The translations under genes were made by a program, and so were the position numbers. From positions 62,001 to 126,000 of the forward strand of contig NZ_CABVQC010000002.1 in NCBI RefSeq assembly GCF_902499175.1: a stretch of DNA of 64,000 bases, in the 5' to 3' direction. The notes below the pieces were generated by a model that was not told the DNA's origin, did not search any database, and was given only the letters and a program-made list of their open reading frames with translations. Source of the stretch: Burkholderia aenigmatica. GTDB lineage: Bacteria > Pseudomonadota > Gammaproteobacteria > Burkholderiales > Burkholderiaceae. Positions within the stretch are counted from its first letter, which is position 1; every line of letters begins with the position of its first letter. Below are positions 1 through 64,000 of the stretch, piece after piece.

Positions 1-248
1 ATGGGCCAACTGTAGGCGCGCCGGTCACGATCTCGAACACCCACCGTGGAGCAACAGTCTTGCGTCGGGGGAACAAATGGGGAGGAGGGAGGCTGCCGTC
101 GCGCGGCACATGCGTGAACCGCGTCACCGGCCGGGAGCGCGGGCAGTAAGGGTGTCCGACGGAAATAGCGTGGTGATCGGGGTGCAGCGCGAACGGCGAT
201 AGATTCGCGAGCCGGCTGTCGTCGCCTGCCCCGGGTTGGAGGCGGGCT
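1..248. other. Left-edge stretch without recognised gene
   Basis: No open frame here reads like a protein, and no RNA gene or terminator was recognised. It lies downstream of the leftward AraC-type regulator that ends at 249, so it may hold the end of that transcript. Confidence 0.4.
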
Positions 249-1166
249 TCAGCCGGCCGGGTCGCTGCCGAGACCGCGATAGGTGCGCGGCGAGCAACCC
301 ACGATGCGCTTGAACGCGTGTCCGAACGCGCTATCCGAGTCGTAACCGAGCTGCTGCGCAATCGCCGACACGGACACGTTCGAGCGGCGCAGTTCGCGCA
401 TCGCGAGCTGCACCCGCCAGCGCAGCACGTACTCGAGCGGCCCGAATCCCATCCGCCGCTTGAAATGCAGCGCGAACGTCGAACGCGATACATGACAGCA
501 CGCGGCAAGATCCTCGACGGTCCAGCGTCGTGCCGGGGTCGCGTGAATCGCGCTGAGCGCCGCCGTGACCCGCGCATCCCCGAATGCGGCGAGCCATCCG
601 GTGTTGTCGGGCGCGCCCTCGGTCACGTAGAGCCGAAGGATATGCACCAGCATCATGTGCCCGAGCTGCCTGACCATGAGCGACGCCCCCGGCGACGACG
701 CGCCGAATTCGTGTGCGAGCTGCTGCAACGCCCAGCGCATCACCGCCGCCTGCTCCGACTCTCCGTTCACGACAACCACCGGAGGCAGACCGCCGAGCAA
801 CAGCTGCGCACCGTCCTCGTACGAGAAGCGGCCGCCGATCAGGAAACAATTCGTCGGCTCGCCGTAGTGCGCGATGCCGCTCTCGGTATTCACGTACACC
901 TCAGCCGCGGCGACCGGCGCGACGGCCGGATCGCTCGCCAGCCAAAACGCGCGAGGCGCGGTGAGCAGAAAGCAATCGCCCGCGCGCAGCCGGACGGGCG
1001 GACCGGCACCATCGACCGTCAGCCAGCACGAACCTTCGACGATCGCATTGAACTTGATCCCGTCGGGCGGGGGAAGGGCGATCGCCCAGTCTCCACCGGC
1101 GCGCAGGCCCGTGAAATAGGAGTCGCGCGTTTCCAGCAGCGACAGCACCTCCGATAGCGGATCCAT
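249..1166 (-). CDS. AraC-family transcriptional regulator with cupin sensor
   Basis: A 305-residue regulator. The N-terminal half is a cupin-like sensor domain of the kind found in many AraC proteins. The C-terminal ~100 residues carry the two helix-turn-helix motifs of the family (first around VEDLAACCHVSRSTFALHF, second around VSAIAQQLGYDSDSAF, followed by the usual FKRIVGCSPRTYR end). I place the start at 1166 (MDPLSEVL) because GAGGG lies five bases upstream; an in-frame ATG at 1214 would add 16 untypical residues. It is divergent from the short-chain dehydrogenase at 1305, which it very probably controls. This regulator-dehydrogenase pairing is common in Burkholderia. The inducer cannot be read from the sequence. 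Confidence 0.88.
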   Translation of the reverse strand: MDPLSEVLSLLETRDSYFTGLRAGGDWAIALPPPDGIKFNAIVEGSCWLTVDGAGPPVRLRAGDCFLLTAPRAFWLASDPAVAPVAAAEVYVNTESGIAHYGEPTNCFLIGGRFSYEDGAQLLLGGLPPVVVVNGESEQAAVMRWALQQLAHEFGASSPGASLMVRQLGHMMLVHILRLYVTEGAPDNTGWLAAFGDARVTAALSAIHATPARRWTVEDLAACCHVSRSTFALHFKRRMGFGPLEYVLRWRVQLAMRELRRSNVSVSAIAQQLGYDSDSAFGHAFKRIVGCSPRTYRGLGSDPAG

Positions 1167-1304
1167 GCATCCCTCGGACGATCTCGACGAAAAACCGGAT
1201 TTTATTGCATTCACAGTCCAGGAACGTCACCCGACAATGAATGCCATGCATCGACGCGGCCGACACACGGCCGCGAGCGTCATGCATCACTTCAGGAGTC
1301 TTCC

Positions 1305-2270
1305 ATGACGAGTCATCAGATACCCGTGCATTCCGGTTTCAGTTCCGCATCGACTGCCAGCGACGTGCTGGCCGGCCTCGATCTGGGCGGCAAGACCGTG
1401 ATCGTGACGGGCGGCCATTCGGGCCTGGGCCTCGAAACGTCGCGCGCACTCGCACTGGCGGGTGCGAACGTCGTCGTCGGCGCACGGGATCCCGAGGCCG
1501 CGCGCGCCGCGACACACGGCCTGAGCGGCGTCGAGATTACCGCGCTCGACCTCGCCGATCTGGGCAGCGTAGCCGCATTCGCCGCGCGCTTCGTCGACGC
1601 ACGACGCGACGTGCACATCGTGATCAACAGCGCAGGCATCATGGCGTGCCCCGAGACGCGCGTCGGCGATGGCTGGGAAGCGCAGTTCGCGGTCAACCAC
1701 CTCGGCCATTACGCGCTCGTCAACCGACTGTGGCCCGTGCTCGCGCATGGCCACGGCGCACGCATCGTCGCGGTGTCGTCGCTGGGGCATCGGCTGTCGC
1801 CGATCCGCTGGGACGACGTCCAGTTTGCGCACGGCTACGACAAATGGCTGGCATACGGACAGTCCAAGACCGCAAACGCGCTGTTTGCGGTGCAGCTCGA
1901 TGCGCTCGGCGCGCGCAGCGGCGTCAGGGCCTATTCGCTGCATCCGGGCAAGATCGCCACGCCGCTGCAGCGGCATCTGACCCACGCGGAAATGATGGCG
2001 CAAGGCTGGGTGGACGAGCGCGGGGCGCCCATCGATCCGACCTTCAAGACAACCGCACAAGGTGCCGCGACCCAGGTGTGGGCGGCGACGTCGTCACGCC
2101 TGGCGCATCTCGGCGGGGTCTACTGCGAGGATTGCGACATCGCAACCGTGACCACGAGCGACGAGGAAGCTGGGGTGCGACCGCACGCGATCGATCCCGG
2201 AGAGGCCGAACGCCTTTGGGCGCTGTCCGCCGAACTGACCGGCATCGACGTCTTCGCCACGCGGCGCTGA
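1305..2270 (+). CDS. Short-chain dehydrogenase/reductase (SDR)
   Basis: A 321-residue NAD(P)-dependent oxidoreductase of the classical SDR fold. Visible motifs are the TGGHSGLG nucleotide-binding glycine motif near residues 35-42, an NSAG motif and the catalytic YGQSK (YxxxK). The C-terminal part resembles retinol-dehydrogenase/WW-domain-oxidoreductase-type SDRs, which act on alcohols or ketones. AGGAG stands upstream of the ATG. The gene is divergently paired with the AraC-type regulator at 249-1166 and is followed by a hairpin at 2325-2350. Substrate unknown. Confidence 0.88.
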   Translation: MTSHQIPVHSGFSSASTASDVLAGLDLGGKTVIVTGGHSGLGLETSRALALAGANVVVGARDPEAARAATHGLSGVEITALDLADLGSVAAFAARFVDARRDVHIVINSAGIMACPETRVGDGWEAQFAVNHLGHYALVNRLWPVLAHGHGARIVAVSSLGHRLSPIRWDDVQFAHGYDKWLAYGQSKTANALFAVQLDALGARSGVRAYSLHPGKIATPLQRHLTHAEMMAQGWVDERGAPIDPTFKTTAQGAATQVWAATSSRLAHLGGVYCEDCDIATVTTSDEEAGVRPHAIDPGEAERLWALSAELTGIDVFATRR

Positions 2271-2665
2271 CATTCACCCGGGTTGCGACCACGCGCGCCA
2301 TGCCGCGGCCATTTCACGCTTTTTCCGGTCCGGTGAAGTTGCCGGACCGGCGTTTTCGAATGGTCTGGTTTCGATCATGGCGACACCATTTGGATAACTT
2401 TTCTTATCACAATAGACTTATTTAATTACAAAACTGGCCGATTCCAAAACGTGTCTGAGCGAAGGCTGGGGAGGGGAATCGACCGCATCGCGCGGCCGGA
2501 TTGCGATTGATGCCGCGGCGCTTGCGCCGTGGCCAACGATGAGGCCCACGATCGGCCTCGCTGTCGGGACGCCGGCAACGCACCGGCCCGAGCGCCGATC
2601 GTCGCGCGCCCGGCATGGCTGTCTGTCCGGAGGGGCAAGGGCAGGGCAGTTGCCGGCGCGCACCG
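2271..2665. other. Intergenic region between convergent genes
   Basis: About 395 bases between two convergent genes. It contains the hairpin at 2325-2350 and a conspicuously AT-rich patch at about 2395-2435 with runs of T and A. No gene-like frame was recognised. Confidence 0.5.
2325..2356 (+). terminator. Terminator-like hairpin after the SDR gene
   Basis: A perfect 9-bp stem, CCGGTCCGG with CCGGACCGG, around an 8-base loop, followed by CGTTTTC. It lies 54 bases past the SDR stop codon and before the convergent catabolic operon. The T tract is short, so efficiency is uncertain. Confidence 0.6.
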
Positions 2666-3892
2666 CTATCGAGCCGGTTCGCTGTCGCGCCAGCGCGCCA
2701 TCAGCGTGTTCGACGGCAGCGTTTCATCGAGCAGCTTGCGCGCGGCCCCGACGCCCGAGACCGGCAGCCCTTGCGGATCGAGCAGCCCGAGCTGCACCAG
2801 CACGCTCGCCTGATCCCAGTAAATATGCTCGTTGTAGAGCTTCGGCCCGCGAAACGCGACGACGACGATCATCGGAATCTCCACGCGCTTGCCGGTAGGC
2901 GCCACGCCCGGCAATAGCCAGTCGATTTCGCGGTCGTGCGTGAACGTCAGGATGAACTCGTCCACCATGCGATCGACGCCGACCACGCGCGAAATCGGCA
3001 CCATCGCCATGTCGGCGGGGTTGTTGTGGATGAAGTGGTGCGTGTAGAAGCGCTTGAGCTCCGTGTAGCCCGTGCCGCCCGTCATCGTCGGCACGTGATT
3101 CACGTAGGGTTCGGGCACCATCGTCTGCATCGTTTCTTCCGGGTCGCGCGCGGCGAATTCCAGATAAAAATGATGATCGGCGAGCGCGCCGAGATCGTAA
3201 TCGGGACCCAGCATCTTTCGGAACACCGCGAGGCTGCGCGTATGCGCGGACATCGCTGCCGTCTTCACGAAGGTCGGGCCGCTGCGGCTGAACGCATGGC
3301 CGGCGCCCGCGTATTCGTACAGCTTGATGTTCGGCCTGCCGTCGAGCGCCGTGCGTATCGCGGCCACGGTTTCGGGCGGATTGAGTGGATCGTCCACGCC
3401 GAAATGCAGCGCCATCGGGCACGCGATACGTGCCGCGAGATCGAGCGACTGCTCGATGCCCACGCCGTAATAACCGACCGCACAATCGACGCCGCACTGC
3501 GCCGCGGCGAGATACGCGAGCTTGCCGCCGAGGCAGAAGCCGAGCACGCCGACCTTGCCGGTCGATTCGGGCAGCGCGCGAGCGTAATCGACGGTCGCGC
3601 GGATATCGGCAACGGCACGCGCCACATCGAAGCGCTGGTAGTAGTCGAACGCTTTCGCATGATCCTCCTCGCCGTAACCCAGCTCGATGTTCGGCGCGAA
3701 CGGGTGGAACAGGTCCGGCGCGATCACGACGTACCCCTCCGCCGCATACAGGTCGGCGACTTCACGCATCTCGGCATTCACGCCGAAAATTTCCTGCAGC
3801 AGCACGATGGCCGGTCCGTTGCCGCTTTCCGGCAACGCGAGATAGGCGTCGAACGCCGTGTCGCCGCTGCCGATTCTGATTTGCTTCGTCAT
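2666..3892 (-). CDS. Dienelactone hydrolase fused to SnoaL-like domain
   Basis: A 408-residue two-domain protein. Residues 1-235 form a dienelactone hydrolase alpha/beta-hydrolase: nucleophile Cys120 in GFCLGG, acid Asp167 in GVDDP and His199 in AGAGHAF are all present, so it should hydrolyse an enol-lactone or other ester. Residues ~250-408 look like a SnoaL/NTF2-fold ester-cyclase-like domain (HHFYLEF, then IPMIVVVAFRG). The start at 3892 (MTKQIRI) is chosen because translation upstream of it is not family-like. It is the last gene of the leftward Rieske dioxygenase operon, 52 bases after the SDR stop codon. This fits opening of a lactone formed late in aromatic ring degradation. The fusion is known in Burkholderia-type genomes but its exact substrate is not. 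Confidence 0.85.
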   Translation of the reverse strand: MTKQIRIGSGDTAFDAYLALPESGNGPAIVLLQEIFGVNAEMREVADLYAAEGYVVIAPDLFHPFAPNIELGYGEEDHAKAFDYYQRFDVARAVADIRATVDYARALPESTGKVGVLGFCLGGKLAYLAAAQCGVDCAVGYYGVGIEQSLDLAARIACPMALHFGVDDPLNPPETVAAIRTALDGRPNIKLYEYAGAGHAFSRSGPTFVKTAAMSAHTRSLAVFRKMLGPDYDLGALADHHFYLEFAARDPEETMQTMVPEPYVNHVPTMTGGTGYTELKRFYTHHFIHNNPADMAMVPISRVVGVDRMVDEFILTFTHDREIDWLLPGVAPTGKRVEIPMIVVVAFRGPKLYNEHIYWDQASVLVQLGLLDPQGLPVSGVGAARKLLDETLPSNTLMARWRDSEPAR

Positions 3893-3944
3893 GGATGGAT
3901 TCCCGATGGAGTAGGGTGGAGACACTGCGGATTTGCACTGCGCG

Positions 3945-4793
3945 TCACTGCGGAGGCTGCCGACCGAACCACTCGCGCGGCGACACGCCCTGATCCGGGC
4001 CGAGCATCGAGAAGCCGCCGTCGACGGGCACGTCGACACCGGTGATCCACGATGCGTCGTCCGAACAGAGAAACGCGACGACACGGCCGATCTCGTCGCC
4101 ACGGCCGACGCGGCCGAGCGGATGCAGCGGCCGGCCGACGCGGTCCGCCAGCTCGACCGAGCCGCCGGCGAGGCGTTCGAGCGACGGCGACCACGTCCAG
4201 GCCGGCGACACGCTGACCGCCCGCAGCCCGCGCGGCGCGAGATCGACCGCGAGATTGCGCGTCAGCTGCAGCAGCGCCGCCTTCGACGCCGGATACAGCG
4301 CGCGACCGGCCGCGCCGAACTTGCCGCCGACACTGCCGAGATTGACGATAACGCCGCCGCGCCGCAGGTGCGGCGCCGCCTTCTGCGCGAGGATCGCCGC
4401 CGACACGAGATTCACGTCGAGCAGGCGCGCCCATTGTTCGCGGGTCGACGCAAGGCCGGCGTCGTCGTAGCTGCACGCGTTGTTCACGATGAGATCGAGG
4501 CCGCCGAATGCGTCGATGGCCATCGCGATCGCGCGGTCGAGCTGCACGTCGTCGGTGACGTCGGTCGGCGCGAAGCGCGCCGATGCGCCGATCGAAGCGG
4601 CCAGCGCGTGCCCCGCGTCGGCGTCGAGCCCCGCGATCAGCACGCGAGCGCCTTCTTCCGCGAGGCTGCGCGCGATGTCGGCGCCGAGCCCCTGCGTCGC
4701 GCCGGTGACGATCGCGACCTTGCCTTCGAGGCGCGCGGCCGCGTTGCGCGACCGATCGCGCAACCGGGCTTCCGGGGTAGGTGTCGTGCTCAT
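3945..4793 (-). CDS. SDR-family dehydrogenase of the dioxygenase operon
   Basis: A 282-residue classical SDR with TGATQGLG near residues 30-37, an NNAC motif in place of the usual NNAG, and a YPASK active site, ending with the family's ITGVDVPVDGGFSML. Such enzymes commonly re-aromatise the cis-dihydrodiol made by a ring-hydroxylating dioxygenase, the likely role here. The start ATG at 4793 overlaps the upstream isochorismatase-fold gene's stop (ATGA) and has GGAGGG upstream, so translation is coupled. Substrate unknown. Confidence 0.87.
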   Translation of the reverse strand: MSTTPTPEARLRDRSRNAAARLEGKVAIVTGATQGLGADIARSLAEEGARVLIAGLDADAGHALAASIGASARFAPTDVTDDVQLDRAIAMAIDAFGGLDLIVNNACSYDDAGLASTREQWARLLDVNLVSAAILAQKAAPHLRRGGVIVNLGSVGGKFGAAGRALYPASKAALLQLTRNLAVDLAPRGLRAVSVSPAWTWSPSLERLAGGSVELADRVGRPLHPLGRVGRGDEIGRVVAFLCSDDASWITGVDVPVDGGFSMLGPDQGVSPREWFGRQPPQ

Positions 4794-5428
4794 TCGCCCT
4801 CCGTTTGCGAGCCCGCGCCGAACAGCCCGGCGACGGTGGAAATGGTCGCGATCAATCGCATCGATTCGAGCGACGCGTCGTGCTGCCGGCGATCCGCGCA
4901 TGCGCACGCATCGGCCGCGACGGTCACGCGGTAGCCGAGATCGGCTGCGTGACGCGCAGTCATTTCCACGGTCGAATGCGTCGCGACGCCGGCAACGATC
5001 ACGTGACGCACATCGTGTGCCGTGAGCATCTGTTCGAGCGGCGTGCCGATGAAGCCGCTCGTGCACCGGTGATGCACGACGTAATCGAGTGCGCGCGCCG
5101 GATCGGGCTCGAGCGTCGGATGGAAGCGGGCGCCCCAACTGCCGTCGCGCACCGCGCCGAGCTCGGCCGTGCGCACGAAGATCGGCGCGTTGCGCGGCAG
5201 GTCCGCATAGTCGTCGCGGAACGCGATGCGGACATGGACGATCGGCAAACCGTACCCGCGCGCGCCGGCCAGCAGCGCGCGAGCCGCATCGAGCACGGCC
5301 GCACGCTCGGGCTGATCCGTGTCGAAGCCCACGCGGATCTTGCCGCGCGGATCGAGCACGTCGTTCTGGTAATGCAGCGCGATCACGGCCGTGCGCGCCA
5401 GCGATCCCGACAGCGCCGTGGCGTTCAC
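4790..5428 (-). CDS. Isochorismatase-fold hydrolase, catalytic residues altered
   Basis: A 212-residue cysteine-hydrolase-fold protein (isochorismatase/nicotinamidase superfamily). The start is a GTG at 5428 that overlaps the beta-subunit stop (GTGA), with GGAGGT upstream. The acidic residue is kept (Asp23 in HYQNDVLD), but the position of the usual Lys is His120 and the position of the nucleophilic Cys in GVATxxC is Thr153. It therefore probably does not do amidase chemistry through a thioester; like PhzD-type isochorismatases it might hydrolyse without a Cys, or it may have another role. It sits in the middle of the dioxygenase operon, so a function in the same pathway is expected. Confidence 0.85.
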   Translation of the reverse strand: MNATALSGSLARTAVIALHYQNDVLDPRGKIRVGFDTDQPERAAVLDAARALLAGARGYGLPIVHVRIAFRDDYADLPRNAPIFVRTAELGAVRDGSWGARFHPTLEPDPARALDYVVHHRCTSGFIGTPLEQMLTAHDVRHVIVAGVATHSTVEMTARHAADLGYRVTVAADACACADRRQHDASLESMRLIATISTVAGLFGAGSQTEGE

Positions 5429-5955
5429 ACGAACACCTCCAGGTTGGCGAGCGCGTCGGTCGAATTGACGAGATCGACGCGCTTCAGATAGATCTTCCAA
5501 TCGTCGCCACGCGTGTCGAGCTTGTGCGTGACGAGCCCCGCCAGCGTGCGCTGCCCGAGCCGCCATTCGTGGACGATCAGCGTCGAGTGGACGATCAGCC
5601 GCCCGGCTGCGTCGCGGCCGTCGACGATCACGTTGCCGACGAGGCGCGCGGTGCGGGTCGTCGGCTGCTGCGACCAGTTACGCAGGTTCGTCACGCGGCC
5701 CGCACGCACCTCGCGCAGCGTCGCATCCTCCCAGAACAGCGAGATATGGTCGCGCGGGCTGGCCTGGCCCGGCTCGTGCGGCAGCCAGTACATGCCGTCG
5801 GGCGTCCACAGGTCGAGCCATGGGTCGAACGCGCGCGTATCGAGCAGCCGCGCCTCGCGAAACAGGAATTGCGCCGCGTCCGCCTGCAACGTGGCATCAC
5901 GGGCGGCTGCGTCGACCGCCACGGTCGACAGATCGAAAGACGGGTCGTGCAGCAT
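5425..5955 (-). CDS. Ring-hydroxylating dioxygenase beta subunit
   Basis: A 176-residue small subunit of a Rieske non-heme iron dioxygenase with the SnoaL/NTF2-like fold. It has the family signature of an N-terminal QFLFREARLLDTR helix followed by WLDLWTPDGMYWLP, a conserved middle and a C-terminal KIYLKRVDLVNS strand. It has no catalytic metal of its own and forms the alpha3beta3 hexamer with the product of the preceding gene. Its ATG overlaps the alpha-subunit stop codon by one base (TGATG). Confidence 0.92.
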   Translation of the reverse strand: MLHDPSFDLSTVAVDAAARDATLQADAAQFLFREARLLDTRAFDPWLDLWTPDGMYWLPHEPGQASPRDHISLFWEDATLREVRAGRVTNLRNWSQQPTTRTARLVGNVIVDGRDAAGRLIVHSTLIVHEWRLGQRTLAGLVTHKLDTRGDDWKIYLKRVDLVNSTDALANLEVFV

Positions 5956-7292
5956 CAGGCAACTCCTTCGACAGCGTTGGCGGGGACGGTGGTTTCATCG
6001 ACCATGAAGCGCTTCCATGCGACGAACTGGTTGCGCATCGGCAGCTCGCTGGTGCCGTTGATCGACACGAAGCCGTCTTCCGTCACGCGATCGGTGCCCG
6101 CATAGCGATGCATGCTCACCCATTCGCCGCCGCGCGTCTGGTTGCCTTCCTGGCAGCGCGCGTAGACCTCGACGTCGTCAGGCATCACGTTCGACGACGG
6201 CGAATTGATCACGTTCGCGTAGGTCAGCGCGCGCTCGAACACCGCGTCGGGCGCGCCCTTCAGCCGGAACAGCTGGATTTCGACGAGCGTCTTGTCGACC
6301 GCGATCGGCCGGATCACACGAAACTGCTGGAACACCGTATGCGGCGAACCGCTGCCGTAGATCACGGTGTTGTGGCGGTTCATGCCGAGAATCCGGCGCG
6401 CGCGTTCGTCGCCGTAGGCGTCGGCGAGCACCGCGAAATGCGCGCTCGACACGGGGTCGCGCTCGGCGGCCGCCGGATCGAAAATCCCTTCCATATAGCC
6501 GTGGCCGTACGCGTAGGCGCGCAGTTCGAGCTTTTCCCAGAACGCGTAGGGCTCGCCGTTGCCGTCCATGATGAGCAGCTCGAACGGCATCGCGCCCATC
6601 TGCGCGGCCTGCTCCCGGGCCGATACCACCGACGATTCGTGCGTGACGGGCGCATGCATCGTGTCGTGCAGGTTCTCGTAGAACACTTTCCAGTTCGAGC
6701 GCTGCAGCACGCGGAACACACCGCCCGTGACCTCGACTTCGCCCACCGGCGAGCGGTCGCACAGATTGTCGATCGACGAGACGACGCCGTTCAGGAACGT
6801 CCGGAGATCAGGCCCTTCGGCGCTCTGGCTGGCAAACACGAAGCCGCGATAGCTGTCCACGCGCGCGACGCGGCGCATCGAGAAATCCGGATGCTTCGGA
6901 TCGAAACAGGTGTTCTGCAGGCCGTTGCGCAGCGGCGCCGACAAGTGCGTGCCGTCGTGCCTGAACGTCCATGCATGGTACGGACACCGGAAGAATTTTC
7001 CGACGCAGCCGTCGCCGTCCGGCACGATCTTCGCCCCCTTGTGCGGACACCGGTTGTAGACGACGTGGACCGCGCCGTCCGTGCCGCGCACCATCACGAC
7101 GTCCTGGTCGCCGATGCGCGTCGTGTGATAGTCACCGGCGGCCTTGACCTGGCTTTCGTGGCCGACGTAGATCCACGCCTGGCCGTAGATCCGTTCCATT
7201 TCCAGCTCGAAGATCGCGGGATCGGTATAGAGACGCTTGTGCACACTGTCGGGGCGGACCAGGCCCGCGAGGGTTTCGTTGGTCAGGCTCAT
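5955..7292 (-). CDS. Ring-hydroxylating dioxygenase alpha subunit (Rieske)
   Basis: A 445-residue catalytic subunit that adds both atoms of O2 to an aromatic ring. The Rieske [2Fe-2S] ligands are visible as Cys82/His84 (CPH) and Cys103/His106 (CPYH). The mononuclear iron site is in the helix with Asp210, His213 and His218 (LHDTMHAPVTH). The start at 7292 is preceded by AAGGA; an in-frame start upstream would add 28 poor residues. It lies 38 bases after the reductase gene. The overall type is benzoate/phenylpropionate/anthranilate-like, but the substrate cannot be assigned. Confidence 0.93.
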   Translation of the reverse strand: MSLTNETLAGLVRPDSVHKRLYTDPAIFELEMERIYGQAWIYVGHESQVKAAGDYHTTRIGDQDVVMVRGTDGAVHVVYNRCPHKGAKIVPDGDGCVGKFFRCPYHAWTFRHDGTHLSAPLRNGLQNTCFDPKHPDFSMRRVARVDSYRGFVFASQSAEGPDLRTFLNGVVSSIDNLCDRSPVGEVEVTGGVFRVLQRSNWKVFYENLHDTMHAPVTHESSVVSAREQAAQMGAMPFELLIMDGNGEPYAFWEKLELRAYAYGHGYMEGIFDPAAAERDPVSSAHFAVLADAYGDERARRILGMNRHNTVIYGSGSPHTVFQQFRVIRPIAVDKTLVEIQLFRLKGAPDAVFERALTYANVINSPSSNVMPDDVEVYARCQEGNQTRGGEWVSMHRYAGTDRVTEDGFVSINGTSELPMRNQFVAWKRFMVDETTVPANAVEGVA

Positions 7293-7330
7293 GCGTTTTC
7301 CTTGCTCGGAGAGAGACGATTGGGACGGGT

Positions 7331-8290
7331 TCACAGATCGAGGACGAGGCGCGCGCTTTTCGCGCGCGACACGCACGGGCAGAACGAACCGCTGGCGTGC
7401 TCGTCGTCGGTGAGGCAGATGTCGCGATGATCGGGCTCGCCGTCGAGCAGCCGGACCGCGCAGACGCCGCAGTCGCCGCGCCGGCAGTCATAGAGCGGGT
7501 CGAGCCCCGCTTCGATCAGCGCATCGAGGATCGACGTGCCGGCCGGCACGTCCAGCACGCGCTCCGACGCCGCGAGCCGGACTTCGAGCGGCGCGTCGTC
7601 GCCTGCCGGAACGGCCGCCGCAAAGCGCTCGCTGTGCAGCGTATCGTCGCGCCAGCCGAGACGCCGGGCCACGGCGAGCGTCGCTTCGATGAGCCCCATC
7701 GGGCCGCACACGTACAGATGCGTGCCGGGCTCCGGTGCGCCTATCGTGTCTGCCAGCGGCATGCCGCGCGCCGGGTCGCCGTTGTCGAACCAGCAGGTCG
7801 CGCCGGGCAGCGCGGCCACTTCGTCCCGATAGGCCATCGAAGCGGCATCGCGCGCGGCGTAATGCAGCGTGAACGTGTGCCCGGCGTGCGCCAGTTCGCG
7901 CGCCATCGACAGGATCGGCGTGATGCCGATACCGCCCGCGATCAGCAGATGCCGCTGTGCTTTCGGGGCAAGCGGGAAATCGTTTCGGGGCGGATCGATA
8001 TCGAACGCGTCGCCAGGTACGCACGCGTGCATCCATTGCGAGCTGCCGCTTCCGGCGGCTTCGCGCAGCACGGCGATTTCATAATGGTCGACGGAAGCGG
8101 CGCCCGCGTCGGCGTTCACGAGCGAATACGCGCGCCGTTGCGGGCGAGGGGAGAGCGGCACGTGTACGCCGATATGCGCGCCGGCGTCGAAGCCGGGTAG
8201 CGGCGCGCCGTTCGCGGCGACAAGGTGCAATCGGCGGATTGCAGGCGTCAGCGCCTCGATGCGCGCGACGCGGATTCTGAGCAGGGACAT
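7331..8290 (-). CDS. Phthalate/vanillate-type oxygenase reductase
   Basis: A 319-residue electron-transfer partner of the dioxygenase. It has an N-terminal flavin-binding barrel (RRAYSLVN), an NAD-binding domain (LIAGGIGITPILSM, later YVCGPMG) and a C-terminal plant-type [2Fe-2S] ferredoxin domain with CRRGDCGVC and a distal Cys. The domain order (flavin, NAD, ferredoxin last) is that of phthalate dioxygenase reductase and VanB, not BenC. The start at 8290 has GGAG upstream. First structural gene of the leftward operon, 103 bases downstream of the AraC-type regulator. Confidence 0.92.
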   Translation of the reverse strand: MSLLRIRVARIEALTPAIRRLHLVAANGAPLPGFDAGAHIGVHVPLSPRPQRRAYSLVNADAGAASVDHYEIAVLREAAGSGSSQWMHACVPGDAFDIDPPRNDFPLAPKAQRHLLIAGGIGITPILSMARELAHAGHTFTLHYAARDAASMAYRDEVAALPGATCWFDNGDPARGMPLADTIGAPEPGTHLYVCGPMGLIEATLAVARRLGWRDDTLHSERFAAAVPAGDDAPLEVRLAASERVLDVPAGTSILDALIEAGLDPLYDCRRGDCGVCAVRLLDGEPDHRDICLTDDEHASGSFCPCVSRAKSARLVLDL

Positions 8291-8393
8291 CCAGCGGCTC
8301 CGTCGAATTCGGACGGATCGACTGTATGCGGACGAATTTTCCGCGAATATCCACCGAGCGCAGCGCCTGTCCGGCGTGCGCAGAATTTCGTGC

Positions 8394-9377
8394 TCAGCCG
8401 GCCGAACGGCGCGCGCGGCGCAGCGTATCCGACGGCGATTCCCCGAACGTTTCGCGGTACAGGATCGCGAAGCGGCCGAGATTCGCGAAGCCGCAACCGA
8501 GTGCGACGTCCGCGACGCGCTCGGTGCCGCGCGCCTGCAGCAACTGGTCGCGCGCACGTTCGAGACGCCGTTCGCGTACGAGCTGCATCGGGCTGCCGTG
8601 CGAGAAGCGCTGGAAGCCGTCGAGCAGCGTGCGCACCGGCACGCCGGCCGCCAGCGCGATATCAGCCAGCGTGATGGGCTCGCATGCGTGCTCGGCGATA
8701 TAGGCCTCCGCGCGCTTGACCGTGCGCGGCACGAGCGCCGTCCCGCCGGGCCGTGTCTGACAGTGATGCGGCTGGCCGGCGAGCAGCAGCGAAATGACGA
8801 GCCGTTCGAATTCGAGCGCGATGCGCCGGTCGCGCTGCGCGAGCGCGACGGTCTCCGGCGAGGACGCCATCACGCGCAGTTGTGCGAGCCACGGCTGCAG
8901 CTCCGGCCGCGCCAGGTCGAGCGCAGGGTCGATCTGCAGATGGTCGTAGCCCGTATGCGTGAGGATCGCCTGCTTGTCGATGCGCACGAAGAACTGTTCG
9001 CAGTCGCGCGAGAACGTGCCGCCGAACCGGGTGGCCGGCCCGACGATCACGCCATGGGTCGGCCCGACGATCGTGCGTCGGCCGCCGACGTTCAGGTCCG
9101 CATAGCCGCCGAGGCTGAGGATGGCCAGATAGTAGTCCTCGATCTCGCCGGCATCGACGCTCATGGTGCCGGCATAGCCGATCGTGCCGAATCCGACGCT
9201 GTCGATCCGGACGTGATCCATGTACGCGGAATAGCCGCCGCGCGAACTGCCCGGCGTGAGCCGATGCGGCTGCAGCACCGCGGCAATGCGTTCGCGCGTG
9301 TCGTCGAGGTCGTCGGATTCGAAATAGCGATAGCGCCGAAGCAGGGTCGGCTCAATCGGCAAGGAAGCAGTCAGCAT
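8394..9377 (-). CDS. AraC/XylS-family regulator of the dioxygenase operon
   Basis: A 327-residue regulator with an AraC-binding-like N-terminal domain and a C-terminal AraC helix-turn-helix pair (ITLADIALAAGVPVRTLLDGF and VADVALGCGFANLGRFAILYRETFGESP). It resembles XylS/AndR-type activators of aromatic degradation. It is transcribed in the same direction as, and immediately upstream of, the reductase-dioxygenase operon, so it probably activates it in response to an aromatic substrate or intermediate. The start at 9377 (MLTASLP) is chosen because the upstream extension is not family-like; the ribosome site is weak. Confidence 0.88.
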   Translation of the reverse strand: MLTASLPIEPTLLRRYRYFESDDLDDTRERIAAVLQPHRLTPGSSRGGYSAYMDHVRIDSVGFGTIGYAGTMSVDAGEIEDYYLAILSLGGYADLNVGGRRTIVGPTHGVIVGPATRFGGTFSRDCEQFFVRIDKQAILTHTGYDHLQIDPALDLARPELQPWLAQLRVMASSPETVALAQRDRRIALEFERLVISLLLAGQPHHCQTRPGGTALVPRTVKRAEAYIAEHACEPITLADIALAAGVPVRTLLDGFQRFSHGSPMQLVRERRLERARDQLLQARGTERVADVALGCGFANLGRFAILYRETFGESPSDTLRRARRSAG

Positions 9378-9710
9378 GGCGGATCTTCTTTGCGTTTGCG
9401 GGGAGCCCGGGCGCGCGAGAAAACGATCGATGCGGCATCTTCCGGGGATGCGCCCACTGTACACGTTTGCCGTCCGGGTCAATAAACCGGGCAGTTTCGT
9501 CTCCCGGTGAACGCCAGAAAACTGCCGGAACCGGACAGGCAACGGCGCCATCCTGCGGAAAACGGCCAGCGTGATCGTGATCCGTTCCGTTGCAGCCATC
9601 GCAGCCTCCGGCGCAGGATTGCCAGCGGTCGGTCAGCTTACGACGGGTCGAAAAACGGACATTTCAACTTTGCCCAGATGCGACATTAGGATATGGCTGC
9701 CACAAACAAA
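9378..9710. other. Host intergenic region left of the prophage
   Basis: About 333 bases between the AraC-type regulator's start and the left dif-like site. It should hold the regulator's promoter. A small GC-rich dyad (CCGG arms around TCAATAAA) is visible near 9474-9492. No gene recognised. Confidence 0.45.
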
Positions 9711-9738
9711 AATGTCGATAATGATGAAGACGTCAAAT
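9711..9738 (+). repeat. Left dif-like XerC/XerD attachment site (attL)
   Basis: XerC-type arm AATGTCGATAA, 6-base centre TGATGA, XerD-type arm AGACGTCAAAT. The centre and the last seven bases of the right arm equal those of the right-hand site; the outer bases of the XerD arm are degenerate. This is expected for a hybrid site with a host XerC half and a viral XerD half. Confidence 0.82.
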
Positions 9739-9749
9739 CGCTAATTAAA

Positions 9750-9805
9750 GCTGGTACTACACCTGCGGGACCCAAGCCCCGCAAGCATTAGCGCGAAGTA
9801 CCAGC
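9750..9805. other. Two-tier hairpin next to attL
   Basis: A perfect 9-bp outer stem (GCTGGTACT at 9750-9758 with AGTACCAGC at 9797-9805) encloses an inner 6-bp stem (TGCGGG at 9764-9769 with CCCGCA at 9778-9783, 8-base loop). It begins 12 bases inside the dif-like site and overlaps the 3' end of the repressor gene. It could be a rolling-circle or single-strand origin, a folded attachment structure or the repressor's transcription terminator. Confidence 0.5.
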
Positions 9806-10086
9806 GTGCGAAAACCCGCTGAAAATTTTTCCAAAGCACGCGTCCAAACGGCGCGTCGCGCCTCGTCCGTGCTGCGTTCGATTTTGACGTTCGCCAGCAC
9901 CTCAAACGGATCGACGCCGAGGATTTCGGCGACCTGCAGGCATACCTCATCCTCAAACGTCTGACGCCCATTGCGCCATGCGCTCACGCGCTGGCGCGTC
10001 ACGCCTAGAACCTTTGCTGCTGCGTAGTCGGAAGGAAGGTCCAGACGCGCTTTCACCGCGTCCAGCCATTCGATGGTGGTTTTCAT
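9757..10086 (-). CDS. Phage repressor-like HTH protein
   Basis: A 109-residue protein with an N-terminal helix-turn-helix (SDYAAAKVLGVTRQRVSAWRNGRQTF) like those of phage cI, RstR and Cro regulators, followed by a helix VCLQVAEILGVDPFEVLANV found in DUF3693-type phage proteins. The start at 10086 (MKTTIEWLD) has AAGGGG upstream. It is the only leftward gene at the left end and is divergent from all replication and structural genes, so it most probably maintains lysogeny by binding the control region at 10087-10312. Confidence 0.85.
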   Translation of the reverse strand: MKTTIEWLDAVKARLDLPSDYAAAKVLGVTRQRVSAWRNGRQTFEDEVCLQVAEILGVDPFEVLANVKIERSTDEARRAVWTRALEKFSAGFRTLVLRANACGAWVPQV

Positions 10087-10158
10087 GACAGACCCCTTAC
10101 AAATTTGCTGACCCGGCGTCAAGAGTAGACCAACGGTCGGCCTATCACAACGGATTGT

Positions 10159-10178
10159 GTAACCACACGTGTTGTTAC
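10159..10178. promoter_or_regulatory. Candidate operator palindrome
   Basis: A 20-base near-perfect dyad, half-sites GTAACCACAC and GTGTTGTTAC, with 9 of 10 pairs symmetric. It ends two bases before the -35 box of the rightward promoter and lies in the repressor-divergent region, which is where a repressor operator would be expected. Confidence 0.55.
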
Positions 10179-10180
10179 TC

Positions 10181-10210
10181 TTTACATGTCGTGTCTCACA
10201 AGACTATGAT
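10181..10210 (+). promoter_or_regulatory. Candidate sigma-70 promoter for the rightward phage operon
   Basis: TTTACA at 10181-10186 and TATGAT at 10205-10210 with 18 bases between them, directly after the palindrome. It would start transcription near 10217, giving a long leader before the first clear gene at 10485. Confidence 0.6.
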
Positions 10211-10216
10211 CCCGTC

Positions 10217-10438
10217 CAAGCCCGGGGCTGGTGTCCTGACCCCACCGGCGCGCCCTGACGGGGGCGCATCCCGGGCGATTCCCACACGGGACGGGTCAGG
10301 TAGGGGCAGAGCATGCGTAAAGAGCCGTTACAAATTCACCAGGCCGCGCTCGGTGGCTACACCATCGACGGGCCGTACAGAGTTCAGGCGAGAGCGGGCG
10401 AGCGGGGCGGGCTAGTAGCGAAGCCGCCCCGCTTTTTT
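10217..10438 (+). ncRNA. Structured leader/possible short RNA ending at an attenuator
   Basis: From the predicted start near 10217 to the terminator at 10402-10438 the sequence is GC-rich and full of complementary pieces, for example CCTGACCC at 10235-10242 with GGGTCAGG at 10293-10300. If the terminator works, an RNA of about 220 bases would be made, with read-through needed for the phage operon. Whether it acts as an independent RNA is unknown. Confidence 0.35.
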
Positions 10439-10483
10439 GCGTTCCGCCGCCTGGTCGCGCGGCTCTTCCGCTCGGGGGTGTGA
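10313..10483 (+). CDS. Possible 56-residue leader peptide
   Basis: An ATG at 10313 opens a 56-codon frame (starts MRKEPLQIHQ, basic arginine/phenylalanine-rich end) that runs through the terminator and stops at 10481-10483, one base before the next start codon. A weak purine-rich site precedes it. It could be a leader whose translation controls the terminator, or chance. No family recognised. Confidence 0.3.
   Translation: MRKEPLQIHQAALGGYTIDGPYRVQARAGERGGLVAKPPRFFAFRRLVARLFRSGV
10402..10438 (+). terminator. Strong intrinsic terminator upstream of the phage operon
   Basis: A 9-bp perfect GC stem (GCGGGGCGG with CCGCCCCGC), 13-base loop, followed by six T. It stands between the predicted rightward promoter and the first operon gene, so it probably acts as an attenuator rather than an end-of-operon signal. 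Confidence 0.75.
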
Positions 10484-10484
10484 C

Positions 10485-10661
10485 ATGGACGATCTGGAAC
10501 TGCCGGACGACGAGTCACAGGCCTACTGCGACGGCTGGAACGCCTACGGCGAGCAAGCCGATTTCACGATGGGCAACCCCTTCCCGTTCCTGTCGCTCGA
10601 CTATCACGACTGGCAACGCGGCTGGACCGACGCCCAGGCCGACGCATGGGAGGAGTTCTGA
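10485..10661 (+). CDS. RMF-like small phage protein, copy 1
   Basis: A 58-residue acidic protein (starts MDDLELPDD). Its pattern, AYCDGWNAYGE, then NPFPF, then WQRGW, resembles ribosome modulation factor (a short A-x-GY-x-A...NP...W-x-x-GW layout). A second protein of the same type is at 10954-11148. RMF-like proteins dimerise or silence ribosomes; whether this one touches host translation is inference. First gene of the tightly packed early block, two bases before the next gene's start. Confidence 0.7.
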   Translation: MDDLELPDDESQAYCDGWNAYGEQADFTMGNPFPFLSLDYHDWQRGWTDAQADAWEEF

Positions 10662-10662
10662 C

Positions 10663-10860
10663 ATGCAGATGCTCTTCGACGAATCCCTGACCCTCCCCCC
10701 GTTTCCCTGCATCAGCGGCGAATGTGTCGTCGACGACTTCGGAAACCTGGTCGACCCGTATCCATCTGACCGTTGGTTGCTCAGCACCGAACGCTGGTAT
10801 TTCGCGATGGTGGCCTTCGGCCTGCTTGACGCGCAGCTCGGCAACGCGGAGGTGCTTTGA
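10663..10860 (+). CDS. Hypothetical small phage protein
   Basis: A 65-residue protein, starts MQMLFDESLT, that begins one base after the previous stop and ends one base before the next start. It includes a hydrophobic-aromatic helix RWYFAMVAFGLLDAQLG. No family recognised; position suggests an early or regulatory role. Confidence 0.6.
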   Translation: MQMLFDESLTLPPFPCISGECVVDDFGNLVDPYPSDRWLLSTERWYFAMVAFGLLDAQLGNAEVL

Positions 10861-10861
10861 C

Positions 10862-10954
10862 ATGCGCCTGATCCGCTGCCGCCACTGCGGCTCGATGCGC
10901 CGCCCGGGCACCGCCTGCACGCGGTGCCTTCGCCTTTTCGTGTGGGGTGTCTGA
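10862..10954 (+). CDS. 30-residue zinc-ribbon microprotein
   Basis: A 30-residue frame with CRHCG and CTRC separated by eight residues, the pattern of a minimal zinc ribbon. Its stop overlaps the next gene's start (TGATG), and it follows the previous stop by one base, both arguing that it is translated. Likely nucleic-acid or protein binding; function unknown. A similar microprotein is at 11516-11650. Confidence 0.55.
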   Translation: MRLIRCRHCGSMRRPGTACTRCLRLFVWGV

Positions 10955-11148
10955 TGGGCGGACGCATGCTCCCTGACGAAAACCCGCGCTCAACCGGCCT
11001 GACGGCCGATGCGCGCGGCTACGACGGCTTCTACAACGGCCTCGTTCTCGACGACAACCCCCACGAATGGCTCTCCGACGACTGGCACGCATGGCGTGCC
11101 GGCTGGTGCCGCGCCGAAGCGAATTTCAGCGAAGGGGAGGCGTTCTGA
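10954..11148 (+). CDS. RMF-like small phage protein, copy 2
   Basis: A 64-residue protein with GYDGFYNGL, a central NP, and WHAWRAGWCRAE, the same arrangement as the protein at 10485-10661 and like ribosome modulation factor. Overlaps the stop of the zinc-ribbon gene by one base. The duplicated family in one early block suggests a real role in takeover of the host. Confidence 0.7.
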   Translation: MGGRMLPDENPRSTGLTADARGYDGFYNGLVLDDNPHEWLSDDWHAWRAGWCRAEANFSEGEAF

Positions 11149-11150
11149 CG

Positions 11151-11519
11151 ATGACAGGCCCCTCATCCGCTTTCCTCGACCTGGGCTATACCGAGCCCAG
11201 CGAGCCCCGCCCCTCGCGCGCCCGCCGCGCTTCTGCCGTCCCCGTTCCCGTCCATCACGAAACCGCCCCGGGCGACCGCTCGCCCGCTGCGGCCGCGCTG
11301 CGCGCCATGCGCACCGCGATCGATGCGAAGAGGGGCTTCCTGCCGTCCGACCAGGGCGTGCGTGCTGGTGACGATCCGTTCGCCCGCGCGCAGCTCGCAG
11401 TCGCGTACGAGCGGCTTCGCGCGGCCCTGGCGCTCTACAACACCTTCGCGGCCGACCTGGACGTGCCAGGCGCGCGCGCCTTCATTGGCGACGTGGAAGT
11501 GCGGGAGGGCGGCCAGTGA
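11151..11519 (+). CDS. Hypothetical phage protein before Rep
   Basis: A 122-residue protein. The first ~50 residues are rich in Pro, Arg and Ser and look disordered; the rest is helical (ARAQLAVAYERLRAALALYNTFAADL). GGGGAGG precedes the ATG. Its end overlaps a GTG-started zinc-ribbon gene. No family recognised. Confidence 0.65.
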   Translation: MTGPSSAFLDLGYTEPSEPRPSRARRASAVPVPVHHETAPGDRSPAAAALRAMRTAIDAKRGFLPSDQGVRAGDDPFARAQLAVAYERLRAALALYNTFAADLDVPGARAFIGDVEVREGGQ

Positions 11520-11650
11520 CTTCGATCGGTGGGAAATGCCGGCGCTGCGGCGGCCGGTGGCTCAACGCAACCCGGTGCCCGCGCTGCGGCCGCGTCACGC
11601 GCGTGGGCGCGCTCGGCCGCGCCTTCCGGATGGGGAGGCGCGCACCATGA
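11516..11650 (+). CDS. 44-residue zinc-ribbon protein
   Basis: Starts at a GTG that overlaps the preceding stop (GTGA), with GGGAGG a few bases upstream. It carries CRRCG and CPRCG separated by nine residues, a zinc-ribbon, then a basic tail ending at a TGA that overlaps the Rep ATG. The strongly basic composition suggests nucleic-acid binding. Too short for many gene finders, but the overlaps on both sides support it. Confidence 0.6.
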   Translation: MTSIGGKCRRCGGRWLNATRCPRCGRVTRVGALGRAFRMGRRAP

Positions 11651-12957
11651 CCACCCCCGAAAAATTGCCGTCTGGTTTTCTTGGTATAAACGCGAAATCG
11701 ATACACGCTCCCCGCACGCCCAATACCGACGCGGTTTCCCGGGCGAAGGCGAAGGGCCGCCTGCACGATCTGCTGCGCGTCTCCCAGTCGGTCATCTACG
11801 ACCCGGCCGCGGCGAAGGAAACGCAGCACCGCACGTGCTGGTGCCAGCGCGCGCTTACGTCCCCGGGCGAAACGCTCGGCGTGCGGCGCAACGTCGACGG
11901 TTCGGGCGCGAGCCTGGCCGGCGTGTCGACGTGCGGTTCGGTCTGGGCCTGCCCGGTCTGCTCGCTGAAGGTCTGCATGCAGCGCCAGGCCGAAGTGGCT
12001 GACGGCATGAAGGCGCACGTCGGCAACGGCGGTTACGTCTGGCTCATGACGAACACCTTCCCGCACGAAGCGGGCGAGCGGCCGCTGGCCGACATGCTCG
12101 CGCTGCAGGCCAAGGCCATGCAGAAATTCCAGAACTGCCGCACGTACAAGCGGATCCTCGGCAAGGGCGTGCGCGCCGGCTCAATCAAGGCGCTCGAAAT
12201 CACGCTCGGCTCGCACGGCTGGCACCCACACACGCACTCCCTGGTCTTCGCCACGCCCGACGCATTCGGCGACGTGAAGGAAGGCGACACGGGCCGCATG
12301 GCGTCGCGCCTCATCGACGAGCTCAAGCGCGCCTGGTACGAGGCGCTGCTCAAGGTCGGCCTCTGCGAGCCGTCGCAACTGTCCGACGTGCTGGATCACG
12401 GCCTGGACGTGCGCGGCGGCCAGTACGCGGCGGAGTACGTCGCGAAGTTCGGCCGCGACACGAAGTGGGGCCTGTCGCGCGAGCTGACGATGAACGCGGC
12501 GAAGACCGGCGGCGGCCAGAAGGGCGCGCACCCGTTCCAGTTGCTCGAGTGGGCGGCGGCCGGCGACGGGCAAGCGGCCGCGCAATTCCGCGAGTACGTC
12601 ACCGCCTTCACCGGCCGCCGCATGCTGACCTGGACGCCTGGCCTGAAAGCCGCGCTCGGCCTCGACGAGCTGGAGCAATCCGACGAAGAAGCGGCGGCCG
12701 CGCAGTTGCCCGAAGAGGAGGTAGTCGGCGCGATCTCGGCCGCAGACCTGTCGGTGCTCACCGCGCGCAGCATGCTCGGCCGCTTCCTCGCGTTCGTGTC
12801 GGAGTACTGCTACGACCCGGCGACGGCCCAGGCCGACATCGACGACTTCATGGCGTTCGCGCGCGAGCACGAACGCAGGGCGAGCGGCGCGATCAGCGCG
12901 CCGTACTGGAGCGCCCGCACCCGCAAGTTCTATGACCCTGAGGCGGAAGCCAAATGA
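11647..12957 (+). CDS. HUH rolling-circle replication initiator (Rep)
   Basis: A 436-residue protein. A Cys cluster CGSVWACPVC (residues 96-105) typical of plasmid/phage Rep_1-type proteins precedes the metal-binding HUH motif HPHTH (193-197) and the catalytic tyrosine region YAAEYVAKF (260-268). Such enzymes nick one strand of the double-strand origin, become joined to its 5' end and drive rolling-circle replication, as proposed for PM2 P12. Overlaps the zinc-ribbon gene upstream by four bases and a short gene downstream (ATGA). The origin it nicks was not located. Confidence 0.88.
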   Translation: MTTPEKLPSGFLGINAKSIHAPRTPNTDAVSRAKAKGRLHDLLRVSQSVIYDPAAAKETQHRTCWCQRALTSPGETLGVRRNVDGSGASLAGVSTCGSVWACPVCSLKVCMQRQAEVADGMKAHVGNGGYVWLMTNTFPHEAGERPLADMLALQAKAMQKFQNCRTYKRILGKGVRAGSIKALEITLGSHGWHPHTHSLVFATPDAFGDVKEGDTGRMASRLIDELKRAWYEALLKVGLCEPSQLSDVLDHGLDVRGGQYAAEYVAKFGRDTKWGLSRELTMNAAKTGGGQKGAHPFQLLEWAAAGDGQAAAQFREYVTAFTGRRMLTWTPGLKAALGLDELEQSDEEAAAAQLPEEEVVGAISAADLSVLTARSMLGRFLAFVSEYCYDPATAQADIDDFMAFAREHERRASGAISAPYWSARTRKFYDPEAEAK

Positions 12958-13157
12958 ACGAAGAATTCGAATCGAAAACCGGCGTGTACTACGGCGACAT
13001 GGTCAATCAGGACACCGTCGACGCAGTGCAGGAAGCCAAGGCTGCAGCCCGCGACGTGCGCGCGATGCACAACAAGCTGTCGCGGGTCGAGCGCGGCATG
13101 GCGGCGAAAGAGATCGCCGTCATCCAGCGCCTCGTCGAAGCCGTCGAAAAGCTGTAA
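12954..13157 (+). CDS. Hypothetical helical protein after Rep
   Basis: A 67-residue protein, mostly one amphipathic helix with charged coiled-coil character (QEAKAAARDVRAMHNKLSRV). Its ATG overlaps the Rep stop codon. No family recognised; could be a replication accessory. Confidence 0.6.
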   Translation: MNEEFESKTGVYYGDMVNQDTVDAVQEAKAAARDVRAMHNKLSRVERGMAAKEIAVIQRLVEAVEKL

Positions 13158-13205
13158 CGGCACGCGGCCGGCCGACTCCGGCCGCACACCACCGAGAGGA
13201 AGACC

Positions 13206-13586
13206 ATGTCCGAACTTCAATCCCTAATCGCGGCCGTGAAAGAGAAGGCCGAAGAGGTCGTCGTGCTGATCGCCGGCAACCTGCCGCATAACCAGACGCT
13301 CGGCGAGCTGGCCGGCGCGCTGCATGACGCCCTGGCCAATATCGACGGTCGCGTCGTCGCGATCGAAAACGCCGCGAAGGCCGACCTGTCGGCAATCGAG
13401 GAGGCGCTCACGGCCAAGCTGACCGACCTGGTCAACAGCAAGATCGACACGTTCGCCCAGGGCGTCACGGCGACGCTGCAAAGCCACATGTCCCAGGTAC
13501 AGCAGGCCGTCACGTTGGCCGACAGCGCAATGGCCGCCGTCAACGCGATGCCGGTTGCACAGGCGGCCGGCGGCAACCAGGCGTAA
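13206..13586 (+). CDS. Hypothetical coiled-coil phage protein
   Basis: A 126-residue, almost wholly helical protein with heptad-like stretches (IDGRVVAIENAAKADLSAIEEAL and VTATLQSHMSQVQQAV). It has GAGAGGAAG before the ATG. It may be a scaffold-like or structural protein; no family recognised. Confidence 0.65.
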   Translation: MSELQSLIAAVKEKAEEVVVLIAGNLPHNQTLGELAGALHDALANIDGRVVAIENAAKADLSAIEEALTAKLTDLVNSKIDTFAQGVTATLQSHMSQVQQAVTLADSAMAAVNAMPVAQAAGGNQA

Positions 13587-13601
13587 GGGGAGGGCGCACC
13601 C

Positions 13602-13931
13602 ATGTCCGCACCCGGCAAATTCATCGGCACGGTGCCCTGCAAAACGAAGGGCTGCACGCACACCGTTGCGGTCAAGCTGAACAGGGGCGGACGCGCCTAC
13701 GGAAAGTGCGATCGTTGCACGTGCCGATTTGAGTACGACGGCGTTGCGGCCTCCCAGCGCTTCGTGCGCGAGGAAGTGACGCTCCAGGCCGACCCGTACG
13801 ACGAGCACCCCGGGAATCCCGGGGAAACCAAGCCTCCCGGCGGCCCGGAACCGGTCGTCGATCCCCAGAAAACCCAGGAGAAACCGAAGCGGCGCGGGCT
13901 GCTCGACGGCACTCCATTCGCAGGGCTCTGA
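13602..13931 (+). CDS. Zinc-ribbon phage protein
   Basis: A 109-residue protein with a CxxxxC pair near residues 13-18 and a CxxC pair near 37-40 (CKTKGC, CDRC), a beta-ribbon zinc fold. The C-terminal half is proline-rich and probably disordered. GGGGAGG precedes the ATG. Nucleic-acid binding is plausible; function unknown. Confidence 0.65.
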   Translation: MSAPGKFIGTVPCKTKGCTHTVAVKLNRGGRAYGKCDRCTCRFEYDGVAASQRFVREEVTLQADPYDEHPGNPGETKPPGGPEPVVDPQKTQEKPKRRGLLDGTPFAGL

Positions 13932-13933
13932 CC

Positions 13934-14485
13934 ATGATGGACACGCAAGCGCTCGATGCAATCGGGCAGGAAGAGGTGGCCGAGCGCGCGGCGCTCGCCG
14001 ACGAGCAAGTGCAGGCCGACCAGGTCGCGGCAGAGAAAGAGGCCGCATCCATGTCCGATCAGTATTTTTTCGGGCTGAACAAGGCACGCGGCATCGTGCT
14101 CAAGATGCTGCCGGAGTGCTCGGACGACTGGACCGACGACGTGACGCGCGAGCTGGCGGATGCGCTGGCCGACTGCGATGCGTACTACGGCTGGGGCGGC
14201 GTGATGAACGTCATGAAGCATCCGCTGCTGAAGCTGGTGGCGGCGGCCGTGCCGCTCGCATGGAGCCTGGGCTTCGCAATGCGCAACCGGCGCATCCGCG
14301 CGCAGATGGACGCGGCGGCCGCCGGCCCGCGTCATCACGTCGTCGAGGCGCAGCCGGCACCGGCCCAGCCCGGGCAGAACGTCGAGCCGGCACCGGCCAC
14401 GGCGGCACCGCCGCCCCCGCCTGGCCCGGCCGCCTTCGGTACCGATCCCGGTGCGCTGATGGCCGACACGATGGCGGCAGCATGA
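13934..14485 (+). CDS. Membrane protein preceding the packaging ATPase
   Basis: A 183-residue protein with a helical N-terminal part, one transmembrane helix (LLKLVAAAVPLAWSLGFAM, about residues 97-115), a basic stop-transfer end RNRRIR, and a long Ala/Pro-rich tail. It overlaps the ATPase start by four bases. In PM2/PRD1-like phages the ATPase acts with small membrane proteins at one vertex, so a packaging-vertex role is possible but inferred. Confidence 0.65.
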   Translation: MMDTQALDAIGQEEVAERAALADEQVQADQVAAEKEAASMSDQYFFGLNKARGIVLKMLPECSDDWTDDVTRELADALADCDAYYGWGGVMNVMKHPLLKLVAAAVPLAWSLGFAMRNRRIRAQMDAAAAGPRHHVVEAQPAPAQPGQNVEPAPATAAPPPPPGPAAFGTDPGALMADTMAAA

Positions 14486-15132
14486 CGCGGCGTACCGGTA
14501 CGCGGCACGGTGGCATCATCGGCGTGATTGGCCGCTCGCGCTCGGGCAAGGGTGTGTGGATCAAGCGCTACTTTCTCCCGAAGGTGCGCGGCCCGATCCT
14601 GGTCTGGTCGCCGCTCGAAATCTCCCGGCCGGACGACTACGCGGGCGAGATCGGCGGCGAACGCGTCTACACGATCCAGGAGCTCGTGAAGGCGCTGGCC
14701 GCCGGAAAGACGCGCCTGGTGTTCGTGCCATCCCAGGACGATGCCGAGCGCGAAGCGCAGTTCGATCGCTTCTGCAGAATCCTGGAGAATCCCGGGTTCA
14801 AGCGCTGGACCGTGATCGTCGAAGAGCTGATGCTGGTCACGAAGCCGCACAAGGCCCCGACCGCCTGGAAGAGCATGACGACGGCCGGCGCGCACTCGCG
14901 CGAGATGACCCTGATCGGCGTATCGCAGCGGCCCGCCCAGGTCGACAAAGACTTCCTCGGAAACTGCACTGAGATTCACTGTTACGCGGTGTCCAACGTG
15001 GCCGATGCGAAGGTGATGGCCGACGTGCTGTTCGTCGACAAGGCCGAAATCCTCGGCCTGCAGAAGTTCCACTTCATCCATCGCGACGCTGAGAAAGGGG
15101 AGGTCACGACGGGCGTCGTGTCGTACGAGTAG
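14482..15132 (+). CDS. FtsK/HerA (A32-like) genome-packaging ATPase
   Basis: A 216-residue ATPase, the short size of PM2 P9 and PRD1 P9. Walker A is GRSRSGKG at residues 17-24, where the final residue is Gly instead of Ser/Thr; Walker B is VIVEE near 111-115; the SQRP motif near 148-151 is typical of the FtsK/HerA class. These enzymes pump DNA into preformed membrane-containing capsids. It precedes the capsid gene, as in PM2. Zot-like filamentous assembly proteins are the main alternative, but the length, SQRP motif, missing membrane helix and capsid context favour packaging. Confidence 0.85.
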   Translation: MTRRTGTRHGGIIGVIGRSRSGKGVWIKRYFLPKVRGPILVWSPLEISRPDDYAGEIGGERVYTIQELVKALAAGKTRLVFVPSQDDAEREAQFDRFCRILENPGFKRWTVIVEELMLVTKPHKAPTAWKSMTTAGAHSREMTLIGVSQRPAQVDKDFLGNCTEIHCYAVSNVADAKVMADVLFVDKAEILGLQKFHFIHRDAEKGEVTTGVVSYE

Positions 15133-15161
15133 CGTCGAAACAACGTTTTTTGCAGGCCCGG

Positions 15162-15206
15162 AAAGCCGGGAATCCCTGATCTGACAAGGGATTCCCGGCT
15201 TTTGTC
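15162..15206 (+). terminator. Long hairpin terminator between ATPase and capsid blocks
   Basis: A perfect 16-bp stem (arms 15162-15177 and 15187-15202, starting AAAGCCGGG) with a 9-base loop and a short T-run. It would separate the early/replication transcript from the virion block, although no strong promoter was identified after it. Confidence 0.7.
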
Positions 15207-15259
15207 ATTTCCGGCGCCCGTCCGCACGATGAGGGCTCTTTCACCCCATAGAGCGCTAC

Positions 15260-15433
15260 GTGTCCCTCTCCGCCTACCTGCCATCGAAACACCGGCTCGC
15301 CCAGGAAGTCATCGCGACGACAGTCGGCGTCCTGGTCGCGGCCTGGATCATTTCCAAGTGGCCGGCCGCGAAGAAGCTGGTCGACGGCAACACGATCTGG
15401 TCCACGTCGCAATCTGACTTTCCCACTTCCTGA
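15260..15433 (+). CDS. 57-residue membrane protein (GTG start)
   Basis: A frame starting at GTG 15260 encodes 57 residues with one transmembrane helix (EVIATTVGVLVAAWIIS) and a basic flank KWPAAKK. It ends seven bases before the next start codon. No good ribosome site is visible for the GTG, so the start is uncertain. Likely a virion membrane protein. Confidence 0.5.
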   Translation: MSLSAYLPSKHRLAQEVIATTVGVLVAAWIISKWPAAKKLVDGNTIWSTSQSDFPTS

Positions 15434-15440
15434 GGTCCTT

Positions 15441-15566
15441 ATGAAAGCTCACGTCAAGACTGCTCTCGTCGTGCTCGGCACGGTTGCTGTTTGCGCCTTC
15501 ATCCAGAAGTCGGTGTTCCAGATCCCCGTGGTCGGCCCGTACCTCCCGGGCGGCGCTAACGCCTAA
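15441..15566 (+). CDS. 41-residue membrane protein before the capsid gene
   Basis: A short frame with TGAGGT upstream and one hydrophobic segment (TALVVLGTVAVCAFIQ) followed by a conserved-looking VFQIPVVGPYLPGG end. Such mini-proteins next to the capsid gene are typical membrane components of PM2-like phages. Below the length threshold of usual gene callers. Confidence 0.6.
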   Translation: MKAHVKTALVVLGTVAVCAFIQKSVFQIPVVGPYLPGGANA

Positions 15567-15607
15567 CCCGCACGGCACCGGTCCAACTTCACGAATAGGA
15601 GTGCGCG

Positions 15608-16462
15608 ATGCGCAAAGAGCAACTCGTCAACCTGCAGAACGTCAACCCGGGGCAGACCGCGCTTCTGGCGGTCCCGTGCGGCCCGACGTTCGAGCGGATC
15701 AAGCTGTACCTCGCCAACGGCCTGCTGATCTCGCATCTCGACCTGATCACGATCAAGCAAAACGGCAAGCCCATTTGGGCCGTGAACGGCAACGACCTGC
15801 TCGCACAGAACCTGTACGAGGGCAAGCCGAACCCGACCACCGTCGCGCTGCTCGACTTCACCCGCCGTGGCGCGAAGAGCTCGGCGACGAAGAACAGCTC
15901 GGGCGTCGTGATCCAGTCGACGCAGGTTCAGGAAGAGCTGTTCACGTGCTTGGCGACCGCCGGCCTGCAGCAGTGCACGATGGAAATCAAGATCAACGCG
16001 AGCGCGCCGGCTGGCATCGGTATGACGGCCTGGGCGCAAGAAAGCGACCCGTCGAAGAACCCGTGGGTGTTCAAGGAACAGTCGGCGACCTATGCGCTGA
16101 TGACGGTCGGCCAGAACGATATCGCGCTGCCCGTGCAGCAAGCCGGTTCGGTCATCACCAAGATCTACCTGCACCAGTCGAACTACGGCCAGGCCGGCGC
16201 GGGCTCGATCCAGTCGATCCAGATCCGCAACAACCAGGTGATCATTTCCGAAGGCACGCCGCAGGTGTACCAGGACGATCAGACCGACTACCAGAAGGTG
16301 CCGCAGCCTGGTCTGTTCGTCGTCGACTTCGATCTCCAGGGCATGCGCGAGAAGTGGCTCAACACGACGCTGTCGAAGAACGTGTTCATCCGCGTCGTGA
16401 CGCAGACCGGGCCGGTGTTCCTGACGGGCTACGCCAAGATCGTCGACCCGATCAACCGCTAA
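15608..16462 (+). CDS. Major capsid protein, PM2 P2-like double jelly roll
   Basis: A 284-residue protein, close to PM2 P2 (about 270). The N-terminal region has the same pattern as P2: a stretch ending in VPCGPTFERIKLYLANG, a beta run LDLITIKQNGKPIWAVNG, then LLAQNLYEG; a second beta-rich half follows (ALMTVGQNDIALPV, YLHQSNYGQAG, FVVDFDLQGMREKWLNTTL). No signal peptide or Lys-rich scaffold. AGGAG stands before the ATG. Two beta barrels per chain would form pseudo-hexameric trimers around an inner membrane. The assignment is by pattern; a structure prediction or a profile search would be decisive. Confidence 0.83.
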   Translation: MRKEQLVNLQNVNPGQTALLAVPCGPTFERIKLYLANGLLISHLDLITIKQNGKPIWAVNGNDLLAQNLYEGKPNPTTVALLDFTRRGAKSSATKNSSGVVIQSTQVQEELFTCLATAGLQQCTMEIKINASAPAGIGMTAWAQESDPSKNPWVFKEQSATYALMTVGQNDIALPVQQAGSVITKIYLHQSNYGQAGAGSIQSIQIRNNQVIISEGTPQVYQDDQTDYQKVPQPGLFVVDFDLQGMREKWLNTTLSKNVFIRVVTQTGPVFLTGYAKIVDPINR

Positions 16463-16478
16463 CCGGACGGGAGGCGGC

Positions 16479-16928
16479 ATGGCGCTGTATGACTTCTCCC
16501 TCGACGGAACCGGCATCGATTCCGGTTCGGTTGACCCGAGTGGGGCGGATGCGTCGACGCTGTACGGGATCTATGGTCCCGACTCGACGAATTCGAACTA
16601 CACGTACACGACCGCACCGGACACGTCGAACAACACGAGCGTGCCGTCCACGCTGGGCCAGATGCAGACGAACGGCAGCACCGATTCGAGCGGTTCGAAC
16701 GGCGCGCTGTGGCTGTCGGGCTTCCAGTCGCTGCTCGGCGCGGCCGTGGCCGGCGATGCGATCGCGAACGGCCTGACGGCCCAGGGCACCGTGCCGGTCT
16801 ACCGCGCGCCGAACGGGACGACGTATCCGGTCGGCACCGGGCCGAGCCTGACGCGCGGCAACGGCATGGGCATGCTGCTGTTGATCGGCCTGTTCGTGCT
16901 GCTGCTCGATCACGAAGGGGGCCACTGA
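16479..16928 (+). CDS. Ser/Thr/Gly-rich virion membrane protein
   Basis: A 149-residue protein with a long polar Ser/Thr/Asn/Gly-rich N-terminal part and a single C-terminal transmembrane helix (MGMLLLIGLFVLLLD) just before the end. GGGAGG precedes the start. Probably anchored in the inner virion membrane with the polar part reaching the capsid shell. Stop overlaps the next start (TGATG). Confidence 0.65.
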   Translation: MALYDFSLDGTGIDSGSVDPSGADASTLYGIYGPDSTNSNYTYTTAPDTSNNTSVPSTLGQMQTNGSTDSSGSNGALWLSGFQSLLGAAVAGDAIANGLTAQGTVPVYRAPNGTTYPVGTGPSLTRGNGMGMLLLIGLFVLLLDHEGGH

Positions 16929-17194
16929 TGACCTCTCCGATCACTGCCGGCGCACCGTCGTGGGCAGGTATGCCGAACCTGTCTCTTGGCCTCGGCGGCG
17001 GCCCGTCCGGCGCGTATTCGACGACGAGCAGCACGTTCAACGACGGTTCGTTCGTCGTCTCGAACGGCGGCGGCTCGCTCGATACCGCGCTGGCCGGCAC
17101 CGCGGCGGTCGGCAGCGGCATCCTGCAGCAATACCTTCCATACCTCTTGCTCGGGGCGGTCGCATGGTACGTGCTCAAGCATCGCAGGGCGTGA
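16928..17194 (+). CDS. Small virion membrane protein
   Basis: An 88-residue protein with Gly/Ser-rich N-terminal part and a C-terminal membrane helix (YLPYLLLGAVAWYVL) followed by the basic end KHRRA. Same architecture as the preceding gene; probably a minor membrane-capsid component. Confidence 0.62.
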   Translation: MTSPITAGAPSWAGMPNLSLGLGGGPSGAYSTTSSTFNDGSFVVSNGGGSLDTALAGTAAVGSGILQQYLPYLLLGAVAWYVLKHRRA

Positions 17195-17196
17195 CC

Positions 17197-17568
17197 ATGC
17201 GGCCGGCGACGCGCGACGAGATCGCGCGCATGTTCGCGCCCGTCGACCGCTGGATGACAACGGAAGAGGGCGCGGCCGCGTGCGCGGCAAAGGGTGATTG
17301 CTTCGTGCTCGAGCAAGACGGCGTGCCCGTGCTTGCCTGGTCGCTGAAGGTCGACGGCGACGAGCTGTTCATCCAGGCGGCGGCCGGCCGCGCTGGTTTC
17401 GACCTGACCGAGTTCGGGCTCGCGCTCGTCGAACGCCAGGCGGACGGCTTCCGGTCGATCGCCTTCCGCACGCGCCGGCGCGGCCTCATGAAAAAAGCTA
17501 TCGACAACGGCTACTACCCTGCCTGGCGCAAGGGCGACGTCGTGCTGATGCGAAAGGATCTGCGATGA
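17197..17568 (+). CDS. GNAT-like phage protein
   Basis: A 123-residue soluble protein (MRPATRDEIARMF start) with a beta-alpha pattern, CFVLEQDGVPVLAWSLKVDG then LFIQAAAGR and GFRSIAFRTRRRGLMKKAIDNGYYP, resembling an acetyltransferase fold as in several phage proteins with unknown targets. Two bases after the previous gene; overlaps the next by four bases. Catalytic competence unclear. Confidence 0.5.
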   Translation: MRPATRDEIARMFAPVDRWMTTEEGAAACAAKGDCFVLEQDGVPVLAWSLKVDGDELFIQAAAGRAGFDLTEFGLALVERQADGFRSIAFRTRRRGLMKKAIDNGYYPAWRKGDVVLMRKDLR

Positions 17569-18110
17569 TTTTTCGTCCACAACAACTCCACCTGGTACGC
17601 CTCGGCCTGCCGGCTACGCCGTGCAACGGCGGTAGTTCGAGCAGCTCGGACAAGACCAGCAACCAGAACGTCGACCAGCGGCTTGATGTCGGTGGCGGCG
17701 GTGTCGGCGCGACCGCATCGAGCGGCGGCTCGGTCAACATCAACGTCACGCCGACCGACCAGGGCTCTGTGGCCGCGTCGTTCGGTCTCGCGCACGACGC
17801 GCTGAATGACGTGACGGCGATCGGCACGTCGTCCGTGAGCGCGAGCGCGCACACGGCCGAGCTCGCAATCAACGGCGCGCTCGACAGCGTGCAGGGCGCA
17901 CAGGACGCGTTCAACAAGGCGACGACGGCCGTCGCGAACGCCTACCAGAATGCCGGCCAGCAAGCGGCCGACGCGCAGCAAAGCGCCACGTCGGCCATCA
18001 CGGCCGCGTACCAGGACGCGAAGACCGGCAACCAACGCGTCATCGTCATCGGCGCGCTCGTCGTCGTCGGCCTGGTCGTGCTCGCTCCGGTGTTCAAGGA
18101 AGCCGCGTAA
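17565..18110 (+). CDS. Virion membrane protein with repetitive helical stalk
   Basis: A 181-residue protein: a Ser/Gly-rich N-terminal third, a long Ala/Ser/Gln-rich helical middle (AQDAFNKATTAVANAYQNAGQQ) and a C-terminal membrane helix (VIVIGALVVVGLVVLAPVF). It looks like a tethered stalk and could anchor the spike proteins that follow. Stop overlaps next start (TAATG). Confidence 0.62.
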   Translation: MIFRPQQLHLVRLGLPATPCNGGSSSSSDKTSNQNVDQRLDVGGGGVGATASSGGSVNINVTPTDQGSVAASFGLAHDALNDVTAIGTSSVSASAHTAELAINGALDSVQGAQDAFNKATTAVANAYQNAGQQAADAQQSATSAITAAYQDAKTGNQRVIVIGALVVVGLVVLAPVFKEAA

Positions 18111-18850
18111 TGCAGACCCTCACCACGAAGCTGTATGCCGGCCAGCGGATGCCGTTCAAGATCGCGGGCTCGGTGCTGTTCATCCAGTCCGCCGACCAGG
18201 GACAGAACCTGGTCGTTCGCTTCTTCACGGGCAACGCGCAAAGCGGCGAGGTCGACCAGGTCGGTGCATCGTTCAAGGCGAAGCCGCCGACGCCGTTCGA
18301 CGGTATCGACATGCTCGCGCCGGTCGACACGAACGTGACGTTCATCATCGCGGACGGCGACATTGATTTTCAGTTGCCAGGCATCGGCGTGATCGTGACC
18401 AACTCGGGCACGAATCCAGTGCCCGTGGAGATCGTCAGCGAACCAGGTGCGCCGTTCCCGGTCACGATCACCGGCCCCGTCACGGTAACGGGCGCAACGC
18501 TGACGGCGACGAACGTCGGCATCAACAACACGACGGCGAACCCCGTGCCGGTGTTGCCCATGCAGGCATCCACCATCACGGACGCGGCACCGCAAGCGGT
18601 GGCCGCTTTCACTTCCGGCACGCCGAACCAGGTGCATATCCGTGCGGCCGGCGCGTGCCGGTCGCTGCGCATCAGCAACCCGGCTGCATCGGCCGGCAAG
18701 CTCTTCATTGGCGGGGCGGGTGTCACGCCGACGAACGCCGTGATCGTGCTGCTGCCGGGTGACGTATGGAATGAAACGGACGCGCCGCAGGTCGACTGGT
18801 ACGCGACGAGCGACACGGGCGCAACCGCAAACATGCAGGTGATTGCATGA
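18110..18850 (+). CDS. Beta-rich virion protein, probably spike/vertex
   Basis: A 246-residue, almost entirely beta-strand protein without membrane segment. Regular Thr/Val strands (TITGPVTVTGATLTAT) and a C-terminal jelly-roll-like region (GKLFIGGAGVTPTNAVIVLLPGD) suggest a penton, spike stalk or spike-adaptor domain. Placed directly before the beta-helix protein and overlapping it by four bases, so the two likely form one spike. Confidence 0.6.
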   Translation: MQTLTTKLYAGQRMPFKIAGSVLFIQSADQGQNLVVRFFTGNAQSGEVDQVGASFKAKPPTPFDGIDMLAPVDTNVTFIIADGDIDFQLPGIGVIVTNSGTNPVPVEIVSEPGAPFPVTITGPVTVTGATLTATNVGINNTTANPVPVLPMQASTITDAAPQAVAAFTSGTPNQVHIRAAGACRSLRISNPAASAGKLFIGGAGVTPTNAVIVLLPGDVWNETDAPQVDWYATSDTGATANMQVIA

Positions 18851-20331
18851 GCGGGCGGATCTCGATTTTTCCGTGGGCCAAGCTCAAGACCGTGGTGGAT
18901 TCCGTCGCGGCATTGCGCACGCTGTCGAAGACGATCTACAACAATGCCTTCACGACCGGCTACTACGCGGCGAACGATGGAGCGGCCGGTGCGTTCCGGC
19001 TCGATCCGACCGACACGACCAGCGCCGACAACGGCGGCACGATCATCGTCGCGGCGGACGGCGGCCGATGGAAAAAGCTTATCGTCGGCAAGATGGTGTG
19101 CGCGTCGGAGTTCGGCGTGGTCATGGATGGCCGCGACAACACGGCAGCGAGTAAGGCGGCCATCGCAGCGGCGTCCGCGTCGAACGAATTCAAGACCATC
19201 TATTACGGGCCCGGAACCACCCAGGTATCGGATACGCTGACCATCCAGAGCGAAGGTGTCCGGCTGATCGGTGCCGGCGGAGGTGGCGTGCATGACAACG
19301 CACCGGTGATCAACGCGCTCACGCGGTTCATCTGGACGGGTGCGAGCGGCGGCACGTGCGTGAAGATCCAGCCCGACCCGGCCACGTCGAATCAGTGGGT
19401 AGCCGACAACGGTATCGAGGGCATCTTCTTCGACGGTAACAACGCGCTCGGCGGCATCGCCGTGAACCTCGTAGCTTGCCGCTACGGCGATTACGACATT
19501 CGCGCGGGCCACTGGAAAACCACGTTCGTCCAGATGGACGTGAACGCGACGACCGCCGAGAACGGCGACTGCTCGGGCAACCGGTTCAGGGCGATTGCGG
19601 GATACCAGTCGAATGCGGCCGATGGCTCGTTCCTCATCTGCAACAGCAACGCGAGCTATAACTGCTGCTGGAACCAATACGAGCTGATCGAGGGCAATTG
19701 GCTTGCGTCGCCGATGGTGATCCTCAACGGCAACGACAACGAGAAATTCTTCACGGTCAACGGATACAACCCGACTCCGAATGTCGCGGTGTACGGGATC
19801 GTGTGCAATGGCGGGCCGGCGTTCCTGCAGACCACTCGACACCTGACCTTCTATCACGTCTCAACGACGGCGAACGGCGGTGGCGGTGTGTACGCCCAGG
19901 GTACGGATCACGCGACGGATGCAGCCTACGCGATCAACATCCTCTATTACGACATCGACAACAACCAAGCGCCGCCGGTGACGGGGCCCGGTGCGTCGAT
20001 CTGGTGGGGGACCAACAATGCACCGTCCGGAAAGCAGGGCTTCTTCTTCACGTCGCCACCCGGCTACGAGGAAATCGACTCGGCCGGAAAGATCGCGCTC
20101 GCGGGCACGATGAAAATCGCCTCGGGGCAGACGGCGGGCACGCTCACGTTCCCGACGTTCCCCGGCAAGTCGAGTGCAGGCTTCCCAACCGAAATTTCGA
20201 ACGTGCAGGTCACGCCGTCCACCGCGCCCATCATCGTCTCGGCGTACGCGTCGCAAACGACGCTCACGGTCACGGCATCGGCCCCTGTTCCGCAGGATAT
20301 CTACATTTATTACAAGGTCGAGGGCCGGTGA
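18847..20331 (+). CDS. Tailspike-like beta-helix receptor-binding protein
   Basis: A 494-residue protein. After a short ~90-residue head, the region EFGVVMDGRDNTAASKAAIAAA and IYYGPGTTQVSDTLTI is the typical entry of a pectate-lyase/tailspike right-handed beta helix, followed by many short strands with Gly/Asn turns and a beta C-terminal domain. Such proteins bind or depolymerise surface polysaccharide in tailed phages. It lies in the virion block next to a beta-rich stalk, so it probably is the host-recognition spike of this tailless particle. Enzyme activity is not proven by sequence. Confidence 0.72.
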   Translation: MSGRISIFPWAKLKTVVDSVAALRTLSKTIYNNAFTTGYYAANDGAAGAFRLDPTDTTSADNGGTIIVAADGGRWKKLIVGKMVCASEFGVVMDGRDNTAASKAAIAAASASNEFKTIYYGPGTTQVSDTLTIQSEGVRLIGAGGGGVHDNAPVINALTRFIWTGASGGTCVKIQPDPATSNQWVADNGIEGIFFDGNNALGGIAVNLVACRYGDYDIRAGHWKTTFVQMDVNATTAENGDCSGNRFRAIAGYQSNAADGSFLICNSNASYNCCWNQYELIEGNWLASPMVILNGNDNEKFFTVNGYNPTPNVAVYGIVCNGGPAFLQTTRHLTFYHVSTTANGGGGVYAQGTDHATDAAYAINILYYDIDNNQAPPVTGPGASIWWGTNNAPSGKQGFFFTSPPGYEEIDSAGKIALAGTMKIASGQTAGTLTFPTFPGKSSAGFPTEISNVQVTPSTAPIIVSAYASQTTLTVTASAPVPQDIYIYYKVEGR

Positions 20332-20990
20332 TGAGTGCGGCACCTTTCCTTGTGCTCGTCGCTGGTGCGGCCGCGCTGCTCTACATGCAGCCGAGTAGCG
20401 CGAACGTCGCACCGACTGATTCGGGCGACTCGGGCGGAACAACGGACCCGGGATTTTCTGACCTGCTCGGAAGCGCATCCAGCGCGTGGAGCGATTTAAA
20501 CGGAACGGTGAATACTATGCTTGGCACGGCTGACAATCCGAACTACAACGGCTACGACGCGAACCTGTCCGCGTTCCTGTACATGCTGCGCATGGCTGAG
20601 TCGAACAACCGATACAACGTGATCAATGGCGGCCGCACGTTCAACGACTACAGCCGCCATCCGGATATCGGCGTTCCGATCCCGTGGCGACCGGGCAAGG
20701 TCAGCACGGCGGCCGGCGCGTATCAGTTCATCTTCAGCACCTGGAACCAGGTCGCGGCGGAGGCGGGGCTCTCGGACTTCTCCCCGCAAAGCCAGGATGC
20801 CGGCGCGGTGCAATACCTCTCCGACCTGGGCGCACTACCGTACATCGAAGCGGGAGATCTGAACGGCGCGTATGCGCAGATCAACTCGACCGGCGTCATC
20901 TTCGAGAGCCTGCCGAACGCACAGGGGCATAACCGTAGCCCCTCGCAACTGCAGGCGTGGTATCAGGCGGCTGGGGGTGCGCTCGCATGA
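20331..20990 (+). CDS. Membrane-anchored lytic transglycosylase (lambda R-like)
   Basis: A 219-residue protein with an N-terminal membrane helix (PFLVLVAGAAALLYM) and a C-terminal lysozyme-fold domain (from ~residue 75). It has the lambda endolysin (GH104)-type pattern: catalytic Glu90 in RMAESNN, then GGRTFNDYSRHP and TAAGAYQF with a following TW. It could locally open peptidoglycan during entry, like virion-associated P7 of PRD1, and/or help lysis. Its membrane anchor and place in the virion block favour a virion role. Overlaps the spike gene by one base. Confidence 0.82.
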   Translation: MSAAPFLVLVAGAAALLYMQPSSANVAPTDSGDSGGTTDPGFSDLLGSASSAWSDLNGTVNTMLGTADNPNYNGYDANLSAFLYMLRMAESNNRYNVINGGRTFNDYSRHPDIGVPIPWRPGKVSTAAGAYQFIFSTWNQVAAEAGLSDFSPQSQDAGAVQYLSDLGALPYIEAGDLNGAYAQINSTGVIFESLPNAQGHNRSPSQLQAWYQAAGGALA

Positions 20991-21313
20991 AAGACACGGC
21001 CAACAACCTCGCGCTCGGGCTCGGCGTCGCGGTGCTCGGCTTCGCGCTTTACCGCTATTTCAAGGGGCAGGCCGGCGCGACACCGACGTCGACGGTCACG
21101 AACGCGCCGGCAAGCGGTGGCGGTGCGACCTGGTCGCTGCTGAACTTCGGTGGCTCGACTGACGGCCCGACGCCGCTCGCCGTCGACAACCCGTACGCCT
21201 CGACGGCATGGAACCCGGACGCGTTGAGCGGGAACATGTCGGCAGACCTGAGCGCCGCACTCGCCAAAGCCGGCGAGGCCGGCATCAACAACTGGGGCTT
21301 CACGCTGCCATGA
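20987..21313 (+). CDS. Single-pass virion membrane protein
   Basis: A 108-residue protein with an N-terminal membrane helix (LALGLGVAVLGFALYRYF) and a Gly/Ser/Thr/Pro-rich remainder. Overlaps the transglycosylase stop (ATGA) and is itself overlapped by the next gene. No family recognised. Confidence 0.62.
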   Translation: MKDTANNLALGLGVAVLGFALYRYFKGQAGATPTSTVTNAPASGGGATWSLLNFGGSTDGPTPLAVDNPYASTAWNPDALSGNMSADLSAALAKAGEAGINNWGFTLP

Positions 21314-21720
21314 GTCTCAAAGCGAACGCTGCGGGGCTCGCAATCGGTGCGGGCGTGATCCTGGTCGGCCTTGCCTACGTGAAGCGTGGCGCAATCGTCG
21401 CGTCGGCCGGCCAGGTCGTAAGCAACGTCGACGGCGCGCTGACCGGCGCGGTGCTGCAGATCCCGGGCGCATCCGCGCTGACCGATCCGGCGACGGGCGA
21501 CTTCAACCCGGCGGCCGCCGGCTACGCGAGCGGCCAGGCCACGCGTGATTGGCTCGGCCAACAGTGGACCGGTGTGAAGAACTGGTTCACGACTGCCGGC
21601 ACGTCGCCCGACCCGACATTCGACACCGGCAACAGTGCAGGGTGGGGCGGCGGCACCAATGAGGTATCACCGGGAAACGGTGCGGCGCCGACCGATTTCG
21701 GCAACTTCCTTTCGTTGTGA
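21310..21720 (+). CDS. Single-pass virion membrane protein
   Basis: A 136-residue protein with an N-terminal membrane helix (AAGLAIGAGVILVGLAYV) and a helical/Gly-rich remainder containing WLGQQWTGVKNWF. Same architecture as its upstream neighbour, with which it overlaps by four bases. Confidence 0.62.
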   Translation: MSLKANAAGLAIGAGVILVGLAYVKRGAIVASAGQVVSNVDGALTGAVLQIPGASALTDPATGDFNPAAAGYASGQATRDWLGQQWTGVKNWFTTAGTSPDPTFDTGNSAGWGGGTNEVSPGNGAAPTDFGNFLSL

Positions 21721-21735
21721 CACCAGGAGAAAACC

Positions 21736-21945
21736 ATGTCCATTCTCGATCGGCTCGGCGAACCGAGCACGCACGCCGGCATCGGCGTACTCGCAACGGC
21801 GGCGTCGACGGCCGCCATCCAGCTCGGTGCGAACCCGACGAAGGTCGGCGCAATCGCTGCCATCCTGCAGGCGCTGTTCGGCCTGTTCGCGGTGTTCGTG
21901 CCCGACAGCGCGTCGACGCCGCCGGCCGGCCCGACCGGCCAATAA
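21736..21945 (+). CDS. Holin-like small membrane protein
   Basis: A 69-residue protein with two hydrophobic stretches (GIGVLATAASTAAIQLG and VGAIAAILQALFGLFAVFV) separated by a short polar turn and a short Pro-rich tail. Size and layout fit a phage holin that forms lysis pores. AGGAGA lies before the ATG. Confidence 0.6.
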   Translation: MSILDRLGEPSTHAGIGVLATAASTAAIQLGANPTKVGAIAAILQALFGLFAVFVPDSASTPPAGPTGQ

Positions 21946-21982
21946 CGAGCGGGCCGCTCACGGCCGCACGGGGGAAGCACAC

Positions 21983-22150
21983 GTGACCAACGAAACCCTG
22001 TTGCCGATGCTCGTCTCGGCGGTCTTGAATGCGGCCGTTACGTGGGGGGTGGTCAAAACGCAGCTCGCATGGCTGCGCCGCGACGTCGATTCGCTGCTGA
22101 AAATCCGAGACGCGCTTCTCGCGCAAGTCCTCAAACTGCAAGGAGAATGA
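21983..22150 (+). CDS. 55-residue membrane/coiled-coil protein (GTG start)
   Basis: A GTG-started frame with GGGGGAAG upstream. It has one short hydrophobic helix (MLVSAVLNAAVTWGVV) followed by a charged helix (LRRDVDSLLKIRDALLAQVLKL), as in small inner-membrane lysis accessory proteins. Ends three bases before the 22-residue basic peptide. Confidence 0.55.
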   Translation: MTNETLLPMLVSAVLNAAVTWGVVKTQLAWLRRDVDSLLKIRDALLAQVLKLQGE

Positions 22151-22153
22151 CCT

Positions 22154-22222
22154 ATGTCGAAGCACCACAAGCGCCGTACGCCGGCGCGCGACAGCAAAGG
22201 CCGCTTCCGCCGCCGGAAGTGA
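22154..22222 (+). CDS. 22-residue basic peptide
   Basis: AAGGAG precedes the ATG, and the 22-codon frame (MSKHHKRRT start, RFRRRK end) has 11 Lys/Arg and 2 His. It is the last gene before the operon's terminator. A protamine-like or DNA-condensing role is possible. Too short for gene finders; support comes from the ribosome site and its fit in the gap. Confidence 0.45.
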   Translation: MSKHHKRRTPARDSKGRFRRRK

Positions 22223-22241
22223 AACGCCAGGCATGGAAGTG

Positions 22242-22269
22242 AAAAAGCCCCGGGAAACCGGGGCTTTTT
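22242..22269. terminator. Terminator at the end of the virion operon
   Basis: A perfect 12-bp stem (left arm AAAAAGCCCCGG) with a GAAA tetraloop and five T. Because it is A-rich on one side and T-rich on the other it can act for both the rightward operon and the leftward gene that ends at 22271. Confidence 0.85.
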
Positions 22270-22270
22270 G

Positions 22271-22693
22271 TTAGAACGCACCTCCCTGAGAGATGCACGA
22301 TATGTCGACGAACTCATGGCCTCGACGCCGTATTCCTGATGGCGCTGACTGCGCGCGGCTTCCCTGGACTAGGGAATTGCCGGTCGCCTGCGTGCCTTCG
22401 ATCGTCACGCCGTACATTCTGGGCGGAGGTGTGCCGGGAACACGCGGGAACAGCGTCGAGTTGTGCTCGAAGCCAAACACAGCGACGACGGGCAAGCCAT
22501 TGAACGTGATCCCACGGCGCGGCGGATAGTAGGCGAGATCGGAGACCAGCGGGCGTCGATTCGCGGCCGCTTCCGCGCGCACGAACGAGATAGCCCCGTC
22601 GAAAACGTTGCAACTGAGTATCGGGTACGACAAATCCTCGGCGTGCGCGGAAAGGCACATGACGGCGAGCATGGCGGCAACTGCGGTTTTCAA
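22271..22693 (-). CDS. Secreted phage-borne protein (TTG start)
   Basis: A 140-residue protein with a signal peptide (KTAVAAMLAVMCLSAHA then EDLSY). The TTG at 22693 is preceded by AGGAG at a good distance and gives a compact signal sequence; an in-frame ATG further upstream would put polar residues in front of it. The mature part holds two Cys (SCNVFDG, DISCISQ) that could pair. Leftward, opposite to the lytic genes, so it may be made in the lysogen. No family recognised. Confidence 0.55.
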   Translation of the reverse strand: MKTAVAAMLAVMCLSAHAEDLSYPILSCNVFDGAISFVRAEAAANRRPLVSDLAYYPPRRGITFNGLPVVAVFGFEHNSTLFPRVPGTPPPRMYGVTIEGTQATGNSLVQGSRAQSAPSGIRRRGHEFVDISCISQGGAF

Positions 22694-22719
22694 GGTGGTC
22701 TCCTGTTGATCGCGCGCCA

Positions 22720-23001
22720 TTATGCAACGATCCGTAGGTGCGGCCGCTCGCGCATTGGAGTCTCGAGACTTGACGGCTTCCAGGCATTGAAGGCGAAGCG
22801 CAGCCGGGTCGCGTCGCGCTCGACCGCACGTAATCGGAGAATCTCCGGTGCCCACCAGGGTACGCGTTGCCGGCCGGAAAGCCAGTCGTCGACGCTGCGC
22901 TCGCTGCGGCGCAGCTCGCGCGCGACGTCGGCGACCGTCCGGCCGTTCATGTAGTAGCGGAATTCGTCAGGCTTCCCGTATCGCAGGTTTGGGTATCGCA
23001 T
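22720..23001 (-). CDS. Phage HTH DNA-binding protein
   Basis: A 93-residue protein with a helix-turn-helix (TVADVARELRRSERSVDDWLSGRQRVPWWAPEILRL). This NP..R..W..VPWW type occurs in short regulators of filamentous and other Burkholderia phages. It is the last gene before the right attachment site and points toward the secreted-protein gene. It may control that gene or help excision; which is unknown. Confidence 0.7.
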   Translation of the reverse strand: MRYPNLRYGKPDEFRYYMNGRTVADVARELRRSERSVDDWLSGRQRVPWWAPEILRLRAVERDATRLRFAFNAWKPSSLETPMRERPHLRIVA

Positions 23002-23015
23002 CGTTCTTTTTGTCC

Positions 23016-23042
23016 GAAAAAAAAGCCGGGGAATCCCGGCTT
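23016..23042 (-). terminator. Terminator at the prophage right end
   Basis: AAGCCGGG paired with CCCGGCTT around a 4-base loop, followed on the minus strand by eight T. It would stop transcription entering the element from the right. Confidence 0.7.
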
Positions 23043-23125
23043 CGGCATGGTGTGACTGGGTCGTTACAGCTTCTTTAATCGGATAATTGGATCACTTTTG
23101 GGGTCTGATTCAGTTCCGCGATTTA

Positions 23126-23153
23126 AACGTCGATAATGATGATTATGTCAAAT
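23126..23153 (+). repeat. Right dif-like XerC/XerD attachment site (attR)
   Basis: XerC-type arm AACGTCGATAA, centre TGATGA, XerD-type arm TTATGTCAAAT. The XerD arm matches that of E. coli dif in 10 of 11 bases. Left XerC arm plus this XerD arm would restore the host dif site; this XerC arm plus the left site's XerD arm would be the viral attP. Confidence 0.85.
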
Positions 23154-23268
23154 CATGTTTTTGGCGTCGCAGACGGCCCACTGACCCGTCCTCCAAGCAA
23201 TTTCGCTCCCATTTCCAAAGTCATGTTCGTCCAATCACGATACCAAACCAGTACCGACCTCCTGGCCA

Positions 23269-23484
23269 TCAGCGGATGTCGTCGATCGCTTTGCGAGCAT
23301 CCGGGAAATGTTCCTTGGCCTGCTCAAGCGTAAGAAAATACGGCGCTCGCGCTTCCGCGACAATCTCCAGAAACTGCCCACAATGCTTGCACTGGTACAA
23401 CTCCGCGTGCCTGGAAATATTGATACCCAGATATTCATAGTTGGAGCGCGTTCCACCAAAGCTGCGACACTTTTCGCACGTCAT
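23269..23484 (-). CDS. Small zinc-ribbon protein
   Basis: A 71-residue protein with CxxC near the start (MTCEKC) and CKHC in the middle, a zinc-ribbon, then a charged helix (TLEQAKEHFPDARKAI). AGGAGA lies upstream of the chosen ATG at 23484. First host gene right of the element. Function unknown. Confidence 0.7.
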   Translation of the reverse strand: MTCEKCRSFGGTRSNYEYLGINISRHAELYQCKHCGQFLEIVAEARAPYFLTLEQAKEHFPDARKAIDDIR

Positions 23485-23536
23485 CGAAATCTCCTGAATG
23501 GACCGCATGCGGTCGATGCCTCACCATCGCCCGCCC

Positions 23537-24031
23537 TTAGCGCATCAGCATCGCAAAGAAGATTGCCGCGATGTACAGCGCAATGCCGTAGTACAGGTGC
23601 GCGATAACGCCCTGGCGACGTGCCGCCCAGGGATCCGGCGTGCGCGAGCACAGGACACCCATACCGAACGCAGGCACGACGATGAAGAACGGTACCGCGA
23701 GCGTGAGAAGACCTGCTGCGATCGCCGCTGCCCACGTCGGACGGGCAATCCAGTCCGTCCCGCCGCCGAGCAGGATCGGCAAGAAACCGAACGCAGCGCC
23801 CAATGCGTAATGGGCGATCCAGCCGATCGCCTTTTCGCCCGGAATCGGCGGCGACGCGAAAATCGGCTTGTGGAAGAATTGTCCGCGTGCCATGTGCCCG
23901 ATCCAGCGTCCCACGACATCGAAGCCGTAATTCGGCACCTTGAATGCCTTTTCGAGAAACACGGCCCACACATCCGACAGCGCCGTGGCAATCAGACCGA
24001 TAAAAACGCCTGCGATGATGATGTCACTCAT
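23537..24031 (-). CDS. DUF2938-type membrane protein
   Basis: A 164-residue inner-membrane protein with about four transmembrane helices (IIIAGVFIGLIATALSDVW; IGWIAHYALGAAFGFLPILLGG; IAAGLLTLAVPFFIVVPAFG; LYYGIALYIAAIFFAML). The pattern matches the DUF2938 family. The start at 24031 has a purine-rich AGAGAG upstream. No function known for the family. Confidence 0.8.
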   Translation of the reverse strand: MSDIIIAGVFIGLIATALSDVWAVFLEKAFKVPNYGFDVVGRWIGHMARGQFFHKPIFASPPIPGEKAIGWIAHYALGAAFGFLPILLGGGTDWIARPTWAAAIAAGLLTLAVPFFIVVPAFGMGVLCSRTPDPWAARRQGVIAHLYYGIALYIAAIFFAMLMR

Positions 24032-24186
24032 GGTTTTTCTCTCTGCTTTCCAGATGCGAAGCGCGTCGACGCCACCCGCATCGAGTCGGGTTTTCCGCGT
24101 ATCGGGACGAAGCGACCACCGAAAGATCCAGCGATGGCGGCACATGTTGCTCCGCCATCGCTGAAACGCCCTGCTCGCTGAAACCT

Positions 24187-24492
24187 ACTGCGCGTTCAGA
24201 ATCATGTTCAGCACGCGCCGCAGCGGTTCAGCCGCCCCCCCATAGCAATTGATCGCCCGTGGTCAACACGCTGTACAAATGGATAATCATCGGTATCGAC
24301 GGCAAGCCAAAGCGGCGCTTGCGGCAAAAAGCCGCATACCATTTCGTCAATCGCGCGGCGGTCTTCCAGTGACAAAAAATCATGCGTCGCATCAACCGCA
24401 CCTCGCCAGATTTCAACTGCGCGCGCACCGTCCTCGGGTCGAGAGGCCCTAATCTTAATCATTTGCATATTTTCAGGTATTGAATCATTCAA
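24187..24492 (-). pseudogene. Remnant: GNAT N-terminus joined to a frameshifted tail
   Basis: The first ~60 codons read as the start of a GNAT acetyltransferase (IKIRASRPEDGARAVEIW, then the family's APLWLAVD), which should continue for another ~80 residues but does not. In the next reading frame the DNA continues as a different-looking protein end (GAAEPLRRVLNMILNAQ, stop near 24187), reachable by a shift in a run of seven G (minus strand, at about 24235-24241). It looks like a decayed gene or gene fusion. A functional short version cannot be excluded. Confidence 0.5.
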
Positions 24493-24774
24493 AACCCCAC
24501 ACTAAAGGAGGTTTCTAATCTCAGTTAATCCACACCCCAAACCGAAATCCAGTTCGAGTGGCAATCAATTGCATTGAAATCAGCGTCAGGTGCGGAAGTG
24601 TGAGCCACCCTGACCTGCCACCCGTGGCGGTGCCTTCCACCTGCCCGGACACGCCGACCGCAACGATGGACCGAGACCGGACGGTTCGAGACACGGCACC
24701 GCTCACCGCGACGAGCCGGCCGTCACCTGGGCCGATGAACGTCACCGCAGCCATTTGCCGTCACGTGACAGCAT

Positions 24775-25359
24775 TCAAGCCCGCCCGCGCACGAGTTGCA
24801 TCGCAACCTCCGCCACGCGTTGACCCAGATGGCGCGCCGTGGCCAGATCCGATTCCGGCGGCACGACATCGGCCGTCTGATCGACATTGGATTGCGCCCC
24901 GGCACCGAGCCAGAATCCCAGGCGATTCAAGTCCCGATCCGAGCCCGTGGTGGAGTTGTTCGCCGGCGGCAGCGCAAGGTTGACCCAGTGCATGCCGTGC
25001 TGGGCGGCAAACAGCGCGATCTGGATCAAGGTGGCAAGCTTGTCGCCGGCGTGAGCGCCTGAGTTCGTAAACCCCGCAGCGACCTTGTCTTGCCATGCGC
25101 CCTTGGCCAGGACGGCGTTCGAGGTCGCCTCTTGAAAGGTCTTGAATCCTGCGGACACGCTGGCCATATAGGTGGGCGAGCCGAAGATGATGCCGTCCGC
25201 CAATGCCAGGTCGTCCCAGCGCGACGGCGCCTCCTCGGTGGTCAGGAGCAGCGCTTCTGCGCCTTGAATACGTTCCACGCCGGCGCGCACCGCATCCGCC
25301 TGCCTGGCGGTGTGACCATACATGCTGTGATAGATGATTGCGATTCGGACAGTCGACAT
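24775..25359 (-). CDS. Flavodoxin-like NAD(P)H:quinone oxidoreductase family
   Basis: A 194-residue FMN-binding protein of the flavodoxin/WrbA type: IIYHSMYGHTARQADAV phosphate-binding loop at the start, FGSPTYMASVSAGFKTF, and KVAAGFTNSGAHAGDKLATL. Such enzymes reduce quinones by two electrons. The start at 25359 (MSTVRIA) is preceded by AAGGAA. It lies apart from the two downstream-side genes at 25484-26244, which are transcribed in the same direction. Confidence 0.85.
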   Translation of the reverse strand: MSTVRIAIIYHSMYGHTARQADAVRAGVERIQGAEALLLTTEEAPSRWDDLALADGIIFGSPTYMASVSAGFKTFQEATSNAVLAKGAWQDKVAAGFTNSGAHAGDKLATLIQIALFAAQHGMHWVNLALPPANNSTTGSDRDLNRLGFWLGAGAQSNVDQTADVVPPESDLATARHLGQRVAEVAMQLVRGRA

Positions 25360-25483
25360 ACCTGCTATTCCTTGAACGTGTGGCCGAAGCCGATGGCTTG
25401 CGCCAGGCAAGCATGACCCCTGGGGCCGGCCGTCCAGCAGGCCCCATCGGGAAGAAGAAAGCGTTGAGGTTCAGTCGCCGGAA

Positions 25484-25912
25484 CTAGCCGATGAGCTGAT
25501 CCAGTTTGTCCAGAAAGCGAGGCCAGGCCGCGCCGAGGCGCACGTAGCTGAGCGCGGTCGGAGACGGGAAGCCCGACTGCTCCATGTGCAGCACGGTGCC
25601 GCCCTCATGCGGCGTCAAGGTCCACGTGACGATCGTCTTCAGCCCGCTTGCGGATTCCGTTCCATCGCCCCAGCGATAGCTGAGCAGCCGTTCCGGCTCC
25701 ACCGCGATGACCTGGCAATTCGTGATGCCCGACCACCCGGGCAACGGCGCCGCGCGCAGCGTAAAGCGGTGGCCGACCTCAGGCACGAAGTCGTTGGCCA
25801 TCAGCCACTCCTCGATCAGCCACGATTGCGTGAGTGCGCGCCACACTTTTTCGGGCGGATGCCGAAGGTTTCGCTCCACGACCAGGCTGTGCGATTCTCG
25901 CGATGCAGTCAT
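25484..25912 (-). CDS. SRPBCC/AHSA1-domain protein
   Basis: A 142-residue protein of the START-like AHSA1 family (VVERNLRHPPEKVWRALTQSWLIEEWLM, later LLSYRWGDG). These bind small hydrophobic ligands. Its ATG overlaps the stop of the ArsR-type regulator (ATGA). The regulator-AHSA1 pair is a common two-gene unit. Confidence 0.88.
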   Translation of the reverse strand: MTASRESHSLVVERNLRHPPEKVWRALTQSWLIEEWLMANDFVPEVGHRFTLRAAPLPGWSGITNCQVIAVEPERLLSYRWGDGTESASGLKTIVTWTLTPHEGGTVLHMEQSGFPSPTALSYVRLGAAWPRFLDKLDQLIG

Positions 25913-26244
25913 GTGTCCATCCTGTCCAGCAGGTCGGACAACGCATCGATTCGATCCCGCCAGAACACGCCATAGACGCCGAGCCAGTCGATCAAGGGTG
26001 CAAGCCCCTCCGAACGGGCTCGGTAATAGGTTTCCCGTCCTTCCGGGCGCCCTTCCACCAGCCCGGCCTGTCGCAAGACAGCCAGATGCTTGGACACGGC
26101 CGGCTGCGAGACGCCCGCATGTGCGGTCAGTCGTCCGACCGTCTGCTCGCCTTCATGGGAAAGCCGCTGAAAAATGGCCCTGCGGGTCGGTTCGCCCAAC
26201 GCGGCAAACAGGTCGTTGGCAGTAGGTTTCAATTCATAGCTCAA
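25909..26244 (-). CDS. ArsR-family transcriptional regulator
   Basis: A 111-residue winged-helix repressor (FAALGEPTRRAIFQRLSHEG, then TAHAGVSQPAVSKHLAVLRQAGLVEGRPEGRETYY). No metal-binding CxC motif is visible in the recognition helix, so it is not an obvious metal sensor. Co-transcribed with the AHSA1 gene that follows. Confidence 0.9.
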   Translation of the reverse strand: MSYELKPTANDLFAALGEPTRRAIFQRLSHEGEQTVGRLTAHAGVSQPAVSKHLAVLRQAGLVEGRPEGRETYYRARSEGLAPLIDWLGVYGVFWRDRIDALSDLLDRMDT

Positions 26245-26420
26245 AAGTTATGAATCTGAATAATAACCGTAGAGTTATGGATTTTCAACCCGGCAGCGTG
26301 TCATTTGCCCCGCGCGTCGATGCAGCGGGTTTCGACGCATCGACGTGCGCTTCGACGAACCGGATGCGATGGGCATTGCCGTGACTCATCCACGCCCGGC
26401 CATCCGCTGGCGGCGGTGCG

Positions 26421-29400
26421 TCACTCCCCTACTGTCTCTGTCTGTCGATCGTCGCGCCTCGTCACCGCCACCCGCCGGCCGCGCCGGCCAGCCGATGCCA
26501 CGACCCGAAACGCCACCGGCGCAAACACGAGCCCGAACACCGTCGCCGCCAGCACGCCTCCGAACGCGCCAGTGCCGATCGAGCGCCGGCTTTCCGCGCC
26601 CGCGCCCGTCGCCAGCACGAGCGGCACGACCCCGAGCAGGAACGCCATCGACGTCATCACGATCGGCCGGAATCGCGCGGCGGCCGCGTCGACCACCGCC
26701 TGCCGCAACGGCACGCCGCGACCGGCCAGGTCGCGCGCGTACTGCACGATCAGGATCGCGTTCTTCGCCGCCAGCCCGACCACGGTGATCATCCCGACCT
26801 TGAAGTACACGTCGTTCGGCATGCCGCGCGCGAGCGCCGCCGCGATCGCGCCGATCATGCCGAGCGGCACGATCGTCAGCACCGACAGCGGAATCGTCCA
26901 GCTTTCGTACAGCGCGGCCAGCGCCATGAAGACCGCGAGCACCGACAGCCCGACGAGCAGCGGCGTCTGCCGCGCGGCGACCTGCTCCTCGCGCGCCGCA
27001 TCGACCCAGTCGAAGCCGATCCCGGCCGGCAGCACAGCAGCAAGCCGCTCCATCTCCGCCATCGCCGCGCCCGAACTCGTGCCGGTCGCTGCTCGGCCGC
27101 TGATGTCGAGCGACGGATAGCCGTTGTACCGGTTCAGCATCACCGGTCCGATCGTCCAGTGCGGCGCGGCAATGGCAGACAGCGGCACCATGTCGCCGGT
27201 GCGGTTCGGTACGGTGAGCGCCATCAGTTGCGTATCGGTCGCGCGGGCGACCGGATCGGCCTCGATGATCACCCGCCGCATCCGGCCCGACGCCGGAAAG
27301 TCGTTGATGTAGTTCGAGCCGAACGTGCCGCCCAGCAGCCCCGCGATCCGCTCGAACGGTACGCCCAGCGCATAGGCCTTCGCGCGATCGACATCGAGCT
27401 CGATACGCGGCGCATCCGGCAGGTCTTCGAAATGCACGGCAGACAGCAACGGATCCGCCTTCGCGCGTTCGGCAAGCTGCTCGCGAGCCGCCTTCAACGC
27501 ATCGAGCCCGACTCCGCCACGATCCTCGAGCCGGAACGTGAATCCGTCGGAATGCCCGATGCCGCGCACCGACGGCGGCAGCGCGGCCTCGACGTCGCCG
27601 TCGAGGATCGCGCCGAAGCGCGCGTTGAGCCGGTCGCGCAACGCCATCGCGTCGACGTCGCGCTGTGCCCAGTCCTTCAGCTCCACGAACGCCATCCCGA
27701 CGTTCTGCCCGCTGCCCACGAAACTCCAGCCGATCACGCTCGTCACGTTCGCAATCGCCGGCTCCCCGTGCAGGATGGCCTCCACACGCTCGACGACAGC
27801 GAGCGTGCGCGCCTGCGTGGCGCCTGCCGGCAACTGGATCATCACTTGCAATTGCCCCTGGTCCTCGGTGGGCAGAAAGCCGCCCGGCATCATCCAGTAC
27901 AGCAGCCCGCATCCGATCACGAGCACCGCATAGACCGCCACGACCATGCCGGTGCGGCGCACGGCAAACACGGCGACGCGGCGATAGCCGGATTCGGCGC
28001 GCGCGAAGGCCGCGCCGAACCGGTCGGCCAGACGCGCGCCGATGCCGCGTCGCCGCGCATGGCCGGTGCCGGTGCCGCCGTCGTGTCGCGCGACCGGCTT
28101 CAGCAGGTTCGCGCACAGCGCGGGCGTGAGCGACAGCGCCATGAACGACGACACCAGCATCGACGCGATCATCGCCACCGCGAATTGCCGGTAGATGCCG
28201 CCGACGCTGCCCGGGAAAAACGCCATCGGCACGAATACGGCGGTCAGCACCGCGGTCACGCCGACGATCGCCCCGCCGATCCGCTTCATGGCCCGGCGCG
28301 TGGCGTCGCGCGGCGACACGCCCTCCTCCATCACGCGGTGCACGCTCTCGACGACGACGATCGCATCGTCGACCAGGATGCCGATCGCCAGCACGAGGCC
28401 GAACATCGTGAACACGTTGATCGACAGCCCGAACGCCCACATCGCGACGAACGCGCCCATCAGCGTGACCGGAATCACGACGGTCGGCACCAGCGTGTAG
28501 CGCAGGTCGCGCAGGAACAGCCACATCACGCCGAACACCAGCACGACGGCCTCGACGAGCGTCAGCACGACTTCGTGGATCGCGATCTTGACGAAGTGCG
28601 CGCCGTCGAACGGAATCTCGACCGCGACGCCTGGCGGCAGCGTCCGCGACAGCTCGGCGAGCCGCGCGCGGATCGCATTCGACGTTTCGAGCGCGTTGCC
28701 GCGCGGGCCGAGCTGGATGCCGACGGTCGCCGCCGGCCGGCCGTTCAGCCGCGAATAGAACGAATAGTCGTCGCGGCCGATTTCGACGCGCGCGACGTCA
28801 GCGACGCGCACCGCCGAGCCGTCCTGCTTCGACTTCAGCACGATCCGGCCGAACTCCTCCGGCGACGCGAGCTGCCCCTTGACGACGATCGTCGCGGTGA
28901 GCTGCTGGCCGCGCACGAACGGCGCATCGCCAATCGCGCCGGCCGTGACCGTCGCGTTCTGCTCGCTGATCGCCGCGATCACGTCGTCGGCGCCGAGATC
29001 GTATTCGCGCAACTTGACCGGATCGAGCCAGACCCGCAGCGCCTCGTCGGCATCCCACAGCTCGGCCGCGCCGACACCCGGCGCGCGCTTCAGCTCGCGC
29101 AGCACGTAGCGGTTCAGGTAATCGCCGAGTTGCGCGGAATCGCGCGTGCCGTCGGTCGACGTCAGCGTGACGAGCATCAGGAACGTGTTCGCCGCCTTGA
29201 ACACGCCGATTCCCTGCTGGACGACCTGCTGCGGCAACCGCGGCTCGACCTGCTTCAACCGGTTGTTGACGTCGACGAGCGCGATGTCCGGATCGGTACC
29301 GGGCGAAAACGTCACGTCGATCTCGAGGTTGCCGTGGCCGTCGCTGCTCGTCTCGTAGTACAGCAGCCCGTCCGCGCCGTCGAGGCTTTCCTCGATGATG

Positions 29401-29588
29401 CTGCCGACGTCGGCATCGACCGTCTCGGTCGACGCGCCCGGATAGGACGCGGTGATCACCACCCGCGGCGGCGCCAGGCGCGGATACTGCGCGATCGGCA
29501 GTTGCGGAATGGCCAGCACGCCCGCGACGACGATCGCGAGCGCGACGATCCACGCAAATACCGGGCGGTCGATGAAGAATGACGGCAT
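26421..29588 (-). CDS. RND-family multidrug efflux transporter
   Basis: A 1055-residue inner-membrane pump of the HAE1/AcrB type with the usual duplicated plan of 12 membrane helices and two large periplasmic loops. The TM4 proton-relay pair is present (GILVDDAIVVV), as is the TM10 Lys (GLAAKNAILIV). The ATG at 29588 (MPSFFIDRP) is preferred over a TTG two codons upstream. It starts 21 bases after the TldE-like gene and no periplasmic adaptor or outer-membrane channel gene is adjacent. It must use partners encoded elsewhere. Confidence 0.9.
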   Translation of the reverse strand: MPSFFIDRPVFAWIVALAIVVAGVLAIPQLPIAQYPRLAPPRVVITASYPGASTETVDADVGSIIEESLDGADGLLYYETSSDGHGNLEIDVTFSPGTDPDIALVDVNNRLKQVEPRLPQQVVQQGIGVFKAANTFLMLVTLTSTDGTRDSAQLGDYLNRYVLRELKRAPGVGAAELWDADEALRVWLDPVKLREYDLGADDVIAAISEQNATVTAGAIGDAPFVRGQQLTATIVVKGQLASPEEFGRIVLKSKQDGSAVRVADVARVEIGRDDYSFYSRLNGRPAATVGIQLGPRGNALETSNAIRARLAELSRTLPPGVAVEIPFDGAHFVKIAIHEVVLTLVEAVVLVFGVMWLFLRDLRYTLVPTVVIPVTLMGAFVAMWAFGLSINVFTMFGLVLAIGILVDDAIVVVESVHRVMEEGVSPRDATRRAMKRIGGAIVGVTAVLTAVFVPMAFFPGSVGGIYRQFAVAMIASMLVSSFMALSLTPALCANLLKPVARHDGGTGTGHARRRGIGARLADRFGAAFARAESGYRRVAVFAVRRTGMVVAVYAVLVIGCGLLYWMMPGGFLPTEDQGQLQVMIQLPAGATQARTLAVVERVEAILHGEPAIANVTSVIGWSFVGSGQNVGMAFVELKDWAQRDVDAMALRDRLNARFGAILDGDVEAALPPSVRGIGHSDGFTFRLEDRGGVGLDALKAAREQLAERAKADPLLSAVHFEDLPDAPRIELDVDRAKAYALGVPFERIAGLLGGTFGSNYINDFPASGRMRRVIIEADPVARATDTQLMALTVPNRTGDMVPLSAIAAPHWTIGPVMLNRYNGYPSLDISGRAATGTSSGAAMAEMERLAAVLPAGIGFDWVDAAREEQVAARQTPLLVGLSVLAVFMALAALYESWTIPLSVLTIVPLGMIGAIAAALARGMPNDVYFKVGMITVVGLAAKNAILIVQYARDLAGRGVPLRQAVVDAAAARFRPIVMTSMAFLLGVVPLVLATGAGAESRRSIGTGAFGGVLAATVFGLVFAPVAFRVVASAGRRGRRVAVTRRDDRQTETVGE

Positions 29589-29609
29589 CGGCAAGTGTCG
29601 GCGAACGCG

Positions 29610-30971
29610 CTACAGCGTGAGCTCGAACGAACGCGCGAGCAGCCCCGGCAGCTGCGCGCCTCCGGTGGCACGCTCGCCGTACGTGTCGTCGTTCGCCAGC
29701 AGCGCCGGTGCCGAGCCGAGCTGCTCGAGCTCCGACCCGAACAGCCGGTAGAAACTGTCGTCGAACCGCATCGCTTCGATCGGCGCGACAATGCGACCGC
29801 CTTCGACCCAGAACGTCGCGAACCGCGTCATCCCCGTCATCCGGCACGCGATCGGATCCGAGAAGTTCAGGTACCAGAGGTTGCCGACGTAGAGCCCCGT
29901 GTCGAGCGCGGCCAGCACGTCGGCATCGGCGAGCGTGCCGCCCGCGATCGTCAGCGACTGCGGCGATTCGCCGTTGTCCGCGCCGTTCGGCGCGCACCCT
30001 TGCTCGCGCGCGGTACGTGCACATACGAGCTGCCCGGCGCCCCGCCCTTCGACGACGAGCGGCACGCTGTCGCGCCGGTAGCCGTCCGCGTTGAACGCCG
30101 GCGCGATGCCCAGCGAGAAATCCTCGGTGATCGATACGCGCGGATCGAGCGCGACCTCACCGGCGTACAGACGATGCAGCGGGCTGCGGGCGCTCGCCAG
30201 CGCGCGCGCCGAGAAGCCGCTCCAGCCAAGCAGGCTCGTCATTTCGTGGACGGCGTCCGGCGCGAAATAGGTGCGGTAGCGCCCGGGCGCCAGCGCCTTC
30301 GGCGTGCGGCCGAGCACAGGCAGCCGCGCGGCGGCCGCGTCGACCTTGGCCGCGAACGCCGCATCGCGCCAGTCGTCGCCCGCATAAACGGTCTTGATCG
30401 CGCGGCCGCTCGGGTCGTACAGCGACCAGCTGAAGTTGAAATTCTCGACCTCGTACCAGCCACGGCTGCCAGTCGACGACGCGAAGCCGCGCGCCAGCGT
30501 GCCGCCCGCGTAAAAGCCGACGAAGTCGAGCCCGCGCGCGCATTCGGCCACGATTCGCGCGAGCCCGTCCGCATCCGGCAGGCGCCCGGTGCGGCGCGTT
30601 TCCTGCACCCACGACGACGTATCGAACAGCAGGTGCGGGTCGTCCTGCGCATCGCGCAGGCCGTCGCGCAGCACGGCAACTGCATCCGCCAGTTCGCGCA
30701 GGTCGGCCGCCGGATCGCCGCACACGGTCAGCGCCGAGTGCGCCTGCCGCGCCCCGTCGACGAGCCGCACGGACAACCGCCCCTGCGTGACGCGCCCGGT
30801 CTGGCGGATCCTGCCGCCATTGAAGCGGACGAAGTCGGAGGTTTCGCTGGAGAAGCCGAGCAGCACGGTTTCGGCCGGCGTCGTCAGCCGTTGTGCGTCG
30901 TCGGCGAGCCGGGAGAAATACGCATGCCAGTCGATTCCGGCCTGGCGTGCCATCGGATCGAATCCCGTCAT
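29610..30971 (-). CDS. TldE/PmbA-family peptidase subunit
   Basis: A 453-residue protein of the PmbA/TldE family, the partner of TldD. It has the tripartite family pattern, with RGWYEVENFNFSWSLYD and GWSGFSARALASA in the middle and ARSFELTL at the end, and lacks the HExxxH zinc motif, as expected. ATG at 30971 overlaps the TldD-like stop. The TldD/TldE pair cuts small or unfolded peptides and matures RiPPs such as microcin B17. Confidence 0.85.
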   Translation of the reverse strand: MTGFDPMARQAGIDWHAYFSRLADDAQRLTTPAETVLLGFSSETSDFVRFNGGRIRQTGRVTQGRLSVRLVDGARQAHSALTVCGDPAADLRELADAVAVLRDGLRDAQDDPHLLFDTSSWVQETRRTGRLPDADGLARIVAECARGLDFVGFYAGGTLARGFASSTGSRGWYEVENFNFSWSLYDPSGRAIKTVYAGDDWRDAAFAAKVDAAAARLPVLGRTPKALAPGRYRTYFAPDAVHEMTSLLGWSGFSARALASARSPLHRLYAGEVALDPRVSITEDFSLGIAPAFNADGYRRDSVPLVVEGRGAGQLVCARTAREQGCAPNGADNGESPQSLTIAGGTLADADVLAALDTGLYVGNLWYLNFSDPIACRMTGMTRFATFWVEGGRIVAPIEAMRFDDSFYRLFGSELEQLGSAPALLANDDTYGERATGGAQLPGLLARSFELTL

Positions 30972-32422
30972 CACGCCCCTCCGAATACGTCGACGCCGGC
31001 GAACACGCAGGCCGGTGCGGCGTGGCCGACACGGATGATCTGCGCGGGTTCGCCCTTCCCGCAATAAGGCGTGCCGTAGATGCCGAACGTGCTCGCATCG
31101 CCGACCGCGCGCAGGCTGCGCCAGAACTGGGCGGAGATGCCGCGGTAGTTCGGGCGCTTGACGACCTGCGTGAGCCGGCCGTTCTCGATCAGTTGCCCGA
31201 ATTCGCAGCCGAACTGGAATTTGTTGCGGTGATCGTCGATCGACCAGGACGTGTTGGTGCGCATCAGGATCCCGTGCTCGGTGCCCGCGATCAGCGCATC
31301 GAGCGATTGGTCGCCGGGTTCGACGTTCAGGTTCGCCATCCGGTCGATCGGCGCGCGGTTCCAGCCCGACGCGCGCGAGTTGGCCACGCCCGGCAGGCCC
31401 GCGCGCTGCTGCGACAGCGCCCCGCCGAGCAGCCGTTCGAGCACGCCATTGCGAATCAGGTACTGCTTGCGCGCCGGCGTGCCGTCGTCGTCGAACGCAT
31501 AGGACGCGGCTTCGGCCGTTGGCTCCGGATCGAACGTGACGTTCAGCAGCGGCGAGCCATATTGATAGTGGCCGACCATCTCCGGCCGGACGAAACTCGA
31601 TCCGGCGAAGTTGCGCTCGTCGCCGAGAATCCGGTCGAGTTCGAGCGGATGGCCGATCGACTCGTGGATCTGCAGCATCATCTGGTCCGGCATCAGCAGC
31701 AGATCGCGCCGGCCGGTCGGGCAATTCGGCGCGGCGAGCAACTGCAGCGCCTCGTCGGCAACCCGAACGCCCGCGCCGTCGAAGCCGTAGCGTGCCAGCA
31801 CGTCGATGCCGCCCTGCGCGAGCGTGCCCGACTGACCGAGCGACCGCGTCTGCGTGTCGCCGTCGCCGTGGGCAACGGCTTGCAGCTCGGGCATCAGGAA
31901 GCGGAAGCGCTGGTCGATCCGCACGCCGTCGCTCGTCACGTAACACTGCTCGGTGTGCACGATCATCACGCTCGCCGCGCGTTCGACGATGCGCGCGCCG
32001 AGGTTCGCCGCCGCGCATTCGTGCGCGAGACGCTCGATCCATTCCGCGCGCGAAGGCAGTGCCGCATCGACATCGGGCGACGCATACGTGCCGCTCGCCT
32101 GCGGGCGCGCGGCGTGACGATGATCGACCAGCGCCCACGGCGCACTGGCCCGCGCCCGCGCGGTCGCGATATCGAGCGCCGCCTGCAGCCCGGCCGGGGA
32201 CAGGTCGGGCGTCGCCGCATAGCCCGCACCCGTGCCGGCCCAGGCCGTCAGCATCGCACCGCGCTCGCGCGTGCGAGAGAACGGTTGCGCGACGTCGTTG
32301 CGCACCGCATGTTCGTCGATCGTCTCGTCGACGATGCGCAGCGACCAGAAATCGGCGTCGCTGCGCAACGCCTGCGCCGCCTGCACGGCTCGGGCGCCCG
32401 GCGCCCGGTTCTCGTCAATCAT
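30971..32422 (-). CDS. TldD-family metallopeptidase
   Basis: A 483-residue peptidase with the TldD zinc motif HESIGH (His253, Glu254, His258) and a metal-binding Cys-rich-free C-terminal domain. The start at 32422 (MIDENR) overlaps the yejF stop by eight bases, so it is translated with the oligopeptide importer. It probably forms a heterodimer with the TldE-like protein, shutting substrates in a closed chamber. This is likely a paralogue of the housekeeping tldD, because the sequence diverges from the usual pattern around the motif. Confidence 0.85.
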   Translation of the reverse strand: MIDENRAPGARAVQAAQALRSDADFWSLRIVDETIDEHAVRNDVAQPFSRTRERGAMLTAWAGTGAGYAATPDLSPAGLQAALDIATARARASAPWALVDHRHAARPQASGTYASPDVDAALPSRAEWIERLAHECAAANLGARIVERAASVMIVHTEQCYVTSDGVRIDQRFRFLMPELQAVAHGDGDTQTRSLGQSGTLAQGGIDVLARYGFDGAGVRVADEALQLLAAPNCPTGRRDLLLMPDQMMLQIHESIGHPLELDRILGDERNFAGSSFVRPEMVGHYQYGSPLLNVTFDPEPTAEAASYAFDDDGTPARKQYLIRNGVLERLLGGALSQQRAGLPGVANSRASGWNRAPIDRMANLNVEPGDQSLDALIAGTEHGILMRTNTSWSIDDHRNKFQFGCEFGQLIENGRLTQVVKRPNYRGISAQFWRSLRAVGDASTFGIYGTPYCGKGEPAQIIRVGHAAPACVFAGVDVFGGA

Positions 32423-34058
32423 CGGTTCTCTCTTGCCTCTCCTGCGGGCCGCGCTCCGGCGCCAGCATGGACGACGCGAGCAGCGCCCGCGTATACGGAT
32501 GGGATGGCGCATGCAGCACGTCGAGCGTCTCGCCCGCCTCGACCACGCGCCCCGCCTTCATCACGATGACCCGGTGGGCCATCGCGCGCATCACCGCCAG
32601 ATCGTGCGTGATGAACAGGTAGCTGAGTTTGTACTTCTTTTGCAGATTCGTCAGCAGATTCAGCACCTGCTTCTGGATCGACACGTCGAGCGCGCTCGTC
32701 GGCTCGTCGAGCACCAGCAGTTCCGGCTCCACCGCCAGCGCCCGCGCGATCGCGATCCGCTGACGCTGCCCGCCGGAAAATTCGTGCGGATAGCGCAGCA
32801 TCGCCTCGGGCGGCAGGCCGACCTCCTGCAGCAGCGCGGCGATCCGCGCCCGCCGTGCATCGCCGGTCACCTGCGGCCGGTGCACGCCCAGCCCCTCGCC
32901 GACGATCTGCTCGACCGTCATGCGCGGTGACAGCGAGCCGAACGGATCCTGGAACACTACCTGCATGCGCCCGTACAGCGTGCGGCGGCCCTGGGTCGTG
33001 CGCAGCGACGCGAGCGGCATGCCGTCGATCTCGATCCCGCCCGACGCCGGCCGCTGCAAGCCGAGCACCGCCGACGCAAGCGTCGATTTCCCCGAACCCG
33101 ACTCGCCGACGATCCCGAGCGTTTCGCCGCGCTTCAGGCTCAGCTGCACGTCGTGCACGGCGCGGAACGTCGTCTTGCCGAGCACCGAGCGCCAGCCCTT
33201 TGCCGCGATGCGATAGTCGACGGCGAGCTGCTGCACGTCGAGGATCGTCTGCCCACCGGCGGCGACCGGCTCGATCGCCCGTTGCGGCGCACTGTCGAGC
33301 AGCCGGCGCGTATACGGATGCTGCGGCGCCGCGAACAGCGCAGCCGTCGTGTTGGTCTCCACCAGCACGCCCTTCTCCATCACGGCCACGCGCTGCGCGA
33401 AGCGCCGCACGAGGTTCAGGTCGTGCGTGATCAGCAGCACGGCCATCCCGCGCGCGGCGGCCTCCTGCTCCTGCAGCTCGATCAGCAGGTCGACGATCTG
33501 CTGGCGCACCGTCACGTCGAGCGCCGTCGTCGGCTCGTCCGCGAGCAGCAGCCGCGGCCGGCACGCCAGCGCCATTGCGATCATCGCGCGTTGCCGCTGC
33601 CCGCCCGACAGCTGATGCGGAAAACTGTCGATGCGCCGCTCCGGCTCCGGAATCCCGGTGCGCCGCAGCAGCGCGATCCCGCGCTCGCGCGCGTCGCCCG
33701 GGCGCAGCCCCTCGTGCAGCCGCAGGCTCTCGGCGATCTGCTTGCCGATCGTGTACAGCGGATTGAGCGCCGTCATCGGCTCCTGGAACACCATCGCGAT
33801 GTCGGCGCCGCGGATCCCGCGCATCTGCTGCTCGGTCTTCGCGAGCAGATCCTCGCCGTCGAACAGCATCCGCCCCGACAGCGTCGCCTGCTGCGCGAGC
33901 CGCAGGATCGACAGTGCGGTCACGCTCTTGCCCGACCCCGATTCGCCGACGAGCGCCACCCGCTCGCCGCGGCCGATCGCCAGGCTCAGGTCCTGTACGG
34001 CCGCATTCGCGCCGAAATGCGCGGAAAACCCGTCGATCTGCAGCAACGGTCTCGTCAT
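32415..34058 (-). CDS. yejF: Oligopeptide ABC importer ATPase (two domains)
   Basis: A 547-residue protein with two ABC ATPase domains in tandem. Each has Walker A (GESGSGKS), an LSGGQRQR or FSGGQRQR signature and Walker B (LLADEPTTALD, LVLDEPTSALD). This is the YejF plan. It powers uptake of peptides, including microcin C-type compounds, through YejB/YejE. Start at 34058 overlaps the YejE stop (ATGA). Confidence 0.93.
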   Translation of the reverse strand: MTRPLLQIDGFSAHFGANAAVQDLSLAIGRGERVALVGESGSGKSVTALSILRLAQQATLSGRMLFDGEDLLAKTEQQMRGIRGADIAMVFQEPMTALNPLYTIGKQIAESLRLHEGLRPGDARERGIALLRRTGIPEPERRIDSFPHQLSGGQRQRAMIAMALACRPRLLLADEPTTALDVTVRQQIVDLLIELQEQEAAARGMAVLLITHDLNLVRRFAQRVAVMEKGVLVETNTTAALFAAPQHPYTRRLLDSAPQRAIEPVAAGGQTILDVQQLAVDYRIAAKGWRSVLGKTTFRAVHDVQLSLKRGETLGIVGESGSGKSTLASAVLGLQRPASGGIEIDGMPLASLRTTQGRRTLYGRMQVVFQDPFGSLSPRMTVEQIVGEGLGVHRPQVTGDARRARIAALLQEVGLPPEAMLRYPHEFSGGQRQRIAIARALAVEPELLVLDEPTSALDVSIQKQVLNLLTNLQKKYKLSYLFITHDLAVMRAMAHRVIVMKAGRVVEAGETLDVLHAPSHPYTRALLASSMLAPERGPQERQERTDD

Positions 34059-35170
34059 CACCGCCCTCCACCGAATGCTGAACCGCGCGTACGCGTGTCG
34101 AGCGCGTTGCGCAGCGCATCGCCCATGAAGGTAAGCAGCAGCAGTGTCACCACCAGCGCCGCGAACGCCGCGATCGAGATCCACCACGCATCCAGGTTGT
34201 TCTTGCCCTCCTGCAGCAATTCGCCGAGGCTCGGCGTCGGCGGCGGCACGCCGAGGCCCAGGAAATCGAGGCTCGTCAGCGACAGGATCGCCGCGCTCAT
34301 CCGGAACGGCAGGAACGTGATCACCGGCGTGAGGCTGTTCGGCAGCACGTGGCGCCACATGATCTGTGCGTTCGTCAGCCCCATCGTGCGTGCTGCCTTC
34401 ACATAGTCGAGCCCGCGGTTGCGCAGGAATTCGGCGCGCACGTAATCGGACAGCACGAGCCAGCCGAACATCGACAGCAGGATGAACAGCAGCCACAGCG
34501 ACGGCGTGAAGATCGACGCGAAGATGATCAGCAGGTACAGGTCGGGCAGCGCGCTCCAGATCTCGATCAGGCGCTGCCCGACCAGATCGGTGCGGCCGCC
34601 GTAGAAGCCTTGCAGCGCGCCAGTCAGCACGCCGACCAGCACGCCCGACACGGTCAGTGCGAACGCCATCAGCACCGACAGCCGGAATCCGTACAGCAGC
34701 CGCGCGAGCACGTCGCGGCCGAACTGGTCGGTGCCGAGCCAGTTGCTCGATGACGGCGGCGCCGGATACGGCCGCGACGCGAAATAGTCGATCGTGTCGT
34801 AGCGATAGCGGTTCGGCGGATAGATCGCTAAATTGCCATGCGATTCGAGCTTCGTGCGGATATACGGATCGAGATAGTTCGTCATCGCGGGAAAGTCGCC
34901 GCCGAACGCCGTCTCCGGATAGTCCTTCACGATCGGAAAGTAATAGTGCCCGTCGTAGCGCACGATCAGCGGCCGGTCGTTCGACAGCAGGTCCGCACCC
35001 AGGCTGAGCGCGAACAGCACCGTGAAGATCACGAGGCTCCAGTAGCCGAGCGGCTGCGCGCGAAAGCGCAGCCACGTGCGCCGCCACGGCGACGGCGAGG
35101 CCGCGCACGCGGCGCACACCTGGTCAGTGGTCCAGGCGGTTGAACTGGATACGGGGGTCGACGAGGACAT
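34058..35170 (-). CDS. yejE: Peptide ABC importer permease
   Basis: A 370-residue permease with about six membrane helices and the EAA loop (ARTMGLTNAQIMWRHVLPNSLTPVI). It has the YejE-type large N-terminal periplasmic loop with NYLDPYIRTKLESHG. The ATG at 35170 lies 47 bases inside yejB; a later start is possible since no strong ribosome site is visible. Confidence 0.9.
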   Translation of the reverse strand: MSSSTPVSSSTAWTTDQVCAACAASPSPWRRTWLRFRAQPLGYWSLVIFTVLFALSLGADLLSNDRPLIVRYDGHYYFPIVKDYPETAFGGDFPAMTNYLDPYIRTKLESHGNLAIYPPNRYRYDTIDYFASRPYPAPPSSSNWLGTDQFGRDVLARLLYGFRLSVLMAFALTVSGVLVGVLTGALQGFYGGRTDLVGQRLIEIWSALPDLYLLIIFASIFTPSLWLLFILLSMFGWLVLSDYVRAEFLRNRGLDYVKAARTMGLTNAQIMWRHVLPNSLTPVITFLPFRMSAAILSLTSLDFLGLGVPPPTPSLGELLQEGKNNLDAWWISIAAFAALVVTLLLLTFMGDALRNALDTRTRGSAFGGGR

Positions 35171-36176
35171 AGCAGATATCCGCGATGAGTTTGGTCAGCA
35201 GGCCAATCAGCGTGAACAGGAACAGCGAACCGAGCACGACCGGATAGTCGCGGCGGATCACCGAGTCGTACGACAGTTGCCCCATGCCGTCGAGCGAGAA
35301 CAGCGTCTCGATCAGCAGGTTGCCGTTCAGGAACGCGCCGACGAACGCGGCCGGCAGCCCGGTGAGCAACGGGATCGCCGCGTTGCGCAGCACGTGCTTC
35401 CACAGCACGTCGCGCTCCGGCGCGCCCTTCGCGCGTGCGGTCAGCACGTACTGCCGGCCGATTTCCTCGAGGAACGTGTTCTTGGTCAGGATCGTGACGA
35501 TCGCGAAGTTGCCGATGACCGACGCCGTCACCGGCATCACGATGTGCCACAGATAGTCGAGCGCCTTGCCGATCAGCGTCAGGTCGTCGAAGTTGTCGGA
35601 CGTGAGCCCGCGCATCGGGAACACCTGCCAGAACGTGCCGCCGCCGAACAGCATCAGCAGCAGCACGCCGAGCACGAAGCCCGGCACCGCGTAGCCGGCC
35701 AGCACCAGCACGCTCGTCACGGTGTCGAACCGTGACCCGTTGCGCACCGCCTTCGCGATGCCGAGCGGCACCGACACCAGGTAGGTGAGGATCACCGTCC
35801 ACATCCCGAGCGTGATCGACACCGGCAGCTTCGAGCGGATCACCGCCCACACGCTGCGGTGCGCGAAATAGGACTGGCCGAGGTCGAACGTCGCGTAGTG
35901 CTTCAGCATCAGCACGTAGCGTTCGAGCGGCGGCTTGTCGAAGCCGAACTGCTTGCGGATCTGCTCGATCTGCTGCGGGTCCACGCCCTGGCTGCCGTGG
36001 TAGCCGCCGCCTCCGCCGCCCGCCTCCCCGCCGCGTGCGCTGCCGTGGCGCAACTGCGCGAGCACCTGTTCGACCGGGCCGCCCGGCACGAACTGCGTGA
36101 CCGCGAACGTGATCGTCACCACCCCGATCAGCGTCGGGATCATCAGCAGCAAACGCCTGAGTATGTATGCCAGCAT
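35124..36176 (-). CDS. yejB: Peptide ABC importer permease
   Basis: A 350-residue permease starting MLAYILRRLLLMIPTLIGV, the typical DppB/YejB start, with an EAA loop (ARAKGAPERDVLWKHVLRNA). It has a YejB-type insertion with QIEQIRKQFGFDKPPLERYV. It begins 13 bases after yejA. Confidence 0.93.
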   Translation of the reverse strand: MLAYILRRLLLMIPTLIGVVTITFAVTQFVPGGPVEQVLAQLRHGSARGGEAGGGGGGYHGSQGVDPQQIEQIRKQFGFDKPPLERYVLMLKHYATFDLGQSYFAHRSVWAVIRSKLPVSITLGMWTVILTYLVSVPLGIAKAVRNGSRFDTVTSVLVLAGYAVPGFVLGVLLLMLFGGGTFWQVFPMRGLTSDNFDDLTLIGKALDYLWHIVMPVTASVIGNFAIVTILTKNTFLEEIGRQYVLTARAKGAPERDVLWKHVLRNAAIPLLTGLPAAFVGAFLNGNLLIETLFSLDGMGQLSYDSVIRRDYPVVLGSLFLFTLIGLLTKLIADICYVLVDPRIQFNRLDH

Positions 36177-36189
36177 CGTCGTTCTCCCG

Positions 36190-38100
36190 TCAGGCCGCCG
36201 GCGCGGGTGTCGCCGCCGGCTGCTTCACGTACCAGTAGTCGATGATCCAGTCCTCGTACTGATAGGAATCCGGCACGATCGCCGGGTGGCCGAGCGTCGC
36301 CTTGTATGCGATCCGCGCATTCGGCAGGTAGTACTGCGGGATCAGCGCGTACAGGTTGATCAGCACGCGGTCGAGCGCGTGCGTCGCCGTCTCGAGATCG
36401 TCGAGCGTGTCGGCCGCAAGCGCCGCGCGGATCAGCGCATCGACGGCCTTCGACTTCACGCCCGGATAGTTCTCGGAGCCCGGCTGCGATGCGGCCGCGC
36501 TGCCGAAGCGGCGCGTCAGCTCCGCCCCCGGGATCGTCACGGGCAGGTAGATGTACGTCGTCATGTCGTACTCGAAATTATCGAGACGCTTCAGGTAGAC
36601 CGCGCTGTCGATCTCGCGCAGATACGCGTGGATGCCGAGCATCGCGAGCGCCTGTGTGTACGGCAGGATCAGGCGGTCCATGCCGGGCTGGTCGTCGATG
36701 ATCTCGATCGTCATCGGCGTGCCGTTCGCGTCGCGCAGCGCGCCGTCGCGGTAATGCCAGCCGGCCTGCGCGAGCAGGTCGCGCGCTTCCTTCAGGTTCG
36801 CGCGCAACGAGTTGGGCGGCAGCGTCGACGGCTGCTGGACCATCGGGCCGAACACCTCCGGCGGCAACGTCGAACGGAACGGTTCGAGCAGCGCAAGCTC
36901 CTTCTCGCTCGGCATGCCGGATGCCGCGAACGGGCTCGCCTCCCAGAAACTGTTGGTCCGGCGGTATTGCCCGTAGAACATCATCCGGCTCATCCAGTCG
37001 AAGTCGAACGCCAGCGCGAACGCATGCCGCACCCGCACGTCCTGGAACATCGGCTTGCGCATGTTGATCAGGAAACCCTGCATCTGCGCGGGGCCGTCGG
37101 GAAACTCGCCGCGCTTCAGCATGCCGTTGCGGAAATTCTTGCCGACGTACTTGCGCGCCCACTGCGTCGCGCTGTATTCCATGCGCGCGTCGATGTCGCC
37201 GGCCTTGAACGCTTCGAGCGCCGTGTACTGGTCCAGGTACAGCTTGAACGACACGTGCGCGAAGCGGAACATGCCGCGTCGCGACGGCAGGTTCGCCGCC
37301 CAGTAGTGCGGGTCGCGCACGTAACTGATCTGCTTGTCGTTCTTGCGCTGGTCGATCAGGTACGGGCCGCTCGCGATCGGCGGCACGTTCGCGATCTGGT
37401 CGAACGGCGGACGCGTGCCGTCCGCGCGCTGCCCCCATTTCGGCGAGAACACCGGCAGGTCGCCCGCGATCAGCGCAGCGTCGCGCTCCGCGTGCTTGAA
37501 CTCGAAGCGCACCGTGTGACCGTCGACGACCACCGCGCGCTTGATGATCGAAAACTGTGCGTTGTACAGCGGCGAGGCCTGCGGGCTCGTCAGCGTATCG
37601 AACGAATACCTGACGTCGGTCGCGGTGATCGGGTCGCCGTTCGAGAAGCGTGCGGCCGGGTTGAGGTGGAACGTCGACGACAGCCCGTCCGGCGCGACGT
37701 CGACGTCGTCGGCGATCAGCGCGTATTCCGAAGCGAGCTCGTCCCAGCTGCGCTGCATCAGCGTGTCGAACATCAGGTTCTTGATGTCCGGCGCGGGCGC
37801 GCCGCGCACGAGGAACGGGTTCAGCGAGTCGTAGCTTTGCGCTTCGTCGTAGTTTTCGAACTGGAGCGTGCCGCTGTCGGGCGCATCGGCATTCGCGTAG
37901 TCGAAATGCGTGAAGCCCGGCGGATACTTCGGATGATCGTATTGCGAGATCGCCTGCACCGCGAGCGCAGCCTGCGGCATGACGCCGCCCGACACGAGCC
38001 ACGCGGCGCACACGAGCAGCGCGGCGCGCATCCACGTAAGCGTGCGCTTCAGGTGCGCGTGGCGCGGTACGCATGCCCGTCGCCATTTCAACTGTCTCAT
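36190..38100 (-). CDS. yejA: Periplasmic peptide-binding protein
   Basis: A 636-residue SBP_bac_5-type solute-binding protein (QYDHPKYPPGFTHFDYANADAPDSG start of mature part). The N-terminus holds a long basic region and a hydrophobic signal (MRAALLVCAAWLVSGGVM, with AALA before the mature part); an internal ATG at 38031 would give a shorter, more usual signal peptide. First gene of the yej operon. Confidence 0.9.
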   Translation of the reverse strand: MRQLKWRRACVPRHAHLKRTLTWMRAALLVCAAWLVSGGVMPQAALAVQAISQYDHPKYPPGFTHFDYANADAPDSGTLQFENYDEAQSYDSLNPFLVRGAPAPDIKNLMFDTLMQRSWDELASEYALIADDVDVAPDGLSSTFHLNPAARFSNGDPITATDVRYSFDTLTSPQASPLYNAQFSIIKRAVVVDGHTVRFEFKHAERDAALIAGDLPVFSPKWGQRADGTRPPFDQIANVPPIASGPYLIDQRKNDKQISYVRDPHYWAANLPSRRGMFRFAHVSFKLYLDQYTALEAFKAGDIDARMEYSATQWARKYVGKNFRNGMLKRGEFPDGPAQMQGFLINMRKPMFQDVRVRHAFALAFDFDWMSRMMFYGQYRRTNSFWEASPFAASGMPSEKELALLEPFRSTLPPEVFGPMVQQPSTLPPNSLRANLKEARDLLAQAGWHYRDGALRDANGTPMTIEIIDDQPGMDRLILPYTQALAMLGIHAYLREIDSAVYLKRLDNFEYDMTTYIYLPVTIPGAELTRRFGSAAASQPGSENYPGVKSKAVDALIRAALAADTLDDLETATHALDRVLINLYALIPQYYLPNARIAYKATLGHPAIVPDSYQYEDWIIDYWYVKQPAATPAPAA

Positions 38101-38262
38101 GGTCAGTCTGTCCGGAAGCGTGCGGGCGTGATGCCTGCGCGCGGTCGATGCCTGTGCCGGACGCCGCATGCCGGCTGCGTCCCGCGGATGGTTCGTGTTG
38201 GTCACGATCGGATGAGCTGCGCCGCCGCGCGTCCCGCTTGCGGGCCGTCGTGGCGCCAGGCG

Positions 38263-38306
38263 AAAAAAGGCCGCTCCGAAAAGGGGGTAGTGGACGTGGA
38301 GCGGCC
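38263..38306 (-). terminator. Terminator of the TonB-dependent receptor gene
   Basis: On the minus strand, GGCCGCTCC pairs with GGAGCGGCC around a 20-base loop and is followed by six T. It lies 34 bases beyond the receptor's stop codon. Confidence 0.75.
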
Positions 38307-38339
38307 GGTCTAAAGCCTGTCAGTGCATCGCGATCGCCA

Positions 38340-41147
38340 TCAGAACTTGTACGTCGCGCCGATCTGCGCAAACCGGCCGATGTACGAATACACCGACGTG
38401 TCGTACCCGCTCTGATCCAGCGTGCCGTTCGCGAAGATCGGGTCGTACGGCGGCGTGCGGTTGAAGAGGTTGTTGATGCCGCCGTAGATCGTCCAGTTCT
38501 TGAAGCCCGTGTACGACATCATCAGGTTGAACTGGCTGTACGAACCGACCTTCGACGGCGCGGGTGCCGGCAGCAGGTTCTGCGCGTACGGGCCGGTGAA
38601 CTGCCACGTCAGCGCCGCATCGAACTTCCGGTAGTTCCAGTCCAGCGTCGTGTTGCCGCGCCAGCGCGGGAAGCTGCCGCCGAACGGCTGCGTGATCGTG
38701 AAGTTGTTGCCCGCGCCGTTGACCGGCGTACCGCCCGGGAAGCCGATCTTGTAGCTGTTGATGTACGCCCAGTCGCCCGACAGCGTGAGCGTGCCCCAGC
38801 CCTTGAGCGGCAGGCCCTGGCGGAACGTGCCTTCGAAGCCGTTCGTGTCGAGATAGCCGAGGTTCTGGTACGGGATCACCTTGTACAGCAGCTGGCCCGT
38901 CGTCGGGTCGGTCGCGATCTGCGACGGTGCGCCCTGGCCGATCACGTTGTCGATGCGGATCTTGTACCAGTCGAAGCCGAGATCCGTGTAGCGGCTCGGC
39001 GACACCTGGAAACCGATGTTGAAGTTGCGCGTGCGTTCCGGCGCGAGGTTCGGGTTGCCGACGGTGATCGACGTGTAGTTCTGGCCGGTGGCCGGATCGA
39101 CCTGGATGCCGAGCGTCTGCGACTTGCTGTCCTCGACGAAGGTCGGCGCGCGGAAGCCGCGGTTGTACGACGTATACAGCGTGAGCGCCTTGATCGGCTG
39201 GTAGCGCAACGCGAAGCGCGGCGAGAAGGCACCGCCCACGTCCGTGTAGTGGTCGTAGCGGCCCGCCTGGCTGAACGTCAGGTTCTCGAGGATCGGCACG
39301 TTGATCTGGTAATAGACGGCTGCGACGTTGCGCTGGCCATCCACCGTCTCGAGATCCGGCGTGATGACGGCCCCGCTCATGTATTCGGCGCCCGGCGTCA
39401 GCATTTCGCTCTGGTGCGTGAACTGCGCACCGAAGCCGATGCCGACGTCGCCCGTCGGCAGATGGAACAGGTTCGGCGTCGATACCGTCGCGTCGATCGT
39501 GTCGAGCTTCGAGATGCCGAGGTTGTTCGCATCCTGATAGAGCCCGTTGAACGCGTTCGGCGTTGCCGCCGGATTCGCGAAGTTCAACGTCCCGTTCTGG
39601 TAGATGTTGTTCAGCGCATTGACGTTCAGCTGGTTCGTGAACACGTTCGACACCGTGCTCTGCGAGTGACTGACCGACGTCGCCCAGTCCCAGTCGCCGT
39701 ACGGCAGCGTAAACGACCCCTTGATACCCACGGCCGCACGCCAGTAGTTGGCCCAGGTCTTCTGCGCGACCGTGTTCGGAAACGCATAGGTAAGCGGCGT
39801 GGCCGCGCCTGTCGTGTTGTACGGGTTGCTGACCGGCACCGTGAAGTTGAACGGCGACAGCAGCTTCGTCTGCGGATTCCAGACGAGCGCCGGGTTCTGC
39901 GAATTGCCGATCACGTTGTTCCACAGGCCGTCGTTGGTCGTGGTCGTGTTGTAGCTCTCGAGGAAATCCGCGAACGCGGTCGTCTTGTCGTCGATCTTGA
40001 AGTCCCCGTGGAGCTTCGCGTTCAGGCGCTCGGTCATCGGCAGGATCGACGTGCTTTCGGCCGTGTTGTACGCGCAGACCGTGCCCGGCGACCCGGCCGA
40101 CAACGAATTCGACACGGCCGGACGCACCGAGCCGCCGAACGGGCAGCCTCCGCTCAGCGCCTGCGCGACGCCGCCGGGCATGTTCCAGTACGACGGCGCG
40201 AGCAGCGAGAAGCCGCCCGGCTTGCCCGTGAAGTCCTGGTTGCGCGTCGAATCGCGGTCGGCAAGCGTGAAGCCGTTCGACTTGTAGTAGCTGACTGCCG
40301 CCGTCACGTTGAAGCGGTCGGCGTTCAGGTCGCCGAAGCCGCCGAGCACGCCGAACTTCACCGTGCCGTCGCCGTTACCGGCGTTGATCGCACTGCCGAG
40401 GCTGCCGTCGAGCTGCAGGCCGCGGAAATTGTGTTTCGTGATGATGTTGACGACACCGCCGATCGCGTCCGAACCGTATTGCGACACCGCGCCCGTCTTC
40501 ACGATTTCGATCCGCTCGATATCGTTGAGCGGAATCGTGTTGAGGTCGAAGAACGAGTCGACGCTGTTCGAAAAGAATGCGTACGGTGCGACGCGCTGGC
40601 CGTCGACCATCACGAGCGTGTACTTCTCGGACAGGCCACGTAACGCGATGCCCGCCGCGCCGGCCGCGAAGTTGCCCGATTGCCCTTCGCCCCAGCTGTT
40701 CGCCGAGTTGGCCGCCGCGTCGCGCAGGAAGTCGGTGACGGTCACCGCGCCGCTGGCCTGGATTTCCTTCGGCGTGATCGTCTGCACCTGCTGGAAACCG
40801 GTCTTGTCGGCCTGCCGGATCAGCGAACCCGTCACTTCGAATCGCTTGATCTGCGCGACCTTGCCCTGCCCGTTCGCACCGGGTGCGGCGGGCGTCGCCT
40901 CGGCGGCCGCGCCTGCCGCGCCTGCTGTCGCATCGGGCGCCGCGGTGCCCGTGGCAGCGGCGGCACCCGGCGTACCGCCCGCCTGTGCAACGGTCACGGG
41001 CGCGCCGTTCGCGACCGCATCCGCGATCGCGACGGCGCCCGGCGCCGGCTGGCTCTGGGCGAACGCCGGCGGCGCCAGTGCGGCCGTCAGCGCCAGCTCC
41101 GCCCAGACTATCCTCTTGATGGCCAACGCCAAAACTCTCTGCTTCAT
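38340..41147 (-). CDS. TonB-dependent outer-membrane receptor
   Basis: A 935-residue receptor with signal peptide (MKQRVLALAIKRIVWAELALTAALAPPAFA), a plug domain (QTITPKEIQASGAVTVTDFLRD; RIEIVKTGAVSQYGSDAIGGVVNIIT) and a C-terminal beta barrel ending in an aromatic residue (ATYKF). An Ala-rich linker follows the signal. Its type (Rieske-like siderophore barrels versus large vitamin/peptide receptors) cannot be resolved; sequence NPNLAPERTRNFNIGF is typical of Burkholderia receptors. GAGGGAA precedes the start at 41147. The TonB-ExbBD genes lie 3 kb away on the same strand. Confidence 0.9.
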   Translation of the reverse strand: MKQRVLALAIKRIVWAELALTAALAPPAFAQSQPAPGAVAIADAVANGAPVTVAQAGGTPGAAAATGTAAPDATAGAAGAAAEATPAAPGANGQGKVAQIKRFEVTGSLIRQADKTGFQQVQTITPKEIQASGAVTVTDFLRDAAANSANSWGEGQSGNFAAGAAGIALRGLSEKYTLVMVDGQRVAPYAFFSNSVDSFFDLNTIPLNDIERIEIVKTGAVSQYGSDAIGGVVNIITKHNFRGLQLDGSLGSAINAGNGDGTVKFGVLGGFGDLNADRFNVTAAVSYYKSNGFTLADRDSTRNQDFTGKPGGFSLLAPSYWNMPGGVAQALSGGCPFGGSVRPAVSNSLSAGSPGTVCAYNTAESTSILPMTERLNAKLHGDFKIDDKTTAFADFLESYNTTTTNDGLWNNVIGNSQNPALVWNPQTKLLSPFNFTVPVSNPYNTTGAATPLTYAFPNTVAQKTWANYWRAAVGIKGSFTLPYGDWDWATSVSHSQSTVSNVFTNQLNVNALNNIYQNGTLNFANPAATPNAFNGLYQDANNLGISKLDTIDATVSTPNLFHLPTGDVGIGFGAQFTHQSEMLTPGAEYMSGAVITPDLETVDGQRNVAAVYYQINVPILENLTFSQAGRYDHYTDVGGAFSPRFALRYQPIKALTLYTSYNRGFRAPTFVEDSKSQTLGIQVDPATGQNYTSITVGNPNLAPERTRNFNIGFQVSPSRYTDLGFDWYKIRIDNVIGQGAPSQIATDPTTGQLLYKVIPYQNLGYLDTNGFEGTFRQGLPLKGWGTLTLSGDWAYINSYKIGFPGGTPVNGAGNNFTITQPFGGSFPRWRGNTTLDWNYRKFDAALTWQFTGPYAQNLLPAPAPSKVGSYSQFNLMMSYTGFKNWTIYGGINNLFNRTPPYDPIFANGTLDQSGYDTSVYSYIGRFAQIGATYKF

Positions 41148-41495
41148 CTCGTTCCCTCTCGCTCGTAGTAAGACCCCACCTGCTGTGCGCCGGAACCTTG
41201 TGAATTCCTTGCGCGTCCTGGGTGCCCGTGTACCGGAACCCGCGATTGCCACGCTTTCGCTGCCACGACTCGAACGGATCGGCCTCGGGTCACCCGCACC
41301 ATCCAGCATCACCGTCGTTTTCTATTTCGATTCGTCATACTAAACACCTACATTGAGCGCATTGCCTGCTTCCTCCCGATTCGACGGACAACAGGTTCCG
41401 TACAAGGCGAGCCTGTACGCGCGCCTTGATGCACACCCTCCACTGCCGATCGGGTACTTCTCCTTCGTGGCGGCTTGCCGCTGCGGCCGCCGTCG
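41148..41495. other. Intergenic region upstream of the TonB receptor
   Basis: About 348 bases that should hold the receptor promoter; no clear Fur box was found by eye. No gene recognised; a long overlapping frame here lacks any protein features. Confidence 0.45.
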
Positions 41496-42071
41496 CTAGA
41501 ACAACCTGGGCGTGCCGACCAAGACGATCACCGCCTCTTCGTCGGCCGTGTTGCGCCACGCATGCGGCATCGTCGATTCGTAATGCGCGGTGTCGCCCTC
41601 GTTCAGCGTGAACGTGCAATCCTCGAGCGTCAGCGCCACCTGCCCGCGCAACACGTAGACGAACTCCTCGCCCGCATGCGTCGTCATCTCGGACGACAAC
41701 TGCCCCGCCGGCATCCTGACGAGAATCGCGTCGAGCTTGCGGCCGTCCACCAGGTTCGTCAGCCTGGCAAACAGGCTGGCCGAGTTCGTGAACTGGAAAT
41801 ACTGCAGCGCGTTGCCCCGGCATACCGAGCGCGCTTCCGTCGGCGTGTCGATGAAGTACTGCATCGTCACGCCCAGCGCCTTCGCGATCCGGACCAGCGA
41901 CGTGATCGACGGCGTCGCCCGCCCGCGCTCGACTTGAGACAGGAACGGTTTCGAAATGCCGGCGATCGTCGACGTTTCGTCGAGCGTGAGTTTCAGGCGC
42001 TGGCGCAGCGCCCGGATCTTGTTGCCTAGCGACACGGCGACGAGCACCGACTCATCAGGGGGCAAAACCAT
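41496..42071 (-). CDS. XRE-family regulator with cupin domain
   Basis: A 191-residue protein: N-terminal HTH (IRALRQRLKLTLDETSTIAGISKPFLSQVERGRATPSI) and a C-terminal cupin (HAGEEFVYVLRGQVALTLED then MPHAWRN). This PuuR/SutR-like group controls amine, amino-acid or other catabolic genes. The ATG at 42071 is the first with family-like sequence. It lies next to the TonB receptor and is a candidate regulator of it. Confidence 0.88.
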   Translation of the reverse strand: MVLPPDESVLVAVSLGNKIRALRQRLKLTLDETSTIAGISKPFLSQVERGRATPSITSLVRIAKALGVTMQYFIDTPTEARSVCRGNALQYFQFTNSASLFARLTNLVDGRKLDAILVRMPAGQLSSEMTTHAGEEFVYVLRGQVALTLEDCTFTLNEGDTAHYESTMPHAWRNTADEEAVIVLVGTPRLF

Positions 42072-42373
42072 GGAAAGACGGACCCTCGCAGTCGAAATCG
42101 GTTTGATGTCGTCAAGACGCGCCCCATGCCGTGACGCGACCGGCCCGGCGCGATACCCGGCTGCACGCTTCCGTGGCCTGAGAGCCACGCGCGGCGCGGC
42201 ATGGCACCCGCGTCGCGCGGCCACGCAGCCCTCGCACATTTCGTTCGGTTTACTAATCAACAAGGCTGCCCCTTTCCATCGGCCGACCTGCCCGTCGTGC
42301 ATCGGTGCTGTCGCGGCGGCACACCGCTTGCCGACCGCGCCCGTGTTGCGCGCCGTCGTACCCTTCCGTTGCG
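42072..42373. other. Intergenic region
   Basis: About 302 bases between the regulator's start and the end of the TPR gene. It should hold the regulator's promoter; nothing further recognised. Confidence 0.4.
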
Positions 42374-43564
42374 TTACCGGGATGCCACCACCGTCCAGAG
42401 GCGCGCCAGGTCACCGGAACCGTCGGTTCCCTTCACCGTGCGCAGTACCTGGACCGCACGCGCCTTCTGGCCGGCGACGTAGTACGCCTCGCCGAGCCGC
42501 AGTCGCGCCGCATCGGGATGCTCGATTCCGCCCTTCGCGATCGCCTGCTCCATCATCGGCAGCCCCTGCTGGGGATGGCCCTCGAAGACGAGGTTCATGC
42601 CCGCATCGATCGGCGTCGCAGGCGTCGTGGCGTCGCCGCCCGATTGCGCGCGCTTCGCGGCCAATGCCTGCAGCCGCTTCTCGCGGTCGGCCTGTGCATC
42701 CTTGCCGAGTACGCCGGACGCGAACCCCTGGTCGATCACCTGCTTGCCTTCGGCGGGCGACCCCGCAACCAGCGCGAGCTGCGTCATCTCCATGTACGCG
42801 TTCGCTGACGCGAGCGAGCCCGTTGCCCGCCGCAACCGGTAGATGTCGAGATCGAGCGACGGCAGATAGCCGGGGGTGCCGCGAATGGCCGTGACCATTT
42901 CGTCCCAGTACGCGGGGCTCGGGTGGTAGGCCACCAGCAGCCCGAGCGCGCTGCGATACGCGTTGCCGTCCTTCACTTTCTGCGCGCAGGTCGCCAGCAT
43001 CTGCAACTGCCCTTCATCCGGTGCGTGTCCGCCATTCGCCTGCGCGTCCGTGCTCGCTTTCAACTGACTCACGAGCGGTGCGCAATCGTTTGACAGGTAG
43101 TACGACTGCGTGAGCAGCGTGCGCATTTCCGGATCCGATCCACCTGCCTTCAGGTAGCGCTGGGCAATCCGGATCGCGAGCGGATAGTTCTTCTGCTGGA
43201 AGTAGATGCCGGCCAGCGCCGCCGTTGTCCGCTGCTCATCCTCGCCCGACAGCCGCCCCGAATTCAGCACGGTTTCGTACGCCTGCGCAGCCGTGCCCGT
43301 GTCGCCGGCCGCCATCGCCGCCGCGCCGCGCATCTCTTCGACCATATAGGTTTCGTACGGCGTCCGGTTCGGCACGGCGGCCGCCTGGGCGATCTTGCCC
43401 AGCGCGTCGCGATACTTGTGCGCCCGGTACAGCTCCTGTGCGGCCGCCAACGGTTTCGCCACATCAGGCCGCAGCGCGTCCGCCGGCAACGCCGGGCGTC
43501 CGAGCATGCCTGCCGCGCCGAGCGCCGTCACCGCCATCATCCGTTTCCATCGTCGCTGGTTCAT
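42374..43564 (-). CDS. Secreted TPR-repeat protein
   Basis: A 396-residue protein with an N-terminal signal peptide (MAVTALGAAGMLGRPALPADA) and helical TPR-like repeats (AAQELYRAHKYRDALGKIAQAA; AAQAYETVLNSGRLSGEDEQRTTAALAGIYFQQKNYPLAI). It is the last gene of the TonB system operon in the leftward direction, 16 bases after an ExbD. It may assist envelope complex assembly or biopolymer transport. Confidence 0.8.
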   Translation of the reverse strand: MNQRRWKRMMAVTALGAAGMLGRPALPADALRPDVAKPLAAAQELYRAHKYRDALGKIAQAAAVPNRTPYETYMVEEMRGAAAMAAGDTGTAAQAYETVLNSGRLSGEDEQRTTAALAGIYFQQKNYPLAIRIAQRYLKAGGSDPEMRTLLTQSYYLSNDCAPLVSQLKASTDAQANGGHAPDEGQLQMLATCAQKVKDGNAYRSALGLLVAYHPSPAYWDEMVTAIRGTPGYLPSLDLDIYRLRRATGSLASANAYMEMTQLALVAGSPAEGKQVIDQGFASGVLGKDAQADREKRLQALAAKRAQSGGDATTPATPIDAGMNLVFEGHPQQGLPMMEQAIAKGGIEHPDAARLRLGEAYYVAGQKARAVQVLRTVKGTDGSGDLARLWTVVASR

Positions 43565-43580
43565 CGGCTCGTCCGTGTCG

Positions 43581-44012
43581 TCATTGCATGAACTGTTCGT
43601 TACCGATCAGGCCGATCTTGGTCGCGCCCACGCGTTGCGCGGACGCGAGCACGGCGGCCACATCCTTGTACGGCACCAGCTTGTTGGGGCGCAGATGGAT
43701 CTCCGCCTGTACCGGCTCCGCCGCCACCTGGGTCAGTTTTGCCTCGAGCGCTGTGCGGTCCGGTACTGGCGCACCGTTCCATGTCGTCGTGCCGTCGAAG
43801 TCGATGTCGATCTGCACGATTTCCGGCGGCGTGGCCGGCGGCGGCGGATTACCCACCGGCAGGTCCATCTTCACCGAATGCATCTGAATCGGGATCGTGA
43901 TGATCAGCATGATCAGCAACACCAGCATCACGTCGATCAACGGCGTGGTGTTGATATCGACCATCACTTCCGGTTCGGCGTTGCTTCCGCCCGAAGGCAC
44001 ATTCATTCCCAT
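43581..44012 (-). CDS. exbD: ExbD-type biopolymer transporter, second copy
   Basis: A 143-residue ExbD/TolR protein: one membrane helix preceded by the conserved Asp (INTTPLIDVMLVLLIMLIITIP) and a periplasmic domain. Start at 44012 has AGGAG. Second of two different ExbD proteins in one operon; it is separated from the first by a tandem-repeat region. Confidence 0.9.
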   Translation of the reverse strand: MGMNVPSGGSNAEPEVMVDINTTPLIDVMLVLLIMLIITIPIQMHSVKMDLPVGNPPPPATPPEIVQIDIDFDGTTTWNGAPVPDRTALEAKLTQVAAEPVQAEIHLRPNKLVPYKDVAAVLASAQRVGATKIGLIGNEQFMQ

Positions 44013-44023
44013 CGTCGACTCCT

Positions 44024-44170
44024 GTCGATCCACGTTAGCGCCTTAGCACCTACGCAGCCCCCATACTTCACGGTCGACCCGCGCCAGCGCTTTTTCCCTT
44101 ACACCGGCCCAGTGCGTCACCGTCGACCAGCGTCAGTGCCTCAAACCTGCCGCCGGCCCCCTGTTTCACC
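44024..44170. repeat. Three tandem 49-bp repeats between the two exbD genes
   Basis: Units at 44024-44072, 44073-44121 and 44122-44170, each beginning GTCGA(C/T)C and ending near TTCAC(G/C). Unit one is clearly related to the units at 60952-61099. They fill the whole intergenic space between the exbD genes. Confidence 0.7.
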
Positions 44171-44187
44171 CCCATTCCCGTGCGCGA

Positions 44188-44610
44188 CTATCCCCCGCGC
44201 GCAGGCGGCTCCGTAATGAACGACAGTTTCGCAATCCCCGCGCGCTCGCACATCGTGACCACCCGGCCGATGAACTCATAGCGCGTGTTCTGATCGCCGC
44301 GCACGTGGACGCTCGGCTGCGGCTGCTGCTGCGACACGCCCTTCAGCTTCGCAAGCAGCGTCTGCGCATCCACCAGTTGCTCGCCCCAGAAGAAATCGCC
44401 GTCGCGGTTCACCGCGATCTCGATGCTCTTCGGTGTCGTCTGCAGCGGCTGCACCGTCTCCTTCGGCAGCTGAAGCTGGATCGTGTGCGTCACGACCGGA
44501 ATCGTGATCAGGAAGATGATCAGCAACACCAGCATCACGTCGACGAGCGGCGTCGTGTTGATGTTGGCGATCACCTCGTCGCTATCGTCCTGCCCGACGT
44601 TCATGGCCAT
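44188..44610 (-). CDS. exbD: ExbD-type biopolymer transporter, first copy
   Basis: A 140-residue ExbD: cytoplasmic start, membrane helix with the conserved Asp (INTTPLVDVMLVLLIIFLITIP) and periplasmic domain. Lies 20 bases after exbB. Transmits proton-motive energy to TonB with ExbB. Confidence 0.92.
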   Translation of the reverse strand: MAMNVGQDDSDEVIANINTTPLVDVMLVLLIIFLITIPVVTHTIQLQLPKETVQPLQTTPKSIEIAVNRDGDFFWGEQLVDAQTLLAKLKGVSQQQPQPSVHVRGDQNTRYEFIGRVVTMCERAGIAKLSFITEPPARGG

Positions 44611-44630
44611 CGCGCGTCTCCGTCAGCCGA

Positions 44631-45545
44631 TCAGTTCGCAAGCGACGCGGCTGCCGGCGACGCCGCCGCGCGCCCCGGGCGCCGATTGCCGGCCAGCAGC
44701 ACCGTGTGCAGTTGCGCGCCGAAGTTGCGGACCCGCTCCATCACCGACTTGTTGCGCCGGACCAGGAAGTTGTAACCGAGCACCGCCGGCACCGCGACGG
44801 CGAGGCCGATCGCGGTCATGATGAGCGCCTCGCCCACCGGGCCCGCGACCTTGTCGATCGACGCCTGGCCGGCAATGCCGATGGCCGTCAGTGCGTGATA
44901 GATCCCCCAGACCGTGCCGAACAGCCCGACGAACGGCGCGGTGGAGCCCACCGTGGCCAGGAAGGCCAGCCCGTCCTGCATCCGGTTCGACACGTTCGTG
45001 ATCGAGCGCTCGACCGAGACGTCGATCCACGTATTGCGGTCCACCGCTTCCAGCAGCGCGTCTTCATGGTGCTCGCCGGCCTCGATCGCCGTTTCGGCGA
45101 TGAACCGGAACGGCGACGCCTCGTCGAGCAGCTTGGCGCCCTCGGCCAGCGACGGCGCGGACCAGAGCTGCGCATCCGCCAGCTTCGCGCGGCGATTCGC
45201 GCGCAACTGTTCCACGAACTTCGTGATCATGATGTACCAGCTTCCCATCGACATGATCACCAGCAGGATCAGCACGAAACGAGCGACGAAGTCGCCGTTC
45301 TTCCATAGCGCGCCGAGCCCGTACGGATTCTCGACTGCTTCCGTCGTGGCCGGCGCAGGCGGCGGAGCCGGCTCGGCAGCGGCCGGAGCCGGGGCCGGTG
45401 CGGCCGACGGCGCCGCGGCCTGCGCCGATGTGCCGGCCGCGCCGCTTGCCTGCGCATGGGCGAGCTGCGGCGCAACGAACCCGTCGATTGCGGCGACGGA
45501 CATCAGGATGCTTGCCGCCAGCGCGGCCAGTGAACGCTTCGTCAT
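44631..45545 (-). CDS. exbB: ExbB/TolQ-type proton channel
   Basis: A 304-residue protein with an extended N-terminal part: signal-like segment (SLAALAASILMSVAAIDGFV) and an Ala/Pro-rich linker, then the ExbB core with three membrane helices (FVLILLVIMSMGSWYIMI; FLATVGSTAPFVGLFGTVWGIYHAL; LIMTAIGLAVAVPAVLGYN). The long N-terminus occurs in many Burkholderia ExbB. Chosen start 45545. Confidence 0.92.
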   Translation of the reverse strand: MTKRSLAALAASILMSVAAIDGFVAPQLAHAQASGAAGTSAQAAAPSAAPAPAPAAAEPAPPPAPATTEAVENPYGLGALWKNGDFVARFVLILLVIMSMGSWYIMITKFVEQLRANRRAKLADAQLWSAPSLAEGAKLLDEASPFRFIAETAIEAGEHHEDALLEAVDRNTWIDVSVERSITNVSNRMQDGLAFLATVGSTAPFVGLFGTVWGIYHALTAIGIAGQASIDKVAGPVGEALIMTAIGLAVAVPAVLGYNFLVRRNKSVMERVRNFGAQLHTVLLAGNRRPGRAAASPAAASLAN

Positions 45546-45631
45546 ACCCCACTCCAATTATTTCGGTGAACTTAATACGTCAGTTCGAGATGGTTTTCCC
45601 CGGCCCGGTTCGCGCCGGGCCGCCCACTGCA

Positions 45632-46330
45632 TCAATTCAGATTGAACGAGAACGGTACCTGGACCCGCACCGACTGGCCCTGCGCGACACACTTGAATCG
45701 TTTCACGGTGTTGTAGGCCGCGCGATCGAGGATCGGATCCGCCGACTGCGCCACGCGCTCGTTCGTGATGTTCCCTTCCGCATCCACGACGAACTCGATC
45801 GTCACGTCGCCCGTGATGTTGTTTTCCTGCGCTTCCTTCGGATACTGGATCGACGCGCGAAGCGTGTCCGAATTCGGGCAGACCACGCCTACGTCATGGC
45901 TGACGGGCTTGGCCGGGGCCGGAGGCGCCACGACCGGCGCCTGCACGGCCGGCGCAGATGGTACCGGGGCCGACTGGTGCGTGATCGTCGCCTGCGGCGG
46001 CGCCTGCACCGGCACTTCCGGCGGCGGGACGAACGGCGGCGGCGGCGGCGCGAATTTCGGCGGCGGGAGTTTGACCACGGGCATCGGCGGTGGCGGCGGT
46101 GGCTTGACCGGCTCGATGATGCGGGTTTCGATCGGATGCTGGATCACCTGCACGACTTTCGTCGCGAGGCCGTTGAGCAGCGCGTAGATCAGCACTGCAT
46201 GCAGCACCAGGACGATTCCGATGCCACCGAACCGGCGCACCGGATTCTGTTGCTTCTTGCCGAACTCTCGCGGACGGCCCAGCGTAGCCAGTCCGCTGTT
46301 CGACGTAACCAGACGTTCTTCGACTTTCAT
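45632..46330 (-). CDS. tonB: TonB energy transducer
   Basis: A 232-residue protein: short cytoplasmic part, one membrane helix (GGIGIVLVLHAVLIYALL), a proline-rich spacer across the periplasm (poly-Pro runs between residues ~75 and 150) and the TonB C-terminal domain (SIQYPKEAQENNITGDVTIEFVVDAEGNI). It couples inner-membrane energy to TonB receptors such as the one at 38340-41147. Start at 46330 chosen; other in-frame ATG codons lie at 46339 and 46351. Confidence 0.9.
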   Translation of the reverse strand: MKVEERLVTSNSGLATLGRPREFGKKQQNPVRRFGGIGIVLVLHAVLIYALLNGLATKVVQVIQHPIETRIIEPVKPPPPPPMPVVKLPPPKFAPPPPPFVPPPEVPVQAPPQATITHQSAPVPSAPAVQAPVVAPPAPAKPVSHDVGVVCPNSDTLRASIQYPKEAQENNITGDVTIEFVVDAEGNITNERVAQSADPILDRAAYNTVKRFKCVAQGQSVRVQVPFSFNLN

Positions 46331-47157
46331 GCCCACCATCCCATCCCCCAAGCGATTCGCCCAGTTTCGGATTGCTGCCGGCGGCGAAGCCAGGTCGGCA
46401 TCGCCATCGCATCAACGCGAACATTTCATTTCAAATTCAATTAGCAATCCGAATTGAAAGAATTGCATTCGAATTCCAATTCATTCTTTTTCAAGGAATC
46501 GTTCCGGCCGGCGCGGCCCGGCATTGAACCGGAAAACCACGCGCCTGCACGTTCAGGCAATTGTCAGCTGAGCGGGCGGCACCTTGTGTTTCGCATGACG
46601 GTTCGCCGTTCGTTACACGGTGATGTCATTTGTGCCGTTCACTTGGGAGCAGAAGATAGCAAGGAAAAAATTTTGACGTCAAACTTTATTTGATACCCGA
46701 ATACAAAGTTTGGAGGGTTTATTCAAATAATATTCCAGTAAGCACAAATCAAACTTTTATTATTAAAACGGTAATTGAATTGTATGGATATATGAAAAAT
46801 CGGATATTAAGCCGCTTCAACATAAATAACGGCATATTTCCCGCGCTGCACCAAAATGAGCCGGCTGGGAAGGGAGCGGCAGAGTGTGCGTCCTCGCCTC
46901 GTCGACGTCCGCATCGGTCGCCCGATACGCTTGTCGACCGCATCGAGCTGGTCTACACCGCTTCCTAAAAACGTCTGAAGCAGCATCGATATCCAGACAG
47001 TTAATCTGCAATGCGATACAAGTTATAGCCTTAACTCATCATCGCCAAGCAATCACGATAATTTCGCACATCGAATTAACTATCTCGCGACACACCCCAT
47101 CCCCCGACACGCAGCGTTGTCACACTCGCATCGCCCCGTACCAACGCGCCGCGCGCG
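46331..47157. other. Long intergenic region with AT-rich island
   Basis: About 830 bases between tonB and the YbaK-type gene. Bases ~46405-46490 and 46640-46850 are strongly AT-rich against the GC-rich surroundings and contain AATTC/GAATT repeats and a TTGACGTCAA palindrome (46673-46682). No convincing protein was seen; one 92-codon frame at 46690-46968 lacks any family pattern. Regulatory region of the TonB operon plus possible foreign DNA. Confidence 0.5.
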
Positions 47158-47643
47158 TCAGGACTGCATGCCCTGCATCTTGTGCGAGAAATGCGCGCGC
47201 TCGGCCGTCTCCATCAGCATCAGGAATTCATCCTGCATCATATGGATCAGCGCTTCGTGGTCGCCGGCCTCGAAATAGACTTCCGGCTGCTGCGCGAGAC
47301 GTTCCTCGAGAAACGTCTTCATTCCGTACGCCATACAAACCGGCGGCAGCGCACCCATGTCGCAATCCTTGAACAGCTCGCGCAGCTCGGCCTCCCGGGC
47401 GAGCACGAGATGGCGTCCCGTCTTCACCCAGAGATCCGACAGGCGCACGGCATGTGTGGTCGGCAATACGGCGGCGACGTAGCCTTCGTCGTCTTCAAGG
47501 AGCACGGTTTTCGCGAGGCGATCGCCGGGAATATGCGCGGCAGCGGCCGTCTCCATGCTCGTATGGCTATAGGGGTGGTACACCACTTCGTACCGCGATG
47601 ACTTCTGACGCAGGCAATCCTGCAGGGTGGCTGACACAGGCAT
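47158..47643 (-). CDS. YbaK/ProX-type aminoacyl-tRNA deacylase-like protein
   Basis: A 161-residue protein of the YbaK/EbsC superfamily (YEVVYHPYSHTSMETAAAAHIPGDRLAKTVLLEDDEGYVAAVLP). Members remove wrongly attached amino acids from tRNA. GAGGTG stands before the start at 47643. The C-terminal part is more acidic and Met/His-rich than typical. Confidence 0.85.
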   Translation of the reverse strand: MPVSATLQDCLRQKSSRYEVVYHPYSHTSMETAAAAHIPGDRLAKTVLLEDDEGYVAAVLPTTHAVRLSDLWVKTGRHLVLAREAELRELFKDCDMGALPPVCMAYGMKTFLEERLAQQPEVYFEAGDHEALIHMMQDEFLMLMETAERAHFSHKMQGMQS

Positions 47644-47753
47644 GGCACACCTCGTCTGAACGATCGGGCGAACGGAGTTCGCTCCGGATTCGTTCAGCAT
47701 AGGTCGCATTCGGGCGGATGGAAATCCTCGCCTCTCCCGCGCCGCACACGGGC

Positions 47754-48743
47754 TCAACGCCAGGGTTCAGTCCCCGGGTCCAGCCCCTTTTCCCGCAGCC
47801 ATTCCCGATTGAAAAGCCGCGCGCGATAGATGTCGCCACGGTCGCACAGCAAGGTCACGATCGTGTGCCCCGGGCCCATCCGGCCGGCCAGCCAGACCGC
47901 CGCCGCGACGTTGATGCCGCTCGATCCGCCGACGTACAGCCCTTCCTCGCGCAGCAGCCGGTAGACCATCGTCACGCACTGCTGATCGTCGATCCGCACG
48001 GCGTCGTCGATCGGTGTGCCCGCCAGGTTCTCGGTGACGCGCGTCGACCCGATGCCTTCGGTGATCGAGCTGCCTTCCGCGCCGAGGTCGCCCGTTTTCA
48101 CGTAACCATAGAGCCCGCTGCCGTGCGGGTCGGCCAGCACGATCCGGACGTCTGGATTCTGCTCTTTCAGATAACGGCTCACGCCGGCCAGCGTGCCGCC
48201 CGTCCCGGTCGCGCAGACGAACGCATCGATCGTGCCCGCCGTATCGCGCCAGATTTCGGGCCCGGTCGTCTCGTAGTGCGCCTGACGATTGACGACGTTG
48301 TCGAACTGATTGGCCCACACGGCGTTGTCGAGTTCGTCCGCGAGCCGCCCGGCAATCTTCTGATAGTTGTTCGGGTCACGATAGGGTGCCGCCGGTACCG
48401 GGCGCACCTCGGCGCCGAGCGTGCGCAGGATCGCCATCTTGTCCGGCGATTGCGTGTCGGGAATCACGATCACGCAGCGATAGCCACGCGCCGCGCAGAT
48501 GTGCGCGAGACCGATGCCGGTGTTGCCCGCCGTGCCCTCGACGACGGTGCCGCCCGGCTTCAGCACGCCACGCCGCTCGGCGTCGCGGATGATGTACAGT
48601 GCCGCGCGGTCCTTCACCGACCCGCCCGGATTCATGAATTCCGCCTTGCCCAGGATCTCGCAGCCCGTCTCGGCGCTGAGCTTCGTCAGGCGAATCAGCG
48701 GCGTGCGCCCCACGCAGTCGACGAAGCCTTGTCGCACGTCCAT
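47754..48743 (-). CDS. Cysteine synthase/cystathionine beta-synthase-type PLP enzyme
   Basis: A 329-residue PLP enzyme with Lys44 in GGSVKDR as the PLP anchor, the substrate loop EGTAGNTGIG (serine of the usual TSGNT is Ala-Gly here) and the phosphate loop GTGGTLAG. It resembles O-acetylserine sulfhydrylases and Burkholderia cysteine-synthase-like proteins. Start 48743 has GGAGG. Divergent from the gene at 48887. Confidence 0.88.
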   Translation of the reverse strand: MDVRQGFVDCVGRTPLIRLTKLSAETGCEILGKAEFMNPGGSVKDRAALYIIRDAERRGVLKPGGTVVEGTAGNTGIGLAHICAARGYRCVIVIPDTQSPDKMAILRTLGAEVRPVPAAPYRDPNNYQKIAGRLADELDNAVWANQFDNVVNRQAHYETTGPEIWRDTAGTIDAFVCATGTGGTLAGVSRYLKEQNPDVRIVLADPHGSGLYGYVKTGDLGAEGSSITEGIGSTRVTENLAGTPIDDAVRIDDQQCVTMVYRLLREEGLYVGGSSGINVAAAVWLAGRMGPGHTIVTLLCDRGDIYRARLFNREWLREKGLDPGTEPWR

Positions 48744-48886
48744 GTCTGCCTCCGTTGCCTTCGCGCAGCGCGCGCCACACACAACGAAGGATAGGCCGCC
48801 CGCGCGGCTTTCGTCGCCGGCCGCCGCGTATTAAGCTTGAAGAGCCCATTGCGGCGCACGCGCCGCATCGCGAGACGAGGTCCTCC

Positions 48887-49375
48887 ATGCTGCAACTGCA
48901 AACCGTTGCCATCGACAAGCCCGAGACCGTGAATTTCATCCTCGGCCAGTCGCATTTCATCAAGTCCGTCGAGGACATCCACGAGGCGCTGGTCGGCACC
49001 GTGCCCGGCATCCGCTTCGGGCTCGCCTTCTGCGAGGCGTCGGGCAAGCGGCTGGTGCGCCACTCCGGCACCGATGCGGCGCTCGTCGAACTGGCATGCC
49101 GCAACGCCAGCGCGATCGGCGCCGGTCACGCGTTCATCGTGTTCCTCGGCGACGGGTTCTATCCGGTCAACGTCCTCAATGCGATCAAGGCCGTGCCGGA
49201 GGTCTGCCGGATCTATTGCGCGACCGCGAACCCGACCGACGTGATCGTCGCGGAAACCGCGCAAGGACGCGGAATCGTCGGCGTCGTCGACGGCTTTGGG
49301 CCGCTCGGTGTCGAAAATGACGACGACGTCCGCTGGCGCAAGGAGCTGCTGCGCACGATCGGCTACAAGGCGTAG
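48887..49375 (+). CDS. Adenosine-specific kinase family protein
   Basis: A 162-residue protein of the DUF355/adenosine-specific kinase family (IRFGLAFCEASGKRLVRHSGTD; GIVGVVDGFGPLGVENDDDV). Family members studied in archaea bind adenosine and show kinase activity in vitro. GAGG precedes the ATG. Function in bacteria unproven. Confidence 0.82.
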   Translation: MLQLQTVAIDKPETVNFILGQSHFIKSVEDIHEALVGTVPGIRFGLAFCEASGKRLVRHSGTDAALVELACRNASAIGAGHAFIVFLGDGFYPVNVLNAIKAVPEVCRIYCATANPTDVIVAETAQGRGIVGVVDGFGPLGVENDDDVRWRKELLRTIGYKA

Positions 49376-49496
49376 GGACAGACCGCCGGCGCCGGCCTGT
49401 AGACCTGGCTGCATCGAAGGCGCGTTGCGGCCGGGACTTCAGGACGGATGACGCTCAGACCGTTAGTTGCGTTTATCGGAACGAACGCGCGCCGCC

Positions 49497-49538
49497 GCTC
49501 CTGTCGTGCCGCTCCTGTCGTGCCGCTCCTGTCGTGCC
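49497..49538. repeat. Three perfect 14-bp tandem repeats
   Basis: GCTCCTGTCGTGCC repeated three times without change, 94 bases before the YciI-type gene. Short simple-sequence repeat; possible copy-number variation. Confidence 0.85.
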
Positions 49539-49631
49539 GCTACCGTCCGCCTGCCCTATACTGCCCGCAGCAGACTGACTGACGGTGCGCTGACACACCC
49601 ACCGGCCGCCGCGATTCCTACCGGAGCCACC

Positions 49632-49919
49632 ATGCATTACCAGTTGATCTACGAACTCGTCGACGATTACCTGTCCCGTCGCGAACCGTTCCGCGCCCAG
49701 CACCTCGCGCTGGCTCAGGCCGCGACCGAGCGCGGCGAGCTCGTCCTCGCCGGCGCGCTGTCGGACCCGGCCGACCAGGCCGTGCTCGTGTTCGAAGGGG
49801 ATTCGCCTGAGGCGGCCGAGTCGTTTGCACGCGCCGATCCGTACGTGCAGAACGGCGTCGTGAAATCGTGGCGCGTGCGTCCGTGGCAAGTCGTGATCGG
49901 CAAGCACGCGCCGCGCTAG
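49632..49919 (+). CDS. YciI-like protein
   Basis: A 95-residue protein of the YciI family (YQLIYELVDDYLSRREPFRAQHLALAQAA; DPYVQNGVVKSWRVRPWQVVIG), with the His and Asp of the family's putative active site. GGAGCC upstream of the ATG. Small ferredoxin-like fold; role unknown. Confidence 0.88.
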   Translation: MHYQLIYELVDDYLSRREPFRAQHLALAQAATERGELVLAGALSDPADQAVLVFEGDSPEAAESFARADPYVQNGVVKSWRVRPWQVVIGKHAPR

Positions 49920-49932
49920 GCGCGACGCGGGA

Positions 49933-50910
49933 CTACAGCCACCCTGCTCGCTTGAATCGCCACCACAGCGCGAAATCGGCGACGACCATCACGGCGATAC
50001 AGCCGTAGAAACCGTATTTCAGGTGCAGTTCGGGCATGTTCGCGAAGTTCATCCCGTAGATGCCGGCGATCATCGTCGGGATCGCGAACAGCGCGGCGAA
50101 CGAGCCGAGCCGCTTCGTCACTTCGCTTTCGGCCAGCGAGATCATCCCGAGGTTGACCTGGATCGCCGTGACCACCATCTCGCGCCGCCCTTCGATCGTC
50201 TTCACGATCCGCTGCAAATGGTCGTACACGTCGCGAAAGTACGGCTCCATGCCGCTGCAGACCTGTGGAATGCGCCCGCCGGTGAGCTTCGCGAGCGGCT
50301 CGATCAACGGCGCCGTGTGCTGGTACAGCATCACGAGCCGGCGCTTCAGCGAATAGAGATCCTCGATGATCGCGCGCGACGACGCGGGCGTGGCCTTCGC
50401 GAAGATGCGGTCCTCGAGTGCCTCGAGTTCGGTGCCGAGCGTTTCGAGGATCGGGAAATAGCGGTCGACGACCTGGTCCATCAGCGCGTAGAACACGAAT
50501 GCCGAGCCTTCCTGGAGCAGATGCGGCTCGCGCTCGCAACGCTTGCGCACATCGCGAAAATCCTGCTCGGTATGGTTGCGGATCGACAGCACGTAGTTCG
50601 GTCCGACGAACACGTTCAGCTCGCCGACATTCAATTCATCGTCGTCGTCCAGTTCGACCATATGCAGCACCGCGAACAGCGAATCGCCGTACTCCTCGAT
50701 CTTCGGTCGCTGATGCCCCTTGCGGGCATCCTCGAGCGCCAGTTCGTGCAGCCCAAACTCCTCGCCCATCAGGTCGAGTTCGGCAGGCGTCGGATCCTTC
50801 AGCGCGACCCACACGAAGCATTCGGGCTTCGACACGTAGTCGCTGATGGCGTCGATATCGATGTCGGCCAGCTTGCGGCCGTCCTGGTATGCAGCACAGT
50901 TGATCAGCAT
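49933..50910 (-). CDS. corA: CorA-family Mg2+/Co2+ channel
   Basis: A 325-residue protein with a long acidic cytoplasmic helical domain and two C-terminal membrane helices. The selectivity motif YGMNF is present, and the short loop (ANMPELH) follows it. Membrane helices are LFAIPTMIAGIYGM and YGCIAVMVVADFALWW. Convergent with the YciI-type gene (13-base gap). Confidence 0.92.
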   Translation of the reverse strand: MLINCAAYQDGRKLADIDIDAISDYVSKPECFVWVALKDPTPAELDLMGEEFGLHELALEDARKGHQRPKIEEYGDSLFAVLHMVELDDDDELNVGELNVFVGPNYVLSIRNHTEQDFRDVRKRCEREPHLLQEGSAFVFYALMDQVVDRYFPILETLGTELEALEDRIFAKATPASSRAIIEDLYSLKRRLVMLYQHTAPLIEPLAKLTGGRIPQVCSGMEPYFRDVYDHLQRIVKTIEGRREMVVTAIQVNLGMISLAESEVTKRLGSFAALFAIPTMIAGIYGMNFANMPELHLKYGFYGCIAVMVVADFALWWRFKRAGWL

Positions 50911-51089
50911 GTTGTCCGTGATGTTGCAGTTTGCGCATCAGTTTACCGGTTTGCTGCGCAGGCGGCCCGGCTTGCGCGGCACGGCGATATTGGTCATGAT
51001 CGGGCTGCATGCACCGCAGCATGCGTATCGGGACACTTCGAACCACACGCCGCACGGCCGTGCGGCCCAACCGTCAAGGAGACAGACCC

Positions 51090-51236
51090 ATGTGGTATTT
51101 CTCGTGGATACTCGGCATCGGCGTGGCGCTCGGCTTCGGCATCATCAACGCGATGTGGCTGGAAGCGGAAGTCTTCTCGCGCGGCGACAAGCGCAACGGC
51201 GCGTCGAGCCCGCGGTCGGGAGGCAAGGCTTCGTGA
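51090..51236 (+). CDS. CydX-like cytochrome bd small subunit, orphan
   Basis: A 48-residue membrane peptide (MWYFSWILGIGVALGFGIINAMWLE) that matches the CydX pattern of a short helix followed by a polar tail. AAGGAGA precedes the ATG. No cydAB is in the window: it is followed by a P-loop kinase gene that overlaps it by four bases. It may serve a distant oxidase or be a different YbgT-like peptide. Confidence 0.7.
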   Translation: MWYFSWILGIGVALGFGIINAMWLEAEVFSRGDKRNGASSPRSGGKAS

Positions 51237-51850
51237 CGCATCTGGTGTTCTTCTGCGGTCACGCCGGCACCGGCAAGACCACGCTCGCGAAGCGGCTCAT
51301 CGGGCCGCTGATGCGCGCGACCGGCGAGGCCTTCTGCCTGCTCGACAAGGACACGCTGTACGGCCGCTACAGCTCGGCCGCGATGGGCGCGCTCACCGAG
51401 GATCCGAACGACCGCGACAGCCCGCTCTACCTGAAGCACCTGCGCGATCCCGAATACCAGGGCCTGCTCGACACGGCCCGTGAAAATCTCGCGCTCGGCA
51501 TCGGCGCACTCGTCGTCGGCCCGCTGTCGCGCGAAGTGCGCGATCGCCGCATTCTCGACCGCGCGTGGCTCGGCATCGCGCCCGACGTCACGCTGACGGT
51601 CGTCTGGGTTCACACGTCGGAAGACGTCGCGCACCAGCGGATCGTCGCGCGCGGCAACCCGAACGATGCCTACAAGCTCGCGCACTGGGACGAATACCGG
51701 CAGCGCCGCTTCGTGCCGACCGGCCACGAATGCGACGGCATCGTGATGTTTGACAACACCGCCCCCTCCGACAAGGACGTCGATGCGCTGCTGTACCGCA
51801 TCGCGCCTCCGCCTCCGGCGGCAACGATCGTCCCGCCGCTGCCGGCCTGA
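51233..51850 (+). CDS. P-loop nucleotide kinase (AAA/zeta-like)
   Basis: A 205-residue kinase with Walker A GHAGTGKTT at the start, a DKD motif (LLDKDTL) and an Arg-rich lid, as in gluconate/chloramphenicol-type or zeta-toxin-type phosphotransferases. GTG start at 51233 overlaps the CydX-like gene stop and has GGAGG upstream. Target unknown. Confidence 0.82.
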   Translation: MTHLVFFCGHAGTGKTTLAKRLIGPLMRATGEAFCLLDKDTLYGRYSSAAMGALTEDPNDRDSPLYLKHLRDPEYQGLLDTARENLALGIGALVVGPLSREVRDRRILDRAWLGIAPDVTLTVVWVHTSEDVAHQRIVARGNPNDAYKLAHWDEYRQRRFVPTGHECDGIVMFDNTAPSDKDVDALLYRIAPPPPAATIVPPLPA

Positions 51851-51874
51851 CCGACCCTTCTTTTTCGTTACCCG

Positions 51875-51913
51875 CAAAAAACAACGCCGGAAGCGCTGCT
51901 GCGCTCCCGGCGT
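51875..51913 (-). terminator. Terminator of the saccharopine-dehydrogenase-type gene
   Basis: A 13-bp stem with one mismatch (ACGCCGGAAGCGC with GCGCTCCCGGCGT); on the minus strand it is followed by TGTTTTTTG. Lies between the converging kinase and dehydrogenase genes. Confidence 0.65.
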
Positions 51914-51946
51914 CGTAAGGCCCTCGTGCCAGAGGATGGCAGGTGG

Positions 51947-53047
51947 TCAGGCCACCGCGTGCGCACGCTCCATCGTGCCGCCCTCGTACAGCTTGCCGAA
52001 GCGGTTCGACAGGAACGCCTTCAGCGACACCTTTTCCTGCGGGATGAAACCGCTCTGCGGCAGCTTCTTCTCGCGGAACAGATCCAGCACCGCGCACATC
52101 GCGCCGGCCGTCGTGATCTGGATCGCGCTCATGTGCATCCCGCACACGTCCTTCGCGAAGATCTTGCGCGTGAACACGTCCTGCACCAGCTGGCCGTCCT
52201 TCACGCCCGTCACCGTGATGAACACCAGCACGACGTCCTGCTTCGTCGACGGCACGGCACGGCGCATGATCGACTTCAGCGTGTCGCGGTCGGTCGACAG
52301 ACGCAGGTCCTCGAGCAGGAACTGCACGAGATCGCGGTGGCCCGGATAGCGCACCGACTTGTAGTCGAGCGTCTCGACCTTGCCCGACAGCGTTTCGCAC
52401 AGCGTGCCGAGGCCGCCCGACGTGTTGAACGCTTCGTATTCGGTGCCGTCGAGCGAGAAGTGCTCGAGGCCTTCGAGCGGCTGCACCCACTGCTTGCGGC
52501 CGTCGCGGATCGCTTCGCACGGCTGGCAGTATTCGTTGATCAGGCCGTCGACGCTCCACGTCAGGTTGTACTTCAGCGCGTTGGTCGGATACTCGGGCAG
52601 CGCGCCGACGCGCATCTTCACGTCACGCACTTCGCTGAAGCCGTTCACGAGCTCGTGTGCGGCGAGACCGATGAAGCCCGGTGCGAGGCCGCACTGCGGC
52701 ATGAACGCACGGTCGGAGCCTTCGGCCAGTTCGCGGATCGCGTGGGTCGCGCGGACGTCTTCGGTCAGGTCGAAGTAGTGGACGCCGGCAGCCTTCGCGG
52801 CGGCGGCAACGTTGACCGCGAGGTAGTAAGGCAGCGCGTTGACGAGCGCATCGAAGCCCTTCACTGCTTCGCGAATCGCGTTCGCGTCGGCCGAATCGAC
52901 CCGTTGCGTCGCGATGCCTTCACGCGACAGCTTCGCAAGCGCATCCGCATCGCGATCGAACGCGACGACTTCGTAGTCGCCCGTTTCACGCAGCATGTGA
53001 GCAATGGTGTGGCCGATCAGACCTGCGCCGACGATGGCGATTTTCAT
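51947..53047 (-). CDS. Saccharopine/lysine-dehydrogenase-family oxidoreductase
   Basis: A 366-residue NAD(P) enzyme with the Rossmann start IAIVGAGLIGHTIAHML and the saccharopine-dehydrogenase-type domain (AGVHYFDLTEDV; GLAPGFIGLAAHELVNGF). Members convert lysine or saccharopine to aminoadipate semialdehyde or the reverse. AGGAG precedes the start at 53047. Single gene; an Lrp-family gene lies 3.7 kb away. Confidence 0.88.
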   Translation of the reverse strand: MKIAIVGAGLIGHTIAHMLRETGDYEVVAFDRDADALAKLSREGIATQRVDSADANAIREAVKGFDALVNALPYYLAVNVAAAAKAAGVHYFDLTEDVRATHAIRELAEGSDRAFMPQCGLAPGFIGLAAHELVNGFSEVRDVKMRVGALPEYPTNALKYNLTWSVDGLINEYCQPCEAIRDGRKQWVQPLEGLEHFSLDGTEYEAFNTSGGLGTLCETLSGKVETLDYKSVRYPGHRDLVQFLLEDLRLSTDRDTLKSIMRRAVPSTKQDVVLVFITVTGVKDGQLVQDVFTRKIFAKDVCGMHMSAIQITTAGAMCAVLDLFREKKLPQSGFIPQEKVSLKAFLSNRFGKLYEGGTMERAHAVA

Positions 53048-53295
53048 GCGCTTATCTCCTGATGATGGGTTGGTGTTGTGAACGGCGTTGAGCCATGAAC
53101 ACAGTTTAGGGACGCTCAAAATCAGTTCCAAGACGAAGAATGATGCGAAACGACCGATAATTTCGACGCTTCGACGACACATTTCGTCGAAACGTCGAAA
53201 CGACGCTTTTTTCCCGCTGCCTGCCTCGCTATGGCTGGCCTAAGTCTTCCGTTTCAGACTGCATGCCGACCACCCGATCGCCAAGGAGGCATCGC

Positions 53296-54078
53296 ATGCA
53301 ATCCCTGCCCGTCAACCGCACGTCGCACTGGCTGAACAAGGTGCCCGACGTCGCGCTCTCGTTCTGGATCATCAAGATCATGTCGACCACGGTCGGCGAA
53401 ACCGGCGCGGACTTTCTCGCGGTCAACGCAGGGCTCGGCCAGACCGTCACGCGCATCGCGATGGCGTCGCTGCTCGCAGTCGCGCTGTGGCTGCAGTTGC
53501 GCACGCGCCGCTACGTGCCGTGGATCTACTGGCTCACGGTGGTGCTGGTCAGCATCGTCGGCACGCAGATCACCGACCTGCTCACCGACGGCCTGAACGT
53601 CAGCCTCTATGCGAGCACCGCCGCATTTGCCGTCGCGCTCGCCGCGATCTTCTTCGTGTGGCATCGCGTCGAAGGCACGCTGTCGATCGAGACGATCGTC
53701 ACGCCGCGGCGCGAGCTGTTCTATTGGGCCGCGATCCTCTGCACGTTCGCGCTCGGCACCGCCGCAGGCGATCTCGCGACCGAGGCGCTCGGGCTCGGCT
53801 TCACGCTCGGCGCGCTGTGCTTCGGCGCGTTGATCGCGGCCGTGTTCGTGATGTGGCGGCTCGGCGTCAACGCCGTGCTGACGTTCTGGATCGCGTACAT
53901 CCTGACGCGCCCGTTCGGCGCATCGCTCGGCGACCTGCTCACGCAGGCCCGCACCTATGGCGGGCTCGGCTTCGGCGCCGCATGGACGAGCCTGCTGTTC
54001 CTGACCGTGATCGTGTTGCTCGTCGCCGTCGCGCAGTTCGGCAGCGGCCCGCGCACGCGTGCCGGTACCGCCGATTGA
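53296..54078 (+). CDS. COG4705-type membrane protein
   Basis: A 260-residue integral membrane protein with seven or eight helices. Two similar halves are visible: [30 protein letters not shown] near the start and [25 protein letters not shown] later, matching the repeat of the COG4705 family. AAGGAGG lies before the ATG. Function unknown. Confidence 0.82.
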
Positions 54079-54134
54079 CGCTCTTTCCGTTCCGTTCTTT
54101 CCGTACTTTCCGTTCATCGAATCGAGGACACGCC

Positions 54135-54575
54135 ATGCGCATCCCCCATCCCGTTTCCCGTCTCGCCGTAGCCGCAGCCACGATTGCCCTGTTGGGCGCC
54201 GCCGCCGGCTGTTCGAAGCAGCAGGATGCGAACGCATCGAGTTCGCTGCCCGCCTCGGCCGCAGCGTCGCCGGCAGCGGCCCACGCATCGAAGCTCGGCG
54301 ACCTGTCGCAATTCCGCACGATCGCGGTCGACGTGAACGCGCTCGTCGCCAAGGGCGACCTGCCCGGCGCGAAAACGCGCATCAAGGATCTCGAGATCGC
54401 GTGGGACTCGGCCGAAGCCGGTCTCAAGCCGCGCGCCGCCGCCGACTGGCACATGGTCGACCAGGAAATCGACCGCGCGCTTTCCGCGCTGCGCGCCGAC
54501 CATCCGACCCAGGCCGATTCGGCCGCCGCGATGAAGAGCCTGCTCGCGGCCCTCGACCGGTTCAGCGGCAAATGA
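54135..54575 (+). CDS. Lipoprotein
   Basis: A 146-residue lipoprotein: signal with lipobox LLGAAAGC, low-complexity Ala/Ser linker, then a helical domain ([34 protein letters not shown]). Follows the COG4705-type gene and precedes the two-component system on the same strand; may be co-transcribed. Confidence 0.8.
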
Positions 54576-54662
54576 GGATTGCCGCGCGGGCGGCACGCGA
54601 CACGTGACGCCCGCGCGGGAATCGCATACGCTGGCGGCGTTTGCGCGGCACGGAGAACACGC

Positions 54663-55328
54663 ATGCGAATACTGCTCGTCGAAGACGACCCGATGATCGG
54701 CGAGGCCGTCCATGCGGCGCTGAAAGATGCGTCGTACGCCACCGACTGGGTCACCGACGGCGCGCGCGCGTTGACCGCGTTCGCCGCGCAGCCCTACGAC
54801 CTGATCCTGCTCGACCTCGGCCTGCCCGGCCGCGACGGGCTCGACGTGCTGGCCGCCATCCGCGCGAAGGACGCCAGCGCACCGCTGCTGATCGTCACGG
54901 CCCGCGACGGGCTCGACGATCGCCTGCGCGGCCTCGACGGCGGCGCCGACGACTACATCGTGAAGCCGTTCGAGATGGCCGAGCTGCTCGCGCGGATCCG
55001 CGTCGCGATCCGGCGCCGGGCCGGCTCGGCCGCGCCGCTGCTGAGCAACGGGATCGTGTCGCTCGATCCGTCGACGCGCGAGGCCACCGTCGACGGGCAC
55101 GCGCCGGTGCCGCTGTCGAATCGGGAATTCTCGCTGCTGCGTGCGCTGCTGGTGCGCCCGGGTGCGATCCTGTCGCGGCGCGAGCTCGAGGATCGCCTGT
55201 ACGGCTGGGGCGAGGAAGTCGAAAGCAACGCGGTCGAATTCCTGATCCATTCGCTGCGCCGCAAGCTCGGCAGCACCGTGATCAAGAACGTCAGGGGGGC
55301 GGGATGGATGGTTTCAAGAAACGCCTGA
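54663..55328 (+). CDS. OmpR-family response regulator
   Basis: A 221-residue regulator of the QseB/PmrA type: receiver domain with acidic pocket (VEDDPM), phospho-acceptor Asp51 in LILLDLGLPG and Lys in VKPF, then a winged helix (LSNREFSLLRALLVRPGAILSRRELEDRLYG). It overlaps the kinase gene by 25 bases. Confidence 0.92.
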   Translation: MRILLVEDDPMIGEAVHAALKDASYATDWVTDGARALTAFAAQPYDLILLDLGLPGRDGLDVLAAIRAKDASAPLLIVTARDGLDDRLRGLDGGADDYIVKPFEMAELLARIRVAIRRRAGSAAPLLSNGIVSLDPSTREATVDGHAPVPLSNREFSLLRALLVRPGAILSRRELEDRLYGWGEEVESNAVEFLIHSLRRKLGSTVIKNVRGAGWMVSRNA

Positions 55329-56728
55329 GCGAGTCGATCGGGTTCCGCCTGTCGGTCGCGCTGTCGGCCGCGATTCTGGTCGTCGCGACGGCCGCGGCCG
55401 CGTTCGCGTTTTCATCGGCATTCGACGAAGCGCACGAGCTGCAGGACGACGTGCTGCGCGAGGTCGCGACGCTGCTCGACCGCCAGCGTGCGCCGTCGCT
55501 CCATGCCGCCGCCGGCGGGCCCGCGCGCGAAAGCGACGAGTTGTCGCGCGTATTCGTGCAGCCGCTCGGCGGCGCACCGCAACCCGGCGGCGACGGCGCG
55601 CCGCGGCTCGCGCTGGCGCCGACGCTCGCCGACGGGCTGCATACGGTCGATGCCGGCGGCAGCACGTATCGCGTGATGGTCCGGACCTTCGCGAACGGCG
55701 AGCGCATCGCGGTCGCGCAGGAAGCCGGCATGCGCGACGACGTCGCACGCGAAAGCGCGTGGCGCACCGCGTTGCCGCTGCTGATCCTCGTCCCGATCCT
55801 GCTGCTGCTCGTCGCCGATCTCGTGCGCAAGCTGTTCCGCCCGGTGGCCGCGCTGTCCGCCGGCATCGATGCACGCGACGAGCACGACCTGCGCCCGGTG
55901 CCGGCCGATCGCGTGCCGGTCGAGGTGCGGCCGTTCGTCGTCGCGATCAACCGGATGCTCGAGCGTGTCGCGCAGTCGGTCGCCGCGCAGCGCCGCTTCG
56001 TCGCCGATGCCGCGCACGAACTGCGTTCGCCACTCACGGCGATGTCGCTGCAGGCCGAGCGCCTCGCCGATGCCGACCTGCCGGACGATGCGCGCGCGCG
56101 GCTCGCCGCGCTGCGCGGCGGGCTCGACCGCAGCCGCCACCTGATCGGGCAGCTGCTCGCACTCGCACGGGCGCAAAGCGCGCCAGCGGCGCCGCCTGGC
56201 GACGTGTCGGTTCATGCGGTCTATCGCCGCGCGCTGGAAGACCTGATGCCGCTCGCCGACGCGAAAACCCTCGACATCGGCATCGAAGACGGCCCGGATA
56301 CCTCGGTGCCCGTCGACGAACTCGAACTCGTGTCGCTCGTGATGAACCTGGTCGACAACGCGATCCGCTACACGCCGCCGGGCGGACGTGTTGACCTGTC
56401 GACACAACGCACGGACACGCACGCGTACGTGACGATCACCGACACCGGGCCGGGCATCGCGCCGCATGAACGCGAGCGCGTGTTCGATCCGTTCTACCGG
56501 GTGCCCGGCAACGCGCAGATCGGCTCCGGGCTCGGCCTGTCGATCGTGAAGATCGTCGCGGACCGGATGGGCGCCGACGTCACGCTCGCGTATGCGGACG
56601 AAGCGGAATCGCGCGGCTTGCGCATCTCGGTGCGGATTCCGCTTGCGCGTCCGCCTGGGGCGACGCAGCCCGACAGCCGTACCGATACGCCGATGCAACA
56701 CGCACGGCGCGACGGACACCGCGCTTGA
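55304..56728 (+). CDS. Sensor histidine kinase
   Basis: A 474-residue kinase: two membrane helices (LSVALSAAILVVATAAAAFAF; LPLLILVPILLLLVADLV) bracket a ~115-residue periplasmic sensor; then a HAMP-like linker, the H-box (DAAHELRSPLTAMSLQAERL), N box (NLVDNAIRYT) and G boxes (DTGPGI, GSGLGLSI). QseC-like. Signal unknown. Confidence 0.92.
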   Translation: MDGFKKRLSESIGFRLSVALSAAILVVATAAAAFAFSSAFDEAHELQDDVLREVATLLDRQRAPSLHAAAGGPARESDELSRVFVQPLGGAPQPGGDGAPRLALAPTLADGLHTVDAGGSTYRVMVRTFANGERIAVAQEAGMRDDVARESAWRTALPLLILVPILLLLVADLVRKLFRPVAALSAGIDARDEHDLRPVPADRVPVEVRPFVVAINRMLERVAQSVAAQRRFVADAAHELRSPLTAMSLQAERLADADLPDDARARLAALRGGLDRSRHLIGQLLALARAQSAPAAPPGDVSVHAVYRRALEDLMPLADAKTLDIGIEDGPDTSVPVDELELVSLVMNLVDNAIRYTPPGGRVDLSTQRTDTHAYVTITDTGPGIAPHERERVFDPFYRVPGNAQIGSGLGLSIVKIVADRMGADVTLAYADEAESRGLRISVRIPLARPPGATQPDSRTDTPMQHARRDGHRA

Positions 56729-56734
56729 CGCGCG

Positions 56735-57199
56735 TCAGCCGCCGATCGTCCCGCGATCGATCTTGCGCGACAGGATGATCGACGTCGTCGTGCGTTCGAC
56801 GCCGTCGAGCGTGCCGATCTGGTCGAGCAGGTCGTTGAGCCGTTCAGGGGAATCGGCGCGCAGCCACGCGACGTAGTCGTACTCGCCGCTCACCGCGCAC
56901 AGCAACTGCACTTCGGGCATCCGGTCGAGCTTGCGCAACACGTCCTTGCCGAACTTCGGCGTGAGGATGATGCCGACATACGCGTAGATGCTCGCGTCGA
57001 GCACGTCCTGCCCGAGCCGGACGCTATAGCCGGCGATCACGTTGGTGCGTTCGAGCCGCGCGATGCGTGCGACGACCGTCGTGCGCGCCACGTCGAGCTG
57101 GCGCGCGAGATCCGCGACGCTGGCACGCGCATCGGCTTGCAGCAGCGCGACGAGTTGCCGGTCGAGATCGTCGAGTTGGTCGAGGCGGGGTGGACGCAT
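56735..57199 (-). CDS. Lrp/AsnC-family regulator
   Basis: A 154-residue protein with an N-terminal HTH (DARASVADLARQLDVARTTVVARIARLERTNVIAGYSV) and a C-terminal RAM ligand-binding domain. The start at 57199 (MRPPRLDQLD) is chosen because the family begins there. Convergent with the histidine kinase gene (6-base gap). Confidence 0.9.
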   Translation of the reverse strand: MRPPRLDQLDDLDRQLVALLQADARASVADLARQLDVARTTVVARIARLERTNVIAGYSVRLGQDVLDASIYAYVGIILTPKFGKDVLRKLDRMPEVQLLCAVSGEYDYVAWLRADSPERLNDLLDQIGTLDGVERTTTSIILSRKIDRGTIGG

Positions 57200-57454
57200 G
57201 AGGCTGGGCCGGGGCACGACGCGCCGGCTGAGTGGAAGGTGACGCGATGATAGCGCCGAACGCCGGCGCGCCCAAACGACCTCGCCCGGATCCGATACGA
57301 ACCTTTCAATTTCGATTCGTATCGGATGTAAGCAAGTGTCGCATTCACTGCTGCGCCGCACGCAACGTGCTACTAATAACGGGCGACGCGAGAAGCGCGC
57401 TTGCGGCAGTTGCCGCCGCGCCCGCTCGCAAGACACCACCCCGGAGAGCCAACC

Positions 57455-58000
57455 ATGAAGAAAATCTCGCTCACCCTCGCTACGCTCGTCGTTGCAGCCA
57501 GCGCGTTCGCGCAAACCCCGGCGCAGCCGCAAGCGCCGGCCCAGGCCACGACGGCCACGGCTTCGGCGCCGAGCGCCGAGCAGCGCGCGGAACGTCACGA
57601 AGCGCGCGTCGAGCAACGCATCAAGTACCTGCACGACCAGTTGAAGATCACGTCGGCGCAGGAACCGCAGTGGAAGACGTTCGCCGACACGATGCGCGAC
57701 AACGGCGACACGATGGGCCGCCTCTATCGCGAACGGATGGCGAAGCACGACGTTTCCGCGCTCGACGACATGAAGCAGTATGCGGAACTGTCGCAGGCGA
57801 ACGCCGACGGCGCGAAGAAGCTCGCCGACGCCTTCGCACCGCTGTACGAGAGCTTCCCGGCCGACCAGAAGGCGCTGGCCGACACGACGTTCCGCAGCTG
57901 GCTGCACCACGGCGGCGAGCACCGCGGCAAGGGCAAGACGAAGGGCAAGGACGGCAAGGCGGCAGCCGCGCCGGCCGCCAGCGCCCCCGCGCAGCAGTAA
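57455..58000 (+). CDS. Spy/CpxP-like periplasmic protein
   Basis: A 181-residue protein with a clear signal peptide (KKISLTLATLVVAASAFAQ) and the LTxxQ-type helical repeats (HDQLKITSAQEPQWKTFADTM). The C-terminus has a charged Gly/Lys tail. Spy-family proteins are stress chaperones of the periplasm. GGAG precedes the ATG. Confidence 0.82.
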   Translation: MKKISLTLATLVVAASAFAQTPAQPQAPAQATTATASAPSAEQRAERHEARVEQRIKYLHDQLKITSAQEPQWKTFADTMRDNGDTMGRLYRERMAKHDVSALDDMKQYAELSQANADGAKKLADAFAPLYESFPADQKALADTTFRSWLHHGGEHRGKGKTKGKDGKAAAAPAASAPAQQ

Positions 58001-58134
58001 CACCCGCCCCGCCGGCGCCGTGCCGCCCGTCCGGGCCGAACGGCGCCGCGCCCTAACGGCGACCGGCGCGTCACACGGCGCGCCGGATTCGGGATAAGCT
58101 GCCGGCTTTTCCAGCTTTCCCGCACTTCCCCGCC

Positions 58135-58566
58135 ATGCTCGAACTCAAGCACATCGACCTGCGTACCGACCTGCAGGCCCGTCGCGTCGTCAAGGACGAA
58201 ACCGTCGCTGTTTCCTTCGCGGATGCCGACGGCGAACTGATGAGCCTCGAAGGCCCGAACCGCTATGTGGCGGGCGACGCGCTGATCACCGGCTCGACCG
58301 GCGACCGCTGGGTCGTGTCGCGCGCACGCTTCGACGCCAAATACCTGCCCGCCGATCCGGCACTCGCACACGGCGCACCGGGGACTTACCGGAACCGGCC
58401 GGCCGTCGTGCTCGCGCGCCGGATGGACGAGCCGTTCACGATCGCCCGCTCGGAAAACGGCGACACGCTGCGCGGCGTCGCCGGCGACTGGGTGATGCAG
58501 TACGCGCCCGGCGACTACGGTGTCGTACAGGCTCAGCGCTTCGCGCAGGTCTACCGCGACGCATAA
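58135..58566 (+). CDS. Conserved hypothetical protein (PGDYG motif)
   Basis: A 143-residue protein with a PGDYG motif at the end (MQYAPGDYGVVQ) and TGDRWVVSRARFD in the middle. Similar proteins occur in Proteobacteria without a known function. Confidence 0.72.
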   Translation: MLELKHIDLRTDLQARRVVKDETVAVSFADADGELMSLEGPNRYVAGDALITGSTGDRWVVSRARFDAKYLPADPALAHGAPGTYRNRPAVVLARRMDEPFTIARSENGDTLRGVAGDWVMQYAPGDYGVVQAQRFAQVYRDA

Positions 58567-58599
58567 TGCAGCGCGCCGGCATCGCGCCGGCGCAAACCA

Positions 58600-58962
58600 T
58601 CACGCGAAGTCTTCGTCGAGTTCGAGTTCGGCATCGCGCTCGACGGCCTCGCCGGCCGCGTGCCGCTCCTCGAGCGACCCGAGCATCGCCTCCGTATACG
58701 CATGCAGCACCGCATGACTACGTGCCCGCTGCATCGGCTTGAGCGCCAGATAGCGCGCGAGCGCGGCCGGCACGATACGGATGTCGAGCGTCATCCGCTT
58801 CGGCGCCGAGCCGAAACGCATCGCGAGCCACTGCACGGACAGGAACCGCCCGCGCGCGTCGCTGCTTTCGGCGAAACGCGTCTGCTCCGGAAAGAGATCG
58901 CAGATCACGCGTGCGAGCGCGTCGAATTCCGCGCTCTGGCATTCGATCAGATAGTCGTCCAT
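58600..58962 (-). CDS. DUF3022-type hypothetical protein
   Basis: A 120-residue protein (MDDYLIECQS start; LDIRIVPAALARYLALKPMQRARSHAVLHAYTEAML in the middle) with an acidic tail. Pattern matches a Burkholderia-restricted family. The YhfC-type gene ends just upstream of it, on the same strand with a 13-base gap. Confidence 0.72.
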   Translation of the reverse strand: MDDYLIECQSAEFDALARVICDLFPEQTRFAESSDARGRFLSVQWLAMRFGSAPKRMTLDIRIVPAALARYLALKPMQRARSHAVLHAYTEAMLGSLEERHAAGEAVERDAELELDEDFA

Positions 58963-58975
58963 TCCGTCTCTCCCG

Positions 58976-59764
58976 TCAGGCTGCCGCTTGCGACGGCCGG
59001 CACGTCTTCACCAGCACGGCGACCAGGATCGCGGCCAGCACGAAATACGCGGCCTCGACCCAGCCGGCCGGCAGCACGCGCACCTGGTACAGCAGCGCCG
59101 GCGCAGCCGCGAGCGCATGCAGCACGATCGCGAGCGGCAGTACGCCCGCACGGCCGGCGCGCACACCGCGCCAGACCAGCACCGACAGCGCAAGCTGCAG
59201 CACGAATGCCGCGCAGCGTTCAAGCAGCAACAGCAGGATCGACTGCGCGGACAACGTCGCGAGCATCACGTGCAGCCGCACGACGGTATCGCCCGGCAGA
59301 TCGGCGAGCTGCGTCTCGAGCTGGCCGCGGCTCGCGAGCCACGCGAGATACGACCACTGGCCCCACACGAGCACGCCGACGAACCACGCTTCGGCACCAC
59401 CGTGACCGATCCCGTAGCCGATTCCGCGGCTGTCACCGGCCGACGGGCCGTAGCGGCGGCTCAGGAAACGCATCCCGAGATAGCGGCCGACTTCCTCGAA
59501 CACGGCGGTCGCGAGCGCGCTGTACGCGACGAACGCGAGCGGCTGCGTGAGCCAGCCATCCGGCGGCGTCTGGCTCAGCACGAGCCCGTGGAACGCGCGC
59601 TCGAGGATCATCGCGAACAGCGTGAAGACGGTCACGCCGACGATCGTATCGCGGCGGTTCAGCGCCAGCGGCTTGCGCAGGAGTCGGTAGAGGACGAGCG
59701 GCAGGAGCGCGATGATCAGCGTGGCGGCGATCAGCACCGCCAGCGTGACGGGAGCGACAGTCAT
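58976..59764 (-). CDS. YhfC-family intramembrane glutamic endopeptidase
   Basis: A 262-residue membrane protein with about seven helices. The EEVGRYLG motif and the GHGGAEA motif (Glu/His) fit the YhfC branch of the CPBP/Abi-type intramembrane proteases. It precedes the DUF3022 gene. Substrate unknown. Confidence 0.82.
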   Translation of the reverse strand: MTVAPVTLAVLIAATLIIALLPLVLYRLLRKPLALNRRDTIVGVTVFTLFAMILERAFHGLVLSQTPPDGWLTQPLAFVAYSALATAVFEEVGRYLGMRFLSRRYGPSAGDSRGIGYGIGHGGAEAWFVGVLVWGQWSYLAWLASRGQLETQLADLPGDTVVRLHVMLATLSAQSILLLLLERCAAFVLQLALSVLVWRGVRAGRAGVLPLAIVLHALAAAPALLYQVRVLPAGWVEAAYFVLAAILVAVLVKTCRPSQAAA

Positions 59765-59818
59765 GTATTTCCTTGTTCGGGGCAGCGCACCTGACGCGCT
59801 GCGTGCCCCGAATGATAC

Positions 59819-60862
59819 TCAGCTTGCGGTCGACGCGCGCGCAACCAGCTCGCCCGGCAACAGCGAGACGCGTACATCGCCCGCCGCGCCGTCGATCCGC
59901 TCGTGCACGAATTCGACGGCCTTGTAGCCGATATCGTAGGTCGGCTGCCGGATCGTCGTGATGCCGATCAGCTCCGCCCATTCCGGATCGTCGATCGACA
60001 GCAGCGCCGCCTTCTGCTGCCATGCGGTGCCGAAACGCGCACGCAGGTGGCGCGCGATCGCGAGCGCGACCGGCGCGTTCGCGGCGAACAGCGCCGCGCG
60101 CACGCCGCGCCGTGCCGCGTCGTCGATGCGGACATCGATGTCGGCAAGCGCTGCCGCGGTCGCGTCGGACTCGTTCAGGTCGAGCACGACCGTCGACGGC
60201 ACCGTCAGCCCGCGCGCCGCCAGCGCCGCGCGGAACGCGGCCTCGCGCAAGCGCCGCGAGCTGACACGCTCGAACGGCTGCACGACGAAATGGATCGCGT
60301 CGAAGCCGTGTTCGACCAGGTGCGCGAGCGCGGTCTCGATCGCATCCGCGTTGTCGAGGCCGATCAGGTCGGCCTCGAAACCTTCGACCGTCCGGTCGAC
60401 GAGCACGGCCGGGATGCCGGCGCCACGCAGCGGGCGCAGCACGTCCTCGTCGGCGCCGAGCGCGTTGACGATCAGCCCTTCGACGCGGTAGGTCGTGAGC
60501 AGCTGCAGGAAGCGGCGCTCCATCTCGACTTCGTTTGCCGCGTGACAGATCAGCGGCATGTAGCCGAGCGCGTGGCACGCGGCCTCGACGCCCTGCAGCA
60601 CTTCGATGGTGTACGGATTGGTCAGGTCGGCGGCGAGCATGCCGAGCAGCCGGTTGCGGCCACGCTTGAGCCCGCGCGCCATCTGGTTCGGCCGGTAGTT
60701 GAGCCGCGCGATGGCCGCTTCGATCCTCTGGCGCAGATCGGTGGACAGCACATGCGTCTCGCCATTCAGGTAGCGCGACACGCTGGTTTTGCCGGTGCCG
60801 GCCTCGCGCGCGACGTCGCTGATCGTCGCCGGACGCGTCGTGGTTGGTTGCGATTCGGTCAC
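59819..60862 (-). CDS. LacI-family regulator (PtxS-like)
   Basis: A 347-residue repressor: HTH at the start (TISDVAREAGTGKTSVSRYLNGE) and hinge (NYRPNQMARGLKRGRN), then a periplasmic-binding-protein-like sensor domain. It stands next to the kguD-kguT-kguK genes, as ptxS does in Pseudomonas and Burkholderia; 2-ketogluconate is the expected effector. Confidence 0.88.
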   Translation of the reverse strand: MTESQPTTTRPATISDVAREAGTGKTSVSRYLNGETHVLSTDLRQRIEAAIARLNYRPNQMARGLKRGRNRLLGMLAADLTNPYTIEVLQGVEAACHALGYMPLICHAANEVEMERRFLQLLTTYRVEGLIVNALGADEDVLRPLRGAGIPAVLVDRTVEGFEADLIGLDNADAIETALAHLVEHGFDAIHFVVQPFERVSSRRLREAAFRAALAARGLTVPSTVVLDLNESDATAAALADIDVRIDDAARRGVRAALFAANAPVALAIARHLRARFGTAWQQKAALLSIDDPEWAELIGITTIRQPTYDIGYKAVEFVHERIDGAAGDVRVSLLPGELVARASTAS

Positions 60863-61347
60863 TGTCGTGCCTCGCGACGTACGATCCGCGCCGCTTCGTG
60901 AGCAGACGGACCTTTGTTGTTGGAAACGTAAGCCACCCGGTGGAATCTCCTGTCGACCCGCGTTGGCGCTTTAGCGCTTACGCGGGTCCCATGCTTCGCG
61001 GTCGACCCGCGTTGGCGCTTCAGCGCTTACACCGCCCCTCATGCTTCGCAGTTAACCAGCGTAGCCCTTCAGCGCTTACGCCGCCCCCCTGCTTCGCGAC
61101 GATCGGCGCCGGCGCGTCGGCACCCGCCCCGGTCACGTGCAAAAGCAGTCGGCCGCACCGGACCTGGCGCGGATACCCGTCGCGGGACGCGGCCGGCAGC
61201 AATGCCGGCCCGTCGATGCGACGCGCGGGCGATCATAACGCAGCCAGCCCTCCGGCACCAAGACCATCGACTCTAACGAAGCCGGCGCCCTGCCGGCCGG
61301 GCGTCAGCCCGTGGTTGGCCCATGGCTGGCCCGCTACCCGCCGCCGC
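60863..61347. other. Intergenic region with tandem repeats
   Basis: About 485 bases between the regulator's start and the end of kguD. It holds the regulator's promoter and three 49-bp repeats; no gene recognised. Confidence 0.5.
60952..61099. repeat. Three tandem 49-50-bp repeats
   Basis: Units at 60952-61000, 61001-61050 and 61051-61099. Each begins GT(C/T)(G/A)ACC, contains TTGGCGCTT(T/C)AGCGCTTAC-like imperfect dyad sequence and ends (C/A)TGCTTCGC. Related to the units at 44024-44170. Confidence 0.75.
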
Positions 61348-62322
61348 TCAGGCGCGCGCGAGCGCATCCGGATTGACGAGATTCGTGCGCAGCGTGCCGG
61401 CCAGCGCGCCGACCAGGTTTTCCGCGGCGCAGCGCGCCATCGCGTGGCGCGTCTCGTGCGTCGCCGAGCCGATATGCGGCAATGCGACGACATTGTTCAT
61501 CTGCAGCAACGGCGAATCCGCCGGCAGCGGCTCCTTCTCGAACACGTCGAGCCCCGCGCCGCGGATCGTGCCTGCGCGCAGCGCATCGACCAGCGCGGCT
61601 TCGTCGACCACCGGCCCGCGCGACGCGTTGATCAGGATTGCACCGCGCTTCATCTTCGCGAATTCGGGCGCACCGATCAGGTGACGCGTTTCCGGCGACA
61701 GCGGCACTTGCAGGCACACGAAATCCGATTGCGCGAGCAGCTCGTCGAGCGTGACGCGCCGCGCACCGTACTGCGCCTCGGCTTCCGCATGCGCGGACCG
61801 GTTCGCGTACAGCACCTGCATCCGGAAACCGAGCGCTGCGCGGCGCGCGACCGCGCCGCCGATCCGCCCGAGCCCGACGATGCCGAGCGTCTTGCCCTGC
61901 ACGTCGGTGCCGTACAGGTCGGGGCCGATGCTGTGATGCCAGTTGCCGGCCTTCACCCACTCGGCCAGCTCGACCACGCGTCGCGCCGACGCGAGGATCA
62001 GCGAGAACACCGTATCGGCGGTCGACTCGGTCAGCACGTCCGGCGTATGCGCGAGCACGATCCCGCGCCGCGTGAGATCCGAGACATCGAAGTTGTCATA
62101 GCCGACCGAGATCGTCGACCACGCCTTCAGCCGCGGCGCGCGGTCGAGCATCTGCGGCGTGACCTTCAGGCTCGCGCCGATCGCGCCGTCCACGTCGCCG
62201 AGCGCATCGGCGAGGGCTGCGGCGCCGTCGGCCTGCACGACGTCCGCATGCTCGCGCAGGTACGCGAGGACGTCATCGGGCAGCGGCTTGTACGCGACGA
62301 TACGGGGCTTCATCGGATTCAT
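61348..62322 (-). CDS. kguD: 2-ketogluconate reductase
   Basis: A 324-residue D-isomer-specific 2-hydroxyacid dehydrogenase. NAD(P)-binding [10 protein letters not shown] near residue 155, catalytic Arg in [10 protein letters not shown], Glu in FEKEPLP and His in [12 protein letters not shown] are visible. Start ATG at 62322 overlaps the transporter's stop (ATGA). In this operon context it reduces 2-ketogluconate (or its 6-phosphate) to gluconate. Confidence 0.88.
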
Positions 62323-63599
62323 TTTCCTTGCAGCGGCGTCGCGAGCGGATGCGGATCGCGCGCCTGGGGTTTGACGGACAGCGTGAGGATCACCGCGGCG
62401 ACGAGCGCGGCGCTCATGAATGCGTACGACGCGACGGGCGAGCCGGTCGCCCCGTTCAGGTAGCCGACGAAGTACGAGCCGACGAACGAGCCGAGCGCGC
62501 CCATGCTGTTGATCAGCGCCATTGCGCCACCGGCGACGTTCTTCGGCAGCAGTTCCGGCACGATCGCGAAGAACGGGCCGTACGGCGCGTACATCGCGGC
62601 GCCTGCCACGACCAGCAGCGCATACGAGATCCAGAAATGCGACGAACCGAGTGCATACGATGCGGCGAACGCGGCCGCGCCGATCAGCAGGAACGGCCAC
62701 ACGAAACCGCGCCGCGAACCGACCTTGTCAGACGCCCACGACGCGGCGAGCATCGCGATCGTCGCAGCGAGATACGGCAGCGCGGACAGCCAGCCGGTCG
62801 CGACCATCCCGAGGTCGGAGCCGTTCTTGACGATCGACGGCAGCCACAGCACGAAGCCGTACACGCCGATGCTCCAGCAGAAATACTGTGCGCACAGCTT
62901 GATCACGGCCGGCGAGCGGAACGCTTCGCCATAGTTGCGCATGGGCTTGATCGTGGCCTGCTCGGCCGCGAGCGCGGCGTCGAGGTCGCGCTTTTCCTGC
63001 GCGTTGAGCCACGGCGAATCGGCCGGCTTGTCCTGCACGAGGAACCACCAGCACACGGCCCAGAGCACGGCCGGCACGCCTTCGGCGATGAACATGTGGC
63101 GCCAGCCGAATTCGTGCACGAGATAGCCCGACACGATCGACATCCACAGCACGGTGACCGGGTTGCCGAGGATCAGGAACGTGTTCGCGCGCGAGCGCTC
63201 GTTCTTCGTGAACCAGTTGCTGATGTAGATCAGCATCGCCGGCATCACGGCCGCCTCGACCACACCGAGCACGAAGCGGATCGCCATCAGCGACGGGATG
63301 TTGCTGACCACGCCCGTGAGCGCCGCGCAGGCGCCCCACAGGATGAGGCTGACGAACACGAGCTTCTTCACGCTGCGGCGTTCCGCGTAAATCGCGCCGG
63401 GAATCTGGAAGAAGAAGTAGCCGAGGAAGAACAGCGCGCCGATCAGCGACGACAGGCCCTTGCTGATCCCAAGGTCCTGGTTGATGCCGGCCGCGGCCGC
63501 GAACCCATAGTTCGCGCGGTCGAGGTAGGCGAGGCTGTACGTGATGAAGACGATCGGCATGATCGTCCACCAGCGGCGGGCAGCAAGCGTATTGGCCAT
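62319..63599 (-). CDS. kguT: MFS transporter for 2-ketogluconate
   Basis: A 426-residue major-facilitator permease with 12 membrane helices (start [34 protein letters not shown], the anion:cation symporter subgroup). AGGAGA lies before the start at 63599. Position between kguK and kguD supports 2-ketogluconate uptake; the sugar specificity is inferred from context. Confidence 0.9.
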
Positions 63600-63712
63600 C
63601 AGAATGTCTCCTATGTCGGAACGCACGCTTCGGCGCGCGTCCCGGTCCCGGATGTTGCCGTGCGCAAGCACGACGAAATGAGTCCGCGGATTGTGCCGTG
63701 TCCGGCCTCTCA

Positions 63713-64000
63713 TTACGCGGTGAAGGTTTCCTCTAAGCGATCGGCGCGATTGCTGACGTTTTCGATTCGATCGAGCGCGGCGCGGGTCGGCAGCCCTTCC
63801 GAGTCGCCGATCACCTGGATCGCGAGTGCGCCGATCCGGTTGCCGCGCGCCACGGCCTGCTCGATCGTCTTGCCTTCCAGCAGCGCGCTGACCACGCCGA
63901 CCGCGAAGCCGTCGCCGGCACCGACCGTGTCGACGACGTTCTGCACGCGCTCGCCGGTCACGGTTCCGTCACGGCCGTCGGCCGTCCGGTAGTACGCACC
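63713..64000 (-). CDS. kguK: 2-ketogluconate kinase, C-terminal part (cut by window edge)
   Basis: A partial PfkB-family sugar kinase; only the last ~95 residues are inside the window. The second PfkB signature DTVGAGDGFAVG is present, with the catalytic Asp. First gene of the leftward kguK-kguT-kguD set, 113 bases upstream of kguT. Confidence 0.85.
   Translation of the reverse strand, partial: GAYYRTADGRDGTVTGERVQNVVDTVGAGDGFAVGVVSALLEGKTIEQAVARGNRIGALAIQVIGDSEGLPTRAALDRIENVSNRADRLEETFTA

What the first reader, a model, noticed from the sequence alone, without database searches (positions are those of the whole stretch)
9711..23153. A PM2-like (corticovirus-type) tailless membrane phage integrated in a Burkholderia chromosome
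The sequence directly shows: a PM2 P2-patterned 284-residue capsid protein; a 216-residue FtsK/HerA-type ATPase; an HUH Rep; about ten single-pass membrane proteins; a membrane-anchored transglycosylase; and the absence of any terminase, portal, tail tube, tape measure or integrase. Established knowledge: this is the core set of PM2-like and related double-jelly-roll phages, which carry an internal membrane and of which few isolates exist, mostly aquatic. Inference: this is an intact, probably inducible, lysogenic member from a soil/clinical Burkholderia lineage.
Basis: partly seen in the sequence, partly recalled or inferred. Interest (0 to 1): 0.95.

Follow-up and report, generated by a model that had tools for sequence, protein, structure and literature searches.

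The report
Tailless membrane prophage at Burkholderia dif
A 13.4-kb block of this Burkholderia chromosome encodes a tailless phage related to the marine phage PM2, whose capsid protein is predicted to fold like PM2's; the block lies between two copies of the chromosome's own dif site, so the phage likely inserted itself by borrowing the bacterium's chromosome-separating recombinases.

The parts
9711..9738 (+). attL: dif-like site, host-type XerC arm AATGTCGATAA, centre TGATGA, decayed XerD arm AGACGTCAAAT
   Evidence: XerC arm identical to the genome's other dif on contig C39
9757..10086 (-). HTH repressor-like regulator, like PM2 gp c (its name P16 is recalled)
   Evidence: HTH_3 6.6e-7, phrog_4441 3.1e-34, family profile vs PM2 gp c 4.7e-15
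10488..11519 (+). several small ORFs of unknown function before the Rep
   Evidence: ORFs; two of them (10957-11148, 11145-11519) found in L002 at 86% and 100%
11647..12957 (+). Rep, HUH rolling-circle initiator of the Rep_1 family, nearest in phage records to inoviruses
   Evidence: Rep_1 4e-9; PMBT54 30%, blackswan219-6 36%; HPHTH motif
13602..13931 (+). 109-aa Cys-rich protein in the place of transcription factor P14
   Evidence: similar to PE002B gene 9 (E 5e-4); no significant match to PM2 P14 itself (E 3.1)
13934..14485 (+). 183-aa membrane protein in the place of ORF h (assembly factor)
   Evidence: position and one hydrophobic segment; similarity weak (PG21 gene before the ATPase, E 0.13)
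14482..15132 (+). packaging ATPase, P9-like
   Evidence: NO16 ATPase 1.8e-26, PM2 P9 2.2e-17; phrog_2666 3.9e-18
15260..15433 (+). 57-aa membrane protein in the place of P7
   Evidence: kept in all four Burkholderia relatives (67-93%); PM2 P7 E 0.019
15608..16462 (+). major capsid protein, predicted double jelly roll of the PM2 P2 type
16479..16928 (+). P3-like membrane protein
   Evidence: NO16 gene 18 E 0.0021, hydrophobic segment
16928..17194 (+). P8-like membrane protein
   Evidence: PE002B gene 15 E 5.8e-4
17197..17568 (+). GNAT-like acetyltransferase kept in vinaviruses
   Evidence: PE002B gene 16 E 1.6e-4; Livvievirus acyltransferase E 5.9e-4
17565..18110 (+). P10/gp j-like membrane protein
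   Evidence: PE002B gene 17 (noted as PM2 Gp-j) E 2.8e-4
18110..18850 (+). P1-like penton/spike base
   Evidence: Livvievirus gene 17 E 3.2e-6; Jorvik P1 E 0.031
18847..20331 (+). tailspike-like protein, likely receptor-binding; exchangeable cassette
   Evidence: phrog_17640 tail fiber 3e-17; no counterpart in L002, whose homology stops at 18850 and resumes at 20331
20331..20990 (+). membrane-anchored lambda-lysozyme-like lysin
   Evidence: 1am7/3d3d E 2e-19, phrog_90 endolysin 1.9e-25, N-terminal hydrophobic segment
20987..22150 (+). four small proteins, three with a hydrophobic segment over the cut-off (late structural or holin-like)
   Evidence: hydropathy; three of four found in relatives
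22271..22720 (-). accessory gene with a signal-peptide-like start (by eye), not found in L002-L006
22720..23001 (-). small HTH protein
   Evidence: HTH_28 1.1e-4, below Pfam's cut-off, phrog_10187 2.6e-9, 69% to L002
23126..23153 (+). attR: complete dif site, centre TGATGA
   Evidence: matches the dif pattern with 0 mismatches

Best explanation
[quoted passage not shown] Predicted steps: the phage carries a one-armed attP (good XerC arm, centre TGATGA, decayed XerD arm), as reported for the filamentous phage TLCphi; recombination with the host dif leaves an intact dif at the downstream end (attR) and a half-decayed one next to the repressor (attL). In the lysogen the gp c-like regulator would keep the rightward operons quiet. 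After excision the Rep_1 protein would start rolling-circle replication; P2-like capsid protein, P1-like pentons and small membrane proteins would build a membrane-lined shell that the P9-like ATPase fills; the lambda-lysozyme-like lysin and small membrane proteins would lyse the cell; the exchangeable tailspike would decide which cells are bound. Shown: gene content, capsid fold by prediction, dif pair, flanks, recurrence in relatives. Inferred: every dynamic step.
For: Capsid. Gene order and best matches at the expected places in Vinavirales genomes: against the annotated genomes; same order in Jorvik. dif pair with identical centre; no simulated window of 100 reached the lower score. The arms that face the chromosome (attL XerC arm, attR XerD arm) are identical to the arms of the genome's other dif. 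Chromosomal dif: GGGNAGGG motifs 6 forward, 0 reverse to the left and 1 forward, 9 reverse to the right of the element on contig C2 (Fisher p 0.0009); dif sites with centres one base away (TTATGA, TGTTGA) lie on 3.3-3.8 Mb contigs of six relatives. Flanks: left flank 86% identical over 6.9 kb to a relative with an unoccupied dif, ending 350 bp before that dif; right flank beyond 26,425 is the sequence that begins about 70-85 bp after dif in two relatives. Recurrence: same-centre pairs in 10 of 13 loci, control 5 of 200.
Against: No virion, excision or circular form was shown. An extra 3.3 kb (23154-26425) lies between attR and the conserved right flank; relatives also vary there (about 0.07-0.2 kb in three, 0.8 kb in one, 3.6-3.8 kb in three), so the site has a further history that I cannot explain. 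Three of 13 loci showed no pair (L006 Vibrio, L100, L101), L101 being a marginal hallmark match (E 9.8e-4). GC skew changes only from about 0 to -0.039. PM2 P14, ORF h and P7 counterparts rest mostly on position, and matches near E 1e-3 are borderline: an unrelated small ORF reached 0.0039. GGGNAGGG is the E. coli FtsK motif (recalled), not proven for Burkholderia; that 3.3-3.8 Mb contigs are chromosome 1 is recalled.
Confidence: 0.87

Rival explanations
1. The element is a decayed, no longer mobile prophage remnant, kept because its right end now supplies the chromosome's dif.
For: One att arm is decayed; an unexplained 3.3-kb stretch lies beside attR; no free virus close to it in phage records or viral contigs.
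Against: The element genes translated are open (one small frame was set wrongly by me and dropped); it is about 85% identical to L002 over 8 kb with coding capacity kept; a weak arm at that end is seen in all nine other loci with a pair, so it is the normal state, not damage.
Confidence: 0.12
2. The block is a filamentous-phage or plasmid-derived island that picked up a capsid-like gene, since Rep is inovirus-like and the site is dif.
For: Rep_1 is nearest to inovirus Reps; filamentous phages use dif (PMC4246890, passages).
Against: No inovirus coat or assembly gene among the 20 scanned ORFs (a Zot-like family only at E 0.16); the structural operon follows vinavirus order; L003-L005 keep that operon with a Phage_GPA Rep instead, so the Rep is the exchanged part.
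Confidence: 0.02
3. It is a true corticovirus (family Corticoviridae).
For: Best structural match is PM2 P2; the regulator matches PM2 gp c.
Against: Capsid tree puts it outside the PM2, NO16 and Autolykiviridae groups with 100/100 support, though the tool warned of long branches; Rep not similar to P12 (E 0.63); lysin lambda-like, without a match to P5.
Confidence: 0.04

Closest known systems
Pseudoalteromonas phage PM2 (Corticoviridae)
   Different: Capsid identity about 20%, Rep not similar, lambda-like lysin, extra tailspike gene, GNAT present, 13.4 kb instead of 10.1 kb, chromosomal dif prophage
Autolykiviridae (Vibrio phage 1.249.A, Livvievirus)
   Same: Best capsid match among phage records (28%), P1-like match E 3e-6, same GNAT position
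   Different: Autolykivirus has a type B DNA polymerase and putative terminal protein; here Rep_1
Asemoviridae (Vibrio phage NO16)
   Same: dif-like sites and proposed XerCD integration (PMC9966536, abstract and passages); closest ATPase match
   Different: Capsid clade, Rep, spike, lysin; host
Mestraviridae (Rhodobacter phage Jorvik)
   Same: Order P7, P2, P3, P8, acetyltransferase, P10, P1, transglycosylase; XerCD proposed, no integrase (PMC10589892, passages)
   Different: Capsid protein not significantly similar (E 0.087); attB variable in place; different Rep
Betaproteobacterial Vinavirales 'clade D' (PMC9502842, sections 15 and 16 read, other passages) and the 2007 Ralstonia eutropha H16 element (PMC1950889, passages)
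   Same: PM2-like prophages in betaproteobacteria; lysozyme-like lysins; replication-gene exchange
   Different: Sequences of clade D were not available here, so whether this clade is part of it is open; that paper calls the integration of Vinavirales prophages other than one group unclear
TLCphi (filamentous satellite, Vibrio cholerae)
   Same: attP with good XerC arm and centre and degenerate XerD arm (PMC4246890, passages)
   Different: Unrelated virus; here some relatives have the XerC arm decayed instead
Burkholderia tectivirus BCE1
   Same: Tectiliviricetes phage of Burkholderia (PMC12388082, passages)
   Different: Classed as Alphatectivirus (order Kalamavirales), not Vinavirales

Membership tests
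[quoted passage not shown]
Vinavirales (order) | P9-type packaging ATPase upstream of the capsid gene | tested here: met
Vinavirales (order) | P1-type spike/penton protein | tested here: met
   E 3.2e-6 to Livvievirus gene 17 at the same place; PM2 P1 itself not among its best five
Vinavirales (order) | P3, P8, GNAT, P10 in order between capsid and spike | tested here: met
   best matches at the expected places, E 1.6e-4 to 2.1e-3 in a 94-protein set; each borderline alone
Vinavirales (order) | P16-type regulator (PM2 gp c; identity of the names recalled) | tested here: met
   E 4.7e-15 to PM2 gp c
Vinavirales (order) | ORF h, P7 and P14 counterparts | tested here: inconclusive
   position fits, similarity weak
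Vinavirales (order) | icosahedral virion with internal membrane | not testable with these tools
   needs particles
Corticoviridae | capsid protein in the PM2 clade | tested here: not met
Corticoviridae | P12-type Rep and P5-type lysin | tested here: not met
Autolykiviridae | family B DNA polymerase replication | tested here: not met
   none in the 20 ORFs scanned; Rep_1 instead
Autolykiviridae | capsid protein in the family's clade | tested here: not met
Asemoviridae | capsid protein in the NO16/PG21 clade | tested here: not met
Mestraviridae | capsid and ATPase in the Jorvik clade | tested here: not met
   ATPase tree and capsid BLAST; Jorvik was not in the capsid tree
Parnassusviridae | capsid protein near phage MfV | not tested
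   record not held
Clade D of PMC9502842 | capsid protein in that clade | not testable with these tools
XerCD-dif integrated elements (IMEX) | flanked by dif-like sites with a shared centre at a chromosomal dif | tested here: met
XerCD-dif integrated elements (IMEX) | recombination depends on host XerC and XerD | not testable with these tools
   needs xer mutants

The most novel reading that the evidence does not exclude
Vinavirales of the Burkholderiaceae include an unclassified, family-level lineage of temperate membrane phages that live at the replication terminus: each carries an attP in which the half facing its repressor has decayed, whichever Xer arm that is, so that lysogeny hands the chromosome back one working dif downstream of the capsid genes, and the prophage becomes part of the host's own chromosome-dimer-resolution site. 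Close sisters match different chromosomes through different att centres, and exchange Rep and spike as cassettes; in many relatives the capsid protein itself bears a chitin-binding-like module.
Probability: 0.5. Interest if true: 0.72.

Novelty: new variant of a known kind. Interest (0 to 1): 0.58.

Why it matters
A 2022 survey of the order states that the integration mechanisms of Vinavirales prophages, one group apart, remain unclear (PMC9502842); later papers propose XerCD for NO16 and Jorvik. Here hybrid arms, matched centres, motif polarity and recurrence give a concrete model that can be tested: a membrane phage lineage that occupies the dif site and gives it back. It also shows tailless membrane phages as recurrent residents of Burkholderia (5 of 65 genomes), where the passages read of a 2025 phage review list one tectivirus outside the tailed phages, and gives a natural experiment in which spike and Rep change on a constant capsid.

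Tried and rejected
Looked for a close free phage: none in phage records by DNA, none in viral contigs with one protein or with alignment A1. ATPase against the PDB: best was STIV B204 at E 0.15, too weak to use alone. Rep against the PDB: nothing. NCBIfam named none of the core proteins given; PADLOC gave only weak matches; Rfam none; no tRNA in the window, so no tRNA attachment site. Promoter and terminator scans were no better than shuffles. A direct-repeat search alone could not single out the att sites among at least 60 families; the dif model did. I considered filamentous-phage, plasmid-island and decayed-remnant readings (see rivals). In the capsid tree 48 of the 120 listed relatives (152 passed the threshold) were used, plus 16 others; the tool warned of long branches, so the deep order among families is not used, only the separate clade. 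PDB match by alignment A2 is not counted, because A2 contains PM2. Profiles had one to five rows each.

The count of loci with a dif pair uses 13 loci: the window, L002-L006, L095-L101. The control used order-1 simulated sequence from eight of them, 25 each, and asked for a same-strand, same-centre partner anywhere in 20 kb.
Full report

GENE ORDER. Profiles built from the window's proteins and up to four Burkholderia counterparts each were searched against 94 proteins of PM2, NO16, PG21, GXT1010, PE002B and Livvievirus. Best matches fall at the expected places: left-end regulator to PM2 gp c (4.7e-15); ATPase to NO16 (1.8e-26) and PM2 P9 (2.2e-17); capsid to Livvievirus (4.6e-17), GXT1010, NO16, PM2 and PG21; first membrane protein to NO16 gene 18 (2e-3); second to PE002B gene 15 (6e-4); acetyltransferase-like to PE002B gene 16 (1.6e-4) and the annotated acyltransferase of Livvievirus (6e-4); next to PE002B gene 17, noted as PM2 Gp-j (2.8e-4); P1-like to Livvievirus gene 17 (3.2e-6). 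Values near 1e-3 are borderline alone: a small ORF before the Rep matched NO16 gene 13 at 0.0039 without sense. Counterparts of ORF h, P7 and P14 rest on position. The same order is annotated in Jorvik, whose proteins match by sequence for the ATPase (3.5e-6) and weakly for P1 (0.031), not otherwise. The lysin matches lambda lysozyme (2e-19) and starts with a hydrophobic segment, in line with the report that betaproteobacterial vinaviruses use T4lyz-like lysins (PMC9502842, section read).

FAMILY. A capsid tree of 64 rows groups the window with 36 others: the other four Burkholderia loci and 32 database proteins. Five of these 32 bear an organism name, all Burkholderia (B. perseverans, B. arboris, B. 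ubonensis, B. pseudomallei, Burkholderia sp.). Support is 100/100 on a long branch, apart from Corticoviridae, Asemoviridae, Autolykiviridae and two other Burkholderiaceae sequences. The five loci also group in an ATPase tree (98/100). ICTV's 2025 list has five families in the order (PMC12451628, passages); three are in the capsid tree, Mestraviridae was compared by BLAST and ATPase, Parnassusviridae was not held. The capsid gene occurs in 5 of 65 genomes of the genus and 10 of 398 of the family sample, the 5 included and one of the 10 marginal; the ATPase in 7 of 65.

INTEGRATION. The published dif sites of the two B. mallei chromosomes have the same outer type of arms and other centres (PMC2731167, passages). 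The dif pattern was found in 27 of 65 genus genomes at up to one mismatch, with no hit for the reversed control. The window's genome has one more, on contig C39, with centre TTCACG. The outer arms of the pair (left XerC, right XerD) equal the arms of that C39 dif exactly; the inner arms would be the phage's. That is what a crossover inside dif would leave. On the 253,628-bp contig, GGGNAGGG motifs point towards the site from both sides (6:0 left, 1:9 right, 1:2 in the element; p 0.0009 for the flanks). Centres TTATGA and TGTTGA, one base from TGATGA, belong to dif sites on 3.3-3.8 Mb contigs of six relatives, by size chromosome 1. The left flank aligns for 6.9 kb (86%) to a relative without the prophage and stops 350 bp from its dif; the right flank beyond 26,425 aligns to sequence that starts about 70-85 bp after dif in two relatives, and 0.2-3.8 kb after it in five more. 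So the site is a dif neighbourhood with the 13.4-kb element plus an unexplained 3.3 kb.

A RULE IN RELATIVES. Searching 13 loci for two same-strand dif-like sites with the same centre around the hallmark gene gave a pair in 10; simulated sequence gave a partner in 5 of 200. Centres differ between elements (TGATGA, TTCACG three times, TTATGA, ATCACC, TTGAGA, TCTATC, TTTATG, TTTATC) but agree within each pair, by the search's own demand. In these 10 the better-preserved dif is at the downstream end of the capsid operon (for L095 and L096 judged from the ATPase gene). The upstream site has a weak phage-side arm: XerD in the window, L002, L003, L096; XerC in L004, L005, L095, L098, L099; unclear in L097. 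TLCphi has the first type (PMC4246890, passages). I infer that decay of the repressor-side half is selected or tolerated because it does not touch the dif that is handed back, or because it slows excision. The sister pair window and L002 share a capsid at 91% yet have different centres, TGATGA and TTCACG, fitting different chromosomes.

WHAT IS NEW. Not the kind: PM2-like prophages in betaproteobacteria (PMC9502842, PMC10589892, PMC1950889) and XerCD use (PMC9966536, PMC10589892) are in print. Searches that joined double jelly-roll, PM2 or corticovirus words with Burkholderia gave no paper; a wider search (66 papers, 30 listed) showed none on this lineage by title; a search for carbohydrate- or chitin-binding with double jelly-roll capsids listed one paper, on cellular homologues (listing only). 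New here, as far as these searches reach, are the lineage's anatomy, the evidence for dif, the att rule and the capsid insert. What remains inferred: excision, replication mode, virion, receptor role.

Noticed in passing
L004 and L005 10001-10993; P0005, P0010-P0017 and others: About 50-aa CBM5/12-like (chitin-binding-like) insert in the second jelly roll of the capsid protein in 21 of 34 clade relatives by length; absent in the window. A capsid protein with its own sugar-binding module would be unusual.
   Followed up: partly
23154-26425: Extra 3.3 kb between attR and the conserved chromosomal flank, GC 60.5%, with a Zn-ribbon-like ORF, a DUF2938 membrane protein (8.5e-44) and an ORF that looks GNAT-like by eye only; no dif-like site at its far end.
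   Followed up: partly
9567-9710 and L002 4232-4373, L040, L041, L044, L053: About 150 bp just left of dif is similar at several Burkholderia dif sites, also at those with other centres.
   Followed up: no
22271-22720 (-): Accessory gene with a signal-peptide-like start (by eye), no family, not found in L002-L006; candidate lysogenic-conversion gene.
   Followed up: partly
L088/L095 (G059) and L089/L096 (G048): Two more Burkholderia genomes hold a divergent vinavirus-type ATPase (38-39% identity) flanked by dif-like pairs, without a match to this capsid profile: a second lineage.
   Followed up: partly
23022-23043 (-): Nine-pair stem with T-run on the minus strand just outside the small HTH gene, which could shield the prophage from host transcription; the scan as a whole was no better than shuffles.
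   Followed up: no
P0022: A clade member (51% identity) is annotated in Burkholderia pseudomallei; described only.
   Followed up: no
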